DNA of 64,000 bases from Chamaelirium japonicum (taxonomy: Eukaryota > Streptophyta > Magnoliopsida > Liliales > Melanthiaceae): contig OX393551.1 in the NCBI GenBank assembly GCA_947650365.1, forward strand, positions 93,222,697 to 93,286,696, written 5' to 3'. Positions 1-64,000 of this stretch are shown here, piece after piece. Position numbers and translations under genes: made by a program. The number at the start of each line of letters is the position of its first letter. The stretch's first letter is position 1. The notes beneath the pieces were generated by a model. The model saw only the letters and a list, made by a program, of their open reading frames with translations, was not told where the DNA came from and made no database searches.

Positions 1-460
1 CTTTCTCATTCTCCCATCTCACAATACGTTATCAGCAGGAACATTTTGAGCCCAGCTGACTAGTTACACGAAAATAGAGAGAGAAACAAAGTCAAAAGAG
101 AGAATAAGAGAGAAAAGAACAGAGAGATAAACGAAGACAGAAGAGAGAAGAAGTCCTGCTCCAGTCCATTAATTATGGGTTTATGTGTGAAGTAAGAAGT
201 AATCTAAATTCCAAAACTCCACTTCTTAATAATATAATTTACCCTCGCCATTTTCTTCTCACTTCTCCCATGGATTAGGGTTTACCATAGATTGCTTAGG
301 CCTAAAGTATGCTTACCCTATAATAATAAATAATTTATGACCCCTTTAGGGTGGGGCATATTTAATGGCTCTCTCTTTCTTTCATCTCACAACACGTTAT
401 CAGCACGAATATGTTGAGCCCAACTAACCAATCATAAGAAAACGGATTAAGAAACAAAGA
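1..460 (+). mobile_element. Head-to-tail pair of LTR-derived (TRIM-like) units
   Basis: Two copies of the primer-site/leader module start at 27 and 395, giving a 368-bp period in direct orientation. Between them lie, in order, the purine-rich tract, block X (about 160-225), the telobox region (about 280), a TATA-like stretch (about 318) and the leader with GGGTGGGGC (about 350). This order matches an LTR promoter, primer site, gag leader and polypurine tract. Assignment to a Ty1-copia-related TRIM is inference from layout; the copy looks old and diverged, and has no pol. Confidence 0.6.
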
Positions 461-1060
461 CAAAAGTAAAGTTTTGGAATTTAGATTCCTTCTTACTTCA
501 CACCTATACCCATAGCCAATGACTTGGAGCAGGACTTCTTCTCTCTTCTTAATTCATTTATCTCTCCGTTCTCTTTTATCTTCTTTTCTCTTTTCTATGG
601 AGTTTTTGAATTTAGATTCCTTCTTACTTTACAACTATACCCGTGGTCAATAGACTTGGGCAGGACTTTTTCTTTCTTCGTTTATCTTTCTGTCCTCTTC
701 TTTTTTTTTCTCTCTCTTCTATCTTTGTTTCTCTCTTCGTTTTCTTTTGACTGGTCTGTTGGGCATAATATATTAATACTAATAACGTGTTATGAGATAG
801 GAGAAAGAGAGAACCGTCAGACGTGTCGTACCCTAAAGGGGTTGTATAAATATTAAGAAGTGGAGTTTTAGAATTTATATTCCTTCTTACTTCACACCTA
901 TACCCGTGGCGAATAGACTGGAGCAGAACTTCTTATCTCTTCTCTCTTTGTTTATCTCTTTATTCTTCTCTTTTTTTCTCTCTCTTCTGTCTTTATTTCT
1001 CTTTCTGTTTTCTTGTGACTAGTCGGTTGGACTCGACAAATTCAAGCTGATAACGTGTTG
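461..1060 (-). mobile_element. Inverted LTR-derived units (X block and leader, minus sense)
   Basis: At about 455-470 the plus-sense leader runs directly into block X in the opposite sense (GTTTTGGAATTTAGATTCC), so orientation flips here. Minus-sense leader/primer modules lie at about 741-791 and 1011-1060, each preceded by a long pyrimidine tract, which is the polypurine tract of the other strand. The first is followed by the short promoter form (CCCTAAAGGGG then GTATAAATATTAAG). No coding capacity is credible; the open frames are pyrimidine-tract readings. Confidence 0.6.
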
Positions 1061-1900
1061 TTAGAAGAGAGAAGGGAACCAAAATAAAATATTATAAATC
1101 TCTCTAGTTTTAATAATTAAATAGAAGTCTATCCTTATCTTCTCTATCTTTTGTGAAGTTTTGGAATTTAGATTCCCTTTTACTTTACACTTATACTCGT
1201 GGCCAATGGACTGGAGTATAACTTTTTCTCTCTTCTCTTTTTGTTTATCTCTACGTTCTTTTCTATATTCTTCTCTCTCTTCTCTATTCTCTTCTCTCTT
1301 ATTTTCTCTCGTCTGTGGAGTTTTGGAATTTAAATTCCTTTTTACTTCACACCTATACCCGTGGCCAATGGACTGGAGCATGACTTCTTCTCCCCTTCTC
1401 TCTGGGTTTAACTCTCTGTTGTCTTCTCTCTTCTACCTAAATAATTTAATTAAATAATATAATTATTTAATTAAGAGAGAAATAAAGACAGAAGAGAGAG
1501 AAGAAGAGAGAAGATAACGAAGAGATAAATGAAGAGAGAAGATAGTAGAAGTCCTACTCTAGTCCATTTACCACAGGTATAGGTGTGAAGTAAGAAGGAA
1601 TCTAAATTCCAAAACTACACAGAAGAGAGAGAAGAAGAGAGAAGAGAATGAAGAGATAAACGAAGACAGAAGTAGAGTTTTGGAATTTAGATTCCTTCTT
1701 ACTTCACACCTATACCCGTGGATAATGGACTGGAGCAGGACTTATTCTCTCTTCATTTATCTTTTCGTTATCTTCGCTCTTTTTCTCTCTTCTGTGGAGT
1801 TTTGGAATTTAGATTCTTCTTACTTCACATCTATACCCATGGCCAATGGATTGGAGTAGGACTTCTTCTCCTTCTATCTTTGTTTATCTTTTAGTTCTTT
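1061..1900. repeat. P block: X-block run with a distinctive AT linker
   Basis: This block holds the linker TCTAGTTTTAATAATTA (about 1105), two X blocks in minus sense, the linker TAAATAATTTAATTAAATAA (about 1438), then an X block in plus sense and another in minus sense. The same order with both linkers recurs at about 21340-22250 and again from about 63505 to the window end, and parts recur inverted at 23290-23970. It is therefore a larger repeat unit built from the smaller modules, not a random mix. Confidence 0.55.
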
Positions 1901-2370
1901 TCTCTTTTCTTCTCTCTCTTCTGTCTTTATTTCTCTCTTCGTTTTCTTGTGACTAGTTGGCAGGGCTTGACATATTTGTGCTGATAACATATTGTGAGAT
2001 GGGATAAAGGGAGATCCATCAAACGTGCCCCTCCCTAAAGGGGTCGTATAAATATTAAGAAGTGAAGTTTTGGAATTTATATTCCTTTTTACTTCATACC
2101 TATTTAATAATTAAATAAATAATTAATTTAATTAAAAAAATTATAGTAACATTACTATGATAGTCATAATAACATTGAGATGAGACTATTGAGAAGTGGA
2201 GTTTTAGAATTTAGATTTCTTCTAACTTCATATATATACCCATGGCCATTTGACTAGAGCAGGACTTCTTCTCTCTTCTCTCTTTATTTATCTCTCCATT
2301 CTCTTCTTTCTTCTTCTCTCTCTTCTGTCTTCGTTTCTCTCTCCGATTTCTGGTGACTGGTTGATTGGAC
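1901..2370 (-). mobile_element. LTR-derived units, minus sense
   Basis: A pyrimidine tract leads into a leader/primer module at about 1947-2000, followed by the GGGGTCGTATAAATATT short promoter form and a partial X block. A second leader module (about 2345-2370) runs into the AT-rich block that follows. The family is the same as in the rest of the field. Confidence 0.55.
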
Positions 2371-3192
2371 TCATCTTCCATCATTACCTCCTATTATTTT
2401 ATTAATTTAATTAGTTTAAGAAATTAAATAATGAAATAAATATTTAATTATATATATAATTAGATAACTAAATTATTTAAATTATTTATTTATTATTCAA
2501 ATATTAAAATAAATAAATATTTATTTTGTTAAAAAAAAAATATTTATTTAAATAAAAAAATTATTATTTATATATTCAAATAATTAACTAATTATTTAAA
2601 TAATTAGTAAATAGTTATTGAATTATTTTTTTATTTTTTCAATTAATTAAATAATTAATTTTTTAAGTAATTATAATTAATATTTCATAATTTAATAAAA
2701 TAATTATTTTATTACATAAAAATTTACTTTATTATTATTTATTTAACTAAAAAATTATTTAATAATTAAATTATTTATTTATTTTGGTAAATAATCTATT
2801 TAATATATTTCTTCACTAAATAAGTTTTTAAATATGTCAATAATTAACTTATTAATTAATTAATTAAAATAAAATAAAATTTAATAAAATAACTAATAAA
2901 AAAATAATTAATTAAATATATAATTTAATCATTATTTATTTTTTTAATAATTTATATAAATAAATAGTTAACTTGTTTAATTATTTAATAATATAATAAT
3001 AAATAAATAAATAAAATAATAAATTGAATTAAATATTTAAATAAGTAAAGAAATTAATTATTTTACTAAAAAATTATTCATTAAATTTTTTAAATTATTA
3101 AATTATTTAATATTTTAATAAATAATTAATTTAATTAAAAAAGTTATTGTAATATTATTATGATAATCATAATAACGTTAAGATGATACTAT
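2371..3192. repeat. AT-rich N block, copy 1
   Basis: This low-complexity stretch is built from TTAATTAAATAA-like words. Its right end is conserved: ATTATGATAATCATAATAACG then GATACTATTGAGAAG leads into block X. Other copies lie at 32910-33832 and 59400-60380, with shorter ones elsewhere. It occupies the position between the telobox region and block X, so it behaves as an optional long upstream part of the LTR. No gene is seen in it. Confidence 0.6.
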
Positions 3193-4149
3193 TGAGAAGT
3201 AGAGTTTTGAAATTTAGATTCCTTCTTTTTTTACACCTATACCCATGGCAAATGGACTTGAGTAGGACTTCTTCTCTCTTTTTTCTTTATTTATCTCTTC
3301 GTTCTTTTCTCTTCTTTTTCTTCTGTGGAGTTTTGGAATTTAGATTCCTTCTTATTTCACACATATACCTGTGGCTAATGGATTGGAGTAGGACTTTTTT
3401 TCTCTTCTCTCCTTGTTTATCTCTTCATTTTTCTCTCTATTTTCTTATGACTGGTCGGCTGGGCTCAACATGTTTGTGTTGATAATATATTTTAAGATGG
3501 GAGAAAGAGAGAGCCAGCAAACATGCCCTACCCTAAAGGGGTCATATATTATTTATAGCGTAAGCTTACTTAGGGCCTAAGCAATCTATAGGAAACCCTA
3601 ATACATGGGAGAAGAGAGAAGATAACGGAGAGATCTAATTATATTATTCAGATGTAAAGTATTGGAATTTAAATTTCTTCTTACTTCACACCTATAACCG
3701 TGGTGAATGGACTGGAGTAGGACTTCTTCTCTCTTCTCTTTTTATTTATCTCTCCATTCTCTTCTCTCTACTTCTCTCTCTTCTGTCTTTGTTTCTCTCT
3801 TTGTTTTTTTGTGACTGGTCCGCTGGGTTCGACATGTTTGTACTTAGAATGTGTTATGAGATAGGAGATTGCTTATTTATTTTATTTATTTTAATTAATA
3901 TTTTCTTAAATATTATGAAATATATCGTTTCTTTAAATATTTAAATAGTATCTCTCAATGTTATTATTTAAATATTTAAATAATTTATATAAATTTATGA
4001 GTATAAAAAATATTTTATTTATCTTATTTTCTCTTCATTTATCTCTCCATTCTTTTTTCTCTTATTCTTTCTTTTCCGTCTTTGTTTCTTACATCGTTTT
4101 CTTGTGACTGGTCAACTGGGCTCGATATATTTGTGCTGATAACGTGTAG
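3193..4149 (-). mobile_element. Run of minus-sense LTR-derived units
   Basis: Leader/primer modules lie at about 3440-3490, 3800-3860 and 4095-4150, all in minus sense. Between the second and third is a linker that begins GATTGCTTATTTATTTTATT (about 3869-4020). The same linker, in the same position, occurs at about 61107-61310. The whole stretch 2371-4382 is collinear with about 59560-61690. Confidence 0.55.
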
Positions 4150-4382
4150 TGAGAAGAGAGAAGAATAGAGAAGAGAACGGAGAGATAAACAAGGAGAGAA
4201 GAGAGAAGTCCCACTCTAGTCCATTCGCTATGGTTATAGGTGTGAAATAAGAAGAAATCAAAATCCTAAAACTCCACTTCTAATTAATATAATTAAATCT
4301 TTTCGTTCTCTTCTCTCCTCTCCAATGGATTAGGGTTTTTGATAGATTATTTAGGTCCTAAGTAATCTTACCCTATAAATAC
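4150..4382 (+). mobile_element. Left part of the plus-sense LTR-like unit interrupted by the CACTA element
   Basis: This segment contains a purine tract, block X, the ATTAATATAATTAAATC joint, the telobox region (GATTAGGGTTT) and CCCTATAAATAC immediately before the TAT target site. The missing downstream part resumes at 11845 with ACGACCCCTTTAAGG. In intact units CCCTATAAATAATATACGACC is continuous, so the two halves fit exactly around the insertion. Confidence 0.75.
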
Positions 4383-4385
4383 TAT
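4383..4385. repeat. Left TAT target-site duplication of the CACTA element
   Basis: TAT directly precedes CACTATAAG and is repeated directly after TAGTG at 11842-11844. Three-base duplications are the rule for CACTA elements. Confidence 0.85.
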
Positions 4386-4416
4386 CACTATAAGAAAAGA
4401 CAATTTCTACGACACA
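4386..4416 (+). repeat. CACTA left terminal inverted repeat
   Basis: It starts CACTATAAGAAAAGACAATT. It matches the right end at CACTAnAAGAAA plus a looser CAATTTC/AATTGC core, which is typical of the short imperfect ends in this superfamily. Confidence 0.85.
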
Positions 4417-4930
4417 CTAGAGCATCGCCAAAAGTGGTCATATTCATCGCGAAATATCTTTTACGACGTTTCAAATTGCGTCGCCAAGACATCGCCAATT
4501 CCCTGTCTGAGAATACTTTCGACGACGCGATCAAATTGCGTTGCCGAAAGCTTAACTAATCGCGCCGCAATAAGCGTCGCCAATTAAAACAAAAAACATC
4601 ACTAATATAACCTCCTACGTCGCAAAAACAACTAACTTAAGCTTATATATAGAACATTTAGCGACACACAGTATGCATCGCCGGAAATAAAAATATTTGG
4701 CGACGTATATAATAGTGTCCCTAATAACTTCTACCGAATAAATAATAGCGTTGCAGAATACATACTTTGTCGTCGCATAATGTATACTTTTAGCGACGCA
4801 ATAATTATGCCGTCAAATTTATTCATTGATCCAAATGTATATATTAGACGATGCAATCATCACGTTGCAGAATATAAGAATTCAGTGACGTAATGTATTA
4901 CATGCGTTGCCAAAAGACAAATTCTCAATA
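4417..4930. repeat. CACTA left subterminal repeat region
   Basis: Short GC-containing words such as GCGACG, CGTCGC, GTCGCC and ACGACG, some with one mismatch, recur in both orientations in an otherwise AT-rich stretch. In En/Spm elements such subterminal motifs are binding sites for the TNPA-type protein; that role here is inferred from family knowledge. Confidence 0.75.
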
Positions 4931-5087
4931 TTTTTTGCTTAAATTTAAAATTTTTTTCTTGAAATCTTTATACACATGTATTCATCCATATACATTTCAA
5001 TAAAAACAAAAGTATACAAGTATTCATTTAATGTTAAATCAAAATACTAAATTATTCTTCTAAGTATACATGTTTATCCACTCATTT

Positions 5088-5571
5088 CTATGAAGGATCA
5101 GTAATACAAAACCCGACATCCATAACATTAACTGAAGTACTACAAAAAAAAAATTCATGTCTTTGATGATGATGCCACATCTTTTCTGAAATGTCAAACA
5201 TTGCCACAAGCTTCTCTGGAACCTCCACTGGAAGTTTACCAAACCGTGCTACAAGCTTCTCTATCCCCTTGCCTTTAGTCAGCCCCAGTCCACGCCTCAT
5301 GCTCGGATATGAAACTGCAAAAAACATAATGATTTTTTAGTTATTATGCATAACACAATAAAGATAAAAATTTTATTACAAAAAATATTTTACAATTTCT
5401 ACCAACGCTACTGGACTCGGTCGGTGGACTAGTTATATGTTCCTGTGGGGTCAGTATAAGCTGGGATTGTGCAAGCTGGGGTTGGAACCGTGTCCTCTCC
5501 GTTGGAGACACTATAAATGAGAAAGTTGGTGAAAGATTGGTCTGTTTATGTCCAGAAGTTATTCGTGCGAC
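5088..5571 (-). pseudogene. Two-exon En/Spm-type (Transposase_24-like) fragment
   Basis: Two minus-strand coding blocks fit a spliced gene. Exon one (5571-5403) follows a TTTTGTCAG acceptor and encodes a Ser/Thr/Pro/Gln-rich stretch ending ITSPPTESSSV. A GTAGAA donor and TTTTTTGCAG acceptor bound an 88-base intron (5402-5315), and the reading phase is kept across it. Exon two (5314-5088) encodes RGLGLTKGKGIEKLVARFGK followed by LPVEVPEK. That motif (RGxTxGxGxxKL...GKLPVEI/V) resembles the start of the domain found in plant Ptta/En/Spm Transposase_24 proteins. The later part, from about residue 40 of exon two, does not look conserved, and the frame ends at 5088. No upstream start exon was identified. 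The family call is by eye only. Confidence 0.5.
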
Positions 5572-7490
5572 CTGACAAAACAAAATGAGTCACGGATTTA
5601 ACAAAACAATTAAGATACAATGATTTCACTGTAGCAAAGAGATTGCTATGCTTCGCTATATTTTCTATAAAAATTTAAATTTTTTCTAGAGGCTACAGTA
5701 ATTTCATTGCAACAATTTATCACTCTTGGCAATAAGTACCTCATCCAATGGACGGAGCAACATAATATTGATTTTGGCGGTGTACACCCAATCAATATAG
5801 CTGAAAGTCTGAAAAATATGTGCAGTTTGTGTTTGTACCACCTCTTGTTGTTCCATTATCACACTCAAATAGGGGTGTGCATCGGTCCAAAACCGACATA
5901 TTTAGGCAAAACCCAAACCGATCCAACTTGGTCGATTTTGAGGATTTTCAAACCGATTCAAACTTAAAAAATAATAATTGTTATCAAATCATTAGGCCTA
6001 AATATGATATTTAATTGATTTTGAGCAATTTGTGACTTATATTGGATTATTCTTCCTTTCTCTTTTTCGGAGAAAATTTTATCTACTTCAAAAACAATAC
6101 CACCAATCCACTTCAGAAACCATATATATACTTGTAAAGAAACCCATAAAATTCCACCCCAAGATAACTAAATTTAAAAATAGTAAAACCCTTGAGGAAG
6201 AGAGTTCTAGAACTAAATAATGAAGCAAAGACTCGAAGGAGAGATTGGGACATCAAAGAACAAGCAAAGAAAATAGCTAGAGGAATCACCTCCTCCAAAG
6301 CTCCTATGTAATTACTCTTCATCAACTATAACACACTAAACCCTAACTCCTTTGTCTTATCCAAACGTGCATGAAAAGCAGACAACTAACAACCCTTGAT
6401 CAAAATCTCATCCAACCTTACTACCTACTGTAAAAGATTGTATGCTCTAGGGGGACACCAAATCACACCTTACCTTATTTCTCAAACACAAGACGTGAAA
6501 GTTACAGTTTTACCTTAAGTCAAGTAAAACACGAGTTTTTTAGTAAACGTTCGCTACGCGAATCTTTCCCGATTTTTTGAAAAAGTCACAATTTTGTGAA
6601 AAAACATGATTTTTTTGCGGGTGAATCCCGATTTATATAGTTTAATCCTGATTAATCATGTTTTATCCCATCATGTACAACTCAAAAAACCTATTAGAAC
6701 ATTTTATATAAATATATTTTAAAACTCGATAGGTCTTTTCCTGACTCTTTCCCTACTTTTTTCCAATTTTTCTGACTTCTCCCCTAGCCGATTTTTTCCC
6801 GATTTTTAACTTGGTAAATACGCACCGATTGTTTTTTAACGCATTTTATATTCCTACACCGTCTTTGCTCCATTTACTTTTATGCAATGTCCTCTACTTT
6901 CCATGTGATTTTCTATTCTCGATAACCTTAGTAGGAAACTTTTAAGTCCTCTTCATTAAGGCAGTCAGAACCTTGGTGGAAGTGAGTTCCCAAGCTTCTA
7001 ACAAGCAATTGATCCTTATTTGTATCGGTCAGTCCAGATAAACCAAGTGGATCACACTTGAGATCCCATCGAGAAAACCAATTAATTGCATACGACGTAT
7101 AATAACAGGATCATGTCATTACGGTTTCAATGTAGTTTGCTGCTGCTCCTTTCTTGACATCTAGATAGATACTATGCTAAATTACGACATATAACATTTA
7201 AGTTGATTTTAGATGAGTCAAGTGAACTGAAATTCTTATGCAAATTGAAATAAATTAAATGGAATTGAAGATCAAGAAACAATAAGGCTGAAAACTTGAA
7301 AAGGAAATCATGAATGTCAGATGCAGATATAAACCGATAAACAATTCAGATAAAGGATACCTTCAATGCATCTATAATTTTCTCTCTTTCCAAACCCATA
7401 CAATACTAGTAAGATATTACACATAACAATATGCACTAGTTTCACCAAAATAAGCTCTTCTCCAAGCCCAGATAGAAAAGAAAATCTTAC
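5572..7490. other. CACTA interior with no recognisable gene
   Basis: This stretch is AT-rich. At 5866 it contains AGGGGTGTGCATCGGTCC, which resembles the tip of plant hAT-type miniature elements, but no matching opposite end was found. A minus-strand open stretch near 5710-5860 begins MEQQEVVQTQTAHIF and has no recognised domain. The rest shows no splice-consistent or conserved coding signal that I can see. Confidence 0.45.
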
Positions 7491-7529
7491 AAAATACAAG
7501 ATGCAGGTTGAATAGGTGTTTGCTGACTT

Positions 7530-7691
7530 TCAATTGCGGATCCACAGCGATTCAAGAGATAAGGGCTTCTCATTTCTTGAATGTGCAGTTTGAGCACGTG
7601 GAGGAGGTGCGTAAACAGTTATTGGAAGAACTGAAAAAAGAAAGCTCGCTTGCACCAAATCAGCAACTATCTCATGGTGATCACTCTGTAC
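7530..7691 (-). pseudogene. Unidentified exon-like fragment
   Basis: On the minus strand a plausible acceptor (ATGCATTTATTCAG) is followed by 53 open codons that start VQSDHHEIVADLVQASFLFS and end SLESLWIRN before a stop. The composition is unlike the AT-rich surroundings and looks protein-coding. The plus strand over 7508-7699 is also open and reads a Glu/Lys-rich helical peptide (EEVRKQLLEELKKESS), so the true strand is uncertain. It may be a captured host-gene exon; I do not recognise the gene. Confidence 0.3.
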
Positions 7692-8080
7692 CTGAATAAA
7701 TGCATATGGTTATGGTTAAACAGATGCCATAAATGACAAGACCTACTCATATATTAGATCAGCTTAACAAACCTTACTCCAGATGCAAGAGTCAAGGCAT
7801 AAGAGAATAGCGAGTGTACGTGCACACATGCACTCACTATACATACATACATACATGCAACAATGATCCACTCTTAAGATAACAACAAACAAAATTGTAT
7901 GTGATTTTTCCTCTTTCTTATGTGCTCCACTCCTAAGATAACAAATGTCACAGCCATGTGACTACAAATTCTATTTTTCATCACAACAAAATAATTTGGA
8001 GGAGAAAATGTAAGAAGAGTCCAAATTTCATACACATTATCCCAATGATCCTACCCCATCCCAATGTGTGTGTGTGTGTG
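7692..8080. other. Intergenic-like CACTA interior with microsatellites
   Basis: The stretch holds a (CATA)n run near 7839-7857 and a (TG)n run at about 8065-8083. No gene or other element is seen. Confidence 0.6.
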
Positions 8081-8250
8081 TGTTAGAAGTGGGTTTATAA
8101 GCATTTTCCTATTTTTCAGACCATGTCTCAATTTTGTGAAAAATAATAATAATTGAAGAAAAAACTATGGCTTCTTTTCTTCTTTTTGAATATATCAGAA
8201 TCCTATCGAACAGTAGATAAGGGCTACCCAACACTCCCCTCAAACCAGTA
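8081..8250 (-). mobile_element. Possible Ty1-copia 3' LTR relic
   Basis: On the minus strand TTTGAGGGGAG is followed directly by TGTTGGGTAG, which matches the polypurine tract and LTR start commonly seen in plant Ty1-copia elements. Going leftwards, the candidate LTR would end in TTCTAACA at 8081, giving about 153 bp with TG...CA ends. It is a fragment only, old and broken; the family call is weak. Confidence 0.3.
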
Positions 8251-8589
8251 ACCATTAGGGTTTGATTCGATTTGGTCCAAGTAGAGTTTGGTGTATCTTG
8301 AGCTTCATAGTCTTAGAGAAGAAATAATCTTGGTCACTTGTTACCATGTAAGCAATATCAATAATCGATAATATGTAGGATGAGTGCTTGAAAAATGTAA
8401 TATAGAATCGATAGATGCTCCAAGTATAACCAATCAAAGAATTATTACTCTCGAGTCTCGACCATATATTATAGCTCAAACAAATCGGAAATAGCTAAGT
8501 ACAGTGTTCTAATAGCCTCAGTTCCAAAAGAGTACACATCTCCAAATGGCTTGACACAATATGGGAGGTGCTCTCTCTCTCTCTCTCTC
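8251..8589. other. Unassigned stretch ending in a (CT)n run
   Basis: Scattered open stretches occur on the minus strand, but no domain can be defended. A (CT)n run occupies about 8571-8589, just before the primer-site-like motif of the next relic. Confidence 0.4.
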
Positions 8590-9440
8590 ATTACAAGTGG
8601 TAACAGAGCAACGATCTTGCCATGTTAACCAAGTTCCTACCTAGAAAAAATAAAGGAAATATTCATCAAAATCCGTAAACTCGTGGTTCAAGCACAAGAG
8701 AACCTCATCAAAATTAAAAAGGACGTCAACAAACTTGGACTCTTATTTTTTGAGCAACAAGCACAAGAGATTGAAGATGTGGAATCCGAGAAGAAGGTGG
8801 GGGCTGTGAAGCAATTCGAAAAGTTGTTTCAATCACCAAATGTTCACAAAACTGAGTGGTAGTGTTGGATGGGAAATGGACCGGCGAGACTACAACACAG
8901 TTTCATATGCTCTGAAAATAAAATCATATGGGCCATTGGAATGTGAAGCATCAAGTGAAAGCCTCTTCTATCATACAATGGAGTTTTTGGACTCGAATCG
9001 GCGCATTAACATCAGTACACAAAGGATTGATATTTTGATTGTGTCCCCACCCGCACCTAACATATCCAAGAAGATCCTAACCCTGCAGTTATTTTTAAAC
9101 AAAATTGAAGAAACAGTTTCCCAACCTTGGGGACAATATTGATTGGAGAGAGGGGCAAATGGCAATGTCACGTGCGTGGATCTGATGACAAGAGTATGTT
9201 GCTATTTGTTGTTTTCTTCCTATCTGTTATTTATTTGGAAAATTTAATAAGGATAAGGAGTATGCCGTTTGAGTTTATTGAGATAGAGTTTGTTAGTACT
9301 TAGTAGTGGGTCTAATCTGTTTGTTGAAAGCCACATCTCAATAAGTCTCTTGTAATCTTGAGTGATGAATAAGAAGAAAATTGATGTTTGTCGTATGATT
9401 CTAAGGAGGTTGACCCCCTCGAAGCGGTTCTCTAACACTT
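8590..9440 (+). mobile_element. LTR retrotransposon relic (Gypsy-like), heavily reduced
   Basis: TGGTAACAGAGC at 8598-8609 closely matches the initiator-Met-tRNA primer site TGGTATCAGAGC and follows a TTACAAG spacer, as in many plant elements. Downstream is a Lys/Glu/Gln-rich gag-like start region (about 8640-8840). Near 9170-9440 a stretch including TAAGTCTCTTGTAATCTTG and GATGAATAAGAAG resembles LTR end sequence. Only pieces are present, so the element is broken and old. The superfamily is tentative. Confidence 0.4.
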
Positions 9441-9904
9441 CTTTCCTCTTTTCTTTTATTTTTGTGCTCTCTTTCTATTGGGTATGAGACATTTTCCCTC
9501 CAGACCTGGGGTGCGAATTATCACAATCATGGAGGTAGGTATACCCTACGATCTTGGTCGTTTTGCTTATATCAGCCATAAATATTTCTTATGTGATGTT
9601 GTAGGTATTGTAGTGCATGAAGATAAGGAGAGTTTTGCAGAACCCAACAGAATCTAGTTGAATTTTGACCTACCAGTAAATTTGTGTTTCTATTTCATTC
9701 CTTTGTTTGATGTCTCCTTGCCATCACCAACAATCGAATATAAAAAGTAAGAACTAGAAGCGGAATTACTTGACTACACTAGTCCAAGGGGGAGACTTTA
9801 CCCCAAACCAAATCGCCACCCCCTTTCCCAAATTATGGGATATTCAACAGTAATTTAGAGGGGCAGTCTAAATTGCAGCAAGGGCAAAACCCTAGGCTGA
9901 GTAC
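9441..9904. other. Unassigned stretch, including the start of ATG2 intron 1
   Basis: No element or gene is recognised in 9441-9830. The part next to 9904 is, on the minus strand, directly downstream of the ATG2 exon donor (GTACTCAGCC) and is probably captured intron sequence. Where the captured host DNA ends on this side cannot be fixed by eye. Confidence 0.45.
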
Positions 9905-10108
9905 CTTCTGGTTGAGGAAATCGACATTGAGGGCGAGGTCAGTAAGATGGATGGTGCCGTGGGAGAGCTGGACGTCGAGCTGGTCGAGGTCGATGTCACC
10001 GAGGATTAGATCTCCGAGACGCTTCTTCAGCAGGAACTTGCAGACGCGCTTGATCGCCCAATGGGAGAACATCGCCTCCGCAGACCTCGCGAAATCCCAC
10101 GGGAACAT
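9905..10108 (-). pseudogene. ATG2: Captured first exon of autophagy gene ATG2
   Basis: Sixty-eight codons start [20 protein letters not shown] and continue [48 protein letters not shown]. This is the N-terminal (chorein) start of plant ATG2. ATG2 is a very long lipid-transfer protein that moves phospholipids from the ER to the growing autophagosome membrane. The exon ends after NQK at a GT donor (9904), which is a normal splice boundary. The next ATG2 exons are not seen to the left; unrelated relics lie there instead. The piece is therefore a gene fragment carried inside the CACTA element, close to its right end. The frame is open and the key residues look kept, which suggests recent capture. 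It could encode only a short peptide. Confidence 0.85.
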
Positions 10109-10680
10109 CTCACCGCCGGCGACGGCGGCGGGGGGCTCCTCCTCGTCTTCCTTCTAGAAAATCTCAGCGGGTTGAGGGGAGGGGTTTGCTTCCATCGGAC
10201 GCCAAGAGCTGGGAGGGTGCGGGGAAACGAAGGAGAGACGGGACGAGAAGGAAAGTGCCTTTGGGGGAGAAGCTTGCAGTAATAAAGGGACTTTGTAGCC
10301 GGAGGGAAACCACTACAAAGTATCTACTCGCTCATATCCGGAGGGGGGCGGCGGCCGGGCTTAGGGTCAAGGGGAGCAGCGGCCATTGGGGGTGGAGATC
10401 GGGTAGAGAGAGGAGAGAGATCCGAGAGAAAGAGTGAGAGATCGGGTGAGAGGGAGGAGATCAGAAGAGATTGGGAGAGAGATCAGAGAGATGAGAAAGA
10501 GAGGGGGATGAGAGAGAGAGAGGGGATGGGAGTTGGGTTGGGTCGGGTATGGGTTCGGGTGAGATGAGAGGGAGAGGGAGAGAGAGAGGGAGAATTGGGT
10601 TGGGTTTTGGGGATGGGTTCGGGTTTGGGATTTGGTTTTTGGTTTTTTCTTTATTTATTTAGGTTTTTGTTTAGTTTAGT
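10109..10680 (-). promoter_or_regulatory. Captured ATG2 5' leader and promoter-proximal region
   Basis: Upstream of the ATG2 start on the minus strand is a GC-rich segment (CCGCCGCCGTCGCCGGCGG next to the ATG), then a long CT-rich tract (GA-rich on the plus strand, about 10390-10600). CT-rich leaders are common in plant housekeeping genes. The base composition contrasts sharply with the AT-rich element around it, which supports capture of a host promoter/leader together with exon 1. Confidence 0.6.
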
Positions 10681-10782
10681 TTTTTTTTTTTCTCAATCCC
10701 GGTCGAGCTCGACTCGTGCTCGACTCGCGTCGCACCGAGGCGTGCCCGTACGCGAATCTCGCTGGGTCTGATAGACTCGCCA

Positions 10783-10855
<73 letters not shown>

Positions 10856-11089
10856 GCATTCATGCCTCGCCTCAGTACACGTGCTGGTGTAACGACACCT
10901 CCAACGTAGCCTCGCGACCCGTACCTGGAACCCACTGCTTGGTCCCGCTCGATTACAACCAACAACATCACCGCCAAATATATTAAAATAATATTATATA
11001 GAACTGGGTTGTTCTGTGCAAAAATACTCTGGAATGTCGGTCGTTACAAAGACGGTCGTGGGTTTATAAATTCTTGCATTCTCTTAACG
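10681..11089. other. CACTA interior with (TA)n microsatellite
   Basis: A GC-rich stretch with repeated CGAGCTCGACTCG-like words (about 10694-10730) is followed by an uninterrupted (TA)n run at 10789-10850, then another moderately GC-rich stretch. No coding feature can be supported; the long open frame across it is an artefact of the (TA)n run. Confidence 0.55.
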
Positions 11090-11810
11090 ATTCTATGACG
11101 TATGAAAAACATCGCCATAAAAAATTGAGAATATGCGTAAGGAATTTTGCGACGCATAACTATGTCGTCGATTGTAACTAGCAGCATACTTAGTCTCATC
11201 GCTAAAACTTTTAATTTTTCGTGACTAAATTTATTTCGTCACAAAAAGTAAACAATTTAGCGACATCTTATTGTGTCGCCAAATAGCTATTTATCGTCAC
11301 CAAAAAGTCCCCTTAAAGGCGCGAAAATTTTATTTTACGGAATGATTCTGCGACGCACGTACGACGTCGCTATAAAAAATTAAGAATTTGCGATGTCATA
11401 AACAAGAATTTCACAACGCACAATTACATCACCAATTGCTACTAGCAGCGTACACTTAGTCCCGTCGCCAAAATTTTTAATTTTTCGCAACATAATTTTT
11501 TTCGTCGCTAAACATAAATAATTTTGCAACGCATAACTATGTCGCCGATTGCAACTAGCAGCATACTTAGTCTCGTTGCCAAAACTTTTAATTTTTCGTG
11601 ATATAATTTATTTCGTCACTAAACGTAAATAATTTAGCGACGTCTAACTGCGTCGCCAAATAGCCATTTACCGTCGCCAAAAAACTTTATCCTCCTAGGC
11701 ACAAACTCAATTATGCTAGCAAACTTTTAGCGACACAATTTTGTGACGAATAAGATATGACGTTGATAAAGGCAACTTTTAGCGACTGAAAAGGATATGT
11801 GTCGTAGATA
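11090..11810. repeat. CACTA right subterminal repeat region
   Basis: Dense GCGACG, CGTCGC and TCGTCGC words recur in both orientations. Two internal direct repeats share CTAGCAGC...CTTAGTC and TTAATTTTTCG (near 11190, 11450 and 11550), so this end has itself expanded by duplication. Confidence 0.75.
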
Positions 11811-11841
11811 AGCGTCGCTAAAGGTGCAATTTCTTGTAGTG
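11811..11841 (-). repeat. CACTA right terminal inverted repeat
   Basis: The minus strand reads CACTACAAGAAATTGCACCT, matching the left end in the CACTAnAAGAAA core. Confidence 0.88.
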
Positions 11842-11844
11842 TAT
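11842..11844. repeat. Right TAT target-site duplication of the CACTA element
   Basis: TAT directly follows TTGTAGTG and repeats the TAT at 4383-4385. Confidence 0.85.
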
Positions 11845-12067
11845 ACGACCCCTTTAAGGTGGGGCACGTTTGATGACTCTCTCTTTCTTTCATCACACAA
11901 CACATTATCAGCATGAGTATATCGAGCCCAATTGACCAGTCACAAGAAAACGGAGAGAGAACCGAAGACAAAAGAGAGAGAAGAAGAGAGAAGAGAAGAG
12001 AGAGATAAACAAAGAGAGAAGAGAGAAGAATTTTTGCTTTAGTCCATTGGCCACGGGTATAGGTGTC
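11845..12067 (+). mobile_element. Right part of the LTR-like unit split by the CACTA element
   Basis: It resumes with ACGACCCCTTTAAGGTGGGG, then the leader, the primer-like motif (about 11900), the ATG leader and a purine tract. It ends in block X at about 12066, where a different unit begins abruptly. Confidence 0.7.
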
Positions 12068-13016
12068 AAACATGCCCCACCCTAAAGGGGTCATATTTTA
12101 TTTATAGGGTAAGCTTACTTAGGGCCTAAGCAATCTATGAAAAACCCTAATCTATGGGAGAAGAGAGAAGAGAACGGAGAGTTTTAATTATATTATTGAG
12201 AAGTGGAGTTTTGGAATTTAGATTCCTTCTTATTTCATACCTATACCCATGGCGAATGGACTGGAGCAGGACTTCTTCTCTCTGCTCTATTCGTTTATCT
12301 CACTGTTTTCTTCTTTCTTCTTCTCTCTCTTCTATCTTTGTTTCTTTCTCTGTTTTCTTATGTTTGATCAGCTGGGCTCGACATATTCATGCTGATAACA
12401 TATTGTAAGATGGGAGAAAGGGAGAGTCATCAAACATGCCCCATGCTAATTAGATTTCTTCTTACTTCACACCTATACCCGTGGCCAATGGGTTGGAGCA
12501 GGACTTCTTCTATCTTCTCTCTTCGTTTATTTCCCCGTCTCTTCTCTCTTCTTCTCTCTCTTCTATCTTCCTTTCTCTCTCTGTTTTCTTGTGACTGGTC
12601 GGTTGGGCTCGATATGTTCGTGCTAATAACGTGTTTTGTGATGAAGAAAAAGTGAGTCGTCAAACGTACCCCACCCTAAAGGGGTCATATAAATATTGAG
12701 AAGTGGAGTTTTGGAATTTAGATTCTTTCTTACTTTATACTTATACCAGTAGTGAATGGATTATAGTAGGACTTCTTCTCTCTTCTCTCTTTATTTATCT
12801 CTCCGTTATCTTCTTTTTTCTTCTCTCTTCTGTCTTCGTTTCTCTCTGTTTTCTTATGACTGGTCGGTTGGGCTCGACATGTTCATGCTGATAACGTGTT
12901 GTGAGATAAGAGAAAGAAAAAGCCATCAAACGTGCTCTACCCAAAATGGGTCATATATTATTTATAGGATAAACTTACTTAGAGCCTAAGCAATCTATAG
13001 GAAATACTAATCCATG

Positions 13017-13535
13017 GGAGAGATCCGACAGTGGACAGCCATCCGATCGAATGATCTCAAAACAGTTATAATATTTTTAATTTTTTAAAGAATAATATAA
13101 ATTCTTTTTAAAGCAAAAAATTCGAGTGTGCCTCATCTTCCTTCTTTACTTCCTATTATTTAATTAATTTAATTTTTTTAATAAATTAAATAATTAAATA
13201 ATTAAATAAATATTTAATTTTCTATATAACTAAATATTTAAATTATTTAAATAATTTATTTATTTTTTAAATAATAAAATAAATAATATTAATTTTATTA
13301 TTTAAAAAAAATAAGTTATTTAAAAAAACATTTTGTTATTTATATATTCAAATAATTACCTTATTATTTAAATAATAAGTAAATAGTTATTTAATTATTA
13401 TTTTATTTTATTACTTAATTAAATAATTTTTTTTTTATTTATTTCAATTAATATTTTATAATTTAATAAAAAAATTTTAATTTTTTAATTACATAGTAAT
13501 TTATTTAAATTATTATTTTTTGAACTATATCTTCT
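13017..13535. repeat. AT-rich N block, shorter form
   Basis: It starts with the conserved entry (GAGATCCGACAGTGGACAGCC, then GATCGAACGATC-like words), passes into TTAATTAA-type sequence and rejoins the array at AACTATATCTTCTTC. The matching copy is at 35675-36180 with the same exit point. Confidence 0.6.
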
Positions 13536-14282
13536 TCTCTCATTTCTGTCTTCGTTTCTCTCTCCGTTTTTTTATGACTGGTCAGTTAGGCTCGACATGT
13601 TAGTACTGATAATATGTTTTGAGATGGAAGAAAGAGAGAGCCATCAAACGTGCCCCACCCTAAATGGATCATATATTATTTATGGGGTAAGCTTACTTAG
13701 GGCCTAAGCAATCAATGGTAAACCCTAATCCATGGGAGAGATCCGATGGTGGATAGCCATCCGATCTAACGTGCACCACCCTAAAGGGGTCTTATTAATC
13801 ATTTATTTAAATAATTATTAAATCAATTCTCTTAATTAGTAAGCTTACCTTATAAATATTTAATTATATATAATTGATTATCATCACGGGTATAGGTATG
13901 AAGTAAAAAGGAATTTAAATTCTAAAACTCCACTTCTTAATAGTATCATCTCAACGTTATTATGATTATCATAGTAATATACTATAATTTTTTTAATTAA
14001 ATTAATTAATTATTTATTTATTAAATAATTTAAATAATTTAATAATTAAGTTTACTAATTAACGTGTTGTTAGATGGGAGAAATAGAGAGCCATCAAACT
14101 TGCTCCACCCTAAAGGGGTCGTATAATATAATTAAATCTCTTCGTTTTCTTCTCTCTTCTCCCATGGATTAGGGTTTCCCATAGATTGCTTAAGCCATAA
14201 GTAAGCTTACTCTATAAATAATAAACGACCACTTAAAAGTGGGGCACATTTGACGGCTCGCTCTTTCTCTCATCGCACAATA

Positions 14283-14460
14283 CTTACCCTATAAATAATA
14301 TATGACCCCTTAAGAGTAGGGCATGTTTAATGGCTCTCTCTTTCTCCTATCTCACAACATGTTATCAACACGATAATATTTAGCCCAGCTGACCAGTCAC
14401 ATGAAAATGGAGAGAGAAATAAAGACAGAAGAGGAGTTTTGGAATTTAGATTCCTTCTTA
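14283..14460 (+). mobile_element. Plus-sense promoter/leader running into inverted block X
   Basis: TATA (CCCTATAAATAATATATGAC), leader, primer-like motif and ATG leader end in GACAGAAG and run directly into GGAGTTTTGGAATTTAG, block X in the opposite sense. This is one clear example of a joint seen at many places in the window. Confidence 0.6.
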
Positions 14461-17400
14461 CTTTACACTTATACCCGTGGTCAATGGACTAGAGCAAGAC
14501 TTCTCTCTTCTCTTTTTATTTTTCTCTCTGTTCTTTTCTTTCTTCTTCTCTCTCATCTCTCCGAAGAGAAAAGAGAAAAGAAGTATTTCTCCAATCTATT
14601 CGCTATGGGTACAGGTATAAAGTAAGAAGTAATCTAAATTTCAAAACTCCACAGAAGAGAGAGAAAAAGAGAGAATAGAACGAAGAGATAAACGAAGACA
14701 GAAGAGAGATATACGACTAGTCGGTTGGGCTCGATAATAAGAAGTGGCACACCCGAATTGCTTCGGCCCTAAGTTCAAATATTAAGAGATACCCTAATCG
14801 ATGAGAGAAGCAAGAAGAGAACAGAGAGATTTAATTATATTATTAAGAAGTAGAGTTTTGTAATTTAGATTCCTTCTTACTTAATACCTATACCCATGGA
14901 TAATGGACTGTAGCAAGACTTCTTCTCTCTTCTTTCTTTGATTATTTCTCCATTCTCTTCTTTCTTCTTTTTTTTCTCATAACATGTTATCAGCATGAAC
15001 ATGTCGAGTCAAGCCGACCACTATTTAGAATTTAACTAATTTATTTAAATATATTATTTAAATTATTTATCTCTCTATTCTCTTTTCTCTTCTGTCTTTG
15101 ATTCTCTCTCCGGTTCCTTGTGACTAGTTGGTTGGGGTCGATATGTTCATACTGATAACGAGTTGTAAGAAGAGAGAAGAAGAGAGAAAAGAAGGGAGAG
15201 ATAAACGAAGAAAGAATAGAGAAGAAGTACTGCTCTAGTCCATTCGCCTTGGGTAAAGGTGTGAAGTAAGATAGAATCTAAATTCCAAAACACCACTTCT
15301 AAATAATATAATTAAATCTCTCCATTCTCTTCTCTCTTCTCCCATGGATTAGGGTTTCCCATAGATTGCTTAGGACCTAAGTAAACTTACCCTATAAATA
15401 ATATATGAACCCTTTAGGGTGGGGCACGTTTGACGGCTCTTTCTACTCCCATCTAATAACATGTTATCAATACAAACATATCGAGCCCAGATGACCAGTC
15501 GTAAGAAAATAGAAAGAGAAACGAAGACAGAAGTGGAGTTTGGAAATTTAGATTCTATCTTACTTCACACCTATACCCATAACCAATAGACTGGAGTAGG
15601 ACTTTTTCTCTTCTCTTTTAGTTTATCTTTCCATTTCTTTTCTCTTCTTCTCTTATTCTGTCTACATTTCTCTATCCGTTTATTGAGGGAAGAAGAGGAG
15701 TCTAACGAAGACAGAAGAGACATAAGAAGCGAGAAGAGAATGGAGAGATAAATAAAGAGAGAAGAGAAAGCTTCACACCTATACCCGTGGCCAATGGACT
15801 GGAGTAGGACTTCTTCTCTCTTCTCTTTTTATTTATCTCTCCGTTCTCTTCTCTCTTCTTTTTTCTCTTCTATCTTCATTTCTCTATCCGTTTATAGAGA
15901 GAAGAAGTGGAGTTTAACAAAGATAGAAGAGAGATAAAAAGCAAGAAAAGAACGGAGAGATAAATAAAGGGAGAAGAGAGAATATGTCCTGCTCCAGTCC
16001 ATTGGCCACGGGTATAGGTGTGAAGTAAGAAGGAATCTAAATTCCCAAACTCTACTTTTGTTTTTTTTTCTCTCACTGTTTTCTTGGGATTGGTCAGTTG
16101 GCTCGATATATTCATGTTGATAAAGTGTTGTGAGATGGGAGAAAAAGAGAGCCATCAAACGTGCCGCACCCTAAAAAGGTCGTATATTATTTATAGGTAA
16201 GCTTACTTAGATACTATGCAAAACCCTAATCCATAGAAAAAGAGAGAAGAGAATAGAGAGATTTAATTATATTATTAAGAAGTAGAGTTTTAGAATTTAG
16301 ATTCCTTCTTACTTCACACCTATACCCATGGCGAATGGACTAGAACTAGACTTCGTCTCTCTTCTCTCTTTGTTTATCTCTTCGTTCTCTTCTCTCTTCT
16401 CACAACACATTATCAATACGAACATGTTGAGCCTAATTGACCAGTCATAAGAAAACAGAAAGAGAAATGATCATAGAGAGAGAGAAGATAACAGAGAGAT
16501 AAACAAAGAGAGAAGAGAGAAGAAGTTCTGCTCCAGTTCATTGGCCATGGGTATAGCTGTAAAGTAAGAAGGAATCTAAATTCCAAATTTCCACAGAAGA
16601 GAGATATGAAGAGAGAAGAGAACGAAGAGATAAATAAAGAGAGAAGAGAGAAGAAGTCCTACTCCAGTTCATTAGCCATGGGTATAGGTGTGAAGTAAGA
16701 AGGAATCTAAATTCCTAAACTCCACTTCTGTCTTTGTTTCTCTCTCCATTTTCTTGTAACTAGCCGGCTGGGCTCGATATGTTCATGCTGATAAGCTTAC
16801 TTAGGGCCTAAGTAATCTATAGGAAATCCTAATCCATGGGAGAGATCCGATGATGGACAGCCATCCTTCTTATGTTACACCTATACCCGTGGCCAATAGA
16901 ATTGAGTAAGACTTCTCTCTTCTCTCTTCGTTTATCTCTCTGTTCTCTTCTCCCTTTTTCTTCCATCTCATAACACGTTATCAGTACGAACATATTATGC
17001 CCAGTCGACCAGTCACAAGAAAACAGAGAGAGAAACAAAGTCAGTAGAGAAAGAAGAAGAGAGAAGAGAACGAAGAGATAAACGAAAAGAGAAAAAAGAA
17101 AAGAGAAAAGAGAAAAGAGAAAAAGTCATGCTCAAGTCCATTGGCCATAGATTTAGGTGTGCAGTAAGAAGGATGGATGTCCACCGTCGGATCTCTCCTA
17201 TGGATTTGGATTTCCCATAGATTGCTTTGGCCCTAATTAAGCTTTTCTTATAAATAATATACGACCCCTTTAGGGAGGGACATGTTTGACGGCTCTTCCT
17301 TTCTCCCATCTCAGAACACGTTATCAGTACGAAAATATCGAGCCTAGCCGACCAGTCACAAGAAAATAGATTCATTCTTACTTCACACCTATACCTGTGG

Positions 17401-19579
17401 CTAATGGACTGGAGCAGGAAATCTTCTCTCTTCTCTCTTTGTTTATCTCTCTGTTCTCTTCTCTCTTCTTCTCTCGCTTCTGTCTTTGTTTCTCTCTCCA
17501 TTTTCTTATGACTGGTCGGCTGGGCTCGATATATTCATGCTAATAATATGTTATGACAAGTGAGAATAAAACGGAGAGATAAACAAAGAGAAGAGAGAAA
17601 AAGTCCTACTTCAGTCCATTCACCATGGTATATGTGTTAGGTAAGAATGAATCTAAATTCCAAAACTACACTTCTCAATAATATAATTAAATCTCTCTGT
17701 TTTCTTATCTCTTCTCCCATGGATTAGGATTTCTCATAGATTGGTTAGGCCCTAAGTAAGCTTACCCTATAAATAATATATGACCCCTTTAGGGTAGGGC
17801 ACGTTTGATGACTTTCTCTTTATCCTATCTCATAACACGTTATCAGTACGAACATGTCGAGTCCAACCGACCAGTCGCAAAAAAACGGAGGAGAAACGAA
17901 GACAGAAGAGAGAGAAGAAGAGATAAAAGAATTGAGAAATAAACAAAGATAGAAGAGAGAAGAAGTCCTGCTCTAGTCCAATGGCCACGGGTATAGGTTT
18001 GAAGTAAGAAGGAATCTAAATTCCAAAACTCTACTTCTTAATTTTTATACGACCCTTTATGGTGGGGCACGTTTAACAGCTCTTTCTCCTATTTCATAAC
18101 ATGTTATCTACACAAACATGTCGAGCACAGCTGACCAGCCCCAAGAAAATGGACAGAGAAACAAAGACAAAAGAGAGAGAAAAAAAGAGAAAAAAATAGA
18201 GAGGTAAACAAAGAGAGAAGAAGTCCTGCTCCAGTCCATTGGCCACAGGTATAGGTTTGAAGTTAGAAGGAATCTGAATTCCAAAACTCCATTTCTCAAT
18301 AATATAATTATATATCACTGTTCTTTTTTCTCTTCTCTTATAGATTAGGGTTTCCTATAAATTGCTTAGGCCTTAAGTAAGCGTACCCTATAAATAATAC
18401 ACGACCACTTTAGGGTGGGGCATGCTTGACGGCTCTCTTTTTCTCCCATATCATAACATGTTATATGCACGAACATGTCTAGCCCAGCCGACCAATCGCA
18501 AGAAAATGAAGAGAGAAACGAAGACAGAAGAGAGAAGAAGAGAGAAGAGAGCGGATAGATAAATGAAGAGAGAAGAAGTCATGCTCTAATTCATTGGCCA
18601 CGGATATAGGTGTAAAGTAAGATGGAATCTAAATTCCAAAACTCCACGTCTGTCTTCGTTTCTCTCTCTATTTTCTTACGACTGGTCGACTGGGCTCGAT
18701 ATGTTCATGATTATAACATGTCTAGTTTAATTAAGAAGGAATCTAAATTCCAAAACTCTACTTCTCAATAATATAATTAAATCTCTCTATTCTCTACTCT
18801 CTTCTCCTATGGATTAGTATTTTTAATAGATTGCTTAGGCCCTAAGTAAGCTTACCCTATAAATAATATTCAACCTTTTTAGGGTAGGGCACGTTTGACG
18901 GATCTCCCTTTCTCCCATCTCACAACACTTACCCTATAAATAATATACCACCCCTTTAGGGTAGGGCACATTTGACAGTTCTCTCTTTCTCCCATCTTAT
19001 AACATGTTATCTTTTGTTTCTTTCCCTGTTTCTCTCCCCGTTGTCTTTGTTTCTCTCTCTTTATCTTATAGTATAAAATAAAATAATTAAGTATTGATAG
19101 AAAAGAGATAGAAAATTATTTTAAACTAGAGAGAGCAAGACTTCGTCTCTCTTCTCTCTTCGTTTATCTCTCCGTTCACTTCTCTCTTTATCCCATCTCA
19201 CAACATGTTATCAGCATGAATATAACGAGCCTAGCCGACCGGTCAAAAGAAAACAAAGAGAGAAACGAAGACAAAAGTAGAGTTTACAAATTTAGATTCC
19301 TTCTTACTTCACACCTATATCCATGGCCAACGGACTGGAGCAGGACTTCTTCTCTCTTATATCTTTGTTTATCTCTCTATTCTCTTCACTCTCTTCTGTC
19401 TTTGTTTCTCTCTCCATTTTTTTGCGACTGGTCGGCTGGGCTCGACATATTCGTGCTGATAATGTATTGTAAGATGGGAGAAAAAGAAAGTCGTCAAGCG
19501 TGCCCCACCCTAAAGGTATCGTATATTATTTATAGGGTAAGCTTACTTAGGGCCTAAGCAATCTACGAGAAACCCTAAT

Positions 19580-19965
19580 CCATGGGAGAGATCCGACGGT
19601 GGACAGCTATCCGATCGAACGATCTTAAAATAGTTGTAATGTTTTATATTTTTTTAAAGAAAAATGAAAAATAATTTTAAAACAAAAAATTCGAGTGTGC
19701 CTCATCTTCTTTTTTTACTTCCTATTATTTAATTAATTTAATTATTTAATAAATTAAATAGTAAAATAATTAAATAATTAAATAAATATTTAATTATTTT
19801 TTCTCTTCTTATATTATTTTATTACTATGATAATTAAGTGGAGTATTGTTACAATAATTTTTTTAATTAAATTAATCGTTATATTAAAACGAAAAGAGAA
19901 GAGAATTTACTATGATAATCATAATAACGTTGAGATGATACTATTGAGAAGTGGAGTTTTTGAAT
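19580..19965. repeat. AT-rich N block, shorter form
   Basis: Its entry is GAGATCCGACGGTGGACAGC and its exit GATACTATTGAGAAG. An internal TGATAATTAAGTGGAGTATT segment is shared only with the copy at 43885-44245, which supports the higher-order duplication. Confidence 0.6.
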
Positions 19966-20039
19966 TTAGATTCCTTTTTACTTCACACCTATACTCGTGG
20001 TGAATGGACTGGAGCAGGACTTCTTCTCTCTTCTCTCTT

Positions 20040-20225
20040 ATTTGTCTTTGTGTAAATTATTTAATAATTTAAAAAATTTATAAATTAAGTTTTTAGTAAA
20101 ATAATTAATTTAAATAAATAAATTTTTTGCTTTAAAAATAATTAATATTTTTTTAAAAAAATTTAAAACATTATAACTGTTATAAGTTCATTCGATCGGA
20201 TGACTGCCCACCGTCGGATCTCTCC
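20040..20225. repeat. Inverted partial N block
   Basis: AT-rich sequence runs in the reverse sense into GATCGGATGACTGCCCACCG and then the telobox region. The counterpart is at about 44345-44515. Confidence 0.5.
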
Positions 20226-21010
20226 CATGGATTAGGGTTTCCCATAGATTGCTTAGGCCCTAAGTAAACTTACCCTATAAATAATATACGACCCCTTTAG
20301 GGTGGGGCATGTTTGATGGCTTTATTTCTCCCATCTCAAAATACATTATCTGTACAAATATATCAAGCTCCTTGGAATCTAATTAAATAAATAATTAATT
20401 GATTACAGAACTTCTTCTCTCTTTTCTCTTCGATATGTTCGTATTAATAACGTGTTGTGAGATGGGAGAACGAGAGAGCCGTCAAACGTGCCCCACCCTA
20501 AAGGGGTCGTATATTCTTTAAACAAGAGAGAAGAGAACAGAGAGATAAACAAAGAGAGAAGAAAAAAGAACTTTTGCTCCAATCCATTGGCCACGGGTAT
20601 ATGTATAAAGTAAGAAGAAAGCTAAATTATAAAACTCCACTTCTCAATATTTATACGACCCATTGGATCTCTACCATCTCTTTACTTATTATACTTATTT
20701 AATCTTATAATACGTTATCAGCACGAACATGTTAAGCCCAGCCGACCAGTCACAAGAAAATGGAAAGAGAAACAAAGACAGAAAAGAGAAGATAACGAAG
20801 AGATAAACGAATAGAAAAAAAGAAGCTAGAAGTCATGCTCCAGTCTATTGGTCATGAGTATAGGTGTGAAGTAAGAAAGAATATAAATTCCAAAACTCTA
20901 CTTTTGTCTTTGTTTCTCTCTCTGTTTTCTTATGGCTGGTCGGCTCAGCTCGACATGTTCGTGCCGATAATGTGTTATGAGATAGGAGAAAGAGAGAGCC
21001 GTCAAACATG

Positions 21011-24000
21011 CCCTACCCTAAAAGGGTTGTATATTCATGGGAGAAAAGAGAAGAAGTCCTGCTCCAGTCCATTGGGAAACCATAATCCATAGGAGAAAAG
21101 AGAGAGAAAAAAAGAAGTCCTACTCCAATCAATTAGCCAAGGGTATAGGTATAGAGTTTTGGAATTTAGATTTCTTCGTACTTCACACCTATACCCATGG
21201 CCAATGGACTGGAGTAGGACTTCTTCTCTCTTCTCTTTTCGTTTATCTCTCCGTTCTCTTCTCTTTTTTTCTCTCTTCTGTCTTTATTTCACTCTCCGTT
21301 TTTTTGTGACTAGTCGGTTGGGCATGACATTTTCCTGCTGATAATATATTGTAAGAAGATAAAAGAGAACCTAACTAAAATAATATAAATTTTTCTAGTT
21401 TTAATAATTAAAACGAAGTCTATCCTCATCTTCGATCTCTTCTATGGAGTTTTGGAATTTAGATTCCTTATTACTTCACACCTATACCCATGGCCAATGG
21501 AATGGAGTAGGACTTATTCTATTCTCTCTCTTTGTTTATCTGTATACACTCTTCTCTATTCTTCTCTCTCATCTCCGTTCTCTTGTCCCTTCTTCTCTCT
21601 CTTCTGTGGAGTTTTGGAATTTAGATTTCTTTTTAATTTACACCTATATCCATGGCAAATGGACTGGAGTAGGACTTCCTTTCCCCTTCTTTCTTCGTTT
21701 ATCTTTTTATTCTTTTTTATCTTTTACCTAAATAATTTAATTAAATAATATAATTATTTAACTAAGAAAGAAACAAAGATAGAAAAGAGAGAAGAAGAGA
21801 GAAGAGAACATATTGATAAATGAAGTGAGAAGAAGTACTGCTCCAGTCCATTCGCCATGGGTATATATGTGAATTAAGAAGGAATCTAAATTCCAAAACT
21901 ATACAAAAAAGAGAAAAAAAAAGAGAAAAGAAGAGAGAAGAGAACGGAGAGATAAACGAAGACAGAAGTAGAGTTTTAGAATTTAGATTCCTTCTTACTT
22001 CACACCTATACCCGTGGCCAATAGACTGGAGAAGGACTTCTTCTCTCTTCTTTCTTTATTTATCTCTTTGTTCTCTTTCCTCTTCTTCTCTCTCTTTTGT
22101 GGAGTCTTGGAATTTAGATTCCTTCTTACTTAACACCTATACCCGTGGCCAATGGACTGGAGTAGAACTTCTTCTCTCTTGTATCTTCTTTTATATCTTT
22201 GTTCTCTTATCTCTTCTTCTCTTTTTTCTATCTTCGTTTCTCTCTCTGTTTTCTGTCTTCATTTCTCTCTCTGTTTCTCTCTCTTTTCTGTCTTCTCTTT
22301 TTTCCCATGGATTAGGGATTCTCATAGATTGTTTAGGCCCTAAGTATGCTTATGCTATAAATAATAAATAATTTATAGCCCTTTAGGATGGGGCACGTTT
22401 GATGACTCTCTTTCTCTTATCTCACAATACGTTATCAACATGAATATTTCAAGCCCATCTAACCACTCGTAGAAAACGAATAGAGAAATAAACACATAAG
22501 TGAAGTTTTGGAATTTAGATTCCTTCTTACTTCACACCTATATCCATAGCCAATGGATTTGAGTTGGACTTCTTCTCTCTTATCTCTTTATTTATCTCTC
22601 CATTCTCTTCTCTCTTCTTCTCTTTCTTCTATAGAGTTTTTGAATTTAGATTCCTTCTTACTTCACACAAGTACACATGGCCAATAGACTTGAGTAGGAC
22701 TTCTTCTTTCTTCTCTCTTCTTTTATCTCTCTGTCCTCTTCTCTCTTCTCTCTTTGATGTCTTCGTGTCTCTCTCCATTTTCTTATGATTAGTAGACTGG
22801 GCACGACATGTTCGTGTTGATAACGTGTTATGAGATGGGAGAAAGAGAGAGTCGTCATATATGCCACACCCTAAAGGGGTCGTTTAAATATTAAGAAGTG
22901 GAGTTTTGGAATTTAGAGTCCTTTTTACTTCACACCTATACCCGTGGCGAATGGACTGGAGTAGGACTTCTTATCTCTTCTCTCTTCGTTTATCTCTCCG
23001 TTCTTTTCTCTTTTTCTCTCTCTTATGTCTTTATTTCTCTCTCTATTTTCTTCTGACTATTCGGTTGGGCTCGACATGTTCGTGCTGATAACGTGTTGTA
23101 AGAAGAGAGAAGAGAATGTAAATAAAATAATATAAATCTCTATAGTTTTAATAATTAGATAGAAGTCTATCCTTATCTTCTCTCTTTTTTATGGAGTTTT
23201 GAAATTTAGATTTCTTATTACTTCACACTTATACCCATAGCCAATGGACTATTCTCTTTTCTCTTCTTCTCTCTCTTCTGTCTTTGTTTATCTCTTAATT
23301 AAATAATTATATTATTTAATTAAATTATTTAGGTAGAAGAGAGAAGAGAACGGAGAGATAAACGAAGAAAGAAGGGGAGAAGAAGTCCTGCTTCAGTCCA
23401 TTGGCCACGGGTATAGGTGTGAAGTAAGAAGGAATCTAAATTCCAAAACTTCACAGACGATAGAGAAGAAGAGAGAAAAGAACATAGAAGAGAGAGAAGA
23501 ATAGAGCAGATAATGTAGAGATAAACGAAAAGAGAAAAGAGAAGTCATGCTGTTTATCTGTCCTTTCTCTTCTCTCTTCTTCTTTCTCTTATGTCTTTGT
23601 TTATCTCTCAATTAAATAATTATATTTTTTAATTAAATTATTTAGGTAGAAGAGATAAGAGAACGGAAAGATAAACGAAGAGAGAAGGGGATAAGAAGTC
23701 ATGTTCTAGTCTATTGGCCACGGGTATAGGTATAAAGTAAGAAGGAATCTAAATTCCAAAACTCCAAAAAAGAGAGAGAAGAGAAAGGAGAAGAAGAGAG
23801 AAGAGAACTAAAAGATAAACAAAGAGAGAAAAGAGAAGAAGTCCTACTCCAGTCCATTGGCCACAGGTTTAGGTGTGATGTAATAAGAAATCAAAATTCC
23901 AAAACTCCACAGAAGAGAGAGAAGATAAGAACAGACTTCTATTTAATTATTAAAACTAGAGAGATTTCAATATTTTATTTAGGTTCCCTTCTCTCTTCTC
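21011..24000. mobile_element. P/Q block cluster of LTR-derived units
   Basis: The TCTAGTTTTAATAATTA-type linker occurs near 21390 and 23140, and inverted near 23945. The stretch 21340-22250 parallels 1061-1900, and 22330-23300 parallels 270-1150 and 62790-63600 (shared TAAATAATTTAT joint after the TATA box). Leader modules lie near 21305 (minus), 22430 (plus), 22785 (minus) and 23050 (minus). From 23290 to 23970 the order is inverted. No gene is seen. Confidence 0.6.
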
Positions 24001-26485
24001 ACAATATGTTATCAGTATGAACATGTCGAGCCCAACAGACCAGTCACAAGAAAACGGAGAAATTAACGAAGACAGAAGAGAGGGAAAAAGAGAGAAGAGA
24101 GAAGAAGTCTTGCTCCAGTTCATTGGCCACAGGTATAGGTGTGAAGTAAGAAGGAATCTAAATTCCAAAACTCTACTTAATACTTATACGAGCCCTTTAG
24201 GGAGGGGCACGTATAACGGCTCTCTCTTTCTCCCATCTCACAAAATGTTATAAGCACGAACATGTCGAGCCCAGCCGACCAGTTACAAGAAAATAGAGAG
24301 AGAAACAAAGACAGAAGAGAAAGAAGAAGAGAGAAGAAAACGGAGAGATAAATAAAGAGAGAAGAGAGAAGTAGTCCTACTCTAGTTCATTGGCCACGGG
24401 TTTAGGTGTGAAGTAAGAAGGAATCTAAATTCCATAACTCTACTTCTGTCTTCGTTTCTCTCTCTGTTTTTTTACGACTGGTCGACTAGGCTCGACAAGT
24501 TTGTGCTGATAACGTGTTGTGAGATAGAAGAAAAAAAGAGCCGTCAAACGTACGCCACCCTAAAGGGATCATATATTATTTATTATTTATATGGTAAGCA
24601 TGCTTAGGGCCTAAGTATTCTATAGGAAACCCTAATCCATGAGAGAAGAGAGAAGAGAATGGAGAGAATTAATTATATTATTGAGAAGTAGAGTTTGGGA
24701 ATTTAGATTCCTTCATACTTCACACCTATATCTGTGGCCAATAGACTAGAGCAAGACTTCTTCTCTCTTCTCCTTTCATTTATCTATTTGTTCTCTTTTC
24801 TCTTTTTTTTTCTCTTCTGTCTTCGTTTCTCACTTCGTTTTCTTATAACTGGTCGGCTGGGCTTGACATGTTCGTACTGATAACATTTTGTGAGATAGGA
24901 GAATGAAAGAGCCGTCAAATATGCCCCATCCTGAAGGGGTCGTATAAATATTCAGAAGTTGAGTTTTGGAATTTAGATTCCTTCTTACTTCATACATATA
25001 CCCATGGCAAAAGAACTGGAATAGGACTTCGCCTCTCTTCTCTCTTCGTTTATCTCTTCGTTCTCTTCTCTCTTTTTCTATCTCTTCTATCTTTGTTTCT
25101 TTCTTCATTTTATTTTCCCTCTTCTTCTCTTTTTTCTATCTTTGTTTATCTCTCCATTTTCTTGTGACTGGTAGGCTGGGCTCGACATGTTTGCACTGAT
25201 AATGTGTTATAAGATGGAAGAAAGAGAGAGCCGTTAGACATACCCCACCCTAAAGGGGTCGTATAAATATTGAGAAGTGGATTTTTGGAATTTAGATTCC
25301 TTCTTACTTCATATCTATACCCATGGCTAATGGACTTAAGCAGGACTTCTTTTCTTTTCATGCTGATAATATTACTATAATTTTTTTAATTAAATTAATC
25401 ATTTATTTAAAACAAAAAGAGTTTTGGAATTTACTATGATAATCATAATAATATTGAGATGATACTATTAAGTAGTAGAGTTTTAGAATTTAGATTTCTT
25501 TTTAGTTCACACCTATACCCATGACGAATGGACTGGAGCAGGACTTATTCTCTCTTCTCTCTTTGTTTATCTCTCCGTTCTTTTCTCTTTTCTTCTCTCT
25601 CTTCTACCTTCGTTTCTCTCTCCGTTTTCTTGTGACTGGTTGACTGGGCTCGATATGTTCGTGCTGATAACGTATTGTGAGATAGAATAAAGTGAGTATC
25701 GTCAAATATGCCCTACCCTAAAGGGGTCTTATATTACTTATAGGGTAAGCTTACCTAGGGCCTAAGCAATCTATGGGAAACCCAAAACCATAGGAGAAGA
25801 GAAAAGAGAACTGAGAGAGAAGAGAGAGAAGAGTCCTGCTCCAGTCCATTGGCCACGGGTATACATGTGAAGTAAGAAGGAATCTAAATTCTAAAACTCA
25901 ACTTCTCAATATTTATACGACCCCGTTAGGGTGGGGAACATTCGATGTCTCTCTATTTCTCCCATCTCACAACACGTTATCAGTACAAACATGTCGAGCC
26001 CAACCGACCAGTCATAAGAAAACGGAGAGAGAAATTATGACATAAGTGGAGTTTTAGAATTTAGATTCCTTCTTACTTCACACCTATACCCGTGGCCAAT
26101 GGACTGAAGATGGACTTCTTCTACCTTCTGTCTTCATTTATCTCTTTATTCTCTTATCTCTTCTTTTCTCTTTTCTATGGAGTTTTGGAATTTAGATTCT
26201 TTCTTACTTGACACCTATACCCGTGGCCAATAGACTGGAGCAGGACTTCTTCTCTCTTCTATCTTTGTTTATCTCTTCGTTCTCCTCTCAATTCTGTCTT
26301 CATTTATAATATTATATATAAGTCTGTTCTATTTAATTATTTAAATATCATAAATAATTAATTAATATACATTGAGATATTTAATTTGGTTTTTAAATTA
26401 TTTAAGTCCTGCTCCTGCCCAGTTTTATTAATTTAAATAACTATTTAATATATTTAGACATTGAGATGATACTATTTTTAAATTG
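24001..26485. mobile_element. LTR-derived units, mainly minus-sense tandem run
   Basis: Plus-sense leaders at about 24005 and 24247 are followed by minus-sense leaders near 24470, 24845, 25165 and 25635, then a plus-sense one near 25978. An AT-rich insert lies at 25372-25445 and another at about 26300-26480. The units show both the short promoter form (GTATAAATATT) and the long form (GTATATTATTTATAGGG). Confidence 0.6.
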
Positions 26486-26490
26486 TTTTA

Positions 26491-26980
26491 GGTTTCCCAT
26501 AGATTGTTTAGGCCCTAAGTAAGTTTGTCCTATAAATAATATATGACCCCTTTAGGGTGGGGCACGTCTGACTGCTCTCTCTTTCTACCATCTTTTAATA
26601 TGTTATCAGCACGAACATGTCGAGCCCAACCGACTAGTCATAAGAAAACAGAGAGAGAAATGAAGACAGAGAAGAGAGAATAAGAGAGAAGAGAACAAAG
26701 AGATAAATGAAGAGAGAAGTGAGAAGAAGTCCTGATCCAGTATATTGGCCATGGGTATAGGTGTGAAGTAAGAAGGAATCTAAATTCCAAAACTCTACTT
26801 CTGTCTTTGTTTTTTTGTCTATTTTCTTGTAACTGGTCGGCCGGGCTCGATATGGTCGTGCTGATAACGTGTTGTGAGATGGGAGAAAGAGAGAGCCATC
26901 AAACATACCCCACCTTAAAGGGGTTATATATTATTTATAGGGTAAACTTACTTAGGGCCTAGGCAATCTATGGGAAATCC
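26491..26980. mobile_element. Complete LTR-derived palindrome (180-bp arms)
   Basis: The left arm 26491-26670 runs telobox end, TATA, leader, primer-like motif and ATG leader to GAAGACAGA. The right arm 26801-26980 is the same in reverse, from CTGTCTTTG to TGGGAAATCC. The 130-bp centre is a purine tract plus block X in plus sense. Both arms are close to full length, so the transcript from either arm could fold back on itself. Confidence 0.7.
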
Positions 26981-27159
26981 TAATCCATAGGAGAAGAGAG
27001 AAGAGAACGGAGAGATTTAATTATATTATTAAGCAGTGGAGTTTTGGAATTTAGATTCCTTTTTACTTCACACCAATAACCGTGGTGAGTGGACTGGAGC
27101 TGGACTTCTTCTCTTTTCTCTCTTCGTTTATCTCTCGATTTTCTTCTCTCTTCTTTTCT

Positions 27160-30100
27160 CTTCTTACAACACGTTATAAGAATGAACATGTCGAACCCAA
27201 CCGACCAGTCACAAGAAAATAGAGAAAGAAATGAAGAATGAAGAGAGAGAAGAAAAAAAGAGAGAACGAAAAGATAAATAAAGAGAGAAGAGATAAGAAG
27301 TCTTACTCCAGTCCATTAGCCACGGGTAAAGATGTGAAGTAAGAACGAATCTAAATTCCAAAACTCTACTTCTCAATATTTGTACGACCCCATTAGGGTA
27401 GGGCACATTTGACGGCTCTCTCTTTCTTCCATCACATAACACATTATCAGCACGACCATGTCAAGCCCAGCCGACCAGTCACAAGAAAACGGAGATAGAA
27501 ACGAAGACAGAAGTGGAGTTTTAGAATTTAGACTCCTTCATACTTCATACCTATACCCGTGGCCAATTGATTGGAGCAGGACTTCTTCTTTATTCTTTCT
27601 TTATTTATCTCTCTGTTCTCTTCTCTCTTCTTCTCTCTCTTTTGTGGAGTTTTAGAATTTAAATTCCTTCTTACTTTACACCTATACCCATTGCCAATGG
27701 ATTGAAGTAGGACTTCTTCTCTCTTCTCTTTTCATTTATCTCTTCGTTCTCTTCTCTCTTCTTCTTTCTTTTCTGTGTTCATTTATCTCTCCGTTCTCTT
27801 ATCTTTTTTTCTTTCTTTTCTGTGGAGTTTGGGAATTTAGATTTCTTCTTACTTCACACCTATACCCGTGGCTAATGGACTGGAGCTGGACTTCTTATCT
27901 CATATCTACTTTTCAATATTTATATGACCCATCAAATCTCTTCCATGTTCATATATTATTTATACGACCCGTCGGATCTCTCCCATCTCTTTGTCCTATC
28001 TCATAACACATTATCAGCACAGACATGTCGAGCTCAGCCGACCAGTCACAAGAAAATGGAAAGAGAAACAAAAACAAAAGAAAGATGAGAAAAGAGAAGA
28101 GAACGGAGAAATAAATAAAGAGAGAAGAGAGAAGAAATCCTACTCTCGTCCATTGGCCACGGGTATAGACATGAAGTAAGAAGTAATATAAATTATAAAA
28201 CTCTACTTCTCATTATTTATATGACCCCTTTAGTGAGGGGCATATTTGATATCTCTTTATTTCTCCCATCTCACAATATGTTATCAGCACGAACATGTCT
28301 ATCCTAGCCGACCAGTCACAAGAATGCAGAGAGAGAAATGAAGATAGAAGAGAGAGAAGAAGAGAGAAGAGAATGGAAAGATAAACAAAAAGAGAAGAGA
28401 GAAAAAGTCTTGCTCCAGTCCATTGGCCAAGTGTATAGGTATGAAGTAAAAAGGAATCTAAATTCCAAAACTTTACTTCTCAATATTTATACGACCCCTT
28501 TAGGGTGGGGCACTTCTGACAGCTCTCTTTCTCCCATCTCACAACACGTTATTAGTACGAACATGTCAAGCCCACCTAACCAGTCACAAGAAAACGGAGA
28601 GAGAAACAAAGACAGAAGAGAGAAAGGAAGAGAGAAGAGAACGGAGAAATAAACAAAAAGATAAAAGAGAAGAAGTCCTGCTCTAGTCCATTGGCCACGA
28701 GTATAGGTGTGAAGTAAGAAGGAATCTAAATTCCAATCCTCCACTTCTCAATAGTATCATCTCAATGTTATTATGATTATCATAGTAAATTCCAAAACTC
28801 CCTTCATTTTAAATGATTAATTAAATTAAAAAAATTATAGTAACATTACTATGATAATCATAATAACGTTGAGATGATACTGTTGAGAAGTAGAGTTTTG
28901 GAATTTAGATTCCTTCTTACTTCACAACTATACCCGTGGCGATAATTAATTAAATATAGTTAAATATTTATAGGGTAAGCTTACTTAGAGCCTAAGCAAT
29001 CTATGGTAAACCCTAATCCATAGGAGAGATCCGACAATGGACAGCCATCCGATCGAATAATCTTATATCAGTTGTAATATTTTATAATTAAATATTTAAA
29101 TAATAACATTGAGATGATACTATTTAAATATTTAAAGAAATTATATACTTTATAATATTTAAAGAAATATTAATTGAAATAAATAAAAAAAATAAGTAAT
29201 CTCTTATCTCACAATACATTATCAGCACGAACATATCGAGCCTAGTCGACCAGTCATAAGAAAACTGAGAGAGAAACGAAGACAGAAAAGAGAGAAGAAG
29301 AAAGAAGAGAACGGAGAGATAAACGAAAAGAGAAGAAGTTCTGCTCCAGTCCATTGGCCATGGGTATAGGTGTGAAGTAAGAAAGAATCTAAATTCCAAA
29401 ACTCCACAGAAGAAGAGAGAAGATAATGGAGCGATAAATAAATATAGAAGAGAGAAATCCTGCTCCAGTCTATTGGCCAAGGGTATATTGCAAAATAAGA
29501 AGGAATTTAAATTCCAAAACTCCACTTCTCTATAATATAATTTAATCTATTCGTTCTCTTCTGTCTCCATTCTCTTCACTCTTCTCCCATGGATTAGGGT
29601 TTCCCATAGATTGCTTAGGCCCTAAGTAAGTTTACCCTATAAATAATAAACGACCCCTTTAGGGTGGGGAAAGTTTGACGACTCTTTCTTTCTCCTATCT
29701 CACAATATGTTATCAGCACGAACATATCGAGCCCAGCCAACCAGTCATAAGAAATGGAGTGAGAAACAAAGGCAAAAGAGAGAGAAGAAGAGAGAAGAGA
29801 ACAGAGAGGTAAACGAAGAGAGAAGAAGTCCTACTCCAGTCCATTGGCCATGGGTATTGGTGTGAAGTAAGGAATCTAAATTCCAAAACTTTACTTCTCA
29901 ATAATATAATTAAATCGCTCCAATCTCTTCTCTCTTCTTTCATATATTAGGGTTTCCTATAGATTGCTTAGGTCCTAAGTAAGCTTACCCTATAAATAAT
30001 ATACGACCCCTTTAGGTTGGGGCATATTTCACGGCTCTCTCTTTCTTCTATCTGACAATTTACCCTATAAATAATATATGACCCCTTTAGGGTAGGGCTC

Positions 30101-30170
30101 GTTTGACGGCTCTCTCTTTCTTCCATCTCATAACATGTTATCAGTATGAACATGTCAAGCCCAGTCGACC
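27160..30170 (+). mobile_element. Plus-sense tandem run of LTR-derived units
   Basis: Eight plus-sense leader modules follow one another near 27172, 27445, 28009, 28279, 28547, 29217, 29708 and 30133. The spacings 28009-28279-28547 are 270 and 268 bp, the short-form period. Each leader begins ATGTCGAGC or similar, and purine tracts lie on the plus strand throughout. A fold-back of the N-block end interrupts the run at 28747-28888. Confidence 0.65.
28747..28888. repeat. Inverted repeat with about 42-bp arms (N-block end fold-back)
   Basis: CTCAATAGTATCATCTCAAT and onward to CATAGTAA is matched, inverted, by TTACTATGATAATCATAATA and onward to CTGTTGAG, with two visible mismatches. About 55 AT-rich bases separate the arms. 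Similar fold-backs lie at 38066-38208 and, less complete, near 48825 and 61935. Confidence 0.75.
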
Positions 30171-31549
30171 AGTCGTAAGAAAATAGAGAGAGAAACGAAG
30201 ACAAAAGTGGAGTTTTGGAATTTAGATTCCGTCTTACTTTACACCTATACCCGTGGGCAATTGACTAGTGCATGACTTCTTCTCTCTTCTCTCTTTATTT
30301 ATCTCTCCGTTCTCTTCTCTCGTCTTCTCTCTCTTCTATAAAGTTTTGGAATTTAGATTCTATCATACTTCATACCTATACCCGTGGCCAATGAACTAGA
30401 GCAGGACTTCTCCTCTTATATCTCTTCGTTTATCTTTTCATTCTCTTCTCTCTTCTTCTCTCTCATCTGTCTTCGTTTCTCTCTCTATTTTCTTATGATT
30501 GATTGGCTAGGCTCGACATGTTCATGCTGATAATATATTGTAAGATGAAAGAAAAAAAGAGACATCAAATATGCCCCGCCCTAAAGGGATTGTATAAATA
30601 TTAAGCAGTGGAGTTTTGGAATTTAGATTCCTTCTTACTTCACACCTAAACCCATGGCCAATGGACTGGAATAGGACTTCTTTCCTTTTCTCACTTCGTT
30701 TATCTTTCCGTTCTCTTTTCTCTTCTTCTTTCTCTTTTGTCTTCGTTTCTCTCTCTATTTTTTTATGACTAATCGACTGGGCTCGACATGTTCATGATGA
30801 TAACGCATTGTGAGATGGGAGAAATAAAGAACCATCAAACGTGCCTCACCCTAAAGGGGTACTATTAATATTAAGAAGTGGAGTTTTGGAATTTAGATTC
30901 CTTTTTACTTCACACCTATACCCATTGCCAATAGACTGGAGCAGGACTTCTTCTCTCTTCATTTATCTCTTTGTTCTTTTCTCTCTTCTTTTCTATTTTC
31001 TGTCTTCGTTTCTCTCTCCGTTTTCTTGTGACTGGTCGGTTGGGCTCGATATGTTCGTGCTGATAACGTGTTGTGAGATGGGAGAAAGAGAGAGCCGTCA
31101 AACATACCCCTCCCTAAAGGGGTCATATATTATTTATAAGGAAAGCTTACTTAGGGTCTAAGCAATCTATTAGAAATCCTAATCTTTGGGAGAGATCCGA
31201 CAGTGGACAGCCATCCTATCGAACGACTGGTCAGCCCTAATTAGTTATTAAATAATTAATTAGTTATTTTAATTACAACTATACCCATAACCAATGGACT
31301 AGAGCAGGACTTCTTCTCTCTTCGTTTATCTCTCCGTTCTCTTCTCTCTTCTTCTCTCTCTTTTGCCTTCGTTTCTTTCTCCGTTTTCTTACGACTGGTC
31401 GGCTGGGCTTGATATGTTCGTGCTAATAACGTGTTATGAAATAGAAGAAATAGGGAGCCGTCAAACATGCCCAACCCTAAAGGAGTCGTATATTATTTAT
31501 AGGGTAAGCTTACTTAGTGCCTAAACAAACTAAGGGAAACACTAATCTA
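30171..31549 (-). mobile_element. Minus-sense tandem run of LTR-derived units
   Basis: After a plus-sense leader meets inverted X at about 30205, minus-sense leaders follow near 30500, 30770, 31030 and 31395. The 270/260-bp spacing is the short-form period. The last two are followed by the long promoter form and the GAGATCCGACAGTGG entry. Confidence 0.65.
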
Positions 31550-31975
31550 TGTGAGAGATCCGATGGTGGACAGCTATCCGATCGAACGATCTCATAACAG
31601 TTATAATGTTTTATAATTAAATATTTTTTAAATATTAATTAAATATTTTTTAAATATTAATTAAATATGTTTTTAAATTATTTAAATATTTTAAATCATT
31701 ATTTCTTTATTTAATAATTTAAATAATTAAATAGTTATCAAATTTAATTATTAAATATATTAATAATAATAAATAAATAAAATAATAAACTTAATTAAAT
31801 AACTAGATAATTAAATAATTTAATTAATTAATTATTTTACTAAAAATTAATTATTAAATTATTTAAATAATTTAATAATTAATTTATTAATTAATTTAAT
31901 TAAAAAAATTATAGTAATATTACTTTGAAAATCATAATAACATTGAGATGATACTAATGAGAAGTGGAGTTTTAA
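31550..31975. repeat. AT-rich N block, shorter form
   Basis: The entry is GAGATCCGATGGTGGACAGC, and the exit ATAACATTGAGATGATACTA then GAGAAGTGGAG. The interior is TTAATTAAATA-type low complexity; no gene. Confidence 0.55.
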
Positions 31976-32253
31976 GGTATGTTTGACGGCTCTCTCTTTC
32001 TCCTATAACATAATACGTTATCCGCACGAACATATCGAGCCCAGCCGACCAGTCACAAGAAAACAGAGAGAGAAACAAAGACATAAGAGAGAGAAGAAGA
32101 GAGAAGAGAACGGAGAGATAAATAAATAGAGAAGAGAGAAAAATTTATGCTCCAGTCCATTAGCCACGGGTATAGGTGTGAAGTAAGAAGGAAATTTCAA
32201 ACTCTATTTCTCAATAATACAATTAAATCTTTTTATTCTCTTATCTCTTCTTC
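31976..32253 (+). mobile_element. Plus-sense LTR-derived unit
   Basis: Leader, primer-like motif (about 32010), purine tract and block X lead into the medium-length upstream form (AATACAATTAAATC). Confidence 0.6.
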
Positions 32254-32752
32254 CATTGATTAGGGTTTCCCATATATGTCTTAGGCCCTAAGTAAGCTTA
32301 CCCTATAAATAATATACAACCCCTTTAGGGTAGGGCACGTTTGATGGCTCTCCTTTTCTCCCATCTCACAACACGTTATCAGGATGAACATGTCGAGCCT
32401 AGCCGACTAGTCGTAAGAAAACTAAGAGAGAAACAAAGATAGAAAAGTGGGAAGAGAATGGAGAGATAAATGAAGAAATAAGAAAGAAGAAGCCCTGCTC
32501 TAGTCCATTGACCATGGGTATAAATATAAAGTAAGAAAGAATTTAAATTCTGAAACTCTATTTCTGTCTTCGTTTCTCTTTCCGTTTTCTTGCGACTGGT
32601 CGGCTGGGCTCGATATATTTGTGCTGATAACTTATTGTGAGATGGGAGAAAGAGAGAGCCGTCAAACGTGCCCCACCCTAAAGGGGTCATATATTATTTA
32701 TAGGGTAAGCTTACTTAGGGCCTAAGCAATCTATGGGAAACCCTAATCCATA
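32254..32752. mobile_element. Complete LTR-derived palindrome (about 190-bp arms)
   Basis: The left arm 32254-32446 starts at the telobox (GATTAGGGTTTCC), passes the TATA box and leader and ends in the ATG leader. The right arm 32562-32752 mirrors it and ends AAACCCTAATCC. The centre (about 115 bp) is a purine tract and block X in plus sense. Promoters in the two arms point inwards at each other. Confidence 0.72.
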
Positions 32753-32909
32753 GGAGAATATGAAAGAGAATAGAGAAATTTAATTATATTATTGAGAAGT
32801 GGAGTAGAGCCGTCAAACGTACCCCACCCCAAAGGGGTCGTATATTATTTATAGGTTAACCTTACTTAGGGCCTAAGCAATCTATGGGAAACCCTAATCC
32901 ATGGGAGAG

Positions 32910-33832
32910 ATCTGATGATGGATAGCCATCCGATCGAACGATCATAACAATTATACTTTTTTAAATTTTTTTAAAGAAAAATATAAATTATTGCTAAAGT
33001 AAAAAATTCGGGTGTGCCTCATCTTCCTTCTCTACTTCTTATTATTTAATTAATTTAATTGGTTTAATAAATTACATAGTTAAATAATTAGATAATTAAA
33101 TAAATATTTAATTATCTATAAAATTAAATAATTATATTATTTAAAAAATTTATTTATTATTTAAAAATTAAAATAAATAAATATTTATTTGATTATTTAA
33201 AAAAATTAAGTTATAAAAAAAAAATTATTATTTATATATTCATATAATTAACTAATTATTTAAATAATAAGTTAATAGGTATTAAATTATTATTTTATTT
33301 TATTTTTTAATTTTATAATTAATTTTTTTTACTTTAATTAATATTTTACAATTTAATAAAATAATTTTTTTAATATTTATTTAAATAATAATTAATTGAA
33401 AATATTATTTATTTAACTATAAAATAATTTAATAATTAAATTATTTATTCCTTTAAGTAAATTATCGTTTTAATATATTTCTTAACAATAAAGTTTTAAT
33501 ATATTTAAATTATTGACTAATAATTTAATTATTTAAAAATAAAATAATAATTATAGAAATAAATTATAAAATAAATTAAAAAATTAATTATATCATTAAA
33601 TCATTATTTAATAATATAATAATAATAAATAAATAAAATAATAAATTTAATTAAATAACTAGATAATTAAATAATTAAATAAATTAATTATTTTATTAAA
33701 AACTTAATTATTAAATTATTTAAATTATTATATTATTTAAATTATTTAATAAGTAAATAAATAATTATTTTAATTAAAACAATTATAGTAATATTACTAT
33801 GATAATTATAATAACTTTGGGATGATACTATT
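32910..33832. repeat. AT-rich N block, long form
   Basis: This is one of the three long copies (about 0.92 kb). The entry is GAGATCTGATGATGGATAGCC followed by GATCGAACGATC; then come GGTGTGCCTCATCTTCC, low-complexity TTAATTAAATAA sequence, and the exit GATACTATTGAGAAG. It is collinear with 59400-60380 and, from its CTTCC motif onward, with 2371-3192. Confidence 0.65.
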
Positions 33833-34957
33833 GAGAAGTAGAGTTTTGGAATTTAGATTCCTTCTTACTTCACATCTATACCCGTGGCGAATAAACTGAG
33901 GAGGACTTCTTCTTTCTTCTCTCTTCGTTTATCTCACCATTCTCTTCTCTCTTCTTCTCTCAATAGATTGCCAATGAATTTTTTATAATAAAAATAATTT
34001 ATATTTTTGTTTAAAAAAGGTTAAAACAATACAACTATTTTGAGATCGTTCGATTGGATGGCAATGGACTAGAGCAAATCTTCTTCTCTCTTCTATCTTT
34101 ATTTATATCTATGTTCTCTTCTTTCGTCATCTCTCTCTTCTGTCTTCGTTTCTCTCTTCATTTTCTTGTGATTGGTCGGCTGGGCTCGATATATTCATGC
34201 TGATAACGTGTTATAAGATGGGTGAAAAAGAGAGTCGTCAAATATGCCTCATCAAAAGGGGTCGTATATTATTTATAGGGAAGCTTACTTAGGGCCTAAG
34301 CAATCTATGGAAAACCCTAATCCATGGGAGAAGAAAGTAGAGAACGAAGAGATTTAATTATCTTATTAAAAAGTAAAGTTTTGGAATTTAGATTCCTTCT
34401 TACTTAACACCTATACCTGTAGCCAATAGACTGGAGCAGAACTTCTTCTCTCTTCTCTTATTGTTTATCTCTCAGTTGTCTTATCTCTTTTTTGTCTTCG
34501 TTTATCTCCCCATTTTTTTATAACTGGTCGGCTGGACTCGATATGTTCGTACTGATATAGTATTGTGAGATGGGAGAAAGAGAGAGCCGTCAAATATGCC
34601 CCACCCTAAAGGGGTTGTATAAATATTAAAAAGTGGAGTTTTGGAATTTAGATTATTTCTTACATCATACCTATACCCGTGGCCAATGGACTGGAGCAGG
34701 ACTTTTCCTCTCTTCTTTCTTTATTTATCTCTTTGTTCTCTTCTCTTTTCTTCTCTTTCATTTGTGGAGTTTTGGAATTTAGATTCCTTCTTACTACACA
34801 CCTATACCCGTGTGAGAATAGACTATTTAAATAATTAATTCTCAGTTCTGTTCTTTCTCTTTTGTCTTTGTTTCTCTCTCTACTTTCTTATGACTGGTCG
34901 GCTGGGCTAGATATGTTCGTGCTGATAACGTTTTATGAGATGGGAGAAAGAAATAGC
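33833..34957 (-). mobile_element. Minus-sense LTR-derived units
   Basis: Leader modules near 34170, 34520 and 34890 are separated by 350-370 bp, the long-form period. A small N-block remnant with GATCGTTCGATTGG lies near 34040. No gene is seen. Confidence 0.6.
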
Positions 34958-35674
34958 TGTCAAACGTGCCCTACCCTAATAGGGTCATATTTTATTTATA
35001 GGGTAAGCTTACTTAGGGCCTAAGCAATCTATGGTAAACCTTAATCCATGGGAGAAGAGAGAAGGGAACAGAGAGATTTAATTATATTATTGAGAAGTGG
35101 AGTTTTAGAATTTAGATTCTTTCTTACTACACACATATACCTATGGTGAATAGACTAGAGCAGGACTTCTTCTCTCTTCCTTATTCGTTTATCTTTCTAT
35201 TTTCTTCTCTCTTCTTCTTTCTCTTCTGTCTTTGTTTCTCTCTCTGTTTTCTTATGACTAGTCGGTTGGGCTCGACATATTCGTGCTGATAACGTATTGT
35301 GAGATGGAAGAAAGAGAGAGCCATCAAATATGCCCCACCCTAATTAGATTTCTTCTTACTTTACACCTATACCCGTGGCCAATAGGTTGGAGCATGACTT
35401 CTTCTATCTTCTCTCTTTATTTATCTCTATATTCTCTTCTCTCTTATATCTTCCTTTCTTTCTCTGTTTTCTTATGACTGGTCGGCTGGACTCGATATGT
35501 TCATACTGATAACGTATTGTGTGATGGAGAAAAGGAGAGCCGTCAAACGTGCCCCACCCTAAAGGGGTCATATAAATATTGAGAAGTTGAGTTTTGGAAT
35601 TTAGATTCTTTCTTACTTTATACTTATACCCATAGTGAATGGACTGGATCATGACTTCTTTTCTCTTCATGGGA

Positions 35675-36180
35675 GAGATCCAACGGTGGACAGCCATCCG
35701 ATCGAACGATCTCATAACAGTTGTAATATTTTAAATTTTTTAAAGAAAAATATAAATTATTTTTTAAGGAAAAAATTCGGGTGTGCCTCATCTTCCTTCT
35801 TTACTTCGTATTATTTAATTAATTTAATAAATTAAATAGTTAAATAATTAAATAAATATTGAATTATCTTTATAACTAAATATTTAAATTATTTAAATAA
35901 TTTATTTATATTTAAATATTAAAATAAATAAATATTAATTAGATTATTTATAAAATTTTAAGTTATTTGAAAAAATATTTTATTCTTTATATATTCAAAA
36001 AATTTATTTATTATTTAAATAATAAGTAAATTGTTATTAAATTATTATTTTATTTTATTACTTAATTAAATAATATATATTTTTATTTATTTCAATTAAT
36101 ATTTTATAATTTATTAAAAAAAAGTTTAATTAATTAATTACATAATAAATTTATTAAAATTATTGATTTTTTAACTATAT
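35675..36180. repeat. AT-rich N block, shorter form
   Basis: The entry is GAGATCCAACGGTGGACAGCC and the exit AACTATATCTTCTTTTC. It is the counterpart of 13017-13535. Confidence 0.6.
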
Positions 36181-36821
36181 CTTCTTTTCTCTCTTCTGTC
36201 TTTGTTTTTCTCTCCGTTTTCTTATGACTGGTCGATTGGGCTCGACATGTTTGTGCTGATAATGCGTTGTAGTAAGATGAAAGAAAGAGAGAGATGTCAA
36301 ACGTGCCTCACCCAAAAAGGGTCATATATTATTTATAGGGTAAGCTTACTTAGGGCCTAAGCAATCTATGGGAAACCCTAATCCATGGAAGAGATCCAAC
36401 GGTAGACAACTATCCGATCAAACATGCCCCACCCTAAAGGGGTCGTATTAATTATTTATTTAAATAATTATTAAATCAATTCTCTTAACTAGTAAGATTA
36501 CCTTATAAATATTTAATTATATATAATTGATTATTACCATAGTTATAGGTGTATAGTAAGAATGAATCTAAATTCCAAAACTTCACTTCTCAATAGTATC
36601 ATCTCAACGTTATTATGATTATCATAGTAATGTTACTATAATTTTTTTAACTAAATTAATTATTTATTTAATTATTAGATAATTAAAATAATTTAATAAT
36701 TAAATTTACTAATTAATGTGTTGTGAGATAGGAGAAAGAGAGAGTTGTCAAACATGCTCCACTTTAAAGAGGTCGTATAATATAATTAAATTTCTCCATT
36801 TTCTTCTCTTTTCTCCCATGG

Positions 36822-36900
36822 ATTAGGGTTTCCCATAGATTGCTTAGGCCATAAGTAAGCTTACCCTATAAATAATATACGACCCCTTTAGGGTGGGGCA
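36822..36900 (+). promoter_or_regulatory. Representative LTR-like promoter: telobox plus TATA box
   Basis: ATTAGGGTTT (telobox on the minus strand as AAACCCTAA) is followed about 35 bases later by CCCTATAAATAATATACGAC, a good plant TATA box. The expected start would fall about 30 bases further on, in the CCCCTTTAGGGTGGGG stretch. The same arrangement recurs in every long- and medium-form unit of the window. Activity is inferred from layout, not shown. Confidence 0.55.
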
Positions 36901-38065
36901 CATTTACAGTTCTTTCTTTCTTCCATCTTACAACACATTATCAGCATGAACATATCGAGCCTAGCCGACCAGTTGTAAGAAAACAAAGAAAGAAACGAAG
37001 ACAGAAGAGGAGTTTTGGAATTTAGATTCCTTCTTACTTCACACCTATACCCAGGGTCAATGGACTGGAGCAATGGACTTCTTTTTTCTTCTCTCTTCAT
37101 TTATCTCTCTGTTTTTTTTTCTTCTTCTCTCTTATCTCTCCAAAGAGAGAAGAGAAAAGAAGCCCTTCTCCAATCCATTGGCCATGGGTAAAGGTGTGAA
37201 GTAAGAAGGAATCTAAATTCTAAAACTCCATAGAAGAGAGAGAAGAAGAGAGAAGAGAACGAAGAGATAAACAAAGACAAAAGAGAGAGATACGACTGGT
37301 CAGCTGGGCTCGATAGTAAGAAGTAGCACACCCGAATTGCTTAGGCCCTAAGTTCAAATATTAAGAGATACACCATCGGATCTCTCCCATAGATTAAGGT
37401 TTTCTATAGATTACTTAGGCCCTAAGTAAGCTTACCCTATAAACAATATTTAACCACTTTAGGGTGGGGCATATTTAACGGCTCTCTCTTTCTACTATCT
37501 CATAACACGTTATCAGCACGAACATATCGAGCCCAACGACCAGTCGCAAGAAAACGGAGAGAGAAACAAAGACATAAGAGAGAGAAGAAGCGAGAAGAGA
37601 ATGGAGAGATAAACGAAGAAAGAAGAGAGAAGAAGTCATGTTCTAGTCCGTTGGCCCCGGGTATATGTATGAAGTAAGAAGGAATCTAAATTCCAAAACT
37701 CGACTTCTCAATAATATAATTAAATCTCTTTGTTCTCTTCTATCTTCTTCCATGGATTACGGTTTACCATAGATTGCTTAGGCACTAAGTAATTTTACCC
37801 TATAAATAATATACGACCCCTTTAGAGTAAGGCATGTTTGATGGCTCTAACTTTCTCCCATCTCATAACACGTTATCAGCACGAACATATCTAGCCCAAC
37901 CGACCAGTCATAAGAAAACGAAGAGAGAAACAAAAATAGAAGATGAGAGAAGAGAACAGAGAGATAAACAAAAAGAGAAGAGAGAATAAGTCATGCTCCA
38001 GTCCATTTGCCATGGGTATAGGTATAAAGTAAGAAGGAATCTAAATTTCAAAACTTCACTTCTCA

Positions 38066-38208
38066 ATAGTATCTTCTCAACGTTATTATGATTATCATAG
38101 TAATATTACTATAATTTTTTTAATTAAATTAATTATTTGATTAAAACGAAGAGAGAAAAGAATTTACTATGATAATCGTAATAACGTTGAGATGATACTA
38201 TTGAGAAA
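38066..38208. repeat. Inverted repeat of the N-block end
   Basis: CTCAATAGTATCTTCTCAAC and onward to CATAGTAA is mirrored by TTACTATGATAATCGTAATA and onward to CTATTGAG about 60 bases later. Confidence 0.7.
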
Positions 38209-41200
38209 ACTCTACTTCTCAATAATATAATTAAATCTCTTCGTTCTTTTCTATCTTCTTCCATGGATTAGGTTTTCCCATGGATTACTTAGGTCCTCAG
38301 TAAGATTACCTTATAAATAATATACTACCCCTTTAGGGTGGGGCACGTTTGATGGCTTTCTCTCTTTCTCTTATCTCACAATATGTTTTCAGCATGAACA
38401 TGTCGAGCCCAGCTGACCCATCACAAGAAAATAGATAGAAAAACGAAGATAAAAATAGAGTTTTGGAATTTAGATTCCTTCTTACTTCACACCTATACCC
38501 ATGGCCAATTGACTAGAGCAGGACTTCTTATCTTTTTATTTATCTCTCCATTCTCTTCTTCTTTCTCTTCTGTCTTTGTTAAACTCTACTTCTTTTCTCA
38601 ATAAACAGAGAGCGAAATGAAGACAGAAGAGAGAAGAGAACAGAGAGATAAATAAAGAGAGAAGAAAGAAGAAGTCCTGCTCCAGTACGTTGGCTATGGG
38701 TATAGGTGTGAACTTCTCTCTTCTATCTTTGTTTAGCTCTTCATTCTCTTCTCTCTTCTTTTGTCTTCATTTTTCTCTCTGTTTTTCTTACGACTGGTCG
38801 ATTGGGCTCGACATGTTCGTGCTGATAACATATTATGAGATAGAAGAAAGAAAGAGCCGTCAAATGAGAAACCCAACTCCATGGGAGAAGACAGAAGAGA
38901 ACGGAAAGATTTAACTATATTATTAAGAAGTGGAGTTTTGGAATTTAGATTCCTTCGTACTTAACACCTATTCCCATGGATAATGGACTGGAGCAGGACT
39001 TCTTATCTCTTCTTTCTTTATTTATCTCTCCATTCTCTTCTATCTTCTTCTCCTTACTCACAATAGTCATCAGCAAAAACAAATCGAGCCCAGCCGACCA
39101 CTATTTAGAATTTAACAAAATTATTTAAATATATTATTTAAATTATTTATCTCTCTATTCTCTTCACTCTTCTTCTCTCTCTTCTGTCTTCGTTTCTCTC
39201 TTTGGTTTCTTGTGACTGATCGACTGGGCTCGATATGTTCATGCTGATAACGAGTTGTAAGAAAAAAAAAAGAAGAGAAAAGAGAAGAGAGAGATAAACG
39301 AAAAAAGAAGAGAGAACAAGTACTACTCCAGTCCATTCGCCATGGGTATAGGTGTAAAGTAAGAAGGAATCTATATTCCAAAACACCACTTCTAAATAAT
39401 ATAATTAAATCTCTCCATTCTCTTCTCACTTCTCCCATGGATTAGAGTTTCCCATGGATTGCTTAGGACCTAAGTAAGCTTACCCTATAAATAATATATG
39501 ACCCCTTTAGGGTGGGGCACGTTTGACGGCTCTTCTTTTCTCCCATCTCATAACACTTTATCAGCACGACCATGTTGAGCCCAGCTGACCAGTCGCAAGA
39601 AAATAGAAAGAGAAACGAAGACAGAAGTAGAGTTTTAGAATTTAAATTCCTTCTTACTTCACACCTATACCTGTGGCCAATAGACTAGAGCATGACTTCT
39701 TCACTCTTCTCTCTTCGTTTATCTCTTATTTCTCTTTTCTTTTCTTTTCTCACTTCTGTCTATATTTCTCTATTCATTTATTGAGAGAAGAAGAGGAGTT
39801 TAACGAAGACAGAAGAGAGGTAAGAAGTGAGAAGAGAACGGAGAGATAAATAAAAAGAAAAGAGAGAACTACACACCTATACTCGTGACCAATAGACTGG
39901 AGAAGGACTTCTTCTCTCTTCTCTCTTCATTTATCTCTCCGTTTTCTTCTCTCTTTTTCTTTCTCTTCTATCTTCGTTTCTCTATCCATTTATATATAGA
40001 AGAAGTGGAGTTTAACGAAGACAGAAGAGAGATAAGAAGCAAGAAGAGAACAGAGAGAGAAATAAAGAGAGAAGAGAGAAGATGTCCTGTTCCAGTCCAT
40101 TGGTCATAGGTATAAGTGTGAAGTAAGAAGGAATCTAAATACCCAAACTCCACTCTGTCTTCGTTTCTCTTATTGTTTTCTTGTGACTGGTTGGCTGGGC
40201 TCGACATATTCATGCTGACAATATATTGTAAGATGAGAGAAAAGGAGAGCCGTCAAACATGCCCCACCCTAAAGGGGTCGTATATTATTTATAGGAATAG
40301 CTTACTTAGGGCCTAAGCAATATATAGGAAACCCTAATCCATAGATGAAAGGAAAAAGAAAACGGGAAGATTTAATTATATTATTAAGAAGTGGAGTTTT
40401 TGAATTTAGATTCCTTCTTACTGTACACCTATACCCATGGCGAATGGACTGGAACAGGACTTCTTCTCTCTTCTCTCTTCGTTTGTCTCTCTGTTCTCTT
40501 CTCTCTTCTCATGACACGTTATCAATATGAACATGTCAAGCCCAACCGACTAGTCATAAGAAAACGGAGAAAGAAATGATGATAGAAGAGAGAGAAGATA
40601 ACGGAGAGATAAATAAAGAGAAAAGATAAAAGAACTCCTGCTCCAATTCATTGGCCATACGTATAGTTGTAAAGTAAGAAGGAATCTAAATTCCAAAACT
40701 CCACATAAGAGAGATAAGAAGAGAGAAGAGAAAAAAGAGGTAAATAAAGAGAAAAGAGAGAAGAAGTCATACTCCAGTCCATTGGCCATGGGTATAGATG
40801 TGACGTAAGAAGGAATCTAAATTCCTAAACTCCCCTTCTGTTTTTGTTTCTCTCTCCGTTTTCTTGTGACTGGTCAGCTGGGCTCGACATGTTTGTACTG
40901 ATAACGTGTTATGAGATGGGAAAAAGAGAGAGCCATCAAACGTGCCCCACCCTAAAAGGGTCGTATATTATTTATAGGGTAAGCTTCCTTAGGGCCTAAG
41001 CAATCTATAGGAAATCCTAATCCATAAAAGATATCCAACGGTGGACAGCCATTCTTGATACTTCACACCTATACCCGTGGCCAATAGAATGGAGCAAGAC
41101 TTATTTTCTCTTCTCTTTTTGTTTATCTCTCCATTTTCTTCTCTTTTTTTCCCTCATCTCACCACACGTTATCAGTACGAACATGTCGTGGCCAGCCGTC

Positions 41201-43884
41201 TAGTGATAAGAAAACGGAGAGAGAAACAAAGACAGCAGAGAGAGAAGAAGAGAGAAGAGAATGAAGAGATAAATGAAGATAGAAAAGAGAAGAAGTCCTG
41301 CTCAAGTCCATTAGCCATGAGTTTAGGTAGTAAGAAGGATGGCTGTCCTCCGTCGGATCTCTCCCATGGATTTGGATTTCCTATAGATTTCTTTGGCCCT
41401 AATTAATCTACCCTACAAATAATATACGACCTCTTTAGGGAGGGATATGTTTGATGGCTCTCTCTTTCTTCCATCTCATAACACGTTATCAGCATGAAAA
41501 TATCGAGCCCAACTGACTAGTCATAAGAAAATAGAGAGAGAAACAAAGATAGAAATGGAGTTTTGGTATTTAGATTCCTTCTTACTTCACACCTATACCC
41601 GTGGCCAATAGACTGGAGTAGGGCTTCTTCTCTTTTTACTTTATTTATCTATCCATTCTCTTCTCTCTTCTTCTCTCTCTTGTGTGGAGTTTTGAAATTT
41701 AGATTCATTCTTACTTCACACCTATTCCCATGGCCAATGAACTGGAGCATGACTTCTTCTCTCTTCTCTCTTCGTTTATCTCTCCGTTCTCTTCTCTCTT
41801 CTTCTCTCACTTCTGTCTTTGTTTCTCTCTCCGTTTTTTTATGACTGGTCGACTGGGCTCGATATGTTCGTGTTGATAATATGTTATAACAAGTGAGAAG
41901 AGAACGACGAGATAAATAAAGAGAGAAGAGAGAAGAAGTCCTACTTCAGTCCATTCACCACTGGTATAGGTGTGAAGTAAGAAGAAATCTAAATTTCAAA
42001 ATGCCACTTCTCAATAATATAATTAAATCTATTATTTCTCTTCTCTCTTCACCCATGGATTAGGGTTTCCCATAAATTAGTTAGGCCCTAAGTAAGCTTA
42101 CCATATAAATAATATATGACCCCTTTAAGGTGGGTCACATTTGACGACTCTCTCTTTATCCCATCTCATAATACGTTATCAGCACGAACATGTCAAGCCC
42201 AGCTGACCAGTCGTAAGAAAACAGAAAGAGAAAAGAAGACAGAAGAGAGAGAAGAAGAAAGAAAAGAACGGAGAGATAAACGAAGATAGAAGAGAGAATA
42301 TGTCCTGCTCCAGTCCATTAGCCGCGGGTATAGATTTGAAGTAAGAAGGAATCAAAATTCCAAAACTTTACTTCTTAAATTTTATATGACCCCTGATGAT
42401 AAGGCATGTTTGACGGATCTCTCTTTCTCTGATTACACAACACGTTATCTACATGAATATGACGAGCCAGCCGACCAGTCATAAGAAAACGGAAAGAGAA
42501 ATATAGACAGAAGGAAGAGAAGACAAGAGAAGAGAACATAGAGATAAACGAAGAAAGAAGAAGTCCTGCTCCAGTACATTGGCCATGGGTATAGGAATAA
42601 AGTAAGAATGAATTTGAATTCAAAAACTCCACTTCTCAATAATATAATTAAATATCTCTATTCTCTTCTCTCTTTTCCTATGGATTAGGATTTCCCATAG
42701 ATTGCTTAAGCCCTAAGTAAGTGTACCCTATAAATAATACATGATCCTTTTAGGGTAGGGCATGTTTGACGGCTCTATCTCTTTTTCCAAAAGCATAACA
42801 TGTTATCAGCACGAACATATCGAGCCCAGCCGACCAGTCGCAAGAAAATAGAGAGAGAAATGAAGACAGAAGAGAGAAAAGAAAAGAGAAGAGAACGGAG
42901 AGATAAATAAAGAGAGAAGAAGTCAGGCTCCAGTCCATTGGCCATGGGTATAGGTGTAAAGTAAGATGGAATCTAAATTCCAAAACTCCACTTCTATCTT
43001 TGTTTTTCTTTCCATTTTCTTGCGACTGGTCGGCTGGGCTCAATATGTTCGTGCTGATAGCTTATCTAGTTTAATTAAGAAGGAATCTAAATTCCAAAAC
43101 TTCACTTCTTAATAATATAATATAATTTCTTTGTTCTCTTCCCTCTTCTCCTATAGATTAGGGTTTCCCATAGATTGCTTAGGCCCTAAGTAAGCTTACC
43201 CTATAAATAATATTCGACCCCTTACATTACCTTATAAATAATATACAACCCCTTTAGGGTAGGGCATATTTGATGGCTTTCTCTTTCTCCCATCATATAA
43301 CACGTTATCTTTTGTTTCTCTCCCCATTTTCTTTGTTTCTCTCTCTTTCTCTTATAGTATAAAATAAAATAAATAAGAATTAATAGAAAAGAGATAGAAA
43401 ATTATTTTAAACTAGAGAGAGCAGGACTTTTTTTCTCTCCTCTCTTTGTTTATCTTTCCATTCTCTTTTTTCTTTCTCTCATCTCATAACATATTATCAG
43501 CACGAATATATCGAGCCCAGCCGACCAGTCACAAGAAAACAGAGAGAGAAACGAAGACAGAAGTAGAGTTTTCAAATTTAGATTTCTTCTAACTTTATAC
43601 TTATACCTATAGCTAATGGACTGGAGTAGGACTTCTTCTCCCTTCTATCTTCGTTTATCTCTCTGTTCTCTTTTTTCTTCTTCTCTCTCTTCTGTCTTCG
43701 TTTCTCTCTCTATTTTTTTACGACTGGTCGGCTGGGCTCGATATGTTCGTGCTGATAACATGTTGTAAGATGGGAGAAAAAGAGGACCATCAAGCGTGCC
43801 CCACCTTAAAGGTGTCGTATATTATTTATAGGGTCAACTTACTTAGGGCCTAAGCAATCTACGAGATACCCTAATCCATAGGAG

Positions 43885-44245
43885 AGGTCCGACAGTGGAT
43901 AGCAATCCAATCGAATGATCTCTCAACAGTTTAATGTTTTATATTTTTTTAAAGAAAAATGTAAAATATTTTTAAAGCAAAAAATTTGAGTGTGCCTCAT
44001 CCTCTTTCTTTATATCCTATTATTTAATTAATTTAATTTTTTAATAAATTAAATAGTTAAATAATTAAATAACTAAATAAATATTTAATTATCTTCTCTC
44101 TTCTCACTTTATTTTATTACTATAATAATTAAGTAGAGTGTTGTTACTATAATTTTTTTAATTAAATTTATAGTTTAATTAAAACGAAGACAGAAGAGAA
44201 TTTACTATGATAATCATAGTAACGTTGAGATGATACTATTGAGAA
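43885..44245. repeat. AT-rich N block, shorter form
   Basis: It is the counterpart of 19580-19965, with the shared internal AATTAAGTAGAGTGTTGTTAC segment. Confidence 0.6.
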
Positions 44246-45320
44246 GTGGAGTTTTAGAATTTAGATTTCTTTTTACTTCACACCGATACCCGTGACGAAT
44301 GGACTGGAGTAGGACTTCTTCTCTCTTCTCTCTTATTTATCTTTGTTTAAATTATTTAATAATTTAAAAAATTTATAAATTAAGTTTTTAGTAAAATAAT
44401 TAATTTAAAAAAACAAATTTTTTGCAATAAAAATAATTAATATTTTTTTTAAAAAAATTAAACATTACAACTGTTATAAGATCGTTCGATCGGATGGCTG
44501 CCCACCATCGGATCTCTCTAATGGATTAGGGTTTCCCATAGATTGCTTAGGCCCTAAATAAGCTAACCCTATAAAAAAAATATGACCCTTTTAGGGTAGG
44601 GCACGTTTGACAGCTCTCTTTTTCTCCCATCTCACAATATATTATCAGTACGAACATATCGAGCCCTATGGAATCTAATTAAATAAATATTTAATTAATT
44701 ACAGAACTTCTTCTCTCTTTTTTCTTTGATATGTTCGTACTGATAATGTGTTTTGAGATGAGAGAAAGAAAGTGCCATCAAACGGGCCCCACCCTAAAGG
44801 GGTCATATAATCTTTAAAGAAGAGAGAAGAGAACGGAGAGATAAACGAAGAAAGAAGAGAGAAGAACTCCTACTCCAGTCCATTGGCCACAGGTATAGTT
44901 ATAAAGTAAGAAGGAAGCTAAATTCTAAAACTCCACTTCTTAATATTTATACGACCCATCAGATCTCTACCAACTCTTAATTTATTATACTTATTTAATC
45001 TCACAACACGTTATCAGTACGAACATATTGAGTCCAGCCGACCAGTCATAAGAATACAGAGAAAAAAACAAAGACAGAAGAAATAGAAGAAGAGAACGGA
45101 GAGATAAACAAAGAGAAAAGAGAGAAAAAGTCCTGCTCTGGTCCATTGGCCAGGGGTATAGGTGTAAAGAAAGAAAGAATATAAATTCCAAAACTCCACT
45201 TCTGTCTTTGTTTCTCTCTCCGTTTTCTTATGACTGGTTGGCTCGGCTTGACATGTTCGTATTGATAACGTGTTGTGAGATGGGAGAAAGAGAGAGCTAT
45301 CAAATATGCCCCACCCTAAA

Positions 45321-45999
45321 GGGGTCGTATAAAAATTAAGAAGTGGAGTTCTGGAATTTATATTCATTCTTACTTCACACCTATACCCGTGGTCAATAGA
45401 TTGGAGAGGCCACAGGTATATTATTTATTAGGTAAGATTACTTTGGGCCTAAGAAATCCCTAGGAGATTACTTAGGGCATAAGCAGGACTTCTTTTCATT
45501 TCTTTCCTTGTTTATCTCTCTGTTCTTTTCTCTCTTTCTCCCATCTCACAACACGTTATCAGTTCTAACATATCGAGCCCAACCGACCAGTCGCAAGAAA
45601 ACAAAGAGAGAAGAGACGACAAAAGAGAGAGAAGAAGAGAGAAAAGAACAAAAATATTTAATTATATTATTGAAAACTAGAGTTTTGGAATTTAGATTTC
45701 TTCTTAATTCACACCTATACCTGTGGCGAATGGATTGGAGTAGGACTTCTTCTTTATTCTCTCTTCGTTTGTCTCTCTGTTCTCTTCTCTCTTTTCTGTC
45801 TATGTTTCTCTCTTTGTTTTCTTATGACTGGTCTGCTGGGCTCGACATATTCGTGCTGAATGAGAGAGATTATTTAACTAATATTATTTTTAGTCCTGCT
45901 CCATATTTAATCTCTTTTTAGTCATACCAATGAACTAGAATAGGACTTTTTTTCTCTTCCCTTTTCATTTATCTCTCCGTTCTTTTCTCTCTTCTTCTC
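45321..45999. mobile_element. LTR-derived units, mixed orientation
   Basis: A plus-sense leader lies near 45560 and a minus-sense one near 45825. Between them is block X in minus sense after a short ATTTAATTATATTATTG joint. The same modules continue on both sides. Confidence 0.55.
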
Positions 46000-46800
46000 T
46001 CCCTCTTCTGTCTTTGTTTCTCTCTCCATTTTCTTGCGACTGGTCGGCTGGGCTCGATATGTTCATGCTGATAATATGTTGTGAGATGGGAAAAAGAAAG
46101 AGCCATCAAACGTGCTCTATCCTAAAAGGATAGCATATTATTTTTAGGGTAAGCTTACTTAGGACCTAAGTAATCTATAGGAAACCCTAATCTATGGGAG
46201 AGATCCGACGGTGGACAACCATCCTTCTTACTTTATACCTATACCCGTGGCGAATGGACTGGAGCTGGACTTCTTTTCTCTTCTTCTCTTTCTAATTATC
46301 GGATAGCTGTCCACTATCGAATCTCTCCCATTGATTAGGATTTCGCATAGATTGCATAGGCCCTAAGTAAGAAGAAGTCCTACTCTAGTCCATTTGCCAC
46401 GAGTATAGGTGTAAAGTAAGAAGAAATCTAAATTCGAAAACTCCACTTCTCAATAGTATCATCTCAGCGTTATTATAATTATCATATTAATATAACTACA
46501 ATTGTTTAATTTAAATTAAAATTTTATTTAATTATGAAATAATTTAATAATTTAGTTTTTAGTAAAATAATTAATTTATTTAATCATTTAAATATCTAAT
46601 TATTTAATTAAATTTATTATTTAATTTATTTATTATTATTTAATTATTAAATAATTAAATTAGGTAACTATTTAATTATTTAAACTATTTAATAAATAAA
46701 TAATGATTTAATTATATAATTAATTTATTAATTTATTTTATTAGTTATTTCTTTAATTATTATTTTATTTATAAATAACTAAATAATTAGTCAATTATTT
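46000..46800. repeat. Local direct duplication, copy 1
   Basis: Leader (minus), long promoter form, GAGATCCGACGGTGGACAAC, X, the rare joint TCTAATTATCGGATAGCTGT and an inverted N block recur in the same order at 47395-48135, about 1.4 kb away. Confidence 0.65.
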
Positions 46801-47394
46801 AAACGGAGTGAGAAAACGTAGAGATAAATAATAGTGCCCCACCCTAAAGAAAATTTATAATAACATTGATTATTTCAAGTTCATGCTTGAAAAAGAGAGA
46901 GCCGTCAAATGTGCCCTACCCTAAAAGGGTCCTATATTATTTATTGAGAAGTTGAGTTTTGGAATTTAGACTCCTTCTTACTTCACACTACTTCACACCT
47001 AAACCCGTGGCTAATGGAATAGAGCAGGGCTACTTCTCTCTTCTCTCTTCGTTTCTCTCTCCATTTTCTTATGACTGGTCAGTTGGGCTCGACATGTTCG
47101 TACTGATAACGTATTATGAGATGGGACAAAGAGAGATCCGTCAAATATGCCCTAACCTAATTAGATTCCTTTTTACTTCACACCTATATCTGTGACCAAT
47201 GGACTGGAGTAGGACTTCTTCTCTCTCCTCTCTTTATTTATCTCTCTGTTCTCTTCTCTCTCTTTTGAGGAGTTTTGAATTTAGATTCTTTCTTACTTCA
47301 TACCTATACCCGTGGCTAATAAATTATAGCAGGACTTCTTCTTTCTTCTATCTTCTCTCTTTATTTATCTTTCAGTTCTTTTATCTCTTCTTCT
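46801..47394 (-). mobile_element. LTR-derived units between the local duplicates
   Basis: A minus-sense leader lies near 47070. Block X and the TTAGATTCC joint directly after CCTAA (about 47158) parallel those at 12447 and 35343. No gene is seen. Confidence 0.55.
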
Positions 47395-48135
47395 CGCTCT
47401 TTTGTCTTTATTTCTCTCTTTATTTTCTTGCGATTGGTCGGTTGGGCTCGACATACTCATGCGGATAACGTGTTATGATGTAGCAGAAAGAGAGAGCCGT
47501 CAAACGTGCCCCACTCTAAAATGATAATATATTATTTATAGGGTAAGCTTACTTAGGACCTAAGCAATCTATAGGAAACCCTAATCCATAGGAGAGATCC
47601 GACGGTGGACAGTCATCCTTCTTACTTCACACCTATACTCGTGGTGAATGGATTGGAGTAGGACATCTTCTCTCTTCTCTCTTCTTTTCTCTCTAATTAT
47701 CGGATCACTATCCACCGTCGAATCTCTCCCAATGATTAGGGTTTCTCATAGAATGCTTAGGCCCTAAGTAAGCTTACCCTATAAATAATTAGGACTGACC
47801 AGTCATCTCTACATTATTATGATTATTATAGTAATATTACTATAACTTTTTTATTTAAATTAAATTATTTATTTAATTATTAAATATTTAAAATAATTTG
47901 ATAATATAAATAATTAAGTTTTTAGTAAAATAATTAATTTACTCAATTATTGAATTATCTAGTTATTTAATTATATTTATTATTTTATTTATTTATTATT
48001 ATTATATTATTAAATAATTTAATTGGGTAACTATTTAATTTTTTAAATTATTAAATAAAGAAATAATTATTTAATTATATAATTAATTTATTAATTCATT
48101 TTATTAATTTTTTTTTATTTATTATTTATCTTTAA
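47395..48135. repeat. Local direct duplication, copy 2
   Basis: It is the counterpart of 46000-46800, with the joint TCTAATTATCGGATCACTAT near 47694. Confidence 0.65.
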
Positions 48136-48545
48136 TTAAAATTTTATTTAGTGAAGAAATATATTATATATATTATTTACTTAAACAAATAAATAATTTA
48201 ATTAAAAAAAATATTTTTTTATAATCATAATAACGTTAACATGATTCAAATAACTAATTAAAGAAATAATGATTGTCATAGTAATATTACTATAATTTAA
48301 AAAAATTAAACTGTAATAATTTAATAAATAGGGTTTCTATAATATTTCTTCGTAAATTAGTTAAATTAATCATCTATTTAATATTAAATAAATTATTTAT
48401 TTTACTAAATACTTAATTCTTAAATTATTTAACATTATTAAATTATTTAAATTATTAAATAATTTAATAAATAAATAATTTAATTAAAAAAATTATAGTA
48501 ATATTACTATGATAATTATAATAACATTGAGATTATTCTTTTTTA
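48136..48545. repeat. AT-rich N-block sequence, inverted then direct
   Basis: Low-complexity AT-rich sequence ends in ATTACTATGATAATTATAAT, the forward N-block exit, although the preceding N block (from about 47800) is in reverse. The pair therefore forms a large AT-rich fold-back. Confidence 0.5.
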
Positions 48546-51030
48546 ATTAAATTATAAATAAAAAGAAAAGATAGGAGAGTCCTGCTCTAGTCTATAAATA
48601 AAATAAATAAGCAATCTTCTATCTCACAACGTGTTTCAGTATGAACATATCGAGCCCAACCGACCAGTCACAAGAAAACAGAGAGAGAAACGAAGACAGA
48701 ATAGATAAAAGAAGAGATAAGAGAACGGAGAGATAAACGAAGAGAGAAGAACTTCTGCTCCAGTCCATTGGCCACGGGTATAGGTGTGAAGTAAGAAGGA
48801 ATCTAAATTCCAAAACTCCACTTCTCAATAATATCATCTCAATGTTATTATGATTATCATATTAAATTCCATTCTCTCTTTGTTTTAATTTAACGATTAA
48901 CTTAATTAAAAAAATTATAGTAGCATTATTATGATATATGATTATTTAACTAATTATAACGTTGAGGTGAATGAAAAGAAGTAGAAGAAAAAAGACCTAT
49001 ATTTAATTGATTGCAGGTAGAAGAGATATAAATATGGATTAGGTATGAATATTATTTATAAGAGAGATTTAAATTCTGATTAATTGATTGCAGGATTTCT
49101 TTTCTCTTCCCTCTTCTCTCTTCTCTCTTCTTTCTTCGACATGTTCGTACTGATGACGTGTTGTAAGAGAATTTAATATTTAACAATTCTCTCTGTGTTT
49201 ATCTCTTTGTTCTCTTCTCGCTTTTTCCCACCTCACAATATGTTATTAGCACAAACATGTCGAGCCCCATCGACCAGTCATAAGAAAACAAAGAGAGAAA
49301 CAAAGACAGAAGCGAGAGAAGAAGAGAGAAGAGAACTGAGAGATAAACAAAGACAGAAAAGAGAGAAGAAGACATAAGAAAACGAAGAGATAAACAAAGA
49401 TAGAAAAGAGAAGAAGTCCTGCTCCAGTCCATTCGCCACGGGTATAAGTGTGAAGTAAGAAGGATGGCTGTCCACCGTCAGATCTTTCTCATAGATTAGG
49501 TTTTCCCATAGATTGCTTAGGCCTACCCTATAAATAATATATGACCCCTGTAGAGTGGGGCATGTTTGACGGCTCTCTCTTTCTACCATCTCACAATACG
49601 TTATCAGCACGAACATGTTGAGCCAAGTCAACCAATCAAAAGAAAACGGGAAGAGAAACAAAGACAGAAGTAGAGTTTTAGAATTTATATTCTTTTTTAC
49701 TTCACACCTAAATCCGTGGCGAATGGACTCGAACATGACTTCTTCTCTCTTCTATCTTCGTTTATCTCTTTGTTCTCTTCTCTCTTATTCTCTCTCTTCT
49801 ATCTTCGTTTCTCTTTCTAATTTCATGTGACTGGTCGGTTGGGCTGGATATGTTCGTGCTGATAATGTATTATGAGAAGAGAGAAGAAAAGAAAAGAGAA
49901 AAGTAAGAAGGAATCTAAATTCCAAAACTCCACTTCTCAGTATTTATATGACCCTTTTATGGTAGCACATGTTTGATGACTCTCTCTTTCTCACATCCCA
50001 TAACACATTATCAGCACAAACAAATCAAGCCCAACCGATTAGTCATAAAAAAACAGAGAAAGAAATAAAGACAGAAGTAGAGTTTTGGAATTTAGATTCC
50101 TTCTTACTTTACACCTATACTTCACACGGATATAGGTATGAAGTAAGAAGGAATCTAAATTCCAAAACTCCATAGAAGAGAGAGAAGAAGAAAGAAGAGA
50201 GAACGAAGAGAGAAACGAAGACAGAAGAGAGAGAAGAAAAAAGAAGAGAACAGAGAGATAAACGAAGATAGGAGAGAGAAGAACTCCTATTCTATTCCAT
50301 TGACCACGTGTATAGGTGAGAAGTATGAAGGAATCTAAATTCCAAAAGTTCACTTCTGTCTTTGTTTTTCTCTCCGTTTTCTTGCGACTGGTCAGCTGGG
50401 CTCGACATGTTCGTGCTGATAACGTATTGTGAGATGGAAGAAAGAGAAAAGAGAATGGAGACATAAATATGACAAGCTTAAATTAAATGAAATTTATTAA
50501 ACACGTTATTAATAATTTAATTTAATAAATAATATAAGAGATATTTAAATAATTTAAATTTATTTAAAAATTTAATTAACTAGTTATTTAATTATTTTTT
50601 TAGTATTAATAATATAAAATAAACTAATTAAATAAATATTGAGAGAGAAAAGAAAAGAAGTCTTGCTCCAGTCTATTCGCCATAGGTATAGATGTGAAGT
50701 AAGATAAAATCTAAATTCCAAAATTCCAAAGAAGAGAGAGAAGAAAATAGAAGAGAATGTAGAGATAAATAAAGAGAGGAGAGAAGAAGTCCTACTCCAA
50801 TTAATTGGCCACGGGTATAGGTATGAAGTAGGAAGAAATCTAAATTCCAAAACTCCATAGAAGAGAGAGAAGAAGAGAAAAAAAAATAGAGAGAGAAACA
50901 AAAACAGAAAAGAGAGAGCAGAAGAGAGAAAAGAACGTAAAGATAAATAAAGAGAAAAGAAAGAAGAAGTCCTGCTCCAGTCCATTAGCCATGGGTATAG
51001 GTATGAAGAAATCTAAATTCCAAAACTCCA
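48546..51030. mobile_element. LTR-derived units, mixed orientation
   Basis: Plus-sense leaders lie near 48630, 49245, 49600 and 50000, and minus-sense ones near 49830 and 50385. From 50640 to 51030 three X blocks in plus sense follow each other, separated by purine tracts. A short AT-rich stretch lies at 50470-50640. No gene is seen. Confidence 0.55.
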
Positions 51031-51655
51031 CTTCGCAATAGTATCATCTCGACATTATTATGATTATCGTAGTAATATTACAATAATTTTATTAATTAAA
51101 TTAACCATTTATTTATTTATTAAATATTTTAAATAATTTAATAATTTAATAATTAAGCTTTTATTAAAATAATTAATTAAATGTAATTGTTATAGTATAA
51201 ATAGTTATTGAATTATCTAAATAAAATAAATTATTGCAAAGTGGAGTTCTTGAAATTTAGATTACTTCTTACTTCACACCTATACCCGTGGCCAATGGAC
51301 TGGAGCATGACTTCTTCTTTCTTTATTTATTTCTTTGTTCTTTTCTCTCTTCTTTTCTCTTTTCTGTGGAGTTTTAAAATTTAGATTCCTACATACTTCA
51401 TACCTATACCCTTGGTGATTGGACTAGGCAGGACTTCCTATCTCTTCTCTCTCAATATTTATTTAATTAGTTTACATTATATTATTAATATTAAAAAATA
51501 ATTAAATAACTAGATAATTAAATAATTAAATTAATTGATTATTTTACTAAAAACTTAATTATTAAATTATCTAATTATTAAATTATTTAATAATTAAATA
51601 AATAATTATAGTAACATTACTATGAGAATCATAATAACGTTGAGATGATACTATT
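51031..51655. repeat. AT-rich N-block pieces around X blocks
   Basis: It begins with the inverted N end (ATAGTATCATCTCGACATTA) and closes with the forward end (ACGTTGAGATGATACTATTA). Two X blocks in minus sense lie between them at about 51240-51450. Confidence 0.5.
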
Positions 51656-53199
51656 AAGAAGTGGAGTTTTGGAATTTAGATTCCTTCTTACTTCACACCT
51701 ATATCTGTGACGAATGGAGTAAAGCAAGACTTCTTCTTTCTTTTCTCTTCGTTTATCTCTTCGTTCTCCTTTCTCTTCTTCTCTCTCTTATATCTTTGTT
51801 TCTATCTATATTTTCTTCTCTCTTCTATCTTTATTTCTTTTTCCCATAGATTGTTTAGGCCCTGAGTTAGCTTACCTTATAAATAATATACGACCCCTTT
51901 AGGGTGGGGCATATTTGATGGCTCTCTCTTTCTCCTATCTTAAAACACATTATCAGCATGAACATATCGAGCCCAACCGACCAGTCATAAGAAAACGGAG
52001 AGAGAAACAAAGAGAAAAGAGAGAAAAGAAGAGAGAAGAGAATAGAAAGATAAACGAAGAGAGAAGACAGAAGAAGATAGAAGAGAAAGGAGAGATCAAC
52101 AAAGAAAGAAGAGAGAAGAAGTCCTACTCCAGTCCATTGACCACGGGTATAGATGTGAAGTATGAAGGAATCTAAATTCAGAAACTCTACTTCTTAATAT
52201 TTATACGACCCCTTTAGGGTGGGACTCATTTAACAGCTCTCTCTTTCTCCCATCTTATAACACGTTATCAGTATGAACCTATTGAGCCCAGCCGACCAGT
52301 CGTAAGAAAACGAAAAGAGAAACAAAGACAGAAGTAGAGTTTTGGAATTTAAATTCCTTCTTACTTCACACATATACCCATGGTTAATGGACTAGAGCAG
52401 GACTTCTTCTCTCTTCTCTCTTCGTTTATCTTTCCATTCTCTTCTCTCTCTTCTTCTCTCTCTTCTGTCTTTATTTCTCTCTCCGTTTCTTATAACTGGT
52501 TGGTTGGGCACGATATATTCATGCTAATAACATGTTTTGAGATGGGAGAAAGAGAGAGCCATCTAACGTGCCCCACCTTAAAGGGGTCGTACATTATTTA
52601 TATGGTAAGTGTTGTGAGATGGGAGTATAAGAGAGCCATCAAACATGCCCTATCCTAAATAGGTCGTATAAATATTAAGAAGTAGAGATTTAGAATTTAG
52701 ATTCCTTCATACTTTACACCTATACCCATGGCCAATGGATAAGAGCAGGACTTCTTCTCTCTTCGTTTATCTCTCTGTTCTATTCTCTCTTCTTCTCTTT
52801 CTTCTGTCTTTGTTTCTTTCTTTGTTTTTTTCACAATCATATATTAGTTAAATAATATAAAGCAGGACTTCTTTTTTCTTCTCTCTTTATTTATCACTCC
52901 ATTCTATTCTTTCTTCTTATAACACGATATCAACACGAACATGTCGAGCCCAGCAGACCAGTCATAAGAAAATAGATAAAAAAACGAAGAAAGAAGAGAG
53001 AAAAGAAGAGAGAGAAAAAGAGAGAGAAGAAGAGAAAAGAGAATGAAGAGATAAACGAAGAAAGAAGAGAGAAGAAGTCATACTCCAATCCATTGGCCAT
53101 GGGTATAACTGTGAAGTAAGAAGGAATCTAAATTCTAAAACTCCACTTCGCAATATTTAAAAGATCATTTTAGGGTGGGGCATATTTGACGGCTCTCTC
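51656..53199. mobile_element. LTR-derived units, mixed orientation
   Basis: Plus-sense leaders lie near 51950, 52265 and 52925, and a minus-sense one near 52490. Both the short and the long promoter forms are present. No gene is seen. Confidence 0.55.
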
Positions 53200-55660
53200 T
53201 CTCTTTCATCTCACAATATGTTATCAGCACGAAGATGTCGATCCCAGCCGACCAGTCATAAGAAAATGAAGAGAGAAACAAAGACAAAAGAGAGAAGAAG
53301 TAAGAAAAGAACAGAGAGATAAATAAAGATAGAAGGAAGAAGAAGTCCTACTCCAGTCGAAAACTCTATAGAAGAGAGAAAAGAAAAGAGAATAGAACAG
53401 AGAGATAAATGAAGAGAGAAGAGAGAAGAAGTCCTGCTCCAATCCATTGGCCATGGGTATAGGTGTGAAGTAAGAAGAAATCTAAATTCAAAAACTTTAC
53501 TTCTGTCTTTGTTTCCCTCTCCGTTTTCTTGGGACAGGTCGGTTGGGCTTGATATATTCGTGCTGATAACATGTTGTGAGATAGGACAAAGAGAGACCCG
53601 TCAAACATGCCCCACTATAAAGGGGTCATATAAATATTGAGAAGTGGAGTTTCAAAATTTAGATTCTTACTTACTTCGTACCTATACTCGTGGCCAATGG
53701 ACTGGAGTAGGGCTTCTTCTCTCTTCTCTCTTTATTTATCTCTCTGTTCTCTTCTCTATTCTTCTCTCTCTTCTGTCTTTATTTCTCTCTCCGTTTTTTT
53801 GCGACTGGTCGGCTGGGCTCGACATGTTCATGCTGATAACATGTTGTCAGAAGAGAGAAGAAGAGAGAATAGAGAAGAAGTCAAAAACTCCACTTCTTAA
53901 TAATATAATTAAATCTCCATATTCTTTTCTCTCTTCTCCTATAGATTAGGGTTTTCCATATATTGCTTAGGCCCTAAGTAGGCTTACCCTATAAATAATA
54001 TACGATCCTTTTAGGGTGGGTCACATTTGATGGCTCTCTCTTTTTCCCATCTCATAACACGTTATCAGTACGAACATGTCGAGCCTAACCGACCAGTTGT
54101 AAGAAAACGAAGAGAGAAACGAAGACAGAGGAGAGAGAACGAAGATATAAACAAAGATAGAAGAGAGAACAAGACCTACACCAGTCCATTGGCCATAGGT
54201 ATAGGAATGAAGTAAGAAGGAATCTAAATTCTAAAACTCCACTCCTCAATAATATAATTAAATCTTACTATTATTTTCTCTCTTTTCCCATGGATTAGGG
54301 TTTCCCATAGATTACTTTGGCCCTAAGTAAGCATACCCTATAAATAATATACAACCCCTTTAGGGTGGAGCATGTTTGATAGTGCTTACTTTCTTCTATC
54401 TCACAATACGTTATCAACACGAATATGTCGAGCCCAACCGACTAATTATATAAAAACGGAGAGAGAAATGAAGACAAAAGAGAGAGATGAAATGAGAAGA
54501 GAATGAAGAGATAAACAAAGAGAGAAGAGAGAAGAGAGAAGAGAGAAGAGAGAAGAGAGAAGAAGTCCTGCTCCAGTCCATTGGCCACAAGTATAGGTGT
54601 GAAGTAAGAAGGAATCTAAATTCCAAAACTCCATAGAAGAGAGAGAAGTAGAGAGAAGAGAATAGAGAGGTAAATAAAGAGAGAAAAGAGAAGAAGTCCT
54701 ACTCCTGTCCATTGGCCACGAGTATAGGTGTGAAGTAAAAAGGAATCTAAATTCCAAAACTCTACTTCTGTCTTCGTTTCTGTCTCTATTTTCTTACGAC
54801 TGGTCGTATGGGCTCGACATGTTCATGCTGATAACGTGTTGTGAGATGGGAGAAAGAGAAAGTCATCAAACATGCCCTACCCTAAAGGGGTCGTATATTA
54901 TTTATAGGGTAAGCTTACTTAGGGCCTAAGCAATCTATGAGAAACCCAAATCCATGGGAGAAGATAGAAGAGAACGGAGAAATAAACAAAGATAGAAGAG
55001 AGAAGAAGTCCTGCTCTAGTCCATTGGCTACAAGTATAGGTGTAAAGTTAGAAGGATTCTATATTCCAAAACTCCACTTCTGTCTTCATTTCTCTCTCTG
55101 TTTTTTTACGACTGGTCGGTTGGGCATGATATGTTCGTGCTGATAATGTGTTATGAGATGGGAGAAAGAGAGAGCCGTCAAACGTTCCCAACCCTAAGAG
55201 GGTCGTATATTATTTAAAATGTAAGATTACTTAGGGCCTAAGCAATCTATAGGAAACCCTAATCCATATTAGAGATAAAGAAGAGAACAAAGAAATTTTA
55301 ATTATATTATTGAGAAATGGAGTTTTGGAATTTAGGTTCCTTCTTACTTCATACCTATACCCGTGGTAAATGGACATAAGCAGGACTTCTTCTCTCTTCG
55401 TTTATCTCTCTGTTCTCTTCTCTTTTTATTTATCTCTCTGTTCTCTTCTCTCTTCTCACAATATGTTATTAGCATGAACATGTCAACCCCAACCGACCAG
55501 TCATAAAAAAATAGAGAGAGAAACGAAGACAGAAGAGAGAAAAGAACGGAGAGAACGGAGATAAATGATATAAGAAGAGAGAAGAGAGAAGAAGACCTGC
55601 TCTAGTGCATTGGCCACGGGTATAGGTGTGATGTAAAAAAAAATCTAAAATCCAAAACTC
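53200..55660. repeat. Direct duplication D, copy 1
   Basis: It shares private variants with 56990-59015: ATGTCGATCCCA in the leader, GACAAAGAGAGACCCGT, CCCCACTATAAA in place of CCCCACCCTAAA, the AATTTAGGTTCC form of block X with GGTAAATGGACAT, and TAGTGCATTGGCCAC. Leaders lie near 53220 (+), 53530 (-), 53800 (-), 54060 (+), 54410 (+), 54800 (-), 55110 (-) and 55460 (+). Confidence 0.7.
54287..54960. mobile_element. LTR-derived palindrome with two X blocks in the centre
   Basis: The arms run from CCCATGGATTAGGGTTTCCC inwards to the ATG leader, and back out to AATCCATGGGAG. The centre contains two plus-sense X blocks and a run of the 7-base word AGAGAAG at 54520-54564. The duplicate is at 57690-58328. 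Confidence 0.65.
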
Positions 55661-56989
55661 CACTTCTCAATATTTATACGATCCTTTTAAGGTAGGGCAC
55701 ATTTAACGGCTCTCTTTTTGACTCATCTCACAGTACGTTATCAGCACGATCATTTCGAGCTCAACCGACCAGTCACAAGAAAATGGAGAGATAAACGAAG
55801 ACAGAAGAGATAGAAGAAGAGAGAAGAGATCAGAGAGATAAACAAAAAGAGAAGAGAGAAAAAGTCGAGCTCTATTCTATTGGCCACGGGTATAGGTGTG
55901 AAGCTAAAAAAAATCCGACAACGTGTTGTAAGATGGGAGAAAGAGAGAGCCGTCAAACGTGCCCCATCCAAAAGGGGTCGTATATTATTTATGGTGTAAG
56001 CTTACTTAGGGCCTAAGCAATCTATGGGAAACCTTATTCTATGGGAGAAGAGAGAAGAGAACGGAGATATTATAATTATATTATTGAGAAGTGGAGTTTT
56101 AGAATTTAGATTCCTTCTTACTTCATACCTATACCCATGGTGAATGGATTAGAACAGGACTTCTTCTCTCTTCGTTTATCTTTCTATTCTCTTCTCTCTT
56201 CTTTTCTCTTCTCAAAACACGTTATCAGCATGAACATGTTGAGCCCAGCCGACCAGTCACAAGAAAATGAAGAGAAAAACAAAGATAGTAGAGAGAGAGA
56301 GAAACGAAGACAGAAGAGAAAGAAGAAGAGGGAATAAACGAAGAAAGAAAATAGAAGAAGTCCTGGCCCAGTCCATTGACCACGGGTAAAGGTGTGAAGT
56401 AGGAAGGAATGTAAATTCCAAAACTCTACAGAAGATTAAAAAGAAGAGAGAAGAGAACAGAGAGATAAATAAAGAGAGAAGAGAGAAGAAGACCTATTCT
56501 AGTTCATTATCCACCGTCAGATCTTTCTTTTGGAATAGGGTTTCTCATAGATTGCTTAAGCCCTAAATAAGCTTACCATATAAATAATATAAAGGGTGGG
56601 TCATATATGACGGCTCTCTTTTTATCCCATCTTGTAACACGTTATCAGTATGAACATATCGAGCCCAACCGTTAAATAATTTATTTATTTCTCCCTTCTC
56701 TTCTCTCTTCTCTCTTCTCTCTTCTCATAACACGTTATCAGCATGAACATGTCAAACCCAGTCGACCAGTCAAAAGAAAACAGAGAAAAAATAAAGACAG
56801 AAGAGAGAAATAAAGAGAAAAGAGAATGAAGAGATAAATAAATAGAAAAGAGAGAAGAAGTCCTGCTCCAGGCCATTGGTCACGGGTATAGCTGTGAAGT
56901 AAGAAGGAATCTAAATTCCAAAACTCTACTTCTCAATATTTATATGACCCCTTTAGGGTGGGGCATATTTAAAGGCTCTCTCTCTCTCT
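55661..56989. mobile_element. LTR-derived units between the D copies
   Basis: Plus-sense leaders lie near 55737, 56220, 56640 and 56733, with one partial minus-sense leader near 55918. Purine tracts lie mainly on the plus strand. No gene is seen. Confidence 0.55.
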
Positions 56990-59015
56990 CCCATTTCACA
57001 ATACGTTATCAGTACGAACATGTCGATCCCAACTGACAAGTCATAAGAAAATAGAGAGAGAAACAAAGACAGAATAGAGAAGAGAACAGAGAGATAAACG
57101 AAATAGAAGGGAAAAAAAGTTCTACTCTAGTCCAAAACTCCATAGAAGAGAGAGAAGAAAAGAAAAGAGAACTCCACTTCTGTCTTTGTTTATCTCTATA
57201 TTTTTTTACGACTGGTCGGCTGGGCTCGATATGTTCATGCTGATAATATATTGTGAGATAGGACAAAGAGAGACCCGTTAAACATGCCCCACTATAAAAG
57301 GGTCATATAAATATTGAGAAGTAGAGTTTTAGAATTTAGATTCCTTTTTAATTCATAGCTATACCCGTGGCCAATGGACTGAGGGCTTCTACTCTCTTTA
57401 TTTATCTCTCCATTCTCTTCTCTCTTCTTCTCTCTCTTCAGTCTTTGTTTCTCTCTCTATTTTCTTTCGATAGGTCGGCTGGGCTCGACATGTTCGTACT
57501 GATAATGTGTTGTGAGAAGAGAAAAGAAGAAAGAAGAGAACGAAGAGATAAACAAAGAGAGAATAGAGAAGAAGTCCTGCTCCAGTCTATTCATCATGGG
57601 TATAGGTATAAAGTAAGAAGGAATCTAAATTCCAAAACACCACTACTTAATAATATAATTAAATCTCCCTATTTTTTTCTTTCTTTTTTCATGGATTAGG
57701 GTTTCCCATAGATTGATTAGGCCCTAAGTAAGCTTACCCTATAAATAATATATGACCCCTTTAGGGTGGGGCACATTTGATGGCTTGCTCTTTCTCCTAT
57801 CTCATAATACATTATCAGCACGAATATGTCGAGCCCAGCCGACCAGTCGTAAGAAAACAGAAAGAAACGAAGATAAAGGAGAGAGAAGAAGAGAGAAGAG
57901 AACGAAAATATAAACAAAGATAGAAGGGAGAATAAGTCCTACTCTAGTCCATTGGTCATAGGTATAGGTGTGAAGTAAGAAGGAATCTAAATTCCAAAAC
58001 TCCACAGAAGAGAGAGAAGAAGAGAGAAGAGAATCGAGAGAGAAATAAAAAGAGAAAATAGAAGAAGTCCTACTCCATTCCATTGGCCATGGATATAGGT
58101 GTGAAGTAAGAAGGAATCTAAATTCAAAAACTTCACTTCTGTCTTCGTTTCTCTCTCCGTTTTCATACGACTTGTTAGATGACCTCCATATTTTTGTACT
58201 GATAACGTGTTGTGAGATGGGAGAAAGAGAAAGCCATCAAATATGCCCCACCCTAAAGGGGTCGTATATTATTAATAGGGTAAGCTTACTTAGGGACTAA
58301 GCAGTCTATATAAAACCCTAATCTATAGAAGAAGATAGAAGAGAACGGAGAAATAAACAAAGAGAGAGAAGAAGTCCTGCTCCACTCCATTGGCTACGGG
58401 TATAGGTGTAAATTTAGAAGGAATCTAAATTCTAAAACTCCACTTCTATCTTTGTTTCTCTCTCTGTTTTCTTACGACTGGTCGGCTGGGCTCGACATAT
58501 TCGTACTGATAATATGTTGTGCGATAGGAGAAAGAGAGAGCCGTCAAATGTTCCCCACCCCAAGGGGGTCGTATATTATTTATAAGGTTAGCTTACTTAG
58601 GGCCTAAGCAATCTATAGGAAACCCTAATCCATATAAGAGATAAAAAAGAGAACAGAGAGATTTAATTATATTATTAAGAATAGAGTTTTGGAATTTAGG
58701 TTCCTTCTTACTTAATACCTATACCCGTGGTAAATGGACATGAACATGACTTCTCTCTTTGTTTATCTCTTCGTTCTCTTCTCTCTTCTTCTCTCTTCTT
58801 ACAACACGTTATCAGTATAAATATGTCGATCCCAACCGACCAGTCGTAAAAAAATAAAGAGAGACATGAACACAGAAGAGAGAGAAGAAGAGAAAAAAGA
58901 ACAGAGAGAACAGATAGATAAATGAAGAGAGAAGAGAGAAAAAGACCTGCTTCAGTGCATTGGCCACTGGTATAGTTGTGAAGTAAAAAGGAATCTAAAA
59001 TCCAAAACTCTACTT
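56990..59015. repeat. Direct duplication D, copy 2
   Basis: It is the counterpart of 53200-55660, with leaders near 57005 (+), 57205 (-), 57465 (-), 57810 (+), 58160 (-), 58470 (-) and 58805 (+). It includes a palindrome at 57690-58328 with two X blocks in the centre. Confidence 0.7.
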
Positions 59016-59399
59016 CTTATGAGAAATAGAGTTTTGGAATTTAGATTCCTTCTTACTTTATTCCTATACCCGTGGCCAATGGACTGGAGCAGGACTTTTT
59101 CTCTCTTCTCTTTTCGTTTATCTCTCTGTTTTCTTCTCTCTTCTTTTCTCTCTTCTGTCTTCATTTCACTCTTTATTTTCTTGTAACTGGACAACTGGGC
59201 TCCATATATTTGTACTGATAACGTGTTATAAGATGGGAAAAAGAGAGAGTCATCAAACGTGCCCTATCCTTAAGGGGTCGTATATTATTTAGAGGGTAAG
59301 TTTACTTAGGGCCTAAGTAATCTATGGGAAAGGGGTCATATATTATTTATAGGGTAAGTTTACTTAGGGCCTAAGCAATCTATGGGAAACCCTAATCCA
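59016..59399 (-). mobile_element. LTR-derived unit with a 58-bp tandem duplication
   Basis: A minus-sense leader lies near 59180. At 59274 and again at 59332 the sequence GGGGTCnTATATTATTTA...CTATGGGAA is repeated in tandem with a 58-bp period, doubling the TATA region. Confidence 0.65.
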
Positions 59400-60380
59400 T
59401 GGGAGAGGACCGACGGTGGATAGCCATCCCATCGAACGATCTTATAATAGTTGTAATGTTTTAAATTTTTTTAAAGAAAAATATAAATTATTTTTAAAGT
59501 AAAAAATTCGGGTGTACCTCATCTTCCTTCTTTACTTCTTATTATTTAATTAATTTGATTAGTTTAATAAATTAAATTATTTTATAATTATATAATTAAA
59601 TAAATATTTATTTATATATATAAATAAATAACTAAATTATTTAAAAAATTTACTTTTATTTAAATATAAAAAAAAATAAATATTTATTTGATTATTTAAA
59701 AAAATATTAAGTTATTTAAAAAATATTTTATTATTTATATATTCAAATAATTAACTTATTATTTAAATAACAAGTAAATAGTTATTAAATTATTTTTTAT
59801 TTTATTACTTAATTAAATAATTAATTTTTTTATTAATTTTATTTAAAATTTTATAATTTACTAAAATAAATATTTAATTATTTAATTATTTAATTATATA
59901 ATAATGTATTTCATTATTATTTATTTAACTACAAAATTATTTAATAATTAAATTATTTATTTGTTTTTGTAAATAATCTATTTAATATATTTATTCACTA
60001 AATAAGTTTTTGAATATTTAAATAATAGACTAATTTTTTAATTATTTAATAATAAAATAATATTTTAAGAAATACCAATTAAAATAAATAGATTAAATAA
60101 GTATATAATTAATCTATTATTTCTAAATTTAATAATTAAAATAATTAAATAGTTACCTAATTTAAATATTTAATAATTTAATAATAATAAATAAAAATAT
60201 AAATTTAATTAAATAACTATATAATTAAATAAGTAAAATTTTTAATTATTTAATTAAAAATGAAATTATAAAATTATTTAAATTTTTAAATTTTTAATAA
60301 TTAAATAAATTATTAATTTAATTAAAAAAAATTTAGTAACATTACTTTGATAATCATAATAATATTGACATAATATTATT
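59400..60380. repeat. AT-rich N block, long form
   Basis: The entry is GAGGACCGACGGTGGATAGCC, then ATCGAACGATC and GGTGTACCTCATCTTCC; the exit is TAATATTATTGAGAA. It is the longest copy, at nearly 1 kb. Confidence 0.65.
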
Positions 60381-62789
60381 GAGAAAAGGAGTTTTGGAAT
60401 TTAGATTCCTTCTTACTTCACACCTTTACCTGTGGCTGATGGATTTGAGCAGGACTTCTTCTCTCTTCATTTATCTCTCCATTCTCTTCTCTCTTCTTAT
60501 CTCTCTTCTGTGGAGTTTTGGAATTTTGATTCCTTCATACTTCATAATTACTTCACACCTATACATATGGCCAATAGATTGGAGTAGAACTTGTTTTCTC
60601 TTCTCTCTACGTTTATCTCTTCGTTCTTTTCTCTTGTCTTCTCTCTTTTTTGTCTTCGTTTCCCTCTCTATTTTCTAGTGACTGGTCGATTGGGAACGAA
60701 ATATTCTTGCGAATAATATATTATAAGATAGGAGAAAGAGAGAGCCATCAAATATGCCCCACCCTAAAGGGGTCATATATTATTTATAAGGTAAACTTAG
60801 TTAGGGCCTAAGCAATCTATAGGAAACCCTAATCTATGGGAGAAGAGAGAATAGAATAGAAAGATTTAATTATATTATTGAGAAGTGGAGTTTTGGAATT
60901 TTGATTCCTTCTTACTTAATAACTATACCCGTGGCGAATGGACTGGAGCAAGACTTCTTCTCTCTTATCTCTTCATTTACCTCTCCGTTCTCTTCTATCT
61001 CATTCTCTCTTATTCTCTCTCTTCTGTCTTTATTTCTCTCTCCGTTTTTTTATAACTGGTCTATTGGGCTCGACATGTTTGTACTGATAACGTATTGTAA
61101 GATGGAGGATTGCTTATTTATTTTATTTATTTTATTTATTTTATTTATTTTATTTATTTCAATTAATATTTCTTTAAATATTATAAAGTTTATCATTTCT
61201 TTAAATATTTAAATAGTATCATTTCAATATTATTATTTAAATATTTAATTATAAAACATTATATATTTATTAAATAATTTATATAAATTTATAAGTAAAA
61301 AAAATATTTTATTTTATTTCTTCTCTCCTTATTTATCTCCCCGTTCTCTTTCCTCTTCTTCTCTCTCTTCTGTCTTCGTTTATTGCACCGTTTTCATGTG
61401 ACTGGTCGGCTAGGCTCGACATATTCGTGCTGATAACGTGTTGTGAGAAGAGAAAAGAGAACGGAAAGAACAATGAAGAAAGAAAAGAGAAGAAGTCTTA
61501 CTCCAGTCCATTCACCACGGGTATAGGAGTAAAGTTAGAAGGAATCTAAATTTCAAAACTCCACTTCTCAATAATATAATTAAATATCTCTGTTTTTTTC
61601 CCTATTCTCCCATAGATTAGGGTTTCCCATAGATTGCTTAGGCCCTAAGTAAGCTTACCCTATAAATAAATATGATCCCTTTATAGTGGGGCATGTTTGA
61701 TGGCTCTCTCTTTCTCCCATCTCATAATTCGTTATCAGTATGAACATGTCGAGCCCAGCCGACCAGTCGTAAGAAAACGAAGAAAGAAACGAAGATAGAA
61801 AAGAGAGAAGAAAAGAGAAGAGAATGGAGAGATAAACAAAGAGAAAAGAGAAAAGAAGTCCTAGTCCAGTCCATTCGCCATGGGTATAAGTGTGAAGTAA
61901 GAAGGAATCTAAATTCCAAAACTCCAATTCTCAATAGCATCATCTCAAAGTTATTACGATTATCATAGTAAATTCACAAACTTTCTTAATTTTAATTAAA
62001 TAATTAATTTAATTAAAAAAATAATAGCAACATTATCAATACGAAAAGAGAAGAAATCCTGCTCCAGTCCATTGGCCATGGGTATACGTATGAAGTAAGA
62101 AGGAATCTAAACTACAAAACTCTACTTCTCAATATTTATATGACCCCTTTAGGGTGGGGCATATTTGATGGCTCTCTCTTTCTTCCACCTCACAATACGT
62201 TATCAGAATGAACATATTGAGCCCAGCCTACCAGTCAAGTGAAAACGGAGAGAGAAACGAACACAGAAGCGAGAGAAGAAGAGAGAAGAGAAAATAGAGA
62301 GAGAAACAAAAATAGAAGAAAGAAAAGAAGAAAGAAGAGAATAAAGAGATAAACGATGAGAGAAGAAGTCTTGCTCTAGTCCATTAGCCATAAGTATAGG
62401 TGTGAGGTAAGATGGAATTTAAATTTAAAAACTCAACTTCTCAATATTTATACGACCCCTTTAGGGTGGTGCATATTTGACGGCTCTCTCTTTCTCCTAT
62501 CTCACAACACATTATCAGTATGAACATGTCGAGCCTAACCTATCAGTTATAAGGAAACGGAGATAGAGGAAAAACAGAAGAGAGAGAATAAGATAGAAGA
62601 GAACGAAGAGATAAACGAAGAGAAAAGAGAGAAGAAGTCCTACTACAGTCCTTTGGCCACGGGTCTAAGTATCAAGTAAGAAGTAATCTAAATTCCAAAA
62701 CTCCACTTCTCAATAATATAATTAAATATCTCCATTCTCTTCTCTCTTTTCCCATCGATTAGGGTTTCCCATAGACTACTTAGACCCTA
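60381..62789. mobile_element. LTR-derived units; linker repeat shared with 3869-4020
   Basis: Minus-sense leaders lie near 60670, 61050 and 61390, and plus-sense ones near 61730, 62200 and 62510. The linker GATTGCTTATTTATTTTATT at 61107 matches 3869 but carries extra copies of TTTATTTAT, expanding the run to about 61155. No gene is seen. Confidence 0.6.
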
Positions 62790-64000
62790 AGTAAGCTTAC
62801 TCTATAAATAATAAATAATATACGACCCCTTTAGGGTGGTGCACGTTTGACAGCTCTCTCTTTCTCCTATTTCATAATATGTTATTAGTACGAATATGTC
62901 GAGCCCAGCTGACCAGTCGTAAGAAAACGGAGAAAGAAATGAAGACATAAGTGAAGTATTGGATTAGAGTAGGACTTCTTCTTTCTTCTCTCTTTATTTA
63001 TCTCTCCATTTTCTTCCCTCTTCTTCTCTCTCTTCTGTTGAGTTTTTGAATTTAGATTCCTTCTTACTTTACACCTATACCCGTGACCAATGGATTGGAG
63101 CAAGACTTCTTCTCTCTTCTCTTTTTGTTTATCTCTCTGTTCACTTCTCTCTTCTTCTCTTTCTTCTGTCTTTATTTCTCACTCTATTTTCTTATAACTG
63201 CTCGACTGGGCTCGATATATTCGTGCTGATAACGTGTTATGAGATGTGAGAAAGAGAGAGCCATCACACGTGCCCTACCCTAAAGGGGTCGTATAAATAT
63301 AAAGAAGTGGAGTTTTGGAATTTAGATTCTTTCTTACTTCACACTTATACCCATGGCCAATGGATTAGAGCAGGACTTGTTTTCTCTTCTCTCTTCGTTT
63401 ATCTCTCCGTTCTCTTCTATCTTTTGCTCTTTCTTTTATCTTTATTTCTCTCTCCGTTTTCTTGTGACTAGTCAGTTGGGCTCAATATGTTCGTGCTGAT
63501 AACGTGTTATGAGAAAAGAGAAGAGGACCTAAATAAACTAATATAAATCTCTCTTGTTTTAATAATTAAATATAAGTATGTCCTTATCTTCTCTCTCTTC
63601 TGTGGAGTTTTAGAGTTAAGATTCCTTATTACTTCACACCTATACCTGTGGCCAATGGACTGGAGCAATGCTTCTTCTCTGTTCTCTCTTTGTTAATCTC
63701 TATGTTCTCTTCTCAATTCTTCTCTCTCTTCTCCATTCTCCATTCTCTTCTCTCTTCTTCTCTCTCTTCTATGGAGTTTTGGAATTTAGATTCCTTCTTA
63801 CTTCGTACTTATACCCTTGGCCAATAGATTGGAGCAAGACAACTTTTGCTCTTCTCTCTTCATTTATCTCTCCGTTCTCTTCTCTTTTCTACCTAAATAA
63901 TTTAAATAAATAATATAATTATTTAATTGAGGAAAAAACTAAGACAGAAGAGAAAGAAGAAGAGAGAAGAGAACAGAGAGATAAATAAAAAGAGAAGAGA
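62790..64000. mobile_element. Q/P block cluster, running off the window end
   Basis: The order CTATAAATAATAAATAATAT (62810), leader (plus, 62883), GACATAAGTGAAGTATTGG, leaders (minus, near 63190 and 63470), TAATAATTAAATATAAG linker (63563), X blocks and TACCTAAATAATTTAAATAA (63890) parallels 300-1500 and 22340-23300. The array continues beyond the window. Confidence 0.6.

What the first reader, a model, noticed from the sequence alone, without database searches (positions are those of the whole stretch)
1..64000. More than 100 copies of a TRIM-like LTR derivative form a mixed-orientation field
A module with telobox, TATA box, GGGTGGGGC leader, GTTATCAGCACGA, an ATG leader and a polypurine tract recurs roughly every 490 bases across 56 kb in both orientations, with no pol anywhere. 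The order is that of an LTR promoter, primer site, gag leader and polypurine tract. The motif next to the primer position recalls the LTR/primer joint of plant Ty1-copia (Ale/Retrofit-type) elements, by memory only. An LTR derivative amplified into a satellite-like field of this density is unusual.
Basis: partly seen in the sequence, partly recalled or inferred. Interest (0 to 1): 0.85.

Follow-up and report, generated by a model that had tools for sequence, protein, structure and literature searches.

The report
Scrambled field of miniature retrotransposon pieces
A 64,000-base stretch of what looks like plant DNA is packed with over 130 decayed copies of what appears to be the control region of a small jumping element, pointing randomly in both directions; it is a large and unusually scrambled example of a known kind of repeat.

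Summary
GTTATCAGCACGA occurs 111 times at up to 2 mismatches (0.4 expected), and 133 of 158 hits of its 131-bp module cover it, 68 forward and 65 reverse. Five short modules cover 46 kb; a 7.5-kb CACTA-type transposon interrupts them. The LTR reading gains support, but the lineage is corrected: the motif fits a primer site for an inosine-edited half tRNA-Ile, which Neumann et al. 2019 report for the Bianca lineage of Ty1/copia, not Ale/Retrofit (tRNA recalled). Inferred LTR ends give 232 + 132 = 364 bp, beside a measured tandem period of 363. TRIM membership is unproven: no target-site duplication or single intact element was found. It is not a classical satellite: orientation is random (66 runs, 67.5 expected), neighbours are no more alike than distant copies, and inferred LTR ends are rarely breakpoints. 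Junctions recur and scrambled blocks up to 3.7 kb are duplicated. Most substitutions in P are C-to-T decay, heaviest at CG. Best reading: a dead, methylation-decayed field of Bianca-type miniature elements, grown by rearrangement and block duplication.

The parts
1..64000 (.). the field: 491 hits of five repeat modules, reaching both window edges, so the true extent is unknown
41888..42007 (+). example direct unit: R module (purine tract, then inferred LTR start at 41942)
   Evidence: letters read
42013..42114 (+). example direct unit: X module (telobox GGATTAGGGTTT, TATA box)
   Evidence: letters
42115..42245 (+). example direct unit: P module (leader, inferred LTR end at 42173, primer site 42175-42187 exact, ATG, start of purine tract)
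42246..42367 (+). example direct unit: following R module, with the next inferred LTR start (TG) at 42306
   Evidence: letters
41942..42173 (+). inferred LTR of the example, 232 bp (TG and CA both read TA in this decayed copy)
   Evidence: ends inferred from the module consensus (TG at R61, CA at P58-59; conservation); letters
42174..42305 (+). inferred internal part of the example, 132 bp, holding primer site and purine tract
   Evidence: inference; LTR plus internal = 364, a TRF period is 363
19181..19523 (.). example inverted dimer: P+ (19181-19277), R- (19277-19401), P- (19393-19523)
   Evidence: counts of this form
17367..21033 (.). scrambled block duplicated in direct orientation at 41700-45331 (3,697 aligned columns, 85.4% identical)
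14786..16794 (.). scrambled block duplicated at 38866-40904 (86.1%)
12450..14283 (.). scrambled block duplicated at 35112-36936 (81.9%)
40154..42243 (.). large imperfect palindrome (aligns with its own reverse complement, 79.4%)
33028..33768 (.). very AT-rich stretch (95% AT) between Y and T modules, possible long form of the LTR's first part
4386..11841 (+). CACTA-type DNA transposon inserted between an X and a P module; ends CACTATAAGAAA / CACTACAAGAAA, TAT on both sides

Best explanation
The field consists of decayed pieces of a small non-coding Ty1/copia-type retrotransposon whose primer site is of the Bianca kind (half tRNA-Ile with the wobble base edited to inosine). Shown: module anatomy, random orientation, recurring junctions, duplicated scrambled blocks, C-to-T decay; primer complementarity is shown against a recalled tRNA. 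Inferred: the element had LTRs of about 232 bp and an internal part of about 132 bp and was copied with the proteins of an autonomous Bianca element. Direct, truncated and inverted-dimer forms arose by recombination at short purine/pyrimidine matches, and these forms were then multiplied together in a short time by block duplication and inversion. After that the field was silenced by DNA methylation and has been decaying. It probably has no present function.
For: The single mismatch is the first anticodon base, A in the gene and inosine in the mature tRNA, which pairs with C. Neumann et al. 2019 state this primer type for Bianca and give half-tRNA-Ile for no other lineage (passages). The CA of CACAACA ends one base before the site, and the TATA box lies about 70 bp upstream (module consensus). 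Direct runs R-X-P-R occur 15 times (9 + and 6 -); TRF gives a period of 363. The primer site is the second least changed of 119 13-base windows of P for substitutions other than C-to-T/G-to-A: 20/1079 against 331/9636 elsewhere, Fisher p 0.004, a post hoc test in which the lowest window lies at the module's end. Growth: of 396 adjacent junctions, the usual order (P|R, X|P, R|X) makes up 152 in its three main bins and four further recurring classes (P|R inverted, R|P, R|R, R|T) 91; 35.2 kb lie in self-matching blocks of 1 kb or more; upstream context clusters on the P tree (32 changes, shuffled mean 41.9, 0 of 200 shuffles as low). Inferred LTR ends as breakpoints: 4 of 158 P hits and 1 of 214 R hits. 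Decay: 957 of 1308 substitutions in 83 near-full P copies are C>T/G>A; rate 0.279 at CG, 0.157 at CHG, 0.127 at CHH, against 0.021 for A>G/T>C.
Against: No target-site duplication, no single element with two LTRs and no gag or pol were found; a related autonomous element could not be sought, as no plant collection is held. LTR ends are inferred from the nearest TG and CA. The inferred whole element (596 bp) is over the usual TRIM size quoted in the Wukong paper (<540 bp), though a review allows TRIMs up to 4 kb. The tRNA sequence is recalled; searches for parts of it in papers, viral contigs and genome contigs gave 0 hits. Downstream context clusters only weakly on the tree (25 changes, shuffled mean 27.9, 14 of 200 as low), and the tree is poorly resolved: 31 of 114 branches with support of 80 or more. 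Module borders were set by eye at recurring junctions, so the tally of breakpoints at module ends is partly by definition.
Confidence: 0.66

Rival explanations
1. Extrachromosomal DNA of the element (reverse-transcribed cDNA or circles) was joined end to end in random orientation and integrated as one or few concatemers, like a natural transgene array; later block duplications enlarged it. (It shares the LTR origin with the best explanation, so the odds overlap.)
For: Orientation runs are random (66 observed, 67.5 expected, sd 5.7). P copies are about equally diverged at all distances (mean 0.186 below 1 kb, 0.187 at 20-26 kb, 0.195 beyond 26 kb), with no excess of near neighbours: 4 of 83 nearest relatives within 2 kb, 5.1 expected. 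Junctions show short matches such as AGAAG/CTTCT. The endogenous caulimovirid review says tandem arrays and multicopy rearrangements could arise from integrated concatemers or from recombination, and links the bias to (TA)n repeats to break repair (passages).
Against: The same rearranged junctions recur (29 P|R inverted, 26 R|P), and long scrambled blocks are duplicated, so much of the scramble was copied rather than made independently. 22 of 83 nearest relatives lie at 20-26 kb, 11.2 expected, as block copying predicts.
Confidence: 0.17
2. A head-to-tail TRIM array grown by unequal crossing-over, as in Wukong or Cassandra.
For: Direct runs and 363-, 270- and 131-bp tandem periods exist. [quoted passage not shown]
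Against: Orientation is random, not head to tail; neighbours are not homogenised. Wukong LTRs are usually in one orientation.
Confidence: 0.08
3. Many independent insertions of the element into one another (nested hot spot).
For: Mixed orientation is what nesting gives.
Against: Inferred LTR ends are rarely the breakpoints (4 of 158, 1 of 214), and junctions recur at the same internal points.
Confidence: 0.05
4. A plant satellite or host promoter-derived repeat unrelated to retrotransposons, whose primer-like motif is chance.
For: No element with two LTRs, no coding part found, no target-site duplication found.
Against: 13-base complementarity in the position used by half-tRNA primers, with the one mismatch at the edited base, next to a CA end, plus TATA and purine tract in LTR order.
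Confidence: 0.1
5. A rearranged endogenous caulimovirid.
For: Such loci form multicopy rearrangements in plants, with a bias to (TA)n repeats.
Against: No viral domain in the 20 frames scanned. The tRNA-Met type site TGGTATCAGAGC has one match with 1 mismatch, inside the CACTA element, and none in the field; that caulimovirids use tRNA-Met is recalled.
Confidence: 0.02

Closest known systems
Bianca lineage of Ty1/copia (REXdb, Neumann et al. 2019, PMC6317226; passages seen)
   Same: primer site for an edited half tRNA-Ile
   Different: no coding domains found here; lineage judged by the primer site alone
Wukong TRIM of maize (PMC4528315; abstract, first part of Results and Discussion seen)
   Same: non-coding, short LTRs (230 bp there, about 232 inferred here), short internal part, multi-LTR tandems
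   Different: up to 7 LTRs, usually one orientation, mostly with target-site duplications; here 133 primer-site copies in random orientation and no duplication seen
Cassandra tandem arrays (PMC7215508; abstract and first part of Results seen)
   Same: LTR-internal-LTR arrays of a TRIM
   Different: Cassandra has 5S rRNA sequence and the site TGGTATCAGAGC; here no Rfam match at gathering score and no such site in the field
Retrotransposon-derived satellites of Lathyrus (PMC7004042; passages seen)
   Same: amplified repeat derived from an LTR retrotransposon
   Different: there expanded tandem repeats of the Ogre 3' untranslated region; here LTR, primer site and purine tract, without head-to-tail order
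Endogenous caulimovirid arrays (PMC10377300; passages seen)
   Same: multicopy rearrangements, bias to AT-rich sites
   Different: no viral domain in the frames scanned here

Membership tests
TRIM (terminal-repeat retrotransposon in miniature) | two direct terminal repeats of 100-250 bp around an internal part of 100-300 bp (as quoted in the Wukong paper) | tested here: inconclusive
   232 + 132 bp by inferred ends; 15 direct R-X-P-R runs, but no single element with two LTRs
TRIM (terminal-repeat retrotransposon in miniature) | primer site next to the LTR end | tested here: met
   one base after the CA; 133 of 158 P hits cover it; complementarity to a recalled tRNA-Ile
TRIM (terminal-repeat retrotransposon in miniature) | polypurine tract before the second LTR | tested here: met
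   54 of the first 57 bases of the R consensus are purines, 3 bases before the TG (consensus)
TRIM (terminal-repeat retrotransposon in miniature) | TG...CA ends | tested here: inconclusive
   T and G kept in 0.96 and 0.63 of near-full R copies, C and A in 0.60 and 0.96 of near-full P copies; losses sit at the G and C, as C-to-T decay would give; the ends themselves are assumed
TRIM (terminal-repeat retrotransposon in miniature) | 5-bp target-site duplication | tested here: inconclusive
   only 4 of 158 P hits end at positions 57-61 and 1 of 214 R hits starts at 59-63, so there were almost no ends to test; flanks of these five were not compared
TRIM (terminal-repeat retrotransposon in miniature) | no coding domains | tested here: met
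   no retroelement domain in the 20 frames scanned; longest frame 180 aa
Bianca lineage of Ty1/copia | primer site for edited half tRNA-Ile | tested here: met
   (tRNA recalled)
Bianca lineage of Ty1/copia | placement by RT, RH and INT proteins | not testable with these tools
   no pol found in the window; no genome held
   TGGTATCAGAGC at up to 1 mismatch is absent from the field; one match inside the CACTA element
Cassandra TRIM | 5S rRNA sequence in the LTR | tested here: not met
   no Rfam family at gathering score in the window
classical satellite DNA | head-to-tail copies homogenised with neighbours | tested here: not met
   random orientation runs; 4 of 83 nearest relatives within 2 kb, 5.1 expected
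retrozyme (LTR with hammerhead ribozyme) | hammerhead motif in the LTR | tested here: not met
   no Rfam family at gathering score in the window

The most novel reading that the evidence does not exclude
The field is a natural concatemer: extrachromosomal DNA of a Bianca-driven miniature element was joined end to end in random orientation and captured by the chromosome in one burst. The result is a platform dense in teloboxes and GAGA stretches, motifs that (recalled, not looked up here) can attract Polycomb proteins in plants.
Probability: 0.15. Interest if true: 0.65.

Novelty: new variant of a known kind. Interest (0 to 1): 0.42.

Why it matters
The longest TRIM tandem in the papers seen here has 13 LTRs (a roughly 6-kb PCR product, so a lower bound), and Wukong tandems are usually in one orientation. 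A field with 133 primer-site copies, random orientation and no local homogenisation suggests that LTR-derived repeats can reach satellite density by a route other than plain unequal crossing-over. It would also extend the half-tRNA-Ile primer type to a non-coding miniature element, and the junction catalogue makes the growth mechanism testable with long reads.

Tried and rejected
Tandem repeat finder alone splits the field into 305 overlapping rows (150 shown), so modules were mapped instead. The Ale/Retrofit assignment was rejected on primer type. tRNA genes and Rfam families in the window: none. The primer motif in papers: 2 and 10 hits, and 3 for a shorter core together with 'retrotransposon'; judged by their titles only, none opened. 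Paper searches for half-tRNA primers and for isoleucine tRNA with copia listed nothing of use; the primer-site survey came. Copies elsewhere: viral contigs and genome contigs, all 0; these collections are not of plants, so this says little. That the inverted orientation comes from the 25-bp inverted repeat X15-39/R8-32 of the typed module sequences (longest in 200 letter shuffles: 12) was considered; the commonest inverted junctions lie elsewhere (P131|R126), so the repeat may help but does not explain them. Target-site duplications as the origin of the field: too few breakpoints at the inferred LTR ends. Similarity by distance as a sign of local homogenisation: none. Weak Pfam matches below the curated cut-offs (SYCP2_ARLD, MSL3_chromo-like, LAMB4, Glyco_hydro_7; TMEM164, Folate_carrier) were set aside as chance in biased sequence. 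Precedents were sought only in open-licence papers (listings, of which the papers named under Closest known systems were opened in part); I make no claim that this is not in print.
Full report
What was checked. The window looks like plant DNA (a CACTA element with a captured ATG2 piece, half-tRNA-Ile primer site, CG/CHG decay); no genome is held for it, so all tests are internal or rest on papers. Mapping five short modules with blastn gave 491 kept hits over 46,041 of 64,000 bases. What is left in gaps of 30 bases or more (75 gaps, 15,893 bases) is one 7.46-kb transposon and otherwise largely AT-rich DNA with some unmatched module remnants.

Anatomy. X (102 bp) holds a telobox in the reverse sense (TTAGGGTTT) and the TATA box. 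P (131 bp) holds the GGGTGGGGC leader, a pyrimidine stretch, CACAACA, the primer site, an ATG two bases later and the start of a purine tract. R (126 bp) holds the rest of the purine tract, then TCC-TG and a conserved tail. T and Y flank AT-rich stretches of up to about 750 bases that sometimes stand between R and the telobox. If the LTR begins at the TG in R (position 61) and ends at the CA in P (position 59), it measures 66+5+102+59 = 232 bp and the internal part 72+60 = 132 bp, together 364. TRF finds a period of 363, and 15 direct R-X-P-R runs exist, 9 forward and 6 reverse. These ends are inferred.

Primer site. The only mismatch is the first anticodon base. In the mature tRNA this A is edited to inosine, which pairs with C. 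Neumann et al. 2019 (PMC6317226, passages) report that Bianca elements have primer sites for this edited half tRNA-Ile, that half-tRNA primers occur only in Osser, Bryco, Gymco-II (tRNA-Met) and Bianca (tRNA-Ile), that TAR is predicted to self-prime, and that most elements of the other Ty1/copia groups use the 3' end of tRNA-Met. I did not see their letters for the Bianca site. The common tRNA-Met site is absent from the field at up to one mismatch. The lineage rests on the primer site alone.

Arrangement. Of 133 P hits covering the primer site, 68 are forward and 65 reverse, with 66 orientation runs against 67.5 expected for random order. Upstream neighbours in the copy's own sense: X same 53, R same 30, R inverted 27, gap 19, other 4. 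Downstream: R same 87, R inverted 34, gap 10, other 2. Of 396 adjacent junctions, grouped in 8-base bins, the main bins of the usual order are P|R 79, X|P 47 and R|X 26; the commonest others are P|R inverted 29, R|P with X skipped 26, R|R 19 and R|T 17. Inverted dimers occur at 15 places: 6 read P+ R- P- and 9 read P+ R+ P- on the + strand, the two being each other's reverse complement. Breakpoints at the inferred LTR ends are rare: 4 of 158 P hits and 1 of 214 R hits.

Block duplications. Self-comparison shows scrambled blocks copied whole: 17367-21033 with 41700-45331 (85.4%), 14786-16794 with 38866-40904 (86.1%), 12450-14283 with 35112-36936 (81.9%), and others; three self-palindromes of about 2 kb (14846-16729, 38926-40839, 40154-42243; 73-79% identical) are present. 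35,207 bases lie in self blocks of 1 kb or more, leaving out blocks of 85% AT or more. On a tree of 116 P copies the upstream context clusters (99 labelled copies; 32 changes, shuffled mean 41.9, 0 of 200 as low), the downstream context weakly (110; 25, mean 27.9, 14 of 200), and orientation not at all (116; 38, mean 38.6, 94 of 200). Some rearranged forms were therefore inherited, while orientation was reshuffled. Copies are about equally far apart at every distance, and only 4 of 83 nearest relatives lie within 2 kb (5.1 expected); 22 lie at 20-26 kb (11.2 expected, largest of 500 shuffles 24). This looks like a short period of growth followed by independent decay.

Decay. In 83 near-full P copies, 957 of 1308 substitutions from the majority are C>T or G>A, with rates 0.279 at CG, 0.157 at CHG and 0.127 at CHH, against 0.021 for A>G/T>C; R (135 copies; 1013 of 1726) shows 0.306, 0.203 and 0.117; X (34 copies; 147 of 279) has no CG in its majority sequence and shows 0.368 at CHG and 0.109 at CHH. 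This is the mark expected of long cytosine methylation in the plant contexts; methylation itself was not measured. Leaving these changes out, copies differ from the majority at about 3.3% (P), 4.3% (R) and 3.8% (X) of sites, so the field is probably younger than its raw divergence suggests. The primer site changes little outside C-to-T decay (20/1079 against 331/9636; second of 119 windows, the first lying at the module's end). This was looked at after the fact and the windows overlap, so it is a hint that the copied source elements were under constraint, not a proof.

Inserted transposon. A CACTA-type element lies at 4386-11841, with ends CACTATAAGAAA and CACTACAAGAAA, TAT on both sides, inside an X|P junction; the paralogous stretch near 61668 lacks it. 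A frame at 9833-10150 on the minus strand matches autophagy protein ATG2 (Pfam PF13329, E 7e-9, 34.4 bits, under the curated cut-off of 50), a likely captured gene piece.

Comparison. Wukong (PMC4528315) has 230-bp LTRs, a 72-bp internal part, and multi-LTR forms with up to seven LTRs, usually in one orientation. [quoted passage not shown] Lathyrus satellites derive from Ogre 3' repeats (PMC7004042). Endogenous caulimovirids form arrays and rearrangements (PMC10377300). The present field shares the kind of unit with the first two and the scrambling with the last, and differs in scale, random orientation and primer type. I file it as a new variant of a known kind, with membership in TRIM open.

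Limits. No plant collection or genome could be searched; the field runs off both window ends; the LTR ends, the tRNA sequence and the Polycomb idea rest on inference or memory; module borders were set by eye from recurring junctions, which makes breaks at module ends partly true by definition. Telobox and GAGA counts (40 AAACCCTA against 1.9 expected; 843 GAGAGA against 384) follow from the repetition and say nothing about function by themselves. An assembly artefact was not excluded, though copies differ by some 8 to 32% pairwise (identity 0.68 to 0.92 among P copies), which a simple duplicated-assembly error would not give.

Noticed in passing
4386-11841: CACTA-type DNA transposon of 7,456 bp with subterminal GCGACG-like repeats, inserted in the field; the paralogous stretch near 61668 lacks it.
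   Followed up: partly
9833-10153 (-): Frame matching the start of autophagy protein ATG2 inside the CACTA element, probably a captured gene fragment.
   Followed up: partly
8570-9450: Possible small LTR-type element nested in the CACTA element: TGGTAACAGAGC at 8598 is one mismatch from the tRNA-Met primer site (0.18 expected by chance in the window). Against it, no pair of direct repeats of 22 bases or more was listed there.
   Followed up: partly
14225-14300, 18878-18945, 30002-30076, 52592-52668: Four places where a short piece from before the TATA box to about CACAACA is repeated with the break at or within a few bases of the inferred LTR end; TRF gives periods of 77, 77 and 75 for the first three.
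   Followed up: no
X15-39 with R8-32, e.g. 42027-42051 and 42253-42277: 25-bp inverted repeat between the typed module sequences of X and R (imperfect in single copies such as this one), able to promote inversion of the piece between them.
   Followed up: partly
10785-10850: Long AT dinucleotide run inside the CACTA element.
   Followed up: no
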